A DNA stretch of 64,000 nucleotides from Paraescarpia echinospica (taxonomy: Eukaryota; Annelida; Polychaeta; Sabellida; Siboglinidae). This document shows, one piece after another, positions 1-64,000 of this stretch (within the stretch, counting starts at the first letter, position 1; every line of letters starts with the position of its first letter). The translations under genes were made by a program, and so were the position numbers. Location: NCBI GenBank assembly GCA_020002185.1, contig CM034533.1:48396346-48460345 (forward strand), given 5' to 3'. The notes beneath the pieces were generated by a model, which ran no database searches, had not been told where the DNA came from, and saw nothing but the letters and a program-made list of their open reading frames with translations.

Positions 1-559
1 TTTCATTGTTGAGGGATTAATCCGAACCCCCCCAAGCATGTATCATATTTACAAGTTTTAATTCTGTGCACATTTCAGTGAACAGCTAAAAGTAATCATT
101 GATTGCTATGCAGCAAGTTTAGCGGGAGAACGGAGGTGGGTGTGAGGACATAACCTAGGCGAGGGTTCGAGGAGGTTCGTTTTTGAAGGGGGATTCGTAA
201 ACCCTCCATGCTTACGGGTTTGCTACTAGTACAATATAGTAAATATTTACTGGTAGCTGGTCTAGATACAAGACTGATTGCGTGTGTTACCGCGATTGCA
301 TTCCCATATCCGTACGCAATCACGTCGCAATCCGTAAACACGTCATTGTCTACAGGCAATGAAGATGAAAACTGTTGAGTTCCTATTCCATTTGTCTATA
401 GGCGGTTGTTTGTATAAACCAAATTTAAGCAAACACACAAAATTGTCAAACAAATGTACTACAGTTAATCCTTCTAACCCAATGAAACATGATAATGATA
501 TTAAAGAGACAGTGCAGTATAGTGTTGGACTTTTATGAATGACAGGAATTTTGTAATGC

Positions 560-721
560 CGTGTAGGTACGCCAGTGGCCCTACGTCATTAGGTCATTTG
601 CGTCTACTCCGGAACATTCCGGAATCTCCCGAATCAACAACTTGAAGGTCACGTTTGAGGACAGTGGTCCAAATACGCACTTCCGCCAATCCCATCAGGG
701 AAGTCAAAACAGAGAGGAAAG
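560..721 (+). other. Possible 5' non-coding exon of the small plus-strand gene
   Basis: A GTAAGG donor at 722-727 follows a stretch with no long open frame, and a good acceptor opens the ATG-containing exon at 3509. Only the donor is directly visible; the transcription start is not. Confidence 0.3.
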
Positions 722-1496
722 GTAAGGACTTATTTTTATACATTTCCAGTCATAGACGAGACGGTTTTTAGATATACGTATCTACATTACAGCCTAATAG
801 ATATACTCAAATCGTTGCATTGTTTTCGTAAGCTATAATATAGTGTAAGAATAATAATGACCAGCAGATGTTTCGCTTGCGGGTTGCACTTGCAGTCGAT
901 AATAGGTGAATGTCAATGCTAACGGAGTTTGGCAAGCATACATTTTGGCACTTAGCCGATTGTAAGTTATGCGCAATTCTACGCCTTTTCTAGCGCTGGT
1001 CAGTTGTATTGCTTTTCCGTAAGTATTCTGTCGTTTGTTTTTGAATGTTAGATATTTCTTCTTAAGTTCAGCTCAGAACTCTGTATCAGCCTACACTACA
1101 GTATTGTCGAGCTTTGATAGTTTGTATAGGTGGGTGGGACGTCGCAAGTAGCGGGTGGTGTAGCGCTGGCTGGTTATTTTGTGACGTTTAGATAGATTAG
1201 AAGATCCTATAGTCGGTGTGCCTATAGCTTCGTGAGCGTAGATTACTTGGTCTTGGATAGACTCCGATAGAGGCATGAAGAGGAGATGCTTTCCAAATGA
1301 GTCCAGTGATTGTTTGCTAACTAGCTAGTAGGCAGCTGTGGTGTGCATTTGTGAATGTCTGGAAGTAGCGGTATGCATTGCCTCTGGTACGAGTTGAAGC
1401 TGCGGTGAGTGAAGTCATTGTTATGTCCACTAACTTGTTCCTGATGCGGTTGACCATTATGAGCTTGACATTAGCCCGTCTGCTCGCGAGGGTCTC

Positions 1497-2196
1497 CTAT
1501 TTTAGACTTTCGATCATGATTGTCACACTGCTGTGTCGACGGTAGTCGTTCTCACAAAACGAGCAGCTTGTCATTGAACATTCTCCAGTGTTAATCTCCA
1601 CAGACTTGATGTTCTTCTCTGTGGAAGGATCCCATACTGTTGACGCATATTCCATGATGGGTCTAACGAACGTCTGATAGCATAATGCTTTGATGGCTTG
1701 TGGGCATCTGCTGATGTTCCGCTGTAGGAAAGCTCTGGTGTTGTTAGCCTTCTTTGTCACGTTGTTGATATGTTCGCTCCATGTTAGTGTCCTGTCGATG
1801 GCTACTCCAAGGTACTTGGCTCCATTGACCTCCTTCAATTGTTGACCGTGGATAGAGTAATCACTGACGATTCTCTTCTTCCTTCTGTTGGTAATTCGGA
1901 TAACTCCGCACTTGTCTGGATTAAACTCCATCAGCCAGTTCTATTCCCACATCTGCAGCTTGTTTATGTCATCTTATAGTATATCTGCATCATCTCGTGA
2001 GTTGATGTTTCGGTACAGGAGACAGTCATCAGCAAATAGGCATACAATAGAGGACACTTGGTCTGGTAGGTAGTTTATGTAGCAAAGGAAGAGGATGGGT
2101 CCAAGGACTGAACCATGTGGGACGTCTGAGGTCACTGCAGCCGATGATGATCTTTTGCCTTCCAGGATCACTTCCTGTGTGCGGCTGCTGATATTT
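1497..2196 (-). pseudogene. Decayed LINE reverse transcriptase fragment
   Basis: A single minus-strand frame holds VPHGSVLGPILFLCYINYLP and the catalytic FADD motif, then WLMEFNPDKCGVIRITNRRK and KYLGVAIDRTLTW, typical of CR1/Jockey-type elements. Two in-frame stops interrupt it near 1940 and 1972, and the 3' part (after residue block WDPSTEK) is scrambled. The copy is truncated at both ends and not functional. Confidence 0.88.
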
Positions 2197-2286
2197 TGTT
2201 CATGTCAAATATATGACATTTTATTCTTGAACTGAAAAGTCTAATTAATTAAGAATTAATAAATATAATAATTATTGTTAGTCACT

Positions 2287-3384
2287 GGCTATTCGCAGAG
2301 CTGAGCTCTGGGAATAACAAATCAAATCTTATTCGCAGAGTCCACCATCGACCAGTCAGACGGCGCTTTGGTAGTAGATTAACCAGGCACTGGTCTAGTA
2401 TCCAGGTGCACCTCAATTTCATCAATGTAACTATAATTTGCCTAAATTATACCTCACTCTGTTAGTTCAATCATTCAACATCATCCCAGGCATATTAATG
2501 TTACGGAAATATCGCTTCTTGGCACACTTTGGAGGCCCAAGGGGCGACAATTGCTCACTGCAGTAACACACTGTCGCAGCAGACACAAACCTGGTTGCTC
2601 TTTTGACCCCAAAAATGCGATAAAACACTAAATCTTTGTTACATTAATATGCCTGTGATTATGTGGAAGGATGGATCTAACTTGATGAGGTATGTCATTT
2701 AAGCAAAATGTAGTTATAACGACGAAATCAAGGTGGGCAAGTGCGCATCAGTCACCCCCTTAGCTCTACTCCCTCTAGATCTAGCCCTAGGCTAACATAT
2801 GCGAACCTGTGCCTGTGGCATGTGACATGTGTGTACCTTATATCAAGCTACGTTTTAGTATGAATATATACAGATCAAGGACTGTATACATTGGGCATTC
2901 CTTGAAGGCTGTAAGCTAGGTAGCAGTGTCAGTCGTAACAATAGATCAATATATAATCCTGATTCTTGCCCATCAGTCAACTTTTTAGGCTTAGTTCTAG
3001 CCCTCGACTATGACATGTGTATCTGATGTCAGGTTATAGTTTAGTATGAAGGTGTACAGAACCTGGACTACGTATGTTGGATGTTCCTTGGAGACTGTTA
3101 GCTACACACCAGCGGCAGTCCTAACTATAGGTCGAGATATACAGATTCTTGACTTATTTTGAAGGTAAACAGGTAAGTTAAGGCTATCCCCGGTGATATC
3201 TGGACCTTTAAAAGTGCACTAAAACACCACATTTGTTAATAATAGTTACATTTTGTGTACCTCCAAAATGTGTTATGACAAAATTTATGATTTTGGATAC
3301 ATTAATGTTTATTTGTTGTCCCCTGCTGGGCTCTGCAAATAAGAATCGGAATCTAATTTGCAGAGCTGGGCTCTGCGAATAGCC
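2287..3384. mobile_element. 1.1 kb element with 24-base terminal inverted repeats
   Basis: The left end GGCTATTCGCAGAGCTGAGC and the right end GCTCTGCGAATAGCC form inverted repeats of about 24 bases with few mismatches; each end is itself partly palindromic. No transposase frame is visible, so this is a non-autonomous DNA element. I could not identify a clear target duplication. Confidence 0.75.
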
Positions 3385-3529
3385 TTGTCCTTATTTTATT
3401 ATTAAGACTTGTTAACTTCATGAAGCACTCAACTAAACCTAGTCTACACCACAACATGATTCTTGAAGAAGTTGTGAACATTCAGTTAAAAATATTATGT
3501 TTTTTCAGCTGTTACAAAAATAAGTGAAG

Positions 3530-4938
3530 ATGCCAGCTTTCGCAATTGCCCGCCAGTTCACGAAAGGCAGCTTTACAAGACAAGTGGTATGTATCTATTG
3601 TCAATGATTATGATTAGGAAACGCAGAACAATTGCCTTGTACTTCAAACACATTTTTGATCAATATTAGTATAGCAACATTCAACTTAATCCTATCAACA
3701 TTATTGTGTATATAAGTTTTCCCATCAGTGTCTGAATTTTTGTTTAAATGAACTGGCTCATATTTTTAACATGCTTGTGTGACACTAGGAGTTCATCTGC
3801 ACTCCACCGGGTAGCGCCAATGTGTGCATTGTATGTTTGAACATTGTTAGCCTTGATTGTCCAGGCGCCGCGAGATGGGAGCACCGTAAGGCTCACGTTC
3901 TACCGCCTGGAAGATAACACTGGTTTTCACTGTATGACGTGGATCCCGGTTTACCCAGAATCCCCGTAGAGATGATGATTGGCTCTCAGGCTAATAATAA
4001 GAGTGTCAACTTATATAATTGTTTGCTACGCATTGGAAACTTTGGTTATATTGACACAAGTAATAAAAAAAGAAAAGTAAAATCCTGATTTATTTTTGTA
4101 TTACGAATCTCGATAACGACTATGATTGGCTGCTCACCCAAAACATTTGCTGCAAAATGGATTCTCGAGTGGCACTAGCCTCGATTGTCCAGGTGCCGCG
4201 AGATGGGAGCACCATATGATCGGTACTAGATGCGTGTTCTCGGTCAGACCCTGTTTCCTGGCAGTCACTCAGTCGGGCGAGAGTTGTTTGAGCGAGACTA
4301 GAACATCATCGGACATAGCTTGGAGTGCCCTACTGTGGCTCCACCTGGTAGAATAGATCTAGTAATTGAGGCTAATTTAGTAAATCATTAATGTCTGTTA
4401 CACACTTACAGAATGTCCCAACATTTGCATGTGGTGACAAAAGTGTGCAACCAGCAAACCTGTTAAATGGACTATGTCCCGTTGGTTTAGTTGTATGTGA
4501 GGCAGATTGATACCAGATTTAAACATCTGGTATTTCAGAACCCTATACAGAAATTGTACGTGTAACATTAAAAATGTTCTTTTCTTATATTGCTGTGAAA
4601 ACATTGCAGAATTTCTTGCATTAGCATATTTTGCCGGAACTACAGTGATGACAGATTGTATCTAAAATGTTTCCACAATAAACTACATGAATTTGATGTT
4701 TGTTTTGTGTCTTCAGCTGCCCAAGACGCGGTCGCGTCAGTTTGTGGGACGGATGACACACAACCTGTTGTTCCGCACGGCCGTCCTCATGTCCTTCCTC
4801 GGGGTTGGACTCTCGACATTCAGCATCTCACAACTCCACGACACACGGCCCAGACACTTGTTCCTCAGGGACATGTCTCCCCCAGAACAGTGGCACAAGG
4901 CACCCGCCAAGACAGACGAACTCAAGTCTCTCCACTGA
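3530..4938 (+). CDS. Small single-helix protein, two coding exons, possibly NDUFA4/C15orf48-like
   Basis: Coding exons 3530-3586 and 4717-4938 join in phase 0 to give 92 residues plus stop. Exon edges: acceptor TTTTTCAG before 3509, donor GTATGT after 3586, acceptor TGTCTTCAG before 4717. The N-terminus (MPAFAIARQFTKGSFTRQV) is basic and hydroxylated, compatible with mitochondrial targeting. One hydrophobic stretch follows (TAVLMSFLGVGLSTFSI, about residues 40-56). The tail LRDMSPPEQWHKAP resembles the R..NPEPW signature of NDUFA4/NMES1-type cytochrome-oxidase-associated proteins, but the rest is divergent. A possible 5' non-coding exon ends at a GTAAGG donor at 722. Transcription converges on duox. 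The gene is likely real; the family is tentative. Confidence 0.7.
3851..4215. repeat. Direct repeat of about 40 bases
   Basis: The motif GATTGTCCAGGCGCCGCGAG continuing into ATGGGAGCACC occurs at about 3855 and again near 4178 with one or two changes, inside the intron of the small gene. Origin unknown. Confidence 0.7.
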
Positions 4939-5519
4939 CGCCACTCCAGTATTACGATTAACAGGGGCTGAATGGACTGACGGTGATAGAGATGTGCAGA
5001 TGTTTGTGTGAATGCCTCTATCCCCGCAGTGGGGTTGTGGTGCTGTGTTTGACACTAACCTTCTTCAAGTGTTTGACACTGGTTCTTGTCCTTATTGGAT
5101 GATAATGATCAGAGGGAAGAATGACTCGATGGACTCCACATATTATATATGTGGGGTTTGTCCGATATTTCACAAACCTGGAGAGCTGTCATACGATATC
5201 TGGCACGTTGTTATTTATGAGTTTTATCGGCACAACTTGTGTCTGTGACCTGATGTGCACAGTACATGTGATTGAAACGCTATTCCCGAAAGGTGTTAGA
5301 TTGCATGACGTGTACATATGAACTAAACTATATTCTTGGGGTTGCATTTACAGTCAACTTTTTGTGTATACTTTTGTCTGTTTATTTCCATGTGTTACAT
5401 CTCTTGTTATAGCAAACGTTTGCAATTTCGGTCTTCTAGTGTATTTTACTGGCGTAGGTGGGGACAGGCCAATGCAGCATCAAGGTCATCTCCAGTTGGC
5501 AATAGTTCTCTAAATACCA

Positions 5520-6050
5520 ACATTACAAACATCGTATATATAGGAACCAAACACCGCAAAATAGGAACAAGAATATTATTCTGCTATTTAGTTGCATAAT
5601 TGCTAATAACTGGAGATAACCTTTTTCTGCTCTCTGCAATATACCAATGTGAAAGAGTTCTCTTCTGCAATATACCAGTGTAAAACAATACAGCTTACAT
5701 GTGGGGACATTTTGTTATCATTAATCTTTACAGAAATAAAGTTTGATGAATTACGAGTTATCACGTGTAGTCATTTGTGATTAAATACAAACATCGTATA
5801 TATAGGAACCAAACACCGCAAAATAGGAACAAGAATATTATTCTGCTATTTAGTTGCATAATTGCTAATAACTGGAGATAACCTTTTTCTGCTCTCTGCA
5901 ATATACCAATGTGAAAGAGTTCTCTTCTGCAATATACCAGTGTAAAACAATACAGCTTACATGTGGGGACATTTTGTTATCATTATCTTTACAGAAATAA
6001 AGTTTGATGAATTACGAGTTATCACGTGTAGTCATTTGTGATTAAATATG
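5520..6050 (+). repeat. Near-perfect tandem duplication with two AATAAA signals
   Basis: A unit of about 260 bases, starting near ACATCGTATATATAGGAACC, occurs twice in succession with almost no differences. Each copy ends with AATAAA (5735-5740 and 5996-6001). It lies downstream of the small plus-strand gene and may be its 3' end duplicated. Confidence 0.9.
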
Positions 6051-8520
6051 CAGTGTTTGAACTACCATTATAATGCCAGAGTAAACAACCATTCTTTTGT
6101 ATTTTTTGTTTTGAATAATTTTATGGTTCACAACATGCTGTTTTAGATATATTGAATTTCCGAGTGTGCAGTAACAGCATTGTCAGCCTTGTTTCAACAA
6201 CTTATCGGGTTTGATTGGCTCTTGGGTGTTTCCACTTTACTGATGACCTTCTTAGGTACATTTTTTAAACCTGGAATAGACAGGACTACTAACAGGGTTG
6301 ATAAGAGTTTATACAATTTACTAAGGTTGCATTGAAATACCTTTGTGTTCATGCTATTGGACCACATCAATAATTCCCAGTCTGATTTGCTGATGAATGT
6401 TTTAGTGGTCAGTGCTAAATGCACTGACACATGTGGATGACTATAACATGTGAAGAACTAGTTACATCGTTTTACCTATCCAACACGTGACCTATTGCCT
6501 AGCAAAAGCTCTGTCAAACTATCAAAAAATAGTGAACTGTATGTGGGAACGTTTGCTTTATGGTGTCATGCAGCAATAGAAATGTATTTCATCTGTATAA
6601 CCGTTATCAACATTGATGTGGCAAAGGTAAACGTTGACAGAGATCACACACATTTTGATTGTGACGTCGGCAAACCACAACATACTGGATAGGTGAATTG
6701 TGAAGTGGAGAATGTGAAATAAGAAGTGGTAGACACAGCAGTGAAACATGAGCAGTGACAGAAGGTGGAGTACATCAAGGCCCAGTATTGAGGTTAACCT
6801 CCCCCAGATGTCTGGGAGAAAGAGGAACAACTTCTAATACACAACACACAATTTTCTCTTTTAAATATTTTAATAAAATATTCTGTATAACACAAACAGG
6901 ACAGGCTGGTGGCAGCACTGAAAATATCAACAAACATCATTTCACGATGACACCATTCCAAAAAATATCTTCTACGTTATACATTGTCCTATATATAACC
7001 TCTCCAGTAAAGTGGCGTAAACTACTGTGTAGTGCATTGCATGTCATATCTGACGTATACCCATCTAATGTAAACAGTTCCAACATTCTAATTACACCTG
7101 TACTATATATATATAATAGTACTCAGTCTACACAGCAAGTGCTAGTTTCAGTTGCATTCTGAGATCATCCGTCTGATACATACAAATTTCCAGGGAACTC
7201 CATGTCCCATACACGCTTTTTTACATAATAGGCCATTTTCAGATAAAACTGCTACAGATGAAAAATTATACCCGCGTGCAACCAGTAAGTAATTTTCCGA
7301 AACCAGTTTATCTACTAACGTATGAAATGTAAAAAGCGACACCCTGTACACAGTAGCACGTATTATCAACAGGTAAAGATTGTTCATGTTGTACATATAC
7401 TTTCCTAAAAACAGTTTACAACTGTGCCTTAGCTCAGAATGCAACTTCTAAGTGAGTGTGGTAAGACTAGCAGCCTGTCCCACTACAACAGTGCAGAAAA
7501 ATCAGTCACCAAGTTGCACCGAGCAAACATGTAAATACGTACATTTATTAAATGGAAGTAAATGTGTCTAATAACAAAACGACACTAGTGTCTCTGTATA
7601 CTGTGAACCCACTGCCGCTATCGCAACAACAAACTGTTGTCTGTCAATAGAATAAATGCATTTTGTACTTGTCAGTACACTTCTTCTTATGTACAGCTCA
7701 GAACTCTATATCAGCCACATGTATGTGGCTAGAGTATTGTCGAGCTTGGGTGGGCCGTCGCACTAACTAGTAAACAAAAGTGCATGGAGAAAAGCAGTAC
7801 TGTTGAAGTTAGTGTAATTCTATCCCATCTGAGAGTAGACCACAATTATGTTTTTATTAGAATCTGGTGCATGAAAGATGACAAGACAGAGCTGTGTACA
7901 TACAACGTGTCTATCTATGACAGCATCAGTAGTTGTGGGTATCTAATGTTGGCGACTTGTCTACCCCAGACCAAGAGAGTAGAGGTGGCCATAATAATTG
8001 TTATAGTGCTCATTTCCCAGGTTCAGTTTGTCTGCATTTACACAATTGGACAACTGAACCCTGGTCTATATTCTCCAGACAAATAAGTCTGTCTAAAACA
8101 CTGATTTAATCAAGATTTAACCTTCAAATAGAAGATGCTATTAATTGCACAAATCGTGCAAGGTTGATTGTTTTGATCATACGACTGCTACATAATGTAA
8201 ACTATGTTTATCCCATCATCTTGACTGCCAGGTAGAATGTACTATTATTTCTTAATGAATATCACTCTGGCTCTTCTCTACATCACCAAACAACTGCTGA
8301 CAGTTTCTGATACATGTGAACACAGTTTGCTGGGACCAGGTGTTTATGACACCACACGACAGGTGTAATATCATCAACAAAGATAAACTTATGTTCCTTC
8401 CCCACGTCATGCACTGAAACATTCAAATTGCACAGGTGATGGTCAAATTATTAAAACAAAATTGTTATTCATAAAACACATTTGTATAGTAAAGACGTAA
8501 GGATGGACATAATTAACATG
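6051..8520. other. Intergenic region between convergent genes
   Basis: No convincing exon on either strand. It must contain the duox 3' untranslated region and polyadenylation site, which I could not place. A segment at 7690-7762 (CAGCTCAGAACTCTATATCAG-like, then GTATTGTCGAGCTT) matches 1068-1145, marking a dispersed repeat. Confidence 0.5.
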
Positions 8521-8564
8521 CTACTGGGGATAAGGATCATACTTTATAAGTTCAAATATTCTGT

Positions 8565-8765
8565 TACAACAGTTGACACATGTGACATGCATTGACACAA
8601 GTGACATCAGCTGACACAGGTGACATCCATTAACACAAGCCACATAATCTGACAAAAGTGACATCAGCTGACACAAGTTAATGTCAGTTGACACAAATGA
8701 CATCGGCTGACACAAGTAACATCAATTGACAAATGACATCAGTTGACACAAATGATGCTGCAAGT
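8565..8765. repeat. Degenerate ~20-base minisatellite in the duox 3' flank
   Basis: Irregular repeats of the type TGACACAAGTGACATCAGC lie 130-330 bases beyond the duox stop codon, probably within the 3' untranslated region. Confidence 0.75.
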
Positions 8766-8894
8766 GACAAGTTCTACTTAAAAGTACACTGCACTGTTTT
8801 TAGTGCAAGACAACAACCTCACACCGTCCATGCCAGTTGACAGGTCTTACAGGTGACACACCACACGTTCTGTCAGCATCACACAATGACACTC

Positions 8895-9017
8895 TTAGAA
8901 GTTCTCGTAGAAGTGCTGGAACCTGGTGCATGTGACCTTGGACACGTTGTTGCAAGCGTTCACAATGCTCTTTGTGAGTCCGGCCGGACCACAGCTGAAC
9001 ACACCCACCTTCTTCAC
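8895..9017 (-). CDS. duox: duox exon 33, C-terminus and stop
   Basis: Residues 1482-1521 and the stop, 123 bases. Contains [20 protein letters not shown] with the Cys-Gly NADPH motif, and ends FQHFYENF. The acceptor is TTTCAG. About 17 further copies of this acceptor and the first roughly 28 exon bases lie upstream in 9018-9800. Confidence 0.96.
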   Translation of the reverse strand: MKKVGVFSCGPAGLTKSIVNACNNVSKVTCTRFQHFYENF

Positions 9018-12000
9018 CTGAAACACATCACACAACTGAACACACCCACCTGAAACACAACTGAACACACCCACCTTCTTCACCTGAAACACAACTGAAC
9101 ACACCCACCTTCTTCACCTGAAACACAACACACAACTGAACACACCCACCTTCTTCACCTGAAACACAACTGAACACACCCACCTTCTTCACCTGAAACA
9201 CAACACACAACTGAACACACCCACCTGAAACACAACTGAACACACCCACCTTCTTCCCTGAAACACAACACAACTGAACACACCCACCTTCTTCACCTGA
9301 AACACAACATACAACTGAACACACCCACCTTCTTCACCTGAAACAACACACAACTGAACACACCCACCTGAAACACAACTGAACACACCCACCTTCTTCA
9401 CCTGAAACACAACTGAACACACCCACCTTCTTCACCTGAAACACAACACACAACTGAACACACCCACCTTCTTCACCTGAAACACAACACACAACTGAAC
9501 ACACCCACCTTCTTCCCTGAAACACAACACACAACTGAACACACCCACCTTCTTCACCTGAAACACAACACACAACTGAACACACCCACCTTCTTCACCT
9601 GAAACACAACTGAACACACCCACCTTCTTCACCTGAAACACAACACACAACTGAACACACCCACCTGAAACACAACTGAACACACCCACCTTCTTCACCT
9701 GAAACACAACATACAACTGAACACACCCACCTTCTTCACCTGAAACACAACACACAACTGAACACACCCACCTTCTTCACCTGAAACACAACACACAACG
9801 TCTGAATCTGTCATTACATGAACACAACTTTGGTTTGTTAGGAATTATCTCAGCCTTATTTCTATTTCTCTTCATTGTCATTGAGATGTGTCTCACACAT
9901 ATGAGTACAGTGTTGTGGCAAACTTGTGGAATATTAAATAACCGAACAATGCAGAGTTTCCATTAAACTGATGGCAGGAACATGCTGCTTAGTAACTGAC
10001 TGTAGTGTCACAACACCCAAATCATAATTGTGTGCATCGATGCAACACACATTGGAATGAAACTAACTAAATGCACGGTTGAAATGCCACAGCTCAGCAG
10101 TGGGACAATGCTATTCAACAGGAGAGGCTGGCGACTGACAGGTCTTATTCTTAATATGTCTTTGTTGCCCCTGTAGACGACCGCCCCAGGCAGTGCTGTA
10201 TGTACTCACCTTGGGGTGTTTATTGCTGATTGCCTGGAAGAACATCTCAAAGTTGGGGCGGCCAAAGTGAGTCTTGCCCTTAAGGCCTGTGAACAGACTG
10301 TTGCCTGCCATATTCTGGAAGTGTTCCTCACAGATGTACTGCAACAACACACATCACTCTACAGATGTACTGCAACAACACGCATCACTCTACAGATGTA
10401 CTGCAACAACATGCATCACTCTACAGATGTACTGCAACAACACGCATCACTCTACAGATGTACTGCAACAACACGCATCACTCTACAGATGTACTGCAAC
10501 AATGCGCATCACTACTAAAGATATACTGCAACAACATGCATCACTCTACAGACGTACTGCAACAACAAGCATTACTCTACAGATGTACAGTAACAACACA
10601 TGACACCAGATTATTAGTTTCCTTTTAAGCAACAGACCTTACGTAGGTGCACAAGACTGCCAGGTGTCTACTCACGAGCATGGTGGTGCGCAGGTCAAAG
10701 TTCTGGAAGAGTTGAGTGATGAAGAGATGAGTCTCGACCAGCTCCTTCGTGTCGATGCTCTCAATCTGTCTCAGCACATCCGTCATCCATTCGTAGTGGC
10801 GCTGGTTGCCAGCCACCCACACAAAGTACACCTGCAAACAAAATACACCTATGAATGAATGAAACTTTATTTCAACAACATACATAGTAAAGTAGCTAAT
10901 TACTGAATTATAGATATATACATATATACAATTGTCAAAAAATGGCAGGACGTATGCAAGCGAGACTTGAAGACACTAGACATAGATGTTAAAAACTGGG
11001 AGGATCTTGCTGGAGACCGATCCACATGGACGCAGGAACTACATAGGGGTCTCAAAAGAGGAGAGGATACTCTCCACAGCTAGGCTAGCAGAAGAAAAAC
11101 GCAACCGCAGAAGAAACACCCAGGCTGAGAACAGAGCCGAGAGCGCCCTCAAGTGCAGCATATGCAATAAAGATTGCCACTCAAGAATTGGCCTCGACAG
11201 CCACAACAGACGCTGCCCAGCCAACAACTGATCTTCGACACCAGGGCACAGATCCATAGTTTTACGAGACTGCAGGATGCCTCCTACTGCTATAATCTGA
11301 TTAATGATTATCTTAACCATACTCGCGTTAATATCATTATAATATGTTGTCATTTTTTTTTGAAATTCTAATAATTTCTTGATCATTAACTGGATTTTGA
11401 AACATACTATTCTCTAATCTTTTCCCCAAGTAATCATAAATAGACACATCCCTTACAGTTAATGAAATATGCTTTGCTAGATTTGGGCCGACAGGTGTAA
11501 AAAAAGTATTAAATCCATTTGTTATATCCGTCCTGTCTGTAATGATTTTGTTATTTCTCATAAAATATTCAGGATACGAAAGTGTGTTAAATTGTTTATT
11601 GATTATCCTGTTTAATATTTTCCAGGTTTCCCTGAAATTATTTCTTTGTTTCTCTAGCAATGTGCTGTAGTGGTTTTTCCAGTGAGTCTTAATATTGCTG
11701 TTAACTTATTTTTAAAAGTTATACTTGTGTTCTGCTTCAGCAGATCTGGATAACATAAATGCTTTGTAGTCTTTTTCTTAGCACAAGCACATTTTACGCC
11801 CTTAGTGAACCAAGGTTTAACCCCTTAGTGAACCAAGGTTTAACCCCTTAGTGAACCAAGGTTTAAACCCTTAGTGAACCGAGGCTTATTTTTAATATAA
11901 TGCTTTCTCAAAACTTGTTTTACTGGGCAATGTTTTTTTTAAACATATTAGTAAATATATTTAAGTATTTGTTATAAGTATGATTAACATCATTTGTGTT

Positions 12001-15000
12001 TAGGACAGTATCCCAGGATTGTAAACTTAATTCATTTGATAGTGAAGCCAGTGTGTCTCCAGTTGTCATTCTATTATAGTGAACTTCTTTTAGGACTTTT
12101 CCATTTATGTAGTATTCACACATTGTAAACACTGGTAAATGATCACTAATATCATTGAATAAAATACCACAAGTAAGGTTGTGTTTCAATTAACTGGTCA
12201 GTATATTATCAATTAGTGTGGCTGAGCAGTCTGTTATTCTGGTAGTTTATCAATTAAAGGGTAAAGAACTATACATCAGATCAAGGAAGTTTTTGGTACT
12301 GCTATGATCCTCATGTTTTAACAAATCTATGTTAAACGAAATAAAAACAAGGCATTAGTTAAAATCCGTTTTCCATGTGTACACAAAGTTTAACATTGTA
12401 TGTAACATTCGAGAACATTAAAAAATAAAGAAAAATACATTTGTAGCATAAATTCGATTTTAAACCCGTCTGTGTAGTGATTCCCACGGAAAATAAAAAT
12501 TTTATGAGCTAGGCGATCACGTGGTATCGTAACATCACGTATGACCCACTCTCGCAGCAGGCCGACCCTTTCCATGCATTCATAGCATGTTTACAAGGAT
12601 AGCTTTTGGGTCGAAACGAGCGTCAGAATGAGTTATTGTGCAATATTCCGATGTAATACAAAGACTAGTCATCATAGAGGAACAAGCAGTTATCTTACGG
12701 TTCCACATGAATCCAATTTTATTCAAAACAATGAATGCAAATGAGCCTACAAGTTGACTAGGTATCGCCGAGCTTAAAATTGGGCTCGTTTTCAGAATAA
12801 TTATATCGAATGCAACCAACGGGAGATAATCTACACCAATAAACATACATAGCAAACATATATTGTATCCAGCTACAGAAAGTAACGTGGATAATCTCAT
12901 AATATCACTAGAATATCGATGTATGAAGGAGGAGTTGTACAATTTATCATAACACTTAAATCAGTCAGCGAATTTCTGTCAGTCCTGCTAGCTCAGTTGG
13001 TAAATGCGTTGGTTCCGTGGCATCTACTTTGCAATCGGGCGACGCTGGTTCAATCCTGACACCAAACCATTGATTTTCTTTACACTTTTTTTATGTTTTC
13101 ATGAAGTAACATACACCAAATCATTTTGTATACTATGATGCATTGTTTGTAAATATTTTTGTAGTAATTATTTATTCGCCACAAAAATGAAAATATGGTA
13201 ATTATATAGAACGATGTTTCTAAATGTTATTTATCCAGACAGATCACCATTTGTTTTCACATATATAATTACAATATATTACCATACAATATATATATGC
13301 AATTAATAAATTATATATCCATTACATTATATTTGTTTGGATAAATAAAATGTAGAAACATCGTTATAATTCCCATATTTTAATTTTTGTGGCGAATAAA
13401 TTACTACAATAATTAAAAAATTATTTACAAACAGTGCATCATAGTATAAAAATGATTTGGTTTATATTACTTCGTGAAAACATAAAAAAAGTGTAAAGAA
13501 AATCAATGGTTTGGTGTTGGGATTGAACCGGCGTCGCCCGATTGCAAAATAAATGCCACGGAACCAATGCGTTTACCAACTGAGCTAGCAGGACCGACAG
13601 AAATATGAATTCAAGCATTAGATGTTTTTATTCCCTTTAAGATCACCACACATAAATATTGTTTTCACTGATTTCGCATATATAAAATACTTTCAATGTT
13701 TTCACAAAATATATCTAGATTTGAACCTGGCCTTCTATATATACAATTGACAATAGCATTTTGTAGCCTTTTACAGATAATTCCATAGTAACACATTCAA
13801 AAATCTTTTCTACTACAAATGATTTTGTTTCAATCAGTTTGCATGTTAATTATTTATTTGTGTATATGGCTATACCACCACCCTTTCGGTCTTGTCTGGT
13901 CATGTGACGAGCATTGTAACTATCTATATTAAAGTTATTTATTAAGTCAATTTTTGCCCAGTTTTCAGATATAGCAATTATATTCTACACCTGCAAACAC
14001 AACGTACACCTAGATGCAAAGTACACCTACAGGCACAAAGTACACCTGTAGACACAAAGTACACCTAGATACAAAAATATATATACCTGCAGACACAAAG
14101 TACACCTGCAAACATAAAGTACACCTATAGACACAAAGTACACCTAGATGCAAAGTACACCTTCAAACACTTTTATTTCTATCAGTAACAATATTATCCC
14201 TCAATTCCTGGGGATTTAGGCACTATAGAAGTTTGTCTTTATTATTATTACATGTGGCATTCTGAATCAATCTCATGCGATATTTTCTTTTTATCATATG
14301 CTAGTTACATACTGCATTTCATGCGATACATGTTGTGATGTTGTGATAACGTACCTTGCGACACTTCATGCGATACATGCTGTTGATGGTAGCCATGTGC
14401 ACAAACTCCTTGAGGATGGAGGCATAGGGTGTTACCCCGATGCCGCCCCCGATCAGTATCGTCACCTCGTAGTTGTACCAGTCCTGGTGGCCCGACCCAA
14501 ACGGACCATCAATGTACAGCTGGCAGGAAAGTAATAACAGGTTAGATACAGGCATGCCTCCTTAATGAATATATAAAGATAGGTGAAAGACAAGAGGACA
14601 AGGAAACAGATATCTCATCCAGGCTGACTTACATAGTAAGTAGTAACTTGTGTGTTTGAGTCATGTTGACAACTTAACTCATTTACAGACATCTGAAGCT
14701 GTTTTAAGTTGCACAAGGGGGTCTATTCCCTGAAGTAAGGGGTTCACAAGTTTGGGGTAGGGATCAAAACTTTGGAGTAGGAGGATCCATACAGTATGGG
14801 GTATTTACCTTGGGGTAGGGGGCTGGTGTTTGAAAAAAGCTGACTACAAGTATCGGTAGTTGAATGAGACCTCATAAGACCATAACATTGTAACCACAAT
14901 ATATACAGACAGTCAGTTAATAAAGCGTTGCCAAGCGCTAGAAACAACTAGAAACTGTTTACCTTGGGGTAGGGGTTCCCGTCCTGGTTCTGAGGGTCGG

Positions 15001-18000
15001 CCAGTCTGCGGAGGTTCCAGGACCAGGGTCCACAGGCGAAGACGTAGACAGAGAGGGTGTTCTCGTGGGGCGCGGAGGTGAGGGTGAGAGAGTGATATTC
15101 TTCCTTGCCCAGGGCTGTGCAGGCCAGACGCACCCACTGACCCGACTTGTACTCAAAGTTGGCGGGCCGCTTGAACTCAATGAACGTGATATCTACAAAC
15201 ACAGACGAAAATGTTCATCAAATTGAGAGGATAAACTTGAATAATATGTTCTTCTTTTATAATTATTCACTTTGACCTATTCAATTACCATTTGAAGCCT
15301 TCTTCAGGAATTGAAATTCCACAATTCAGTTCCTGAATAAGGTTATAAAAGGTAGCTAAAATACATAAGCTAAGCTTAATAGTTGTGAAAAAGAATTTTT
15401 TATTTAAATAACATTTTCAATGTTCACATTACAAGGCAAGACATCTGTTGAGTCCTGGAAATCAGTAATTAATATTATATCTAATAATGATTGAAAACAA
15501 GACATCGTTCAGCCTCTGCATTGTAAATGGTCTTCCACAAATATTTATAAATCACCATAATTCCAATAGTGACCTCATCAATGGCCAGAGTTAATATCTG
15601 TTCAAGTAATAATAATAAACTTCTATGGAATCTGAGCTCAGAAGTGCAAAATACAAGAATCATTAGGCAAAATCGTGAACAGGGATGCCCTTAGCAAAAA
15701 AAACTATAGGAAATTTTCTATAGAAAACTACAGGATTTTTGCGCAGTTTTCTATAGAAAACTATAGGAAATTGTCTATAGAAAACTACAGGATTTTTGCG
15801 GTTTTCTATAGAAAACTATAGGAAATTTTCTATAGAAAACTACAGGATTTTTGCGGTTTTCTACAGAAAACTACAGGACATTTTCTATAGTTTTTTATAG
15901 AATATTCTATAGGAAATTTTGTATAGAAAACTATAGGAAATATCCTATAGTATTCTCTATGGAATATTTCCTATAAGAAATATCCTATAGGCTATTTCAT
16001 GTAGGATATATCCTACAGAATATATCCTGTAGAAAATATTCTGTATGACATACTCATTAACAGAGGTGCACGTTAATCTTCAAATATTTGTATTATATTA
16101 TATATTCAAATACATTAATTATACAGGCAATCTACAGTAATATCCAAGCATATTGAATGACCAAATAAAACAAATACAAAATAAAGTCTATTGAGCATAC
16201 ATGTACATAAATGCAAGCAATGATCAATTAACATCCATGTAGGAAAAAAATTAAACATGGTAATACTTGTTTTACTTACATAGGCATTGGAACCTGCCGG
16301 GGGGGCTTAGTCCCTAATATTTGTTGATTAGGAGCTTAGCTCCCCAACATTTAGGAAGGGGTGTGCAGTTTGTGGTGTATGGGGGCTGGAGATAGGATTA
16401 CCCCTAAATATTGCGGAATGGGGGTGCTTATTTAGGTTTTCAGAGTGCCTTAAGGTGTTTTTTTTAGCGAGCCTCAAGGGGGTGCAGATCGAGATGTCTG
16501 GAGAACCTCAAGGTGGGTTTTTTGGAACGCCCCCTTCCCTGTTCCAATGCCAGTGACTTGATATACACTGTACTCGGGTATACTACCATGGTATTTTGAA
16601 ACAGATACAACATGGTACAAACACCAAAGATTGCCAGTCAGTAAGTGACATCTCATGTCATTTTTGTACATAACATCGTCAAATTATGTTGATAAACAAC
16701 ATATCTCAATATAAAAAGATTTGCCATTATTTTTGCTATTGGCGGTTTTGTAAAAAGAATTCTGAAAAGTACCTTTAATACATATTTGTATTGAAATATA
16801 TACTTTTTCATTTTATCATATTTTAACCCTTCAAGATTATTTGTATTTAAATACATGTCAATGAAGTTGACCCATATCTGGTATACTACCACAGTATTTT
16901 GAAACAGGTGCAACATGGTATTCCATTTGATATTGACAAAGAGAGCAAGGAAAACGTGTGGTAGAAAGAGAAAACCGAAATCACTTGGCTTGACAGTGTC
17001 AAGAGGGTAGGGGTGAACAGTTTAACAAGATTTAACAAGATTGCCACCCAGAGAATTAACTCTAGGTGGCAGGTGGACAAGGAAGCCCTTTGGCTTATCG
17101 AGAGTCCGACCCTTTTATCTATGTGTATCCCGCCCGTCTGAGGTATGTGTCGATTTTATTTTTAAACATATTCACGCTACTAGCACCCACACAATCAGCA
17201 GGTAATCTGTTCCATTCATTTACAGTCCTTTGTGAAAATGAAAACTTTCTTATATCCAATCTGCTCTGCTCCTTTGCCAATGTAAGTTCATGTCCTCTAG
17301 TCCTTCTATCTTTCTTAACTGAGAAAAAAATATTTCTATCAATATTTTCATAACCCTTCAATATTTTAAACACTTCTATCTGATCTCCTCTCAATCTCCT
17401 GGTAAAGTTGATAGTGACTCTAAGCAAGATGGGTTGTTTCTCAACACTTCTAGAATGTTAGATTGGAAACTGTTGTTGGGTCATTCCGACTGAACATAAT
17501 TGGCATGGTTGAATGGTTTTCTTCCATTACTTGGAACGTGGCGTACCACACTGTATTTATACACTCACGCATTATTACCAGTGCATAACTATAGTATATA
17601 TAGGAAGGGTTTAAGGGTAAAATCCAATAAACGTCATGCGGCTCTGGTGACATATTTGCCTAGGCAAAATTGCAGAATTGAAATGTACAGTAGAACCTGT
17701 CTTGAGTGACCGCCACTTCAGCCTAGCAAAAGTGGTCTTTCAAGACGGGTGGTCGCCCATGACAGGTCAATAAACATTGAAAATATGGTTAATTTCAAGA
17801 GGAACCGAGAAAGCAGGTGGTTATCCAAGACAGGTTCTACTGTAAAAAAAATAGTTTGGGTCTAGATATCGGTCATTATGATTTTGTAGTATTGAGATAT
17901 TCAATATCATGTCAATTTTAAGATGATATTTACACCATTGCGCTTTGCCCTGAAACCTTACACATGTACCATATTTATTGGTCAAATAAATTGATTCCGA

Positions 18001-21000
18001 GTTCTGTATTGCAATATACATTATAATTGTACAGGGAATGTTATCATAATATTCAATAATTCAGAATGCATACACACAAACACTATACCACTTATATTGG
18101 TATCAGTGGTGTCAGAATGGACAAATCTTGCTTTTGGACATTGGTGATGACACCAACCTGAAATAAATGGAACTGAACACAATAAAAATACAATATGTGT
18201 GGCTTATATTATACATCATAAATCTAAAAAATGGAACATTTTGACAAATACTTATTATTCAGCAAAGTCCTATTACAATGTTGCACTGTGGTTTTATCTC
18301 ATAATATCCTCATCTACAGGCCCATCAGGTAGTAAGTCCACTACAGGATGGACTCAAATTAGCTCATTTGTCCCATGTGTGGGATCTTTTACTTCCTCTG
18401 GCAGATAACAGTTAGAAGGGACCAATGGCCTAGTGTATTTTCCAAGAGAACAAAATTTCCCAAGTTTTTTTAAACTGTGGCCGATAGTTGGATTCGAGTT
18501 CAGTCCCCTCGACTGGTGCTTTACCACTTGGCCACCAGTTCTCATTATCGGCAGCAGTCGGTACCCATATAATTTTTGAACAAGTAGGTCTAGTACTGTG
18601 ACAGTAATCTACCTTTATATATATCATTATTATCAGGATTAGTAACATTAACAAACAGACAACTAAATTGTTAATATTGTTATTATGAATCAAAATAAAT
18701 AGTTGTTTAAATCACTGGCATTGCCATTAGGCATTACATACATTAGTATAGACGTGATGTTTATATCTAAAAATGTTAATTATATACCTACAGGGTACAC
18801 TAGTCCCTAGCTGGCTATGGCCTATGCCATTGCTATGCCTATGGCTATGCCTTTGCATCACAAAAAAGGTAAAAAGTTTGAACTTGAAACACACACATAT
18901 CATCGATCACATATTTGCATTCTATTGTCATTTAATTTAGGGTATTTTTTAAGTCTGTGTTGCATTTTACTTGTTTTTATAATTCATTCACGTGGCCATG
19001 GCAATGCAGTTGGTTACTTGGTACGTACAACGAAATGAGCGACAATTGAAGCAAATCTACTCTAGTGGGTCGAGGCCACTTTACCATCTGGCTAAATGTA
19101 AAATAATTGATAAGAAAATAATGCTCGGTGTGTACCTCAAACAATAATTGACATACACAAACAATATGGAGTGACGGAATGATCAATTTGGTATAGAAAA
19201 CAAGGTAAAATCGTTGCATCGATGCAGGTTGGAATTGGCGGTTACGCAAACGACTGTCTGTTGATCTATAACTATTTCGTAATATTGTTAACAGTATTTT
19301 ACTCTGTGGATCAAATAGTTATAAAAACAACACACAGCAATCTTTGGCAACGTCCTACCGTTTGTCTCGTGGCATGAATGGCCGAAATGTCTTCATTATA
19401 ATGACTCTGCCCGCAATCTACCGACTTCGCGCTAGGTCGTCTGGCCTTCTTCTGTTTGAAATTGAACGTTACGCGCCGAAATGGCTCACGGGTAATAACA
19501 TTATGGGATGCGGTAGTGGCGCTGCCGGATTCATAACTATATGCTTAGCTAAATGTTTCGGTATAAAATAATACAATAGCATCGTTTTAGTTTACGACAT
19601 ATTGACATATATATATATTTATATGTAACATCCACCACATGTACATAAAAAAAAAATACATACATGTTTCTAAAACGGTGGTTAAAAGTTTCCACAGAAA
19701 CTAAAATAACATTTCTACAGAAAACTATAGATTATCTAAAAACTATAGAATTCTATAGAATATTCTATAGTTTTCTGTAGAAACCTATAAAAAAAACTAT
19801 AGGTTCTCTAAAATATATAGGATTGTTTAGAATATTCTAGTTTTCTATAAAATCGTACAAAAAACTATAGGTTCTCTAAAAACTATAGGATTGTATAGAA
19901 TATTCTAGTTTTCTGTAGAATCCTAAAAAAACTATAGGTTCTCAAAAAACTATAGGATTCTATAGAATATTCTATAATTTTCTATAAAATCCTACAAAAA
20001 ACTATAAGTTCTCTAAAAACTATAGGATTCTATAGAATATTCTATAATTTTCTAAAAAATCCTACAAAAAACTATAAGTTCTCTAAAAAATTATAGGATT
20101 CTATAGAATATTCTATAATTTTGTATAAAATCCTACAAAAAACTATAGATTCTCTAACAACTATAGGATTCTACAGAATATTCTGTAGTTTTCTCTAAAA
20201 TCCTACAGAAAAATATAGGTTCTCTAACAACTATAGGATTCTACAGAATATTTTGTAGTTTTCTCTAAAATCCTACAGAAAAATATAGGTTCTCTAAAAA
20301 CTATAGAATTATATAGAATATTCTATAATTTTCTACAGATTCCTACAAAAAACTATAGGTTCTTTAAAAACTATAGCATATTCTATAGAATTCTATAGAA
20401 TATTCTATAGAATTCTGTAGGAAATTAAGATTTCCATAGCCAATTTATAGTTTTCTAATACTATAGAAAAACTATAGAATACTATAGGAAATTTTTAGTT
20501 TTCTATAGAATTTTTGCTAAGGGTGAGCAAGGGTCATTATCAGAGCAAGGGACTGCTGAAGGTTAGGGTGGGAATGTGATTTAAAATAAATTTTGAGTTT
20601 TTTTTAACAAAATGTAGCTATAGTTGAGGTCAAATTGAGTAGGGGGCGCTGCTCTGCTGACAACCTTGTGTAGTCTCTGACAGTTTTACATGTTTATCAC
20701 TATACAAGAAGTGCAGTGACTTTATTTATGTGTGAGCCGCGTTGGGAAAACTCATTCTCAGGATGTTTCGTATGGTTACTGCAGACACAAAGTTAGTAAA
20801 TCGGTTCACAACTCGACTGCACCATGGTTCCATTTTAAATACCGTTTTATTGTAATAATATAAAAGGCCAATAATAATGTAAAGGATCAATAGGACAAAA
20901 AACCAGACAGCATGTTTTGTAAGTTAATCATTTGACAGTGTAACTGGTGCAAAGGACAACATTTTGAAAACTAAACATTGCTGTCCGGCAAAAGTGAGCG

Positions 21001-24000
21001 ATAATTATTGATATTGGCTAACAGTTTTTTAAGTTGAACGTGACAGGGCCAAAACTTGCTAAAATATGCTTTTAGTTTAAATTTACTTACCTTATGGTTG
21101 AATTCTTTACAAATTATATAATATTAAAAGTTACCTATTCAAAATAATTATGCTGTAATTGAACATTAGACGAAAGATAAATTTTGAAAGTAAACATTAT
21201 GCCCCGCCCCCTAGCGACCATTATTTATTCAAGATTTTGGGTGCAGCTACTGATGCAGCATGTTTGCCAAAGTAATTGTTTAAGACGACTATGCAGCAAC
21301 CGTACTACAAAATGACAATTTTATCAGGGATGTAACTTAAATGTTGTCCTGTAATTTTTCTAATCAACTCACATAGTTAATTACTTTAAAACAAATAACG
21401 TTCCATAGTTACACTGTAACTTGATACACTGTAACTGATAACTTCTATTGCGCCAAAATCCTTGGAAATCAAGCTCAGAGGTGCATCAAAACAAAAGGAT
21501 TGGTCAATCTCAAAATCCATAAGCAGTATTACAGTTGTCAATAGATGGGTCAAGGCGCTAGGGAGCTACGGTGGATAAGCAAGGTTGTAAAGATAAGTTT
21601 TTAAATGAAGACAGTATTTTGTAATATTTTTAACTGCCAAGACATCAGCTGTCAGTATAATACAAATTATATGATCAATAGCACAGAGTATGCAATTCAT
21701 TATAAATGTTTGTATTTATTTAGCTTTACTATACGTAGTAATATAATAAAACTAGTAGTAAAAACATTATCTTCATAACCACGTTTTTGGACCATCAGAA
21801 CCAAAGCTTTGTTGATGAACACAGTGATTAGAAGTAACACTTTTGCTCACCAGATGGCAGTTGCTCCATGCGGATGATGGTGAGTTCGCGTTTGCGTCGA
21901 CTGAGAGAGACGATCTTGTCGAGCGTGAATAAGATGGCGGGTCCAGCAAAGTAGTAGGAGAAGTTTGGCTCCTGGAGCAGTCTGACACAGCCGTGGAGCA
22001 GGGTGAGCACGTAGAGCAGGTAGAAGAGCTTGTGAGACACCCAGAAAGCATTGAAGATGTACGTCCGCACCAGCGGCTGCGCGAAGATGTACATCACGCA
22101 GATGACAGCGATCAGGAGGACCCCCGTCGCACCTACAACATGACACAGACGACAGCTACAACATGATACAGACGACAGCTACAACATGACAGCTACAACA
22201 TGATACAGACGACAGCTACAACATGACACAGATGACAGCTACAACATGACACAGATGACAGCTACAACACGACACAGACGACAGCTACAATACGACACAG
22301 ATGACAGCTACATGACACAGATGACAGCTACAACATGACATAGACGACTGCTAAAACATGACACAGAGGACATCTACAATATGACACAGACGACTGCTAT
22401 AACATGACACAGACGACAGCTACAACATGACAGACGACAGCTATAACATGACACAGACGTCAGCTACAACATGACACAGACGACAGCTATAAGCAGCACT
22501 CGCACCTGTAACATGGCATCAGACACCTGGGTTGTAGTAGTAGTATATATATATATATTGTTTTGTTCATACAATTATGCTACAACATTTCAACTATACA
22601 TACAAATATTTGTATTGCAACATGTACATTCAATTAAAACAATGTCTACACCGTTCATAAAACAGTGAGCAATGAGAGAAACTCGTCTGAGTAAAAAAGA
22701 AGTGCCACTCGCATTCTCTATATCTACAACCCATGTTTGTTTGATGACTATAAAGCACAGCAGGATTACGATTTAAATACAGTTTATACACACTTAATCA
22801 GAACCTGCAACAGAGCATTTTCCTTGACTTTCAGATTGAACAATTCATTATGTACAAAAAATTGACAAAATGTTGCCCACAAATACCACACTGAGAATCT
22901 AAACATGTCATTCTTTTGACCTAAGGAGTGCCCATTACAAGGTGCCCTAATAAAGACAGTGAAGTACACACCTTGTAGCGTGCCAAACAGCCAGTAGTGG
23001 AACTTGGGCAGGAACGTGGAGCTGAGAAACAACAGACAAGTCACTTGATGAAAACATTCACTACATTTAAACAACTGTAATCATAGGACTATTCAAATGA
23101 TTAAGGGGAGGCTCGGGTCGAAATTTACGGATTTTTGAAAATAAAATGAGTTTTGAGTTATTGACATTTCTATGTATAAAAATTACTCAACTTCCCATTC
23201 ATATACGTTATACTACCGAAATAAACCTGTTTATGTCACAAAACATGCATTTTGTGTGATGCCTATCATTGCTAAGTCTTTGTTTTTGTCAAACGAAGCA
23301 TGAATAATCGTACATTATGCAATTTTTCACGATTGATTGCATCGCCCAAAATACTGCCATTCCATCGTGGCGCATATCACGGGAAAGCCCTGTTTTCGCT
23401 CTGCATGAAGATATAAACTATTTTAAGATGGCACCGCTGCTGCCTGAATAATCCAGCTTATAAACGACTGCCTCTCTTGCCACTTCGGGGACAAAGGAAT
23501 GGGTAACTCTACAACGATTGGTCAGGCAGCATCACGTGATGACGGAATCCTCTGATTCCGTCAAGTCAAATGTTCTGATTGGTTGTAATACGTCCAACCT
23601 ATGACGTCAGCTTGTAATACCAGCTACATTCGATAGGATTGACATTTTATTCTCCGCGTTTCTTTACACTTACACTTACAGGTTAATGGGCTGATTTAGG
23701 CCATTGGCCTTTGTTGGTGCCCGTATCCCAGGCTATTCCAGTGTTTGTCGAGTCTGGCCTTAAACTGTGTGACGGTCTTGGCATCTACCACATATTGTGG
23801 GAGCTTGTTCCACTGCTCTAACTGAGAAGTAATTTTGTCTGACCAGCAGTCTTGTTCTTTGCTTGAAAAGCTTTCTCGTGTGTCCTCGTGTTGCTGTACT
23901 GTCTGTTTGGTAGAAAGTGAGTGAGTGGTTTCCGTGCTGCAAAGCGACGCAATATTGCGTAGCTGCAGCACGTGAAAGAAAGGCTACGCAAGTTGAATTT

Positions 24001-27000
24001 GTTGTTGAATATGTGACGACGACGTCTTCGGGTCCGACCACGATGACAGGCCAGGGCAGTGACTGTGTCAATAGCACCCAGAGTAAGGACAATTTCTGTG
24101 TTTTATATGTTCTCGATAACACTGACAGTGTAAATAATACAGATATATTCATGTTGTCTCCACAGTTACTCTTTGAACCCTGTATCAAGACATTATTTGA
24201 CGTTTGCCTATAATTTTATATTCGTGGTCTTGTTGTTGTTCAGCCGTCCAGGGGCTATACAGGCACGCCAGAACCAGTATAGTTGACATAAAATAATAGT
24301 GATTATTATATACATGCTCAGATTATGTTGTTTTAGGGATGACAGTTATACTTTGTATATTATTCTATGGAATTATGGTTTATATTAGTACAACTTGCCT
24401 GGGTATGTCCCTTTATGACATATAGTTACAATGTATATAATTCAGTACTAATAAAATAAACAAAAGGCGCAACATAAACTACAGTCAGACCTATAATACT
24501 GGGGAGGGGCTTTTATTGTTAGTAATACTTGTGTTCATGAAATACATTGGTATTGTGTACTTGTTTCTTAGCGTCAACTTGGCTGTCAGTGTCACCCAAT
24601 CCGTCTCAGACTGTCTGTGACTGAGCGGAAGTTTGGCTACACGGATCTTCTGAATGAGATGGGGGTCTCACACTTCCCGGATGCTGCGACTGAGTGGAAG
24701 TTTGGTTACACGGATCTTCTGGATGAGATGGGGGTCTCACACTTCCCGGATTAGGATGAAGGAGATACTTGTGCAGATCTGCCGACTGTACTTGTATGCT
24801 GCGCCATGTTGCTGTCGCGAACCTGCTGTGCGCTTCTTCTCTTCTTCAGTGAACTTTATTTAGGTTACAATTAACTTTATCTGAGCTCCAGTGAACTTTA
24901 TTTGAGCTTCAGTGAACTTTATCTGTGCTCCTGTGAACTTTATCTGTATAAATGTTGGAATGATGAGCTATTTTACAAATACGGTTTCCTGTTCTGTAAT
25001 GTTTTTGCTACATTGCTTTGTTTGACATATTACTATGCTGTTCAAATCACTTTGAACTATGCCATTTGATAGATTATACATTGAGTAACATGTGTACAAA
25101 GTTTCAATCACTTAGGTTGCTTTTCAGATGTTGAAAAGTGTGTACAAGTGTAACTAAACTTTGAAGGCGATTTTCTCAGAAACATGATTTCACTCACACC
25201 AGCTGTCTTCTTGTTTATTTATTTGAGTAACCGCTTGAAAGATTTGCTTGAAACTTGCTACAATGTATTTTGACAGTATGCCCCTGGTAACCAGCAAGCT
25301 ACTTTTTCAAAAGCAAGGCATGGTTTTTAATAAAATGAGTTGCTAGTAAATAAATGTCGGGAACAAATACATAATTTTTTTTTGAAAAATCATAAAAAAA
25401 CAGTTTTTTGAAAAATACAAAATGTAGCTTGCTGGTTACACTTAGGGTTATGCGGAGTAACTACACACCAAATTTCAGTAATTAAGTCCAGTAGTTACCA
25501 AGATATTTCAACGCATGCATTAAATCCAAGATGGCTGCCATACCGTGGGAAAATCCCCCCGTAACATTTTGAAAAAAAATTCCAGGACTTCCCGTTAGGT
25601 GGACTATCAATCTGTGAAAGTTTCAGCTCTGTAGAGTAAGTAACAATGAAGTTATAAAATAACATACGTTTAGACCCAAGCCTCCCCTTAACCATACTTT
25701 TTAAATTTTTATATTTTAAAACCGATATATATTTTAAAACGTATTTACATATATTTGATTTACTTAATTTTAATGCATAATTGTATTTATCAGTAAACAG
25801 GGTTTTACCCTGAAATAATTTTTTTTGTATTTGTATCAATGTGAGTGCGTGATTATTGTTGATTTAGCTGTGACGTGCTACACAGTGAGACTGTGATGTA
25901 CCTGAGGGAGACTTCTCTAAAGATACAGAGGAACTCTGCGGGCTGGGTGGACACTTCGTAGAAGATGAAGCAGTAACCAAACACGTGCAGGACTGCAATG
26001 AGACAAGAACAGTTTATTCGTCCATCAGCATATCATAAATATTGACAATGACAACATGATTTGTATAGAAATACCTAATTTTATTAAATTAATATAGAAA
26101 ATGTAAAAAGTAAAAAATAAATATGAAATTTATAAAATAATATATTTAGCGGTATACCAAAAATGATGTTTGTTATAGGACATGAGACCAACAAGACTGT
26201 TTGACATTGTGAGTTGTGACTTACACATGAAGAAGAAGGCATTGTATTGTGACTTACTCATAAAGAAGAAGGCAATGTAGGTGACAATATGAGTTGTGAC
26301 TTACACATGAAGAAGAAGGCAGTTTATTGAGACTTACACATGAAGAAGATGGCAGTCTATTGTGATTTACACATGAAGAAGAAGGCGGTGTATTGTGACT
26401 TACACATCAAGAAGGCATTGTAATGTGATTTACACATGAACAAGGCGGTGTCTTGTGACTTACACGTGAAGAAGGTGGTGTAGGTGACAATGTGAGTTGT
26501 GACTTACATATGAAGGAGAAGGTTTTGTACTGTGACTTTCACATGAAGAAGAAGGCAGTGTACTGTGACTTACACCCGAAGAAGGTGGTGTATTGTGACT
26601 TACACACGAAGAAGGTGGTGTAGGTGACAATGTTTGTTCTTACTTACACATGAAGAAAAAGGTGGTGTAGGTGACAATGTTAATTGTGACTTGCACATGA
26701 AGAAAGCTGTGTATTGTGACTTACACCTGAAAAAGGTGGTGTATTGTGACTTACACATGAAGAAGGTGGTGTATTGTGACTTAAGGCCAGACACGGCAGG
26801 TAGATGATTATTTTTTTATTTGTGCAAACAGTTCAACAATTTTTTCTGCCCAATGCATGAAATGGGTCTTACTGAGTAAAATATAATTGAACTTTTTTCA
26901 GCCAGACCCCCGTTTCCATGGTAACAAACAAAATGGCCACCATTTTGAGCAAATATTGGCAAATTTGGAAACACTGCCATTTTTTATTGAACCCATATAT

Positions 27001-30000
27001 AGTTATAATTCTTGCAAATCCATGTTCGCTATAGAATCTGTTGTGCAATGATCAGAGCATTTTTTGAAATGTTGTTTTTATTTTTTAAATCTTTTTTTGT
27101 AAAATACGAGAAAAAAAATCTTTTTTTTGGCAACAAATATGGCTACATCTTTCAAACTATTCATGATTTAAAAAAAGTGTCTGATCATTGCACACATTAG
27201 AATATGCTGAATGCAACACTGAATTATTCCCAGAGATATCCCATTTCCAAATGCAGAAATTTGAAGAAAAATGTTTTTGATAAAATGGCTGTCAAAGATT
27301 GCATAATTGATTTCATTACATGATATCGACCTGCTTGATCCATGACTAAACCTCACTTAGAGGTACGTAATTGTCATAGAAGTGAACTGTATTGATAATA
27401 TGCATACAAAGGTATAATAATCTGGAAGAAAACCATTTTCAGTATTTTTTGTCAAAAAACACCATTTCACCTGGGGTGTCTGGCCTTAAACATGAAGAAG
27501 GCGGTGTATTGTGACTTACACATGAAGATGAAGGCGGTGTAGCTAACAATGTGTATTGTGACTTACACATGAAGAAGAAGGCAGTGTAGGCCACTATCAC
27601 GTGGAAGGAGATGTGGGCATCAAACGGCAGGTAGTGGTTGAAGACAGTCTCCCGTAACTTCGTGATGAGGTTGCGACACATCGTGAGCAGGATGAAGGAG
27701 AAGGAGAATGACATGCCTGCAGCGCCCCCTCGTGACAGACTCACCCAGTAGCCGCCAATGCTGCGGAAGCCTCGGTGCTCCTGCTCAATGGAGTAGTCTG
27801 GCAGAACATATCACGTGTGAACACAACACAGGTTGATAGATGACAGAGACAATACAAGATAACAATAAATGTTTGTTGAAACACCTCTTGGAGCTATTTA
27901 CTTGGTGACTTGTTTGTACATTTTCTTTGACTTGTTTGTACATCACTAATTTACTTGTTTGTACATCACTCATTTACTTGTTTGTACATCACTCATTTAC
28001 TTGTTTGTAACTCATTTACTTGTTTGTGCATCACTCGTTTATTTGATTGTAGAACACTCGTTTACTTGTTTGTACATAACTCATTTACTTGTTTGTACAT
28101 CACTCATTTCCTTGTTTGTACATCACTCATTTACTTGTTTGTACATCACTCATTTACTTGTTTGTACATCACTCATTTCCTTGTTTGTACATCACTCATT
28201 TCCTTGTTTGAACATCACTCGTTTACTTGTTTGTACATAACTCATCTACTTGTTTGTACACAACTCATTTACTTGTTTGTACATCACTCATTTACTTGTT
28301 TGTACATCACTCATTTACTTATTTGTACATCACTCATTTCCTTGTTTGTACATCACTCGTTTACTTGTTTGTACATCACTCATTTACTTGTTTGTACATC
28401 ACTCATTTACTTATTTGTACATCACTCATTTCCTTGTATGTACATCACTCGTTTACTTGTTTGTACATAACTCATTTACTTGTTTGTACATCACTCGTTT
28501 ACTTGTTTGTACACAACTCATTTACTTGTATGTACACAACTCGTTTACTTGTTTGTACATAACTCATTTACTTGTTTGTACATCACTCATTTCCTTGTTT
28601 GTACATCACTCATCTACTTGTTTGTACACAACTCATTTACTTGTTTGTACATCACTCATTTACTTGTTTGTACATCATTCATTTACTTATTTGTACATCA
28701 CTCATTTCCTTGTTTGTACATCACTCGTTTACTTGTTTGTACATAACTCATTTACTTGTTTGTACATCACTCGTTTACTTGTTTGTACACAACTCATTTA
28801 CTTGTATGTACACAACTCGTTTACTTGTTTGTACATAACTCATTTACATGTTTGTACATCACTCATTTCCTTGTTTGTACATCACTCATTTACTTGTTTG
28901 TACATCACTCATTTCCTTGTTTGTACATCACTCATTTCCTTGTTTGAACATCACTCGTTTACTTGTTTGTACATAACTCATCTATTTGTTTGTACACAAC
29001 TCATTTACTTGTTTGTACATCACTCATTTACTTGTTTGTACATCACTCATTTACTTATTTGTACATCACTAATTTCCTTGTTTGTACATCACTCGTTTAC
29101 TTGTTTGTACATCACTCATTTACTTGTTTGTACATCACTCATTTACTTATTTGTACATCACTCATTTCCTTGTTTGTACATCACTCGTTTACTTGTTTGT
29201 ACATAACTCATTTACTTGTTTGTACATCACTTGTTTCCTTGTTTGTACACAACTCATTTACTTGTATGTACACAACTCGTTTACTTGTTTGTACATAACT
29301 CATTTACTTGTTTGTACATCACTCCTTTCCTTGTTTGTACATCACTCATCTACTTGTTTGTACACAACTCATTTACTTGTTTGTACATCACTCATTTACT
29401 TGTTTGTACATCACTCATTTACTTATTTGTACATCACTCATTTACTTGTTTGTACATAACTCATTTACTTGTTTGTACATCACTCGTTTACTTGTTTGTA
29501 CACAACTCATTTACTTGTATGTACACAACTCGTTTACTTGTTTGTACATAACTCATTTACTTGTTTGTACATCACTCATTTCCTTGTTTGTACATCACTC
29601 ATTTACTTGTTTGTACATCACTCATTTACTTATTTGTACATCACTCATTTCCTTGTTTGAACATCACTCGTTTACTTGTTTGTACATAACTCATCTACTT
29701 GTTTGTACACAACTCATTTACTTGTTTGTACATCACTCATTTACTTGTTTGTACATAACTCATTTACTTATTTGTACATTACTCATTTACTTGTTTGTAC
29801 ATCACTGATTTACTTGTTTGTACATCACTGATTTACTTGTTTGTACATCACTCAGCAATGTGCATTCCTTTCCACCTTTTAATAATCAAAGTATAAGGCC
29901 TTTGTCTAGTTTTTGAACATCTGATTATAATCTTTCAAAGGATGTTATAATGCAAGATTCGTTGTACGACTTGTTACGAGGAACGGTGTTAACACACACT

Positions 30001-33000
30001 GACTTAGCATGGAGGAACGGTGTTAACACACACTGCCTTAGCATGGAGGAACGGTGTTAACACACACTGCCTTAGCATGGAGGAACGGTGTTAACACACA
30101 CTGCCTTAGCATGGAGGAACGGTGTTAACACACACTGCCTTAGCATGGAGTAACAGTGTTAACACACACTGCCTTAGCATGGAGTAACGGTGTTAACACA
30201 CACTGCCTTAGCATGGAGTAACAGTGTTAACACAAACACTGCCTTAGCATGGAGTAACGGTGTTAACACACACTGCCTTAGCATGGAGTAACGGTGTTAA
30301 CACACACTGCCTTAGCATGGAGTAACGGTGTTAACAAACACTGCCTTAGCATGGAGTAACGGTGTTAACAAACACTGCCTTAGCATGGAGTAACGGTGTT
30401 AACACACACTGCCTTAGCATGGAGGAACGGTGTTAACACACACTGCCTTAGCATGGAGTAAAGGTGTTAACACACACTGCCTTAGCATGGATAAGCGATA
30501 ATTGTGTGAACAGAACAGATTGGCAAGAGCTACTCTGCAGCTGAATGTGCCACACGCTGTCAAACTTCATTGTTACTGTGATGGTGCAAGCTGGTGACTG
30601 ATGGAGCATGAATTAGTTGTGTACTCACAGTAGAACTTCTGTGAGAAGACAAGGATGTTGACCCCAAAGAAGAACAGGAGACAAACAATGTGTTGGCGGT
30701 AGTTCTCGATGTAGTTGCGAACAGATTCGACGAACCGTCCAAATTTGGACGATGATGCTGTCTCCTGGCAGACAGAACGTTAACTAATAAGCATCCAGTG
30801 ATTTCAAAACAACTTCATCAGAACTGACAAGTCTGCATCAGCCACTATTCCTGAATGACACACACATATATATATAATATATATTACAATTTCTCACACA
30901 TATTGGTGTTTTAACTTTTAATGTGATGACAAAATTAAATACAGTTTCCCAGTATACAAGTCATTAAGTGTGACATTCTGTACAATATATAAATGGGAAT
31001 GCAAACTTACATATATTGTATTTAAAATATTCAAACTGTTTAACTATCTAAAGATAAAGTCAACATTTATCGCACAGTACCAAGTACATGCCAGCTTTAA
31101 ACTGTTGATGACAGGCTGAATCTTGCATGTGTTGACCATATGTTGGTCATGTGACTTACTGTGTGTGTCATGCCACTGAAGTTGATGCGGTGGCTCTTGT
31201 CCCAGTTCACAGGGCCAGTCTTCTGTGACAATCCGTTCTGACTGCAAGTGACAGACAGACTCAGTGACAACACACTCATTGTAAACATGTGCCACTGGCA
31301 GAGCAAACACATGAAATAGTCCAAATTAAAGCAGTTGTTTGTAACAGATTTCATGCAATAACAAACCAGAAATAGAGAATGTGATAAATGGGCAACTACA
31401 GTATTACTGTATGACACTTGGACAAGTTCAACAGATGTATATTTCACATAAGGAAACTTATTCACGCAATAGAGTACTTATTGTTCATGGTTTTTGATAA
31501 CACGATTATTATGTGAAGGTTTTGAAATTGTTTGCAGCCATTATAGACTGGAGGTGTTCACACCTACACGCACCTGTTCACACCTACACGCACCTGTTCA
31601 CACCTACACGCATCTGTTCACACCTACACGCACCTGTTCACACCTACACGCACCTGTTCACACCTACACGCACCTGTAAGTTAATGTTCACACCTACACG
31701 CACCTGTAAGTTAATGTTCACACCTACACGCACCTGTAAGTTAATGTTCACACCTACACGCACCTGTAAGTTAATGTTCACACCTACACGCACCTGTAAG
31801 TTAATGTTCACACCTACACGCATCTGTAAGTTAATGTTCACACCTACACGCATCTGTAAGTTAATGTTCACACCTACACGCATCTGTAAGTTAATGTTCA
31901 CACCTACACGCATCTGTAAGTTAATGTTCACACCTACACGCATCTGTAAGTTAATGTTCACACCTACACGCATCTGTAAGTTAATGTTCACACCTACACG
32001 CATCTGTAAGTTAATGTTCACACCTACACGCACCTGTAAGTTAATGTTCACATCTACACGCATCTGTAAGTTAATGTTCACACCTACACGCACCTGTAAG
32101 TTAATGTTCACACCTACACGCACCTGTAAGTTAATGTTCACACCTACACGCATCTGTAAGTTAATGTTCACACCTACACGCATCTGTAAGTTAATGTTCA
32201 CACCTACACGCATCTGTAAGTTAATGTTCACACCTACACGCATCTGTAAGTTAATGTTCACACCTACACGCATCTTGTAAGTTAATGTTTACTTTCTTCT
32301 CTTTTTTGTTTTTTTTAAAGTCTGTTGGTGGGTAACGTGACATAATTACATACTTGTTTAGCAAGGTAGGTGAAGGAAGTTTGCCATGGCCTGGCTAAAG
32401 CAGTTGACAAGTGAATATCAAGTCAAACCCCCTTACCCTCTCTTGTTATTGTTTGACTTCCTCTTGGAACACTTTGCTTTATTCATTCCTACAGAAAGAG
32501 AGATTGTTAAAAACAATTTTATGAAATTTTCTGATATATAAATTATTTAATCACACCAGATTTGACAATTCGAAACACTTCAATGTGTTTATGTAAAACT
32601 TTACAGAAACATCATTATAGTGAGAACTGATTTGTGTTGAAGTACCTTTCCAGTCAAGACAAACATCCCACATCATGTTCTGCTCTCCCGCCATGACGTT
32701 CATGAAGTCTTCCAAGGCCAACACCCCATGCTTGTCGAGTTTCGCTGTCACAAACATCTTCTCCACCAGTTGGTCAGTCTCAGCACTGGTCAGGTCAGAA
32801 TTGGCCATCTCCAGCAAGGACCTGAGGGGGACAACAACAGAATGACAGTGTAGAATGACAATTTAGTTAACACACCTCGCCCACACACACGCACGCATAC
32901 ATACACACACAAATACATAGTATGTGTTGACAGGATGTACAGCTGTAGTCATGCCATCTACTTTACTATGTCCATCTTGAGATCAAATGCAAGATAAAGT

Positions 33001-36000
33001 TCACATTCACATGTTTGCTGATATAATCAATCCAGTGACACTAGTTGGTTAACCCATTTCATTCGGGATACGCCTACGGGCGTAGTTAACCTTTTCATTC
33101 GGGATACGCCTGCAGGCGTAGTCAACGCACGTGACGGCCTTATCGGGTATTTATAGAAACTGTGTGCATCGTAGCAAGCTTTTACCATTTTTCCCATGAT
33201 GCAGTATGACCACACTACCGGTTTGGAAGCCATTTGCAAATTTTCAACCGCGTGTTTATCTGCAAGTTTGGAGTGAAGTTCGAGTTCGATATTTTGGAGA
33301 TTGTTGGCATTTAAAAATGGCGGATGATGGTGCAGTTAGTGATGGAAGCGATATCGACAGTGAAATCGGCAGTAGTACGAGCAGTATTTCGACTGAAAAC
33401 GACGCAGACGAATCTGTTGGTGTCCAGTGCCAACAGCTTGGAGTGTGTCTGTACGCACTTCCACAGCCTGTTCAACTTGTGAGTTGGCACTTGGCAGTCA
33501 GTGACGTGAACAATATGAACTGTGACATCGCCGATGTCATGAACAGTGTCATGGACATTATTACCTTAGTTCGGTGAAGGGTTATTGTTTCATTAAATTT
33601 TATTATGCACATTATATCTTGTGTTGTAATTCGTTTTCATTGGAAACTGCAATGCCAAGCCCAAGGCAATGGCAATGGTGAATTACTGTAAGGAAATTAC
33701 TAATTTTGTGTACGTGACGACTTCCATTCTAAAAACTATAACTTTGGACTGACATATGACATTTACATCAAATTTTTACCACTTTGAAGAAATTAATTTG
33801 GGAGGTTTCTCTCACTGGATATATGATATGTCTAAGTGGCTATATATAGGTAAAACTAGCCCCAAGTCTGTGTACACATTTTGTTTTTATTTTATTTCTT
33901 TCATTCTTCTTCTCCGTGAGATAACTTCCTCCATGTTCACTCTACAGAAACAGTTTCAACACCATCATGTAGGCAATTCTCTTCTGATTCCAGAAATGTA
34001 TGGGTTTATACACTTTTCTTCAACAGTTGCCTGAACAAATATTATAATTGAAGCATTGGTGAATCCCTGTCAGGAAAGATATCTTTTCACATACTCGACA
34101 ACATTCATTCAGAAATGTGTAACTTCCGACTGAAACAAGATATTTACATGAAATTTTGACCACTGTTTGAAGAAATGAATTTGGCAGATTTCTCTCATTG
34201 GATGTATGACCATCCTGAGTGGTTGTATACAGGTAAAACAAGTCCAAAGTCGATGTACAATCTGTTTTTATTATTATTGCTTTTCAGTCTTCTTCTTCAC
34301 CTTGAGATAACTTCTTCTATGCTCACTCTATACAAACAATGTTAACACCATCATGTAGGCAATTCTCTTCTGATTCCAGAAATGTAAGGGTTTATACACT
34401 TTTCTTCAACCAAAACCTGGCAAAAAATTTGTATGTGACCCACCCGTTGAAATAATTTATCACAACTGTAAATTGGTAATTTTGTCCAGATCTGAGCAAT
34501 GTGGCCAGCTAACTAGCTGTCAGAATGAAATGGGTTAAGCACATTAAATAAGTTACACATTTATGTGTTTTCACGTTTAGCAGTTTTGTATTCATGAGAA
34601 ACAAGATCAAGCAACCAACTGCCCTATAAATACTTTAAATATCAATATATCAGATATTACTAAATATATCTCCACCAGAATATGACAATCACGTGGATTA
34701 AACGCAGCAGTAACACTAATATAACTACTGGAGTTTTACCTGACAAAGTGGACTGAAGACACTAAAAACAACCCAACGTTGCTACCACATGTTACAGAAA
34801 AACACTCAATTAACACTAAAACAGTCCATTTCATGAGTAATATCAGTGAAATGAAACTTTAAATAAATCATGTTTTGGAGAAAAAAAAGTTCTGTCTTTT
34901 AAATATAAGACTGGTTTAATTTCTGAGAATACAACCGTGTTGGTGACTGAAGTGTGAGGTGTGCTAGTTGTGTACTGACTTGATGAGCGTGGTCACCTCG
35001 GCCTTGTCCAGGGTGCCGCTCTTGTCCAGGTCATACATGTGAAACAACAGCTGCATCTTGTCCTCCGGACCGCCTGCAACACAACGCCAACATGCAGTGA
35101 CAGGACAACCAATAGTAATCTTCATAGTTTCACAGTGATCAATACAGAAATATGGTAATGTGCACAGGTGATTTGTGGGTAATGTCTACATTCACAGAAC
35201 ACGAATGATGGATGCAGCTGGGTGGTCTACTGTAAACCTGGCCCAATGTTCTATTGTCAACTTAGCCCAATGGACTATTTTCATCTGTTTGGCCCAACAG
35301 CCTATCAACAAGATATGCACAGTTACCTTTAGAGAAGAGCACAACCGCATAGAGAAGTTAACACATGGAGATGTAGAGTTACCTTTGAGAAGAGCATAAC
35401 TGCATAGAGAAGTTCAAACAAGGAGATGTAGGGTTACCTTTGAGAAGAGCATAACTGCATAGAGAAGTTCAAACAAGGAGATGTAGGGTTACCTTTGAGA
35501 AGAGCATAACTGCATAGAGAAGTTCACACATGGAGATGTAGAGTTACCTTTGAGAAGAGCATAACTGCATAGAGAAGTTCACACATGGAGATGTAGAGTT
35601 ACCTTTGAGAAGAGCATAACTGCATAGAGAAGTTCACACATGGAGATGTAGAGTTACCTTTGAGAAGAGCATAACTGCATAGAGAAGTTCACACATGGAG
35701 ATGTAGAGTTACCTTTGAGAAGAGCATAACTGCATAGAGAAGTTCACACATGGAGATGTAGTTACCTTTGAGAAGAGCATTACCTTTGAGAAGAGCATAA
35801 CTGCATAGAGAAGTTCACACATGGAGATGTAGAGTTACCTTTGAGAAGAGCATAACTGCATAGAGAAGTTCACACATGGAGATGTAGAGTTACCTTTGAG
35901 AAGAGCATAACTGCATAGAGAAGTTCACACATGGAGATGTAGTTACCTTTGAGAAGAGCATAACTGCATAGAGAAGTTCACACATGGAGATGTAGAGTTA

Positions 36001-39000
36001 CCTTTGAGAAGAGCATAACTGCATAGAGAAGTTCACACATGGAGATGTAGAGTTACCTTTGAGAAGAGCATAACTGCATAGAGAAGTTCACACATGGAGA
36101 TGTAGAGTTACCTTTGAGAAGAGCATAACTGCATAGAGAAGTTCACACATGGAGATAGAGTTACCTTTGAGAAGAGTGCATACACTGGAGATGTAGAGTT
36201 ACCTTTGAGAGCATAACTGCATAGAGAAGTTCACACATGGAGATGTAGAGTTACCTTTGAGAAGAGCATAACTGCATAGAGAAGTTCACACATGGAGATG
36301 TAGAGTTACCTTTGAGAAGAGCATAACTGCATAGAGAAGTTCACACATGGAGATGTAGAGTTACCTTTGAGAAGAGCATAACTGCATAGAGAAGTTCACA
36401 CATGGAGATGTAGTTACCTTTGAGAAGAGCATAACTGCATAGAGAAGTTCACACATGGAGATGTAGAGTTACCTTTGAGAAGAGCATAACTGCATAGAGA
36501 AGTTCACACATGGAGATGTAGAGTTACCTTTGAGAAGAGCATAACTGCATAGAGAAGTTCACACATGGAGATGTAGAGTTACCTTTGAGAAGAGCATAAC
36601 TGCATAGAGAAGTTCACACATGGAGATGTAGAGTTACCTTTGAGAAGAGCATAACTGCATAGAGAAGTTCACACATGGAGATGTAGTTACCTTTGAGAAG
36701 AGCATAACTGCATAGAGAAGTTCACACATGGAGATGTAGTTACCTTTGAGAAGAGCATAACTGCGTACAGTAGTTCACACATGGAGTTTTAGAGTTACCT
36801 TTAGAGAAGAGCACAACTGCGTAGAGAAGTTCTCGGAATGAGATGTAGCCATTCCTATCGTGGTCGATGAGGGAGAACATCTGATTGATGAACATCGAGT
36901 CTGGCTTCATGGCCAGAGACTCAGCAAATTCTTCCTGAACACAGATTTGTTAATTTTGTTTTTAAATATATTCACGCTCTTGGCATTTACATGGTCAGTA
37001 GATCATTTGTTCCATTCATTTATAGTCTTCTGTGATAATGAATATTTTATAACATCAACACTGTTCCATCACTAACCCTACTCCATGTTCTCGTGAAGAG
37101 ATCTGTTTTTGTATTTAATATTTTATTCAATGCAGAAGAGTTCTAAGTTTAGAAGAAAACCAAGTGACTACATAGTTACATGCTTGACTGTTTATACAAG
37201 CGTGTACGAACGAAACATGCTATTTACACATTCTCTGCAGTTGAACCTGTATGCTATTTTTAAGAAAGGACATATACCCGGGACAACTCGCAGTTGACGA
37301 CGTCTTTACATTCATTAATCTCCATGTCTTCTGCTGGCTTCATCTCCCCCACGTTGTAGGACTGTGACAGAAATGACATAATAATCAATGTCATAGTACG
37401 CCGGTAGGCTATTTCTGAATGTAGACACTAACCCCCTTGTAGCTTTACTGCTGCTTTGGCTGTTATTGTTTCCGCAATACTGTAACATGAGGAATCTTGA
37501 AAAGAATAACAAATAATGACAGAAGATTAGTAGGGCGTACCTATCCAAATACAGTCTCATCAGCCATGCAGTGTTTAAGGCCAGACACGGCAGGTAGATA
37601 GGATTATTTTTTTATTTGTGCACAGTTCAATTTTTTCTGCCTAATGCATGAAATGGGTCTTACTGAGTAAAATATATATTGAACTTTTTTCAGCCAGACC
37701 CCCATTTCCATGGTAACAAACACAAAATGGCCACCATTTTGAGCAAATATTGGCAAATTTGGAAACACTGCCATTTTTTATTGAATTCATATATAGGTAT
37801 AATTCTTGCAAATCCATGTTCTCTATAGATTCTATTGTGAAATGATCAGAGCATTTTTTGAAATGTTGTTTTTATTTTTTTTATATTTTTTTTGTAAAAT
37901 ACGGAAAAAAATCTTGTTTTTTGGCAACAAATATGGCTATATCTTTCAAACTATTCATGATTTTTAAAAAGTGTCTGATCATTGCACACAGTAGAATATG
38001 CTGAATGCAACACTGAAAAAAATATTTATATACCATAATTATTCCAAGACATATCCCGTTTCCAAATGCAGAAATTTGAAGAAAAATGTTTTGATAAAAT
38101 GGCTGTCAAAGATTGCATAATGGATTTCATTACATGATATCGACATGCTTGATCCATGACTAAAACTCACTTAGAGGTACGTAATTGTTATAGAACTGAA
38201 CTTTATTGATAGTATGCATACAAAGGTATAATAATCTGGCAGAAAACCATTTTCAGTATTTTTTGTAAAAAAACACCATGTCACCTGGGGTGTCTGGCCT
38301 TAAGACAACACAACTTCCTTCTACCTCAGTATCTCGTTTCAATCACTCATGTCAGTAAAGACAAGGCTGCCAGGTACTGTAGCTATGGAGTACCATCATT
38401 CTATCGCCCAACCAAGGTTTACACAGCTCTCAGAGTTTCAATGTGTTAAAGCCTACAGACATAATATGAAAACGTAAGAAAGACAAACCTCTGCGAAGAC
38501 ACTCTTAAAGAACTTAGTGAGCAGCTGGTTTCTCTTGTGTCTAGTCACCGCGTTCTTCTTGATGTTACGCTGCGAACTCTCAAACACCTGCAGCGCCATC
38601 TTGTGGGAGATGAGCATACGGCGAAAGTTTGTTACGAAGACTGTGCGTTCATAGTCGGCATTGAAGACAATCACCTGAGTGGAAGAGGTCAGTCAAGTTG
38701 GTTGGGCAATATCCTGATGTTAGATAACAAACAAAGTCAGTCAGTGTCAAGAACTTCCGGATGGCATCAAAATGAAATGAAACTATACATCAAAATAATG
38801 TAACATACTGGTTCATAGCACATCGTGATGCAAACAGGTTGAAACATCAACATAAAGTACAAAACCAGAGTTTGGTAGACCAACAGGTGAAAGGTCACTG
38901 CCATGAGCTACACATCCAAACGTTGTCGATGGAGCAACAGGATATTTACAGAATCATGTCCTTTGGGTAAGTGAAGTAGCATGAGATGAATGATCCTTAC

Positions 39001-42000
39001 CAGATCATGTCTTTTGTAGGTATGCACCATGCTCCAATAGGACACGTCAGACTTACGAGGTCGTGTTCCTTGGGTACCCGTATCAGGAGAATGTTGTTTT
39101 GTTTGTCATTACTCATCCACACATCAGCGTTGCCGCTCTCAGGGGCAAACTTAATGACCCTTGGGATGTGGTGGTTGCCATAGGTCACCACCAGGGTGCA
39201 CTGCAGGATGTCGAGGTGCAACTCGATGGGCGTCTGTTTGTCCTTGCTGATCCACTCGAGGGCTGTACAGAGTACAAATCACCTTTATATAGTGGAACCT
39301 CCTTTATATGAACACTGTGACCCCAGTGCATGTGTCAGGATTGATGGACTTTCCATATAAACAAATCATTCACATAATGGTGTTTATTGTCGTTTGAAAA
39401 AATCTGTTCCTATGAATTGATACCAAGATTCAGTCATTCTGCTGTTTACAAATTAAGGAAACTTAATTGGAAAAAAACAAAAATTCTTTTAAGATATGTC
39501 ATGAAGAGGTTTAGCTCAAATGTTTGCAGTCTTTCAGAATGTTTCTTTGACAGTCTATAATACATCTCAGTCATAACTGTGCTCTACACTTGTGCATTCA
39601 AAGTGTAGTCCAGGTTACCAGCCATGTGTGCCAAAGTTTGTGACTTGTCAAACAGACTGTTGTAGATAATAAGAAAGCGACATACAGAAAGTGACTGCTA
39701 GCAATGCCCCCACTGACACACACACAGAGGGTGGGGACACTTACCCTCAATGTCCCCAGGAGCAGTAGGTGTCCTCTTGACAGCCATCTTGGACTGGTAG
39801 AGTTTTGTCTCTCTCTTGATCTTGTACTTTTTATATTTGGCAATCAGATAGACAACCAGAATGCAAACTGCAATGACAACACAACTACACTGTTAACATT
39901 CACCCAGTGTTGGTTCGCCCTCTTGTCTGTGGCTGCTGTAGAGGACAGTGGAGCAAAAGCATCATTAGTAGACATGATAGCATGTCACATTTTAAACTTA
40001 TGTATTCAAAATATTCATATAACACAAAGTACGTTATGAAGAATGAATCAAGAACTGTGAAACATTCCTTTCATAATTATGAACACATTTTGTAAATAAA
40101 AAGAAAAACAACTGAAAACGAATTACTGGGAATGTCAATGTTAAACTCCTTCTTGTGCTACTGATTTATATGAATGATTCACGAGGGATGTTTGTGAATA
40201 TTCTTTCTTTGACAAGTTGTCTTTAATTCATAGGACAACTTGAGCTTAGCTCAACATCCATTAAATCTGAGAAGGATTAGTGGAATTATGTGACTAGTTA
40301 ATTTCTGTAGAGATATCTCAAGCAGTGAGATCAACTGATGGTTGGTCTGTAAGGGTGTCTAGCTGAATGGGGTTGGGATGATTCAAAGTGAATGGATAGC
40401 TACTGCACAACAAAGCCTACTGTGTGTTATACTCACTGAAGGGCAGGAGTCCTACGGCGGTAAGCGAGCCAATGTAGGAGACTTCACTGCCAGAGAAGAA
40501 GTTGTAGCGTGTGTACTCTGTGCATTCATTCATGTCTCCCTCCTCCAGCTGCTTATGCTGCTCACACGGGTCACCTGTCAACATAACACCTGTCACATCA
40601 GTCACCTGTCAACACAACACCTGTCACATGAGTCACCTGTCAACACAACACCTGTCACATGAGTCACCTGTCAACACAACACCTGTCACATGAGTCACCT
40701 GTCACATGAGTCACCTGTCAACACAACACCTGTCACATGAGTCACCTGTCAACATAACACCTGTCACATGAGTCACCTGTCAACACAACACTTGTCACAT
40801 GGGTCACCTGTCAACACAACACCTGTCACACACATCGCCTGTCAACACACGTGACACCTGTCAACAAAACACCTGTCAACACATGGGTAACCTGTCAACA
40901 CACGTGTCACCTGTCAACACACCTGTCATACGGATCACCTGTTATCACACGGGTCACCATGAACACAAACAGATCACCTGTCAACAGATGTGTCACCTGT
41001 CAACACAGGCGTCACCTGTCAAAACACCTCTAACTGGCACACGAGTCACAACACACCTCTACCTGCAGCCTTAGTAAGGTTCTCTGTGTCACCATAATAT
41101 GAAATATAATATGTCGCCATGATACAAAAGAATAGTTTAAATACTGTAGCAGTACTTTTCCACTGCACCTACTCACAAACACTTGTTGTAAATAGCTATG
41201 GTTGCTAATCACCGTTCTGCAGTTTCCCAATAGTAAAACGTAACTTATATTACATACAATTGCTTTCAATTTGTTCAAAAGGTGGATCATATCACTATCT
41301 ATCTACACGTGTCAGTAACAGCACCCACTGTAAGCTATCTATCTACACGTGTCAGTAACAGCACCCACTAAAAGCTATCTATCTATACGTGTTAGTAACA
41401 GCACCCACTGAAAGCTATCTATCTACACGTGTCAGTAACAGCACCCACTAAAAGCTATCTATCTATACGTGTTAGTAACAGCACCCACTGAAAGCTATAT
41501 ATCTACACGTGTCAGTAACAGCACCCACTAAAAGCTATCTATCTATACGTGTTAGTAACAGCACCCACTGAAAGCTATCTATCTACACGTGTCAGTAACA
41601 GCACCCACTGAAAGCTATCTATCTACACGTGTCAGTAACAGCACCCACTGAAAGCTATCTATCTACACGTGTCAGTAACAGCACCCACTGAAAGCTATCT
41701 ATCTACACGTGTCAGTAACAGCACCCACTGAAAGCTATCTATCTACACATGTCAGTAACAGCACCCACTGAAAGCTATATATCTACACGTGTCAGTAACA
41801 GCACCCACTGAAAGCTATCTATCTACACGTGTCAGTAACAGCACCCACTGAAAGCTATATATCTACATGTGTCAGTAACAGCACCCACTGAAAGCTACAT
41901 ATCTACACGTGTCAGTAACAGCACCCACTGAAAGCTATCTATCTACACGTGTCAGTAACAGCACCCACCGAAAGCTATCTATCTACATGTGTCAGTAACA

Positions 42001-45000
42001 GCACCCACTGAAAGCTATCTATCTACACATGTCAGTAACAGCACCCACTGAAAGCTATATATCTACATGTGTCAGTAACAGCACCCACTGAAAGCTATCT
42101 ATCTACATGTGTCAATAACAGCACCCACTGAAAGCTATTCATCTCTCCATGTTATTCCATGCCCATTGTACATAACAGTGACACCCTAAGAACTGCACCC
42201 ATCAGTAATACTTGGCCAGGCCCTGGTCTATCTTGATTCTGGTGGTTAGAATGTATAATTTAATTCAGTATGAAAATATTATTTCCTACAGTGTGAGAAT
42301 TATATTTTGCCACAATGCCAGTTTTCGTAGATAAACAATGAGACCTTGGTTCCAGAAGAAGACATCACTCTGGAAGTCGTGTTGTGGCAGGTCTGTCGCC
42401 GCCCGGATCACGTCACTGAACTTGGTTGACTTGACATCAGCCACCTCCGCATCAGATAGCAGCCTGCAACACCACTGGGGGATGAACTCACACACATAAA
42501 TGCATGTACATGATGACACTATAACCAGTATTGTATTTATACTGTACAAGTGAAGTAATCACGGTCTCATTTAGTTAATTTCTGCATTTAATAAGTAGAA
42601 GTGATACTTTTATATTAACATTGTACTATCCATTTAAAATTATACCTAGACCCTTTCCTATCACAAAACAGGTCTGGGTCATTGTACGCATTCTAATAAG
42701 TCAAATAACTTTACATAATCTGTACTCTACGGAAATATTCAACATCTACGGCTGCAAATTGAATAAACTTACCACTTGTTTTGTGTCTGTTCAACGTTAA
42801 CCTGTTCATGTAAGAGTGAACTTAGTTTTATTATTAACAAACCCAAAATCTCTAGTTTCAAGCACATAAGTGGCAATACACATGACAGAAGCACCCATAC
42901 ATAGCTGCGCATTCAGCATTATGAATTACACAAACCAGGAATGAACCTGGACTGGTGTAATAACACTACTGCTATACTAACTTGTTTTCCTTGTTTTCAA
43001 ACCAGAACCTGTCTGCATCTCTGATGCGTTGGAACTGCTCCAGGATGACTGCAGTGAAGAGTGGACCCGGGGTGCCATTGGTCATCTCTAGCAGACCACC
43101 CACGTAGATGTCCAACAGAGAGATGTTTTTGTAGGTGTCGGCCAGCTTTTTTATCACCTTCAGTCCGACCAAACAACCACATACATCTTTTATCACTTAC
43201 ACGGCCCGAACAGAAACCTAAACATCAACCTCAATGTGGCTTCAGAGAAATTGTTTTCTAAACAGGAACACTGGTAGTTAAAAAATAATATTATTGAACC
43301 TGAACCTAATCTAGCTATAAATTATTCAGTGTTAAGACGATAACAGTATTTGACTATTTCATTATATTTATTATAAGAAGGTAAGTTCTTACTCTGTGCA
43401 GTATTCATCCAGTCCTTTCAAATACTCAAATCACTTTACACTTCACCCCCTTCTCCTTCTGACAGCAACCTGACTTCTTTAAGAAACATTCAGCCACACT
43501 TAAAATATTGCACAAAGACTACTGATTCATATCTATTCAGCGTCTATAGCCAGGTATTCATTCAAGCAACGTTGGGTGCATGCACAAAATTGCCCAAGTC
43601 TCAAAAAGACAGCAAGAGGATTCGACCCCAGTCCTGTTAAAAAGACAGAAAGAGGATTCGACCCCAGTCCTGTTAAAAAGACAGCAAGAGGATTCAACCC
43701 CTTTCCTGTTAAAAACAATGCAAGAGAATTGTACTGTTAAAAAGGTTAAAGTTCTTAAATAGTGCAGTATCCAGTCCTCAGGACTGCTCAAAGCGCTTTA
43801 CACTTTACTCCCTGGCAGACCTGTTCAATTGAACACCGTCTCGACTTTTCTGGGAAACATCCAGCCACGCTGCAATTAATGCGCAAAGAATACTTGTACA
43901 CACATGTCCACCACTGTCTATAGCCAGGTGCTCATTCATACATAGTGAATTGGAGCAATGTAGAGTGAATGAACTTGCCCAAGGCTTGACACCGCAGCAC
44001 AGGATTCGAACCCGGGTTCTCTTGGCGCTCCTGTTAATTGAGTCTCATGTTCTCTGCTACGGCACCCCATTTTGAGGGTGTATGAACCTACTCGCACTTA
44101 TATTTGTCACTGTGAATTAGATAACCAGGTGCGGTGTATGAATGAGGGTGACTGACCTCAGGGTTGCTGTCGTGGAGAGTGGGGTTGATATCTCTCCAGG
44201 TGTCCAGAGGGGGAAGGTGGAAGGCCTTCCTCGCCGTGTTGTAGTCAGGCAGACCATGGTCTCTTCCCCGCATGATGGTCTGCACGACAAGGTCCTGGCG
44301 CGAGTACTGCAGTGGACCATAGCTTCTACCTGCAATCAGAGAAGTACTTTACATACAGGTGTAAGAAAGTACTGCAGGGACAAGTTTCTACCTGCAATCA
44401 GATATGTACTTTACATACAGGTGTAAGAAAGTACTGCAGGGACAAGTTTCTACCTGCAATCAGAGATGTACTTTACATACAGGTGTAAGAAAGTACTACA
44501 GGGACAAGTTTCTACCTGCAATCAGAGATGTACTTTACATACAGGTGTAAGAAAGTACTGCAGGGGACCATAGTTTCTTCCTGCAATCAGAGATGTACTT
44601 TACATACAGGTGTAAGAAACTACTGCAGGGGACCGTAGTTTCAACCTGCAATCAGAGATGTATTTTACATACAGGTATAAGAAAGTACTGCAGGGACCAT
44701 AGTTTCTACCTGCAATCAGAGATGTACTTTACATACAGGTGTAAGAAAGTACTGCAGGGGACCATAGTTTCTACCTGCAATCAGAGATGTACTTTACATA
44801 CAGGTGTAAGTAAGTACTGCAGGGACCATAGTTTTTACCTGCAATCAGAGAAGTACTTTACATACATGTGTAAGAAAGTGCTGCAGGGGACCATAGTTTC
44901 TACCTGCAATCAGAGAAGTACTTTACATACAGGTGTAAGAAACTACTGCAGGGGACCGTAGTTTCAACCTGCAATCAGAGATGTATTTTACATACAGGTA

Positions 45001-48000
45001 TAAGAAAGTACTGCAGGGACCATAGTTTCTACCTGCAATCAGAGATGTACTTTACATACAGGTGTAAGAAAGTACTGCAGGGGACCATAGTTTCTACCTG
45101 CAATCAGAGATGTACTTTACATACAGGTGTAAGTAAGTACTGCAGGGACCATAGTTTCTACCTGCAATCAGAGATGTACTTTACATACAGGTGTAAGAAA
45201 GTACTGCAGGGGACCATTGTTTCTACCTGCAATCAGAGATGTACTTTACATACAGGTGTAAGTAAGTACTGCAGGGACCATAGTTTTTAGCTGCAATCAG
45301 AGAAGTACTTTACATACAGGTGTAAGAAAGTGCTGCAGTGGACCATAGTTTCTACCTGCAATCAGAGATGTACTTTATGTACAGGTGTAAGAAAGTACTG
45401 CAGGGGACCACAGTTTCTACCTGCAACCAGAGATGTACTTTACATACAGATGTAAAAAAGTACAGTGCAAGACTCTTATAATGAACACAGATACAATGAA
45501 TTGACGGATGTAACAAAACAATTTGTTACGTACAGATTTTGTCCCTATATTTTCCATTATAAGCATTCACGCATACAACGAACACGGGTATATCGAATTC
45601 ACGGTTATTACGAACACCTTTTTTCGAACAAATTTCGCTGTGTAATGAATTACTGTCCAACTGAAAATCACCCGGTTGTTCGTAAATACTTGCCATGCCA
45701 TGGCCACGCAGAGCGCCAGTGCCAAAGTAATTAGGTCAATGAGGGAAATCATTCGTAACAGGGCTACGCAATCAGACGACGCTGCAGTCACTGCAACTGG
45801 CTTGAGAATTTAATTTTGTCTGGTGCCCTTGCCAACAGCAAACAAATACAACTGTCAAGGGACTCAAGCTTCAGGAAAGAATGAGCATGAATTTGTTAAT
45901 GACGAGAAGAAGGGATGTAATCAGAATATAATAATGTCGGTGTTGTGTGTTACTGGTGTAGGCACCGGAACAATTTACTACTACGATGTCAGTAAACACT
46001 TAAAAGCTGACAGACGAAAACAACACCAAATAAACCTCGGTATCATGAATATATATACTTGTCCACTGTATCTCCAGAGTGCAGATCATAAAATGTAATG
46101 TTATCAATTCAAATCGTAACAGTTAGGCACCATTCCAAGCACCATTGTTTGGTGCGACGGACACACTGTTCTAAAAAATGTGTTTTAATGTTAGTTTTAA
46201 AAACAATATCCATCTTTGACCAGTTAAAGCCATATTTGCATAAAATATGCTGTTTTTCAACAATAAATCACTCGCACTGTTAATGTACATTGGCGTTTGC
46301 ACGATTTACTCACGTCCTTAATACTGCCAAAACTCCCTTATAAGGCTAGCCATGACTGGATAGCTATCCACGGCCGTATTTATGACCTGTGCATACATTA
46401 ACTTCATCCGGTCTACATGCATACGGACCCTGGTTTATAAGTACATTACAAATGTTAAGATTTTAATGACATGCCAGTGTCCATAAATTGTGCAACTGTA
46501 CATAATCAGTTACATTTTTATGTATACAGCTGTATATTAATCAGTCTGCATTTTGTACAATAAAAGGTAATCGTGTTAATCCAGATAAAAATAACCTCCA
46601 AATCCAGACATCATTTCACAGTCAAGTCAACACTACTATACCCCTGCTTTCAGGTGTTTATAAAAACCACATGACAAATACACTGGGGCCGAAGTGCCCA
46701 CTTTAAAACAATCAAAAACTTAGCAGGCTATGGTCAGTTGTTAGTTAGGATTATACAAAACCAGTAATACTGGCAGTAGATATATACATGTGGCAGCACT
46801 AGCATCATGAACTTGTTAATCTCTCACCCCTGAGATCATCCACAATGATGTGATCTTCTCGTTCTGCAATCTGCGATGCCATTCCTCGGATAATGTCCTT
46901 CAGACCATATTTCTTCACCATTTCCTAAATGTAAGAAAAATAATTTTACCTATTATGTTAGAACAGTTAACAAAACATCTACAGTATAAATATTGTGTTA
47001 GTGAATGCAAATAATACCTTAAACTGCAAACAGAATTCAGTTCAAATACAGCGTGTATGTGGAAACAAATTAATATACCCAAAATGTATGTTTACATGCA
47101 TACTTGTACATTGTATAACATGCAGACCTGTGCACCTGATCTCACAGCTCTCGGTATCCTCAAAGCTATGTTCAGTATTCCTGACTAACTTCCAGTAACA
47201 CTTTCAATGTGAAAAACAAACACTTGCATAATATTCACAGGCAAACTCGAATAACTTTTCCCGTCCATCGTTATCGTCGAAATGGCGAACCGTTCCCGCG
47301 GGTTAAGATTTTTGTTGAATGTTCGTTACGGGCCTAACGTGAATTGCACTTGGCCCGATAATACAGGTATTCAATGCGTAGCATGCACATCAGATCGTTT
47401 TTAGCTATTAGTGGATAAATGCAAACTTATCCGAAAGGTGGCGCCACATATTCCACAAGAAAAAAATTCCTGTATTTTGGGACCAGCAATTCTGTAACAA
47501 AACTAACAAATACGGAAGAATATGGAGGGTGCACAGGTCTCAACATGATAACATAATAAGCACTATTCATCTAAGCATGAAACCGACAACAAAGAAATAG
47601 GAAAATTATATGAATATTAATTACTAGACTTGCCTGTGATCTGAAGTATGCGTTACACATGCGAATAGCTTTGCCAGAACGACATCGATAGAAGCTGCAG
47701 TTACTGCCTCTGTTTCAAACAAACATGCGTAACAGCAAAGGAGTATTCCAATTCAGAGATACCTTTCTAATCTAAAATAATATAACTTTTTTAAATTCAC
47801 TGAACATGCAAATTTTAATTGTTGATAATGTTACTTAGATAATGCATGTGTGTCACTGTGTGCGTGTGTGTGCGTGTGTATGCGTGTGTGTGTATCAATT
47901 GTATGAGTTCCTTAAGTTCGTTTTTCTTATTTATTAACATGGTCAAATAATCAAATAAATTTATTTTGCAACAACAGCAACATAAGTCATAACAGTAGAC

Positions 48001-51000
48001 GTACACAAAACAACCGTTTACAAATTTAAGTTGTGTTGAATGGTGGTCACATGGCATGTTATATGCCGTCTTCCTGTGACCCCATAAGTGGCATAACCAT
48101 ATATTTCGAATTATATTTACACATATGTATACGATGTATGGTCTCGGACTGATTCATGTGACACGCAAACAATTTACATAGCGTAGATAGAACCCACGAT
48201 TTTTGATGCAGGCGTCTTCGACGAGATTTGGATTTCGCCGGTATATTTTTGTAAGTACTTCACTCAAAACAAGTTTGTTTGCAGAAATTGGAATGAATAT
48301 GTGTTAGAGATTTAGCACATAAATATCTTATGGAATAATGTGATTAGGTTTTAGTAAAAATGGCGAAACACAATTGGACCCACAATTATTGCCCACACCA
48401 ATATACTAAAAATAAAGCTTAGCCTTAGTAGCACGAATTTACGCCCATTTGATTTATCCATTTTAGTTTCTAGGACGTCTTGACTTGGGCAAGCAAGTGT
48501 CACGTCTTGCTCGATGGGAGAAGTGTCAAATCACGATTAACAAGCGATTAAAAACGCCAAAAACGTAACCAGTTCGAGAACATACCTAACGTAGATCCCG
48601 GGCGGTATTTGCGTGTGGTAGGTACGGATAGCAGCAGCTTCGAAGATGGCGCTCATTGACGGCTGCAGGTGCGAGTTGTAGCCTTCGTAGACGTAGCAGA
48701 CGACAAACGTACATCAGATAAAACCACCAAAACAGCTTTGTTTGTCAAATATATAAAATATTAACCCAATCACTAAGAGCAGCAAACAGAAATGCTTACA
48801 AATTCCACATCTGAATTTGTATGAATAGTCTATATTTAAAAAAAATAACCCCTGAAAACCAAACAAGTGATTTTTTTTATTTTGGTTCGAATATATTCAT
48901 ATTGTACGCTAGATGGCGTGCATATTGCAGTTGTCAATTTCCAGCGCCCCGCTAGGTGTCGCCATTCAAGCAGCCGATTGTCGTTGCAGAACCAGCGATA
49001 TTTTTAAAACGGCTCGTCGCACCCGAAGGCGCCAGCGATGCATATCGAATAAAACATCTAGAATGCCGATAACAGTAGCATGTGTAGAGTCACTTTTACA
49101 CAACAACCTCCACTGTATTTCCTTCACGGTTTTACGGCACTACACACATTGCGCACATCAATGAAGCAACTTGCTTACCTTTATATTCCGTTAGATGGCG
49201 ACCCAACAACGCTGGTAAGTATTCGTACGCGATGATATTCTGAAGCAGAAATTAAAACGTTCATGCAAAGTTCGCTTTGATAGGAGCCCCTTTCATGAAT
49301 ATAAACAAGTACGATCAACATTGCCACATGCCTACATACATGCGCACCCGTGTCCACACGTGCACGCACACACACGCGCACAAACACGCGCACATGCTCG
49401 ACAATGACGTGTCACCTGCATGACGGCAATGACGTGTCACCTGCTTGACGGCAATGACGTATTGTTGCAGGACGGCAAAGACGTGTTACTTGGATGACGG
49501 CTATGACGTCTCACCTGCAAGACGGCAATGACTTCTCACCTGCATGACGGCAATGACTTCTCACCTGCATGACGGCTATGACGTCTCACCTGCAAGACGG
49601 CAATGACTTCTCACCTGCATGACGGCAATGACTTCTCAACTGCATGACGGCTATGACGTCTCACCTGCATGACCGCAATTACTTCTCACCTGCATGACCG
49701 CAATGACTTCTCACCTGCATGACGGCAATGACTTCTCAACTGCATGACGGCTATGACGTCTCACTTGCATGACCGCAATGACTTCTCACCTGCATGACCG
49801 CAATGACTTCTCACCTGCATGACGGCAATGACGTCTCACCTGCATGACGGCTATGACGTCTCACCTGCATGCCGGCAATGACATCTCACCTGCATGACGG
49901 CTATGACGTCTCACCTGCATGACGGCTATGACGTGTCACCTGCTTGACGGCTATGACTTCTCACCTGCATGCTGGCAATGACTTCTCACCTGCATGACCG
50001 CAATGACTTCTCACCTGCATGACGGCAATGACTTCTCACCTGCATGACCGCAATGACTTCTCACCTGCATGACGGCAATGACTTCTCACCTGCATGATGG
50101 CTATGACGTCTCACCTGCATGCCGGCAATGACTTCTCACCTGCATGACCGCAATGACTTCTCACCTGCATGACGGCAATGACGTCTCACCTGCATGACGG
50201 CAATGACGTCTCACCTGCATGACGGCAATGACGTGGCGACGCGCGGCCTGGAAGATCTGCTCATCCTTCCACTGTTCGTTGCCCCAGCGCTCATCCCCCT
50301 TGGCAGGGTGACTGTTCATTATTCGGGCGGCCACATGGTTGTGGTAGCGGAACCATACGAGGGCTATGGCCATCAGACCTGGGTTCTGGTGCGTGTGCGC
50401 GTCGCCAAATCCTGGCGTCGAACACAAACGTAGCATTCAAACGACGTTCACCCCGACAGAGTGGCATGTGGTCTAAGCTGGAGAGCATCGCAAGGTAGTT
50501 TTACCATACATTACCAAGAGTAATGTCTATACTATAATGATTAGATAGACGAATTAATTACCCATAGTCCGGTGATAATACCGAATTTCAGAAATGTTCC
50601 CGTTTCCTACATTAGTTAACGCTGGCAGTAGTCCATAGTTCGGACATTTCGTCTGGGCTGATGTGTTTGGAAAACTGGTTTTGTGTGAATGATTTGTTAA
50701 GGGGAACGTTAAAACATTCATTTGAAAGTACTTAAAATATATGTTTAATTTGTTAATTGACCAGCTGTTAATACAAACAATATCATATAGAAAGCCCGAG
50801 TAAGTAGAGATTTGGCGGGATTTCGAGGGGTGTGGTGAACGAGAACGATGGCTAAGGTGGATGTATGGATAGAGACGGCAGTGTGACGTCATCGGCAGAA
50901 GGAGATCAAAAAGAAGTATCAAGGACATCCTCAGTAATCATGGACTAGCCGGACAGAGAGGAGAACAACGATAACACCGTAGGGAACTTACCCCACTGTT

Positions 51001-54000
51001 TCTCTGGCTGCATCTTCTCGTGACTGACGGGGTCTGGCAGGTTATCGAGGGGTAGCCCCAGGTGGTTGTAGCCGGGGTAGTAGCCGAGGTGGTCGATGGT
51101 GAGGAGAAGGCCGCCCGTGAACTTCCGCAGACAGTTGCACCAGACTTCGCCTCGCCCGTACACGAAGCTGCCGTCTATCCAGCTGCTCGCCCGGTTGATC
51201 TAGCGACAGAGGCACGCACGGTACACATGGCGACAGTTCACGAAACTATTCAACAGCGGACGAAGTTTCACGAAACTATCAGATGTCGAATAACATACGA
51301 AGCAATCTTACAAAAATCGAAGTTTCTCTAAACAGAAGACGTGGGCGAACGGTTCACGCGCCTTTCTCATAGAACAAGACGATTCACAGAATTATCTATA
51401 GAAAACAAGTAAAACAGTGTTATGCAACTGCTGTGGAGGAATCTAGGATAGAGACTGTCACTCACCGGACGTCGAGGATTGTTGGGAGACAGTCCGGTGT
51501 CGCGGTTGTAGGCTGACCGCACGAAGGGCATGTAGTCCTCCTTGTCCCCGTCCGACCCGAACTGGGAGTCGTTCTTGGGCACCGGCACCTTGACCATCTC
51601 GAGTGGACACATCCCATCAGTGGCGTCAGCCACCTCATACGACACCATCTGACCTGTCGATGACCAGTCACGTGGTAGAGTCGTAGACAGTAAATTACAT
51701 GGCTGACGGTCCCGTGACGGAACCCAATCGGACGTGATTCGTCCATATATTTAATTTTACTTGAGCCCATCGGCGTTCTTTAATAACTAACAGTATATTG
51801 CTTTGAATTCGATTAACAAAGATCATCAAAGTACTAAAAAGCGCTAACAATCACCTGAGTCGGCTACCTGATGGTGACTGCACAGCGTGAACAACGACTA
51901 GTGGAAACGTCTGCCGGCACTATGTGTAGTGCATGGACCCGGCACTATGTGTAGTGCACGGGCCCACACAACTCGTAGTAATCATAATTGCATTAAATAG
52001 TATTATTAATAAATTCACCGTTTCGGTTTATTACTGCTATTTTAGTAGATGTGAAAGAAACAGACGTATGTGAAAACGTGACTTCAAGCGATGTCACGGG
52101 TGAGGGTGTGGCAAAGGTTTTCTACCTGTTTGAGGGGTAACCGCCCACCCCACTTCCTGCCACATCCCGCCCTCCAGAGACTTGATTTGCACGTTGCGGT
52201 CATTGAGTTGATAGTTGGAGTATTTCTATAATGTTTTGTATGATTTCTTAAAAATTATACTGGCACATTGTTTTCGTTTGTTTTATAAAACTACTTCAAA
52301 CTGTATCGAATTTCATCCTAGCCTCTCCATGCATTGTTTGATCGCTTCGATGGAATCTCCAGATAGCTTTTTTTTATCCGCTTCTGTTCGTCTCGAGTAG
52401 CAGATAAATTGTTTGAATCTTTATGACATGTCACGTTTGAAGTATAATTATATCGTCTGAATACGTCGTATACAAATAGGCAGTCTTACACAATTATCAT
52501 TTCAAGCGTTTTGAAATGAAATATTGCTTTGAGCTTGTTATGCTCTATAATGTTCATAACAACCAGCTGTTTCATTTTTATTGATATCAGTTCTAAACAT
52601 ATGCCAAACTTGGCTCTCTGTGCGTGATGTGATCGCTTTGATGCTATCTTCAGTGATGCTTGTTTCTTTTGTATTGTTATCTGCCTTTGTTCGTCGCGAG
52701 CAGCGGTTAGATCTTTTCTTATCGGTAGGTATCATGTTTCACGGAACTACAGTCATCTAACGTTTGAATATCTCATATAACTATAGGCAGTGATTTCTTT
52801 TCAAGTCTTGACTTTACATTGTCCTGCGTTGATTCCCATCAGCTATCTCCGTCTGAAGCTCATTGGATAGGTAATGACTGGGTAGCACCCTATTGTATTG
52901 GCGTGAATTCCCCCACACCCCTAATGTACAGTGACTCCCAACTGCTCCCACCCACACCTACACCCTCCCACCGTCGCTGTCACGACAACCACCTCACACA
53001 CGCTGTCACGTACACCATTTTACAATCGCTGTCACGAACACCATGTCTAAGTTGTCACAAATACTAATGAACACCGTCTTACAAACAAATTGACAATTGT
53101 TAAGTTTGTGTTTTAAATTTCAATCGTGAATAAACCATATTGTATCAAAAAGCAACACGCAGACTACCTACTAAAACTACTCCTCTCAAATTCAAAACTA
53201 CCAACTATGGACAATACAAATAAAGGTCGGTCAATAGGTGGGTAACTCAACCTTAGTTTGTGTTTGTTTTTACCGAAGAATGCAAACAAGGCGGCGTGGT
53301 TTGTTCTTACCGAAAAATGCAAACAAGGCGATGTGGTTTGTTCTTACCGAAAAATGCAAACAAGGCGGCGTGGTTTGTTCTTACCAAAGGATGCAAACAA
53401 GGCGGCGTGGTGTGTTCTTACCGAAGAATGCAAACAAGGCGATGTGGTTTGTTCTTACCGAAGAATGCAAACAAGGCGGCGTGGTTTGTTCTTACCGAAA
53501 AATGCAAACAAGGCGATGTGGTTTGTTCTTACCGAAAAATGCAAACAAGGCGGTATGGTTTGTTCTTACCAAAGGATGCAAACAAGGCGGCGTGTGTGGT
53601 GTGTTCTTACCGAAGAATGCAAACAAGGCGGCGTGGCGTGGTTTGTTCTTACCGAAGAATGCAAACAAGGCGGTGTGGTTTGTTCAGAATGCAAATAAGG
53701 CGGTGTGGTTTGTTCTTACCGAAGAATGCAAACAAGGCGCCGTGGTGTGGTTTGTTCTTACCGAAGAATGCAAACAAGGCGGTGTGGTTTGTTCTTAACG
53801 AAAAATGCAAACAAGCGGTGTGGTTTGTTCTTACCGAAGAATGCAAACAAGGCGTTATGGTTTGTTCTTACCGAAGAATGCAAACAAGGCGGTGTGGTTT
53901 GTTCTTACCGAAGAATGCAAACAAGGCGGTGTGATTTGTTCTTACCGAAGAATGCAAACAAGGCGTTGTGGTTTGTTCTTACCAAAGATTGCAAATAAAG

Positions 54001-57000
54001 CGGTGTGGTTTGTTCTTACCGAAGAATGCAAACAAGGCGGTGTGGTTTGTTCTTACCGAAGAATGCAAACAAGGCGTTGTGGTTTGTTCTTACCAAAGAA
54101 TGCAAACAACGCGGTGTGGTTTGTTCTTACCGAAGAATGCAAACAAGGCGGTGCGGTTTGTTCTTACCGAAGAATGCAAACAAGGCGGTGTGGTTTGTTT
54201 TTACCGAAGAATGCAAACAAGGCGGTGTGGTTGCGGTAGGAGGCTCGACCCGAGAGCCCGTTGAAGATGTTGTTGCTGACGACCCGGGGATTGGGACGGT
54301 CGACTCCCGCCAGCTGGTACGTCATGTCACTGTAAGCCGGAGCCACGTTGAAGAAGATATCCTCGCCTGGTAAGTACAGGAGACACTCTAAATGAGGTTA
54401 TACTTGGCGTATATCACTGGTAGCAATGCTCGCGGTATAGACATGGGTCTACCCCTTCTCGGACATTCACTGGTGCGCCTCAAGCGCATATGAACAGGCT
54501 ATAGAAGATTCAAACACAACATGAACGAGACACGGCTAGCACCATCAGCTTCGTGAGAATGCGGTGCCGAAAGGCAGACCGCACTCCATATCACCAGTGA
54601 GTGTCCGCTACACAAATGCAACGGCGATCTGGTCATGCTGGACAAAACAGCACGAGACGACCCACCTGAATCATGCGCAGAAAGAAGACAACGTCAACCC
54701 TCGGTCACAGGCGTGCTATGTTAATACAACTATTCCAAACTGACAATTATTAATAATAAAAAATATAAATATAGAAGTAAATAAACACAATTTGATGGTC
54801 ATATCTGATTGGATGCGAACCTTTGTCAATGTGTACACTCTGCACTATACTGAGCACAAAAAAGAACCGCAAATGTTTTACCATCAGTTTTTTGTTGCGA
54901 ACCAATACATTTTTTGTACTTTTGTCAACGCAACAAGGGGGTAGTTACGTATATGGTGTCCGAATAGGTCGAACATATTGCGCTGAGTGCATGTGTGATT
55001 CACGGCTCAGTCCAGTTAGTTCAGGTTTTAAAGTTGCATTCTGAATTAAACTATCAATTTTAACTGTTTTTTTTAAGAAAGTGTATATACAGCATGAACA
55101 ACATTTGTTACTTATTTTATCCTACTTGCTACCATACCACGGTCGCATCACGTTTTTCGTAGGCGGTGTAGTTTGAGGACCAAATAGCTTTCTGGTTTGC
55201 GCCTGTCTGTGCCACAACGGCCGTGCGTTACAGCGCGCGCCGCACGCTTGAATTGAACGACACAACAGTGCATATTTGTGCAAACCGGAGCGCTCTTTGA
55301 GCCTCAAAAGTGCGCTAAGACGCAGTATTTTTTGTAACGTTATATGCCTGAAATGATGATGAATGATGGAATTAACGCATTGAGGTATAAAATCTAGGCA
55401 CAATATGCTGTATATATATATATATATATATAATCATAGACGACAAAATCGAGGTGCGCCTGAATTGTACACAAGTACAGACCGGCATAGTCGCAAATGT
55501 GTCGTATCAAAACCAAGTTAAGCAACATCGTCAAAACGTTCTTTCAACTCTCTCACCCGATGAGACAGAGCACAGTGAGCCGAGACACGCGAGTTGTTGT
55601 GTTGTTAAGACGTCCATAAATATAGAGAAAGGTTAGACCACTTGCGTGCACAGAAGTTGTATTCACACATCGTTACAGACCGACCAGTGAATAGCAGACG
55701 GCTCTTTCTTTGAAATCATAAATAGGCTTTCATTCAAAGGCATTTCTATTTTAAAAAATGGCTGACACAAATTTGCCAGCTCCATGGGACCACGAACAAC
55801 GGAATTCCAAGCATATAATAAGCCTTAAGGCGGGCTTTCTATTGGTTCTGTTACAAATAAGTTAGTCTGTTAAAGGTCCATCGAACTCTCTCTACACATT
55901 TTGTTATTAAAAACAAAATGCATCGATATTTGTGAGGCAGAATTTCATAGACGCTAGTACATTCTTCAATTAAATGTCCAATCATTGAGCCGTTTGGGTT
56001 TGCATTTTATTAGATACCGGCGTCTGGAACCACTGATTCGGTTACGGCGATTCTGAAAGACCTAGTGGCAAAATATGAAACAATGTCTTACCTGCAGCGC
56101 CCCACGACGGATTGCCAAGGTTGTTGAACCAACCGTCGAAGCGTTGTCGCATGTCATGCGCCGTAGTGTGAGGGGCTGAAACAAATAAAGAAACAAATAA
56201 CCTCACAAAGAAATGAAAAAAATCGTGTACATTTAGCGAACTTTTCCGCTCACAGAGAACTAAAATAAATCTTTTTAATAATAATAACAACAGCAACAAT
56301 AAAACGCCAATTTATGTAAAGAATCCAAACAACATTTCTGTCCACTCAAATTAATCGTTTCATTTGCAGAAAACTATCTACGAAATATCGAACGAATCAC
56401 ATTGTTCAAATTAATTAGTTTAATAGATATAATAATAAAATTATTAATTAATTTCTTTGTTTTTATTCTTGATACACGTGCAACTATTATTGTCATTTGG
56501 ATGAGCCCATCCTCTCGATGCACGGATGGTAGTCGACCTAGTGCTGTACTAGGCCCTACACTGTACTCCTGGCAATCAGCCTACATCATGAAGGCGCCCA
56601 TGAAATTTCGCCGAATCAGTTGTGATTCACCCCACTTGCATTTTTTTTTCGGTTTTAATTGTGCGAACCAGGCGCGAGAGAGCTATTCGAAAAAAATCAC
56701 CATAATAATCCGCCAGGCTTTCCTTATGCCGCCTTCCGATGATGTACCAGTGAAGGTTATTGGCGAGCATCGGGTGAAATTGTAGGGTCTCGGCCCTCCT
56801 AGACTATGCTGTCTGGATCCGCCCCTGGGAGACATGTGTTCCAGGCATTGCGGTGTATCCAACAGTGGAAGGATCGAGAGGTTGGAGAGTCCCGAGGAGT
56901 CTGTGACGTCATCGATGTACTGATGATGAGCTGAGTGATTGTGCCATGCACTTACCGTGTAGAATGCAGATTGCTGTGAGGACAGCAAAGCAGACTTGCC

Positions 57001-57013
57001 CCGCCAACCCCAT
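8895..57013 (-). CDS. duox: Dual oxidase (DUOX), complete gene, 33 coding exons, 1521 aa
   Basis: Calcium-regulated membrane NADPH oxidase that passes electrons from cytosolic NADPH through FAD and two haems to oxygen, releasing hydrogen peroxide outside the cell. I joined 33 exons by splice sites, phase and family similarity; they total 4566 bases with no stop, giving 1521 residues, close to the roughly 1550 of vertebrate DUOX. Order: signal peptide 1-20; peroxidase homology domain about 21-565 with WFRYHN (His257); first helix about 599-621; EF-hand loops 835-846 and 871-882; oxidase core about 1016-1250 with haem-ligand pairs His1102/His1116 and His1194/His1207; FAD motif TLTSAPHE 1291-1298; NADPH motif GGGIGVTP 1355-1362; C-terminus YENF. 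The distal peroxidase histidine is absent. The ATG sits in good context (A at -3, G at +4). At least ten introns carry splice-junction minisatellites. No DUOXA partner is in the window. Confidence 0.96.
9018..9800 (-). repeat. Acceptor-junction minisatellite of duox exon 33
   Basis: Units of about 35-41 bases. On the minus strand each contains GTTTCAG, then GTGAAGAAGGTGGGTGTGTT, the acceptor and the first codons of the last duox exon (VKKVGVFS). About 17 copies plus the genuine one; three short copies lack the CTTCTTC part and two lack one base pair step. Confidence 0.95.
10210..10338 (-). CDS. duox: duox exon 32, NADPH domain
   Basis: Residues 1439-1481, 129 bases (43 codons), acceptor TTGCAG, donor GTGAGT. 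Contains [20 protein letters not shown]. The acceptor plus about nine exon bases are repeated in 10339-10600. Confidence 0.96.
10339..10605 (-). repeat. Acceptor-junction minisatellite of duox exon 32
   Basis: A 31-base unit. On the minus strand it reads TGTTGTTGCAG then TACATCTGT, which is the intron end and the first nine bases of exon 32. About nine copies abut the exon, with more divergence distally. Confidence 0.95.
10676..10831 (-). CDS. duox: duox exon 31, NADPH domain
   Basis: Residues 1387-1438, 156 bases (52 codons), acceptor TTGCAG, donor GTGAGT. Contains [20 protein letters not shown] and FDLRTTML. Its acceptor junction is repeated about 3.2 kb away at 13988-14172, separated by transposon insertion. 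Confidence 0.96.
10935..11265 (+). pseudogene. 3' fragment of a LINE with CCHH-type tail
   Basis: The plus strand encodes [20 protein letters not shown], then after a frameshift [20 protein letters not shown] ending RRC. This is the familiar C-terminal tail of a reverse transcriptase family whose proteins end in a C..C..C.S..G..SH..RC motif. Frameshifted and truncated. Confidence 0.8.
12580..12942 (-). other. Unassigned open frame of 120 codons inside the LINE region
   Basis: An open frame rich in hydrophobic residues between LINE pieces. No motif recognised, base composition like the surrounding intron, and transposon context; more likely chance than a gene. Confidence 0.15.
12972..13604. 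mobile_element. Palindromic foldback element with tRNA-like arms
   Basis: Two arms of about 265 bases, nearly complementary, surround an A/T-rich core (about 13240-13335). Each arm begins with TTTCTGTC, then a tRNA-like head: A-box-like TAGCTCAGTTGGTAAA and B-box-like GGTTCAATCC. The left head is at about 12984-13060 (+) and the right at 13520-13595 (-). It sits inside the LINE copy. This looks like two head-out copies of a tRNA-derived sequence forming a hairpin, or a foldback MITE. Confidence 0.85.
13988..14172 (-). repeat. Displaced acceptor-junction minisatellite of duox exon 31
   Basis: Roughly nine units of about 19-20 bases. On the minus strand each reads GTTTGCAG (or TAG) then GTGTACTTTGT, the acceptor and first eleven bases of exon 31 (real copy at 10831). 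LINE fragments separate array from exon. Confidence 0.88.
14355..14519 (-). CDS. duox: duox exon 30, NADPH-binding glycine motif
   Basis: Residues 1332-1386, 165 bases (55 codons), acceptor GCCAG, donor GTACGT. Contains [14 protein letters not shown] and [16 protein letters not shown], the pyrophosphate-binding motif of the NADPH domain. Confidence 0.97.
14963..15192 (-). CDS. duox: duox exon 29, FAD-binding domain
   Basis: Residues 1255-1331, 230 bases, acceptor TTGTAG, donor GTAAAC. Contains [17 protein letters not shown] and [17 protein letters not shown], the FAD-binding core; Ser1289 stands where many relatives have Pro. Confidence 0.97.
17066..17427 (-). pseudogene. LINE reverse transcriptase C-terminal fragment
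   Basis: The minus strand encodes [20 protein letters not shown], then RTRGHELTL and [20 protein letters not shown], the standard tail of CR1-like reverse transcriptases. Isolated fragment within the 4.8 kb element. Confidence 0.9.
17688..17842. mobile_element. 155-base TA-flanked MITE
   Basis: Perfect inverted ends CAGTAGAACCTGTCTTG and CAAGACAGGTTCTACTG, each flanked by TA, as expected of a Tc1/mariner or pogo-type miniature element. Confidence 0.88.
18330..18548 (-). mobile_element. tRNA-derived SINE
   Basis: On the minus strand the head has A-box-like TGGCCAAGTGGTAAAGC and B-box-like GAACTCGAATCC at normal spacing; a non-tRNA body follows. Not a functional tRNA because the acceptor stem does not close. 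Confidence 0.65.
21851..22132 (-). CDS. duox: duox exon 28, helices 5-7, second haem pair
   Basis: Residues 1161-1254 plus one base, 282 bases, acceptor TTGTAG, donor GTGAG. Contains [19 protein letters not shown]; His1194 and His1207 are 13 residues apart, as the second haem-ligand pair. Ends [20 protein letters not shown]. Confidence 0.97.
22133..22500 (-). repeat. Minisatellite at the acceptor of duox exon 28
   Basis: Variable units of about 20-25 bases. On the minus strand they read TGTCGTCTGTGTCATGTTGT then AG, the intron end immediately before exon 28. Unlike the other arrays the unit is almost wholly intronic. About 15 copies. Confidence 0.92.
22972..23021 (-). CDS. duox: duox exon 27, 50-base exon
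   Basis: Residues 1144-1160, acceptor TCTCAG, donor GTGTGT. Encodes [16 protein letters not shown], corresponding to the extracellular loop and the start of the fifth helix (..YYWWFFQTVPG in relatives). Confidence 0.92.
23696..23990 (-). pseudogene. LINE reverse transcriptase C-terminal fragment
   Basis: The minus strand encodes [20 protein letters not shown] and LDKHW, a typical RT tail, with frame breaks upstream. Nested in the TTAA element. Confidence 0.85.
24620..24760 (+). repeat. Two-copy direct repeat of about 65 bases
   Basis: The motif CTGAGTGGAAGTTTGGTTAC through GTCTCACACTTCCCGGA occurs twice in succession (about 24622 and 24688). Function unknown. Confidence 0.8.
25902..25992 (-). 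CDS. duox: duox exon 26, end of fourth helix
   Basis: Residues 1114-1143 plus two bases, 91 bases, acceptor TTGCAG, donor GTACAT. Contains FLHVFGY; His1116 lies 14 residues after His1102, the spacing of NOX-family haem ligands. Confidence 0.94.
26180..27566 (-). repeat. Donor-junction minisatellite of duox exon 25, split by a MITE
   Basis: Units of about 30-45 bases. On the minus strand they read ACACCGCCTTCTTCTTCATG, then TGTAAGTCACA, which is the last codons of exon 25 plus its donor. About 20 copies in 26180-26784 and 27486-27566, interrupted by the TTAA element between. Confidence 0.94.
26785..27485. mobile_element. TTAA MITE, copy 1 (701 bases)
   Basis: Flanked by TTAA (26781-26784 and 27486-27489) with inverted ends GGCCAGACACGGCAGGT and ACCTGGGGTGTCTGGCC. 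Nearly identical to the element at 37579-38299. No coding potential. Confidence 0.93.
27567..27797 (-). CDS. duox: duox exon 25, third and fourth helices, first haem histidine
   Basis: Residues 1037-1113 plus one base, 231 bases, acceptor GCCAG, donor GTAAGT. Contains [20 protein letters not shown] then [20 protein letters not shown], the DUOX/NOX signature, and His1102 of the first haem pair. The last 22 coding bases plus donor form the array at 26180-27566. Confidence 0.97.
27897..29852. repeat. 23-base minisatellite, about 84 copies, intron 24
   Basis: Unit ACTTGTTTGTACATCACTC plus ATTT with frequent single-base variants. Not related to the flanking splice sites. Because 23 is not a multiple of 3, all frames are open for long stretches, giving spurious repetitive proteins. 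Confidence 0.97.
29965..30495. repeat. 34-base minisatellite, about 15 copies, intron 24
   Basis: Unit contains GGAACGGTGTTAACACACAC and TGCCTTAGCATG. Variation GGAAC/GTAAC and ACACACA/AAACA between copies. No splice-junction similarity. Confidence 0.96.
30629..30764 (-). CDS. duox: duox exon 24, second membrane helix
   Basis: Residues 992-1036 plus one base, 136 bases, acceptor GCCAG, donor GTGAGT. Contains [18 protein letters not shown], matching F.RFIENYRRHI, and then the hydrophobic helix about 1016-1036. Confidence 0.95.
31160..31241 (-). CDS. duox: duox exon 23
   Basis: Residues 964-991, 82 bases, acceptor TTGCAG, donor GTAAG. Encodes [20 protein letters not shown] then FSGMTHT, the variable cytosolic linker before the oxidase core. 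One alternative frame is also open, but only this one joins exon 24 at phase 0. Confidence 0.82.
31555..32283. repeat. 20/30-base minisatellite, intron 22
   Basis: Begins with about six 20-base units (GTTCACACCTACACGCACCT), then about twenty 30-base units with the added GTAAGTTAAT. Copies are very uniform (cacct/catct is the main variant), suggesting recent expansion. Open on both strands because 30 is a multiple of 3, but flanked by intron sequence. Confidence 0.97.
32437..32488 (-). CDS. duox: duox exon 22, 52-base basic micro-exon
   Basis: Residues 947-963 plus two bases. The short exon encodes the very basic [16 protein letters not shown]. Acceptor CTGTAG, donor GTAAG. I inferred it because exon 21 leaves one base and exon 23 needs two; this is the only segment found with both splice sites and the required phase change. 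No strong family motif covers it. Confidence 0.8.
32646..32821 (-). CDS. duox: duox exon 21, degenerate third EF-hand
   Basis: Residues 888-946 plus one base, 176 bases, acceptor CTCAG, donor GTACTT. Contains [16 protein letters not shown], an EF-hand-like helix-loop-helix without the first acidic ligand, as in other DUOX proteins, and ends [11 protein letters not shown]. Confidence 0.94.
33053..34534 (+). mobile_element. piggyBac-like element with transposase remnant
   Basis: TTAA at 33049-33052 and 34535-34538; inverted ends CCCATTTCATTC and GAATGAAATGGG. A plus-strand frame near 33317-33577 begins [20 protein letters not shown], an acidic Ser/Asp-rich N-terminus like those of piggyBac transposases, and then decays. 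The rest is an internal duplication: 33760-34020 and 34145-34420 are related. Deleted, non-autonomous. Confidence 0.82.
34980..35073 (-). CDS. duox: duox exon 20, EF-hand 2
   Basis: Residues 857-887 plus two bases, 94 bases, acceptor TTGCAG, donor GTCAGT. The loop [12 protein letters not shown] (871-882) is canonical. Confidence 0.95.
35325..36798 (-). repeat. Donor-junction minisatellite of duox exon 19
   Basis: A 55-base unit, about 27 copies. On the minus strand it carries GAACTTCTCTATGCAGTTAT, GCTCTTCTCAAAG and the donor GTAACTC, copies of the end of EF-hand 1 coding sequence ([13 protein letters not shown]) and its donor. Shorter units occur where two to three bases are lost. Confidence 0.96.
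36799..36934 (-). CDS. duox: duox exon 19, EF-hand 1
   Basis: Residues 812-856 plus one base, 136 bases, acceptor TTCAG, donor GTAACT. The calcium loop [12 protein letters not shown] (835-846) has acidic or oxygen ligands at positions 1, 3, 5, 9 and 12 and Gly at 6. The final roughly 47 coding bases plus donor are repeated in the 55-base array at 35325-36798. Confidence 0.96.
36940..37080 (-). pseudogene. LINE RT tail fragment adjacent to exon 19 acceptor
   Basis: Matches the 17160-17260 fragment: AAATATATTCACGCTC and TTGTTCCATTCATTTATAGT on the plus strand. Abuts the acceptor of duox exon 19 within a few bases. Confidence 0.75.
37278..37361 (-). CDS. duox: duox exon 18
   Basis: Residues 784-811, 84 bases (28 codons), acceptor CACAG, donor GTATAT. 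Ends VVNCELSR, which joins the next exon to give CELSREEFAESL, near-identical to the family block that precedes EF-hand 1. Confidence 0.92.
37579..38299. mobile_element. TTAA MITE, copy 2 (721 bases)
   Basis: TTAA at 37575-37578 and 38300-38303, same inverted ends and interior as the copy at 26785-27485 with small indels. Located in duox intron 17. Confidence 0.93.
38489..38674 (-). CDS. duox: duox exon 17
   Basis: Residues 722-783, 186 bases (62 codons), acceptor ACTCAG, donor GTTTGT. Basic cytosolic segment ending [14 protein letters not shown], like the family's LLE.FFR..F.QV before the EF-hand region. Confidence 0.93.
39057..39262 (-). CDS. duox: duox exon 16, cytosolic pleckstrin-like region
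   Basis: Residues 653-721, 206 bases, acceptor TACAG, donor GTAAG. Begins ALEWISKD (EALEWQG in relatives) and ends [12 protein letters not shown], matching LLLKIPKEYDL. Confidence 0.95.
39745..39867 (-). CDS. duox: duox exon 15, helix end and basic cytosolic segment
   Basis: Residues 612-652, 123 bases, acceptor TTGCAG, donor GTAAG. Encodes [19 protein letters not shown], completing the first membrane helix, and then a basic stop-transfer stretch. Confidence 0.94.
40437..40574 (-). CDS. duox: duox exon 14, ectodomain end and first membrane helix
   Basis: Residues 566-611 plus one base, 138 bases, acceptor TGACAG, donor GTGAGT. Starts GDPCEQ as in other DUOX proteins and enters the first membrane helix ([13 protein letters not shown], 599-611). 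The first roughly 13 coding bases plus the acceptor are the basis of the array at 40575-41065. Confidence 0.95.
40575..41065 (-). repeat. Acceptor-junction minisatellite of duox exon 14
   Basis: A unit of about 31 bases, about 16 copies. On the minus strand it reads GTTGACAG then GTGACTCATGTGA, the acceptor and first roughly 13 bases of exon 14 with two changes. Distal copies degrade. Confidence 0.93.
41288..42150. repeat. 40-base minisatellite, about 21 copies, intron 13
   Basis: Unit AGCTATCTATCTACACGTGT plus CAGTAACAGCACCCACTGAA. The proximal copies show a two-unit higher-order pattern (alternating ACTGAA and ACTAAA variants at 41330-41570). No match to the flanking exon edges. Confidence 0.96.
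42345..42463 (-). CDS. duox: duox exon 13, end of peroxidase homology domain
   Basis: Residues 526-565 plus one base, 119 bases, acceptor TTGCAG. Encodes [20 protein letters not shown] and ends DVFFWNQG, the family's (V)FVW..G. The donor GTCTCA is weak, but the split Gly codon with exon 14 fits exactly. Confidence 0.92.
42982..43157 (-). CDS. duox: duox exon 12
   Basis: Residues 468-525 plus two bases, 176 bases. Contains [30 protein letters not shown] and RFWFEN, all conserved. The donor is GTTAGT. The acceptor CTGAAG has a weak pyrimidine tract; phase 0 and family alignment support it. Confidence 0.93.
43600..43740. repeat. Three-copy 37-base repeat
   Basis: The motif AAAGACAGCAAGAGGATTCG through CCCAGTCCTGTTAA occurs about three times, between two SINE copies in intron 11. 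Confidence 0.85.
43753..44075 (-). mobile_element. tRNA-derived SINE, near full length
   Basis: The minus strand has a B-box GGTTCGAATCC and upstream GTAGCAGAGA-like A box, then a body ending AAAGCGCTTTGAGCAGTCC and a CTATTTAAGAA tail, a common SINE/LINE-shared 3' end. A degenerate second copy lies at about 43385-43570. Confidence 0.7.
44157..44329 (-). CDS. duox: duox exon 11
   Basis: Residues 410-467, 173 bases, acceptor TTGCAG, donor GTCAG. Contains [19 protein letters not shown], the conserved QRGRD.GLP.Y..AR block. Its first roughly 26 bases plus the acceptor are repeated in the array at 44330-45455. Confidence 0.96.
44330..45455 (-). repeat. Acceptor-junction minisatellite of duox exon 11
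   Basis: Units of about 60-65 bases, about 17 copies. On the minus strand each has TCTCTGATTGCAG then GTAGAAACTATGGTCCCCTG, the acceptor and first roughly 26 bases of exon 11. Two sub-types differ by GGGACAAGTTT versus GGACCATAGTTT, and a block of several units appears duplicated (44570-44760 and 44870-45070). Confidence 0.95.
45465..46820. other. Intron 10, no gene recognised
   Basis: Scanned on both strands; no exon with family similarity or convincing paired splice sites. The start (TACAGTGCAAGACTCTTATA) resembles the end of a pogo-type element but no matching right end was found. Confidence 0.4.
46828..46924 (-). CDS. duox: duox exon 10
   Basis: Residues 378-409 plus one base, 97 bases, acceptor TTTAG, donor GTGAG. 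Contains [19 protein letters not shown], a nearly invariant DUOX peroxidase-domain block. Confidence 0.96.
47634..47709 (-). CDS. duox: duox exon 9, GC-AG intron follows
   Basis: Residues 352-377, 76 bases. Encodes [20 protein letters not shown] then AYFRSQ, matching the family's RN.SC.F.......ALR.CN.YW. The donor is GCAAGT, a non-canonical but strong GC donor. Acceptor AAACAG. Confidence 0.9.
48586..48682 (-). CDS. duox: duox exon 8
   Basis: Residues 320-351 plus two bases, 97 bases. Encodes [20 protein letters not shown] and [15 protein letters not shown] sequence matching the family (..P.IS.EF..A..R..HT.VPPG.Y). The donor is GTATG. The acceptor reads CTACGAAG with a poor pyrimidine tract, but phase and family alignment require it. 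Confidence 0.9.
49179..49239 (-). CDS. duox: duox exon 7, short exon
   Basis: Residues 300-319 plus one base, 61 bases, acceptor CTTCAG, donor GTAAG. Encodes [20 protein letters not shown], which follows the conserved DUOX sequence NIAVYEWLPSFL. Confidence 0.94.
49395..50214 (-). repeat. Donor-junction minisatellite of duox exon 6
   Basis: A 25-base unit, about 33 copies. On the minus strand: GTCATTGCCGTCATGCAG then GTGAGA, the last codons of exon 6 (VIAVMQ) and its donor. Variants alternate GACGGC, GACCGC and GCCGGC. Confidence 0.96.
50215..50411 (-). CDS. duox: duox exon 6, proximal helix of peroxidase domain
   Basis: Residues 234-299, 197 bases, acceptor GCCAG, donor GTGAGA. It contains LVWFRYHN, where His257 matches the proximal haem histidine, then [16 protein letters not shown]. 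The last 19 coding bases plus the donor are the unit of the minisatellite at 49395-50214. Confidence 0.96.
50992..51199 (-). CDS. duox: duox exon 5, peroxidase domain
   Basis: Residues 165-233, 208 bases, acceptor GCTAG, donor GTAAG. It encodes [15 protein letters not shown], the DUOX form of the peroxidase motif (TSWLDGSAIYG in relatives), followed by the loop up to the proximal helix. Confidence 0.95.
51466..51653 (-). CDS. duox: duox exon 4, peroxidase domain, distal haem side
   Basis: Residues 102-164, 188 bases, acceptor GACAG, donor GTGAG. It opens with GQMVSYEV. In haem peroxidases this position carries the catalytic Asp-His pair; here the equivalents are Ser106 and Tyr107. The exon ends with SPNNPRRP, matching the family's SPSNPRDP. 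Confidence 0.95.
51660..53230. other. Intron 3 proximal part, no gene recognised
   Basis: Two related segments near 52200-52420 and 52490-52730 share GTTCGTC-type text and short motifs, suggesting an old duplication. No exon found. Confidence 0.4.
53265..54204 (-). repeat. Donor-junction minisatellite of duox exon 3
   Basis: A 37-base unit, about 25 copies. On the minus strand: ACCACACCGCCTTGTTTGC, ATTCTTCG and donor GTAAGAACA, i.e. the end of exon 3 ([10 protein letters not shown]) and its donor. Reading onward stays open for long stretches in each frame. Confidence 0.96.
54205..54366 (-). CDS. duox: duox exon 3, peroxidase domain
   Basis: Residues 48-101, 162 bases. It encodes a segment ending [11 protein letters not shown], equivalent to the conserved NRT..FFG stretch. 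The exon-proximal donor reads GTAAAA. The last roughly 28 coding bases plus the donor are repeated in tandem through the following intron, where most copies carry the stronger donor GTAAGAAC, so the true donor choice cannot be settled from sequence alone. Confidence 0.93.
54370..56080. other. Intron 2, no gene recognised
   Basis: No exon-like segment. A TA microsatellite lies at about 55411-55432. Confidence 0.5.
56092..56175 (-). CDS. duox: duox exon 2, start of peroxidase homology domain
   Basis: Residues 20-47, 84 bases, phase 1 at both ends, acceptor TTTCAG and donor GTAAG. It contains [17 protein letters not shown], the conserved opening of the DUOX peroxidase-like domain. Confidence 0.95.
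56956..57013 (-). CDS. duox: duox exon 1, start codon and signal peptide
   Basis: Residues 1-19 plus one base. The translation [19 protein letters not shown] is a typical hydrophobic secretion signal. The donor is GTAAG at 56951-56955. A candidate acceptor (TTTCAG on the minus strand) lies at 57038-57043, so the exon probably starts at 57037 with 24 bases of leader and an unseen upstream non-coding exon. That upstream exon could not be located. Confidence 0.85.
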
Positions 57014-57904
57014 GTTCGTTGGACCGTAGTTGCTATGCTGAAACAGCGGAACAAAACAAACGAGTCAAGCCAGAGACAAATCGAGATTTTTTTCGCACAC
57101 ACGATGTTCCATGGCAACGTTAGACGGGTATGATATATTACGTGTCCGTCGACTATAGGAGTGAGTGCCAGACGTCGCTGCGAGGTCACAATGTCTTGCC
57201 TTGATGACAGTGATGAAAGTATGTTTTAAGGATGACCATTTATTGTTCATTATTAATGTAATAATAGTTTGTCGGCATAGTCGACACAGTCGCCAGTGTC
57301 GTTATAGTGGTTACGGTCATTCTCTCTATTGTGGTGGCCGCCGCCGCCGTCGTCACTGTTGTTGAAATCAATCATTACGTATATATTTACGTATCTATTG
57401 TTTCTCTACTTCTTTTCAGCCTCACTGTCACGTACATCATCTCATCGTTTGCGCGCTCGCGTGTGTGTGCGTGTACGCGCGCGTGCGTGTGAGCGCGTGT
57501 CCGCGCGTGTGTGTATGTAAATACTAAATAGTAGGCTTAGAGCTCTGATAGCGTCGTGAAACATAAAATATATCGAAAATATCGCGTATTTCTACCAAGT
57601 TTACTTTAGTTGCGTTGTCTTGACACCGTTGAGTACCATACGGTGTTGTTGGAAGGATCGACTCAAACTTGTGTGATTTGTTAACCAACATTATTTATGT
57701 CCCTTCTCTGTCGTAGTCAGTGTTAGATAAACACCGACAACACGCGACCAGCAGCGGGTGATTTACACAGAGGTGTGTGTTCGTTGGCGCACTTATTTAC
57801 GTTGTCGTTGTCCTGGAATACAAGTTCACACCCGCTCGCAATTGGTTATCAGTAGCAGCCATTCTGGCGGAAAACACCAGTTGAAATCTCATATACAGTC
57901 AACT

Positions 57905-58205
57905 TCGTACATCCGTTCACCCCGTGCACCTCCGTTCACCTCCACACACCTCCGTGCACCTCTGTGCACCTTTGTTCTCATCCACACACCTCCATGCACC
58001 TCCGTTCACCTTCATACACCTCCATACACCTACGTTCACCACCGAGCACATTCGTACACCTCCGTACATCTCCGTACACCTCCGTACTTCTTCGTACACC
58101 GCCATGGATCTCCGTGCACCTAGGTATACCTTCATACAGCTATGTACACCTCCGTGCACATCCGTACACAACCGTGCACCTACATACATCGTCGCGCCTA
58201 TGTAA
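57905..58205. repeat. 10-base-period array upstream of duox
   Basis: About 29 consecutive units of consensus CACCTCCGTR (R = A, G or T variants) stay in register at exactly 10 bases. Located roughly 0.9-1.2 kb upstream of the duox ATG. Long open frames across it are a by-product of the repeat. Confidence 0.93.
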
Positions 58206-58921
58206 TTAGGCACACACGTGACGTATCCGTCATAGTCAACGTCGGTCTGTCACTGGTCACGTTGGAGGAACCTCCGTTGACATTCAGTCGGTTGAGAACA
58301 CATCGCAGTCATTTGCGTGGCCGAATTGAATTCCACATTAAGAACAACGACGTATGTGTACACGTAAAATTCGTCGGTTGCAAAATTAAAATTCATCATC
58401 CGGGGCTAACGCTGCCAGGCACAATATTAAGGCCGGCCGATAAACAGCTAGTGCCTCACGGCTGGGCTGGACGGACCAGTGTTATGCAGGTCGCACACAT
58501 AAGAATGCAAACCCACATTCAGCATGCACGCAGCACGCAGCACGTTTGGCGGGTCGCCGCAGTTTCCTCAACCGACCAGCCCGCACACACCCGCTCGGCG
58601 CGGGTCCTTCCCGTTCTAGCGTGTATGAACGCCGTCTGCTGCTGAACCCACTCGTAAGGTAGCGCGGATCGGGTGCCTAATATGTCCGCCAGGGCAACAC
58701 AAAAGTGAGTGAGACAAACTCGGTAGGAGACTGCATTAAGGCCTACGCAGGCAACGTTAGACAAACTACGTAAAACGCGGCCAACTCGGTGAATATACGG
58801 CGGTGTCTTGCATCAGGCCTCGTTTTTTATAGTTTCACCGACGTTTCCGATGATTCGATCAATACACTAGATCGTTGTTCGAGTGTCAAGTGTAGCAATA
58901 GGGCCTATATATATAATAAAC

Positions 58922-58925
<4 letters not shown>

Positions 58926-59000
<75 letters not shown>

Positions 59001-59015
59001 GACATATATGTTTAT

Positions 59016-59046
<31 letters not shown>
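58926..59046. repeat. CT and TA microsatellites
   Basis: (CT)n from about 58930 to 58976, followed by (TA)n tracts at 58977-59000 and 59020-59046, with an inverted ACATATATGT-type motif around them (CATATATGTCTC and GACATATATG) that could form a hairpin. Confidence 0.95.
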
Positions 59047-59052
<6 letters not shown>

Positions 59053-59262
59053 GTGCATAACTACGCCAATAGCCGAAGTGTGCACTTCTTCGTTTTCATT
59101 TTATAACCAAAACTGTCGGCTTAAATACAACGTTTTGCGTTGAGACATGGCCGTGTGGGAAACTCCCAAATGCAATACGCAAACGAGACTGCAACTGTAG
59201 GAGCCAATATCTCTCACCAGCTGCGGGTCGTGAGAAATGTGGACTGTGCAGTGTCGTAAGTG

Positions 59263-60340
59263 GTCATGCCCCAGTTAGACTTCCTCTTTCGTTACAGGAT
59301 AATTACAAAATTAAATATTGCACAGTGTTTGAGATAGGAGTGTTTCTAAAATATGCTAATTTCAATGTTTTTCTTCAAAATCACCATGTCTATTTTGGGT
59401 CATGCCCCAGTTAAACTTCCTCTTTCGTTACAGGATGAATTACAAAATAAAATATCGCAGTGTTTGAGATAGGAGTGCCTCTAAAATATGCTAATTTCAA
59501 TGTTTTTCTCCAAAATTACCATGTCTTTTTTGGGTCATAGCCCAGTTAAACTTCCTCTTTCGTTACAGGATGAATTACAAAATAAAATATTGCACAGTGT
59601 TTGAGATAGGAGTGCCTCTAAAATATGCTAGTTACAATGTTTTTCTCCAAAATCATCATGCCATTTAAAAAAAAAATAATTCACGTGCTCTGACATAAGC
59701 TCATCTGAGTAGGCAAATTTTAAGGTGTGATTATAGAAACTGTTGACAGTAAAATGGTGCATTTTTAGCTGTTTTTACTAAGTGGGTGGATATTTGGCAG
59801 CAATTTGGCTATTTGACCCTTTAGCCGGAGTATTGCCTGCACAAATTTTGTAAATATTGATGTCTATTTTGTGTCAAGCCCCAGTTACACTTCCTCTTTC
59901 GTTACAGGATGAATGACAAAATTATATATCGCACAGTGTTTTAGATAGGAGTACCTCTAACATAGGCTAATTTCAATGTTTTTCTCCAAAATTACCATGT
60001 CTGTTTTGGGTCATGCCCAGTTAAACATCCTCTTTCGTTACAGGATGAATTGCAAAATAAAATATTGCACAGTGTTTGAGATAGGAGTGCCTCTAAATAT
60101 GCTAGTTACAATGTTTTTCTCCAAAATCATCATGCCATTTTTATATACAATTCACATGCTCTGTCATAAGCTCATCTGAGTAGGCAAATTTCAAGGTGTG
60201 ATTGTAGAAACTGTTGACCGTAAAATGGTGCATTTTTAGCTGATTTTACTAAGTGGGTGGATATTTGGCAGCAATTTGGCTAATTGACCCTTTAGCTGGA
60301 GTATTGCCTGCACCCATTCGTAAATATTGACGGGTGTCAT
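59263..60340. repeat. Nested tandem duplications, ~135 and ~474 bases
   Basis: A segment starting CAGTTAAACTTCCTCTTTCG recurs at about 59270, 59408, 59541, 59881 and 60018. Superimposed is a larger duplication: the block including TAAGCTCATCTGAGTAGGCA is present at about 59697 and again 474 bases later. No coding similarity. Confidence 0.9.
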
Positions 60341-63300
60341 TCATACAGGCATTTCACGAGCTAGAAATATCTCGTTTTGACCAAACTCGATTAGCATGTC
60401 ATTGAGATGATGTTAACAGCAGGTAAGAAGCTTCAGAATCGTTGTAGGTCACGTTTTCTTATAATCATGCAAAACGCTAATATGGCAACCAACGGGAAAA
60501 CTAACTGTAGACTGACCCCCGTAACGCGCATGTGCAAGACGAAAACTAAACTTGAAGACGGTCCTTTGATTAGTAACGCATAATTACCAACAAAACAACA
60601 TGAGTAATATTTTTTTCTAAAATAGCATGAGGTCATACACTTGAAGAGTGCGAAAAACAGTTAAAAACAAATCGAAAGTTAAACATCAAAGTGATTTCGA
60701 CACGTTTGTCCTGACGTGATGTTTTTGCATTTTAATTATGTTTTTGTATTATTTATTTTAAAGCAATGACTAATTGTGTTTGTTATCTGTTAGTTTTCTG
60801 TACAGCACATTGATGGATATGGCGCTGCATATAAACAAAATATACATATTATACTAGATAAATACCCACTTTAGTCAGTACAGCTGTATACACTTATTTG
60901 TTCGATACTTTATTTCACATAACGTAACTTATTTCTTTACAAAGGTATAGTTTATATTACATATTATATTTGTATTCTGTCGTAAATTGTTATGATAATG
61001 ATTATGTTTTACCAATGATGTATTTTAATATGGACAGGCTTTTTTGATCTGGATACACGGCGTTATACAATTAGCAGTTTATTATTAGTATGTGTGAGTG
61101 TGTGCGTGTGTGTGTGTGTGTGCGTGTGCGTGTGCGTGCGTGTGTGTGTATAGGCTTACTCTCTTAAATCGCAATAATATATATCTATTTTTTTTACATA
61201 AATCTGAGGAAACCTTCGTGTGAAGAATCAATATGCTAAATTACTAATTATTTAGTTTTATCATCGGTTGAGAACAAATAAATTGTTAAAAAGTTGTCTT
61301 AATTGTGAAATAATTAACATTATCTAACACAAATAAACATTGTTCGTATTCAATTGAAAGGTGTAATAGTGCTGATATTTTTCAGTTCACAATAATTAGT
61401 GTTGTCAACATTAACTTGTTATAACCCCTATGTGTTAGCTATAATAATTATAATAATATGAATTCGATAGCAACACATACCGTACTAAATTAAAACCAAA
61501 CAGGCCATTACATCAATACAATACATCATTCAGACGTAGTTTAACAAATCTGCTCATTAATCGAGTAAGCCACGCTATGGTAAGGATGTGAACAAACGGA
61601 ACACTTCGGGAATAATACATATTTATTTTCAACTTTAACGACTTGTAATAACCGCCCATTGATGCTGCAGCCTCAATGGTCTCGGGCGATTTTATTCGTG
61701 TGCTTTCGTTTCGACGCGAGATTCTGTTGCACCGCTGTATTGTAATTTGTTCTCAAACCTAAAACTTGCACTGAATGGTGGCACCAACCAGGTTTATTAA
61801 GACTGTAGCTGCCAATTTAACATACACTTTCACCGAAGCAGTCAAACGAGACAACGTCCAATGCCCTGGACGGTGCACGAATTGGACGGTGCATGAATTT
61901 AGGACGTGCCGCTATAAAATGGATACACAGTCAAAAATGTTCATCGACATCCCTAGCTGCAGTAAGGTCGATAATTGTCCCTAGGCTTCAGGAGCCCGGC
62001 ATTGGTTGTAAGTTAGTGAAGCCTTCCCTCGGACCAACTGCAACTAAAAAGGTACAAGTTGCGTCGTGTCGTGTCGTGAGGTGTGCATACTTTACTTTAC
62101 TTTAGTCTTTAGACTTAGTGACATGTTAGTCTTTAGTTTAGCCTTAGGCTTAGGTAAGTTTAGGGAAATGTGAGAAATACACACCCCGCGAGTGCTGTCA
62201 ATGAGCGTATCTTGAATCATTGTTGCTAGTCCTATAACTGCAATACTTGTTAACCATGCTGGACACTCAGTGTTGTACCGGCGACAGCGAATACATGAAT
62301 ATAATAGCATTTATCGCCAATGATCCAACATGTAAACAATGCTGAAACGTCAATGTTTGCCCGACTTTTCCGGTTTTTGTTCGCGCACGCTCAAAAGCAC
62401 CGCACGTCATGTAATATATTTAGCGGTACGCCTTAATGCCGGTGTCCCGGTGTACTGGTCTGGATGGAGGTTCCGGTCTGAGAGTAAGTTCCGGTTCCGT
62501 TTTGTATTTTTTGCGCATGCTTGCGCAAGCGCAGTACATCAAAATCGACCTGTGAGCAACGTGACCTCAGGTGACCGATTAACTTTGACCCCGTGCCAGA
62601 AGTATGCGGCGACTGAGTTACATCGCTGTGAGCAACGTGACCTCAGGTGACCGATCAACTTTGACCCTTGCTCGACGCACTCGGTGACTGAGATATACAA
62701 TTAATCATTTTTCGTTTGCTGTAGCGACCGTTACTCCACCGACCTATTTGCCCCCTACGTTGCTGAACAGGATCGTACATCTGCGTGTGACCACTGTCTA
62801 CACTACAGGCACATTAGTTAGTATCAGCTAGTTCACATATCTTTTGTTGAGAAAATACATGTGATGCAGCGGGAGAAAATTGGAGACGAGTACCGACGGT
62901 ACATGACTTGCATAAGGCATTACCTAGTCACCAAAAAAAAAATACTTGGTGTGTGAAAAGCGAATGCGCAATGCTGTCTTGAAAGCTACGCAGCATGGCA
63001 AATATCAAGTAGACTGTGAGTAGACATTCCAGCCCCAGGGCCAGGCTAATAGTCTGTAGCCTAGCGTATAGTATACTATGCCATAAGCGAGTCTATTAAT
63101 ATGGGTCTCTTAAATGATATAGGTGTCAAAATAGGGGCCTATGTTTTTGACAGAAGTATAATTATGAAACGATGGTTGGACGCAATGACGTGGCTATTAA
63201 CACAGCTGCTCTGCAGGCCCACCGTTTATTACCTAGAATGGTTATTATTCTTATCTTTCTGTGGGTTGTACCTCTTGATTTCCTGAACCATAAATAAATA

Positions 63301-63440
63301 TTCCTTTGACAAAACAGACACCCATGGCAGTCATTACAGGTTGGTGGTTATTTTCTGGCAAATATTAATAAAAATTGCACTCAACCTAAGATGTCAAATG
63401 ACTTCAGTCTTATATGACCAAATGTAGGTATGTCAACATC
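60341..63440. other. Upstream intergenic region, no gene recognised
   Basis: Scanned on both strands for DUOXA and for paired splice sites with coding similarity; nothing convincing. Contains a GT microsatellite at about 61090-61150 and a direct repeat (GAGCAACGTGACCTCAGGTG) at about 62553 and 62629. Confidence 0.5.
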
Positions 63441-63459
63441 CTCTGGGGGGCAGCACCGC

Positions 63460-63564
63460 TCAGCGTCGGTTTAACGCGTTCCAGAAATGGCGCAGGTCTT
63501 TTGCTGCGCAGTCGATCTGCTGGATCACATGGTCTCGGAAAACGTCGTGGATCTCGATATGCAT
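63460..63564 (-). CDS. Weak candidate coding fragment, 34 aa
   Basis: A minus-strand frame from ATG to TGA encodes MHIEIHDVFRDHVIQQIDCA then AKDLRHFWNALNRR. Its composition is more coding-like than the A/T-rich surroundings and no stop lies just upstream in frame. I do not recognise the family; it could be the last exon of an upstream gene or a transposon remnant. Confidence 0.2.
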   Translation of the reverse strand: MHIEIHDVFRDHVIQQIDCAAKDLRHFWNALNRR

Positions 63565-64000
63565 ACTAATTTTGTTTACTGTTGACATTTATATCGACCA
63601 ATGAATGCCATCAGAAGATGCTCGGCGGGTAAAATTTGTTACATTGTATTCGGCCGGGCAATATTAAGGTTGGTGAACTTTGCGTTGTGTTTACTTACAA
63701 AAATATTAATATATTTTAGCGTGTATCTTAAAAATGCTTAGGTGTCTTTGTGAAACTAGAATCCTAGCTTTCATATGGTATAACTATGAATCTTGTATAT
63801 CCATGCGGAACGCAAGGAAGACTAATCTTAGATGACCGGTAGCGTGCCAGTTTGATGCGTTTTGTATGTCGCTCGGCGCATTAGCGGCTGTTTATAATGT
63901 ATGCGCTGAGGCGCGGCGCCATTCTAACGTATACGCGATCGATATTGTAATCTGTGCCATCCCCACTTTTATCAGTTAAATGTTAGAAAGTTGTGATTGG

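Follow-up and report, generated by a model that had tools for sequence, protein, structure and literature searches.

Ten minisatellite arrays in one dual oxidase gene suggest that splice junctions favour such arrays

Minisatellites known as 'mirages' have been described in the amphioxus globin genes BflGb6 and BflGb9, and the available part of that source also cites Adh3 and two other loci (PMC3087553). Mirage units range from about 10 to 160 bp, and the globin clusters show concerted evolution from which the boundary copies are left out, with the coding sequence intact (PMC3087553, in part). Three further reports, each available in part, describe related arrangements. The lancelet PGBD5 gene carries 60- and 108-bp repeats that overlap or abut the splice sites of two exons, and troponin C and Adh are mentioned in the same text (PMC3902484). 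Partial exons with canonical splice sites are said, as data not shown, to be present in neighbouring introns of amphioxus VCBP3 (PMC2632668). Finally, intron gain by tandem genomic duplication has been described (PMC4974935).

Here we describe a 64,000-nucleotide stretch of Paraescarpia echinospica DNA (the window, meaning all the sequence analysed) in which one gene, a dual oxidase (duox), holds ten arrays that share the features given for mirages in the accessible text of PMC3087553: a unit of mixed exon and intron sequence, a length within the described range (19 to 64 bp here) and occurrence at both 5' and 3' exon boundaries. Whereas the globin mirages comprise three to six units or single duplicates in two genes, duox has ten arrays of about 9 to 33 copies each; instability between alleles has been shown for the globin mirages (PMC3087553, in part), and the duox arrays have been tested for placement against an even origin. 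PGBD5 likewise has tandem repeats at splice sites, but with two to seven copies at two junctions against ten junctions in duox (PMC3902484, in part). Unlike the duox arrays, the partial exons of VCBP3 are not described, in the portion of PMC2632668 at hand, as tandem arrays lying on a junction. Tandem-duplication intron gain shares with duox an intragenic tandem duplication involving splice signals, but it creates a new intron, whereas in duox existing junctions are multiplied and no new intron was seen (PMC4974935, in part). Among the matches listed in our literature searches, which mostly did not extend to subscription journals, there was no genome-wide study of mirages and no report of them in duox. 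As far as these searches show, mirage arrays themselves are already known, and what is new is their density in one gene and the test of where they start.

The minus strand of the window codes for the dual oxidase from about 56.2 to 8.9 kb.

8896..56175, minus strand: gene for the dual oxidase, covering exons 2 to 33 (no exon 1 was found)

Exons were set by open frames, splice signals and phase agreement, giving 32 exons and 31 introns (42,761 intron bases) with a single open frame of 1505 residues. The solved DUOX1 matches the exon pieces at a printed E of 0, and at 6.2e-177 over the C-terminal part. In the spliced model a single chain carries haem peroxidase, EF-hand, ferric reductase, FAD and NAD-binding domains, the combination expected of a dual oxidase. 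Exons 9, 13 and 14 have weak donors whose placement is less certain; none of these three donors carries an array.

Tandem Repeats Finder returned 106 rows for the window. Together with inspection of the units, these rows confirm the position of every one of the ten arrays that a first-pass annotation had placed at the donors of exons 3, 6, 19 and 25 and the acceptors of exons 11, 14, 28, 31, 32 and 33. No two of the arrays share an intron, and each has the splice junction inside its repeat unit; donors account for four of them and acceptors for six.

53262..54232, minus strand: array at the exon 3 donor; 26 copies of a 37-bp unit (25 exon and 12 intron bases); exon end at 54205
49402..50232, minus strand: array at the exon 6 donor; 33 copies of a 25-bp unit (19 exon and 6 intron bases); exon end at 50215
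44303..45463, minus strand: array at the acceptor of exon 11; unit of about 64 bp with about 27 exon bases, 18 copies; exon start at 44329
40562..41027, minus strand: array at the acceptor of exon 14; unit of about 31 bp with about 13 exon bases, 15 copies; exon start at 40574
35321..36832, minus strand: array at the exon 19 donor; 28 copies of a 55-bp unit with about 50 exon bases; exon end at 36799
26205..27600, minus strand: array at the donor of exon 25; unit of about 33 bp, 3 copies adjoining the exon (end at 27567) and 16 past an insertion
22133..22520, minus strand: array at the exon 28 acceptor; 19 copies of a 23-bp inner unit; at 22507 the copy at the far end retains AGGTGCGA, which resembles the exon start at 22132
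13986..14170, minus strand: array at the exon 31 acceptor; 10 copies here of a 19-bp unit (12 exon and 7 intron bases) and 1 adjoining the exon (start at 10831)
10330..10599, minus strand: array at the exon 32 acceptor; 9 copies of a 31-bp unit (9 exon and 22 intron bases); exon start at 10338
8990..9799, minus strand: array at the acceptor of exon 33; unit of about 36 bp with 28 exon bases, 22 copies; exon start at 9017

The earlier annotation had counted nine units with both exon and intron sequence, holding 9 to about 47 exon bases; the mixed nature of the units stands, but the count is all ten and the range about 9 to 50 bases. In the exon 28 array the unit is a shortened derivative, the longer exon-like piece being retained in the far-end copy.

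Two arrays are interrupted.

26785..27485, no strand assigned: insertion of about 700 bp splitting the exon 25 array, flanked by TTAA at either end and carrying terminal inverted repeats (GGCCAGACAC...CAGG)
10851..13985, minus strand: insertion of about 3.1 kb splitting the exon 31 array, with AGGTGTA on both sides

Both gaps look like mobile insertions, and the two arrays were probably once continuous with their own exons. The exon 31 array now lies 3.1 kb from its exon, which keeps the one further copy beside it. AGGTGTA also occurs inside each unit of this array and is thus weaker as a target duplication than its appearance suggests. The longer insertion, which we take to be retrotransposon-like, showed a Pfam domain in none of the four frames searched. 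One of the small arrays included in the counts below sits inside the exon 25 insertion.

These interruptions bear on whether the arrays are an artefact of assembly. The sequence comes from a single assembly and copy numbers could be wrong, but copies within arrays differ from each other in ordered ways, two arrays are cut by insertions, and the globin mirages are backed by RT-PCR and trace data in the part of PMC3087553 available. We consider an artefact exceedingly unlikely.

The exon edge that is repeated codes, at all ten junctions, for residues alignable to DUOX1. Since this sequence aligns to DUOX1, the exon came first and, judged by sequence, the arrays do derive from their own splice junctions. 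How they grew is recorded most clearly in two of them. Only the exon edge and the far-end copy of the exon 3 array carry GGTAAAAACAAAC, and 19 copies read GGTAAGAACAAAC; in the exon 19 array, GTTGTGCTCTTCTCTAAAGGTAACT is likewise confined to the exon edge and the far-end copy, and 23 inner copies have another form. Such end-copy variants are the pattern expected of one founding duplication followed by inner growth. In a systematic word test the pattern was clear only in these two arrays. The informative words lay near the far end in the exon 11 array (0.9 of the way), at mixed positions in that of exon 14 (0.38, 0.51 and 0.84) and away from the end in that of exon 25 (0.75); the exon 31 array was uninformative because of its insertion, and the pattern was not found in the arrays of exons 6, 28, 32 and 33, the far end and exon sharing only an 8-base word in the case of exon 28. 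We also considered re-seeding from the constrained exon copy, under which similarity should fall with distance. Over ten array pieces the correlations were mixed in sign (rho -0.76, P 0.017 for exon 32; rho +0.66, P 0.005 for the far part of exon 25; no significance in the remaining eight), and we rejected this candidate. We regard it as likely, taking both parts jointly, that the ten arrays are mirage-type minisatellites that originated at junctions and were subject to a bias in growth or persistence. In each case a short segment spanning a functional splice junction was duplicated in tandem, and the inner copies would then have multiplied by slippage or unequal exchange.

A blastn search with all 62 junctions found, outside the ten arrays, only a copy of the exon 29 donor and one remote 14-base match of the exon 17 acceptor at 51854.

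14730..14830, minus strand: probable relic at the donor of exon 29, with an exact 18-base copy of the junction (13 exon and 5 intron bases) at 14808, 154 bp downstream

This copy is a probable eleventh, decayed junction case. Beyond it lie what look by eye like degenerate copies. The exon 28 array was missed by the blastn and 24-mer scans because its inner copies lack the first exon bases of the true junction.

Is the association with junctions greater than chance? For a statistical answer, the 106 repeat-finder rows were merged by hand, after viewing the sequence, into 31 arrays; only rows within the introns of exons 2 to 33 were retained, the array at 15700-16039 was assigned a merged copy number of 6.2 by hand, and the array at 14740-14781, next to the exon 29 relic, was treated as non-junctional. 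Under the null, duplications start evenly over introns and junctions, with the junction-spanning share set by unit length. The number expected to span a junction is then 1.83 among all 31 arrays (P 5.7e-6), 1.35 among the 21 with at least three copies (P 1.6e-7) and 1.12 among the 16 with at least five (P 1.1e-8), against ten observed each time; the P values assume that arrays are independent, and the data come from one gene in one assembly. When the 16 finished arrays were dropped randomly into introns, 0.38 abutted an exon (within 10 bp) on average, with a maximum of 5 in 20,000 trials. The earlier judgement that chance placement of ten arrays is implausible is borne out under this null, with 1.1 to 1.8 expected and P from 6e-6 to 1e-8. 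A plainer version, that junctions are more repeated than introns, had to be rejected: the 24-mer recurs at least once for 9 to 10 of the 62 junctions, compared with 30 to 33% of the 8046 positions sampled in intron interiors, arrays included (exon-interior positions, 0 to 3 of 396). Junctions do not stand out in this comparison because, with the exon 25 span taken whole, arrays occupy 13,818 of the 42,761 intron bases. The signal concerns where arrays start, not coverage of positions.

The bias is also uneven with array size. Junction-spanning arrays make up 10 of the 16 with at least five copies and none of the 15 smaller ones (Fisher P 2.5e-4), or one of 15 with the exon 29 relic taken as junctional. 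It looks as if arrays containing a splice junction grow more, or last longer, than other intron arrays. Junctions might instead be hot spots for the first duplication, for example through breaks linked to splicing or RNA-DNA hybrids, with ordinary growth thereafter. Ten of 31 arrays against 1.8 expected, at donors and acceptors alike, is what such hot spots would give, but they also predict that small or two-copy junction duplications are common, and none was found among the 15 small arrays, with only one relic at the other junctions. In this one gene, that absence points to growth or persistence over frequent first duplication. The earlier annotation had offered the alternative that arrays are born at junctions or lost elsewhere; the departure from an even origin stands, but the data lean to biased growth or persistence. 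Its suggestion of RNA-DNA hybrids was not supported in a simple R-loop version with a G-rich coding strand: the GC skew of the unit takes both signs, being negative in four of the ten arrays. Overall, we consider a hot spot of first duplication rather unlikely.

Passive survival might also produce large junction arrays from even birth, if those at junctions were merely shielded from deletion on the exon side. This fits the absence of small junction arrays, but shielding on one side would give, by our own estimate, at most about a twofold excess, and ten arrays were seen where one to two were expected; we think this account decidedly unlikely. Junction arrays and the six large intron-only arrays show no significant difference in age by percent match (72-93 against 80-98, P 0.16). 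Our tentative reading, possible though short of probable, is a growth bias at the DNA level tied to transcribed splice junctions, such as might arise from polymerase or fork stalling at exon edges.

The first-pass annotation had listed four intron-only arrays that do not match exon edges; the hand merge has six with at least five copies plus 15 smaller ones. That the intron-only arrays arose from cryptic splice sites was considered and rejected, since the best-donor and best-acceptor scores of the six units rank between percentiles 0.25 and 0.97 among random pieces of intron, without a clear excess, and the junction probes matched none of them.

A gene built in this way presents its transcripts with many decoys. 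Among 199 aligned copies from the ten arrays, 188 have an intact GT or AG, real sites counted in (acceptor AG, 90 of 93). By a simple hand-entered matrix, 121 of about 180 decoys, summed over arrays, equal or outscore the real site, including 23 at the exon 3 donor. Strength of this kind cannot pick the right site, and closeness to the exon would have to matter. Use of an intact decoy would cause a frameshift or an added stop in 178 of 179 cases, the sole exception being at exon 33. The copy touching the exon would be the real splice site and, that exception aside, is alone in keeping the frame open; the open frame of the gene model is, as far as frame goes, consistent with use of the exon-proximal sites. 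An array would be tolerated for as long as the spliceosome takes that site. The same count of 178 of 179 led us to reject the arrays as a source of protein variants; random inserts of such length would mostly disrupt the frame too.

The preservation of GT and AG invites a further explanation, in which arrays are born evenly but kept at junctions because spare splice sites aid exon recognition or buffer mutation. The 188 of 199 intact copies, and 90 of 93 acceptors, are in keeping with this, but GT and AG are not clearly better kept than the other positions of the unit (mean rank 0.72 for acceptors, 0.51 for donors), and nearly any decoy, if used, would break the frame. Nor are real sites with arrays plainly weaker than the median, by an informal comparison with hand-entered matrices: the donors score -0.0, 6.7, 4.6 and 1.5 against 3.5, and the acceptors 2.8, 0.2, 2.3, 3.5, -0.4 and 1.4 against 2.5. 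Compensation for weak sites was rejected on this basis, and we consider retention as spare sites very unlikely.

Ten arrays in one gene suggest that splice junctions favour such arrays. They turn a single-gene curiosity into a measured bias, with about one-third of all arrays in duox, and most of the large ones, coming from splice junctions, and they leave well over a hundred decoy sites for the cell to ignore. Perhaps, though we would not yet bet on it, splice junctions are engines of satellite growth throughout the genome in this lineage, transcription or splicing driving or protecting the expansion of a duplicated junction while introns fill with decoys that the spliceosome ranks by closeness to the exon. 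If true across the genome, this would have several consequences. First, it would link splicing or transcription to satellite formation. Second, it would offer a natural setting in which to test how the spliceosome distinguishes a real site from its many copies. Finally, it would supply raw material for new introns and for shifted exon edges, the latter as proposed for the globin mirages (PMC3087553, in part).

The array with the highest copy number in the window lies in intron 24 of the dual oxidase gene (27908-29854) and comprises about 85 tandem copies of a 23-bp unit that matches none of the exon edges; its plus strand carries open stretches, the longest of 321 codons.

Further repeats and a reverse transcriptase fragment
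1977-2204, minus strand: reverse transcriptase fragment (Pfam RVT_1, E 3.3e-7)
15700-16039: AT-rich array in intron 28, made up of short CTATAG-type palindromic pieces
19715-20420: AT-rich array in intron 28, made up of the same type of pieces
59386-60330: tandem duplication upstream of the gene, 471-bp period, two copies

The composition of both intron 28 arrays differs from that of the window's other arrays, and the two copies of the upstream duplication are about 92% similar. The reverse transcriptase fragment lies downstream of the gene. We also noted that intron 17 (~37600-38300) holds a similar copy of the TTAA-flanked element (26785-27485) that splits the exon 25 array, a tandem repeat built on that exon's donor junction; the likeness was judged by eye from translated frames.

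An intron-only array (31555-32289) combines two unit lengths. Its far part consists of 30-bp units carrying an acceptor-like TTACAG and the portion closer to exon 23 of 20-bp units without this motif, a pattern that would fit the loss or gain of part of the unit.
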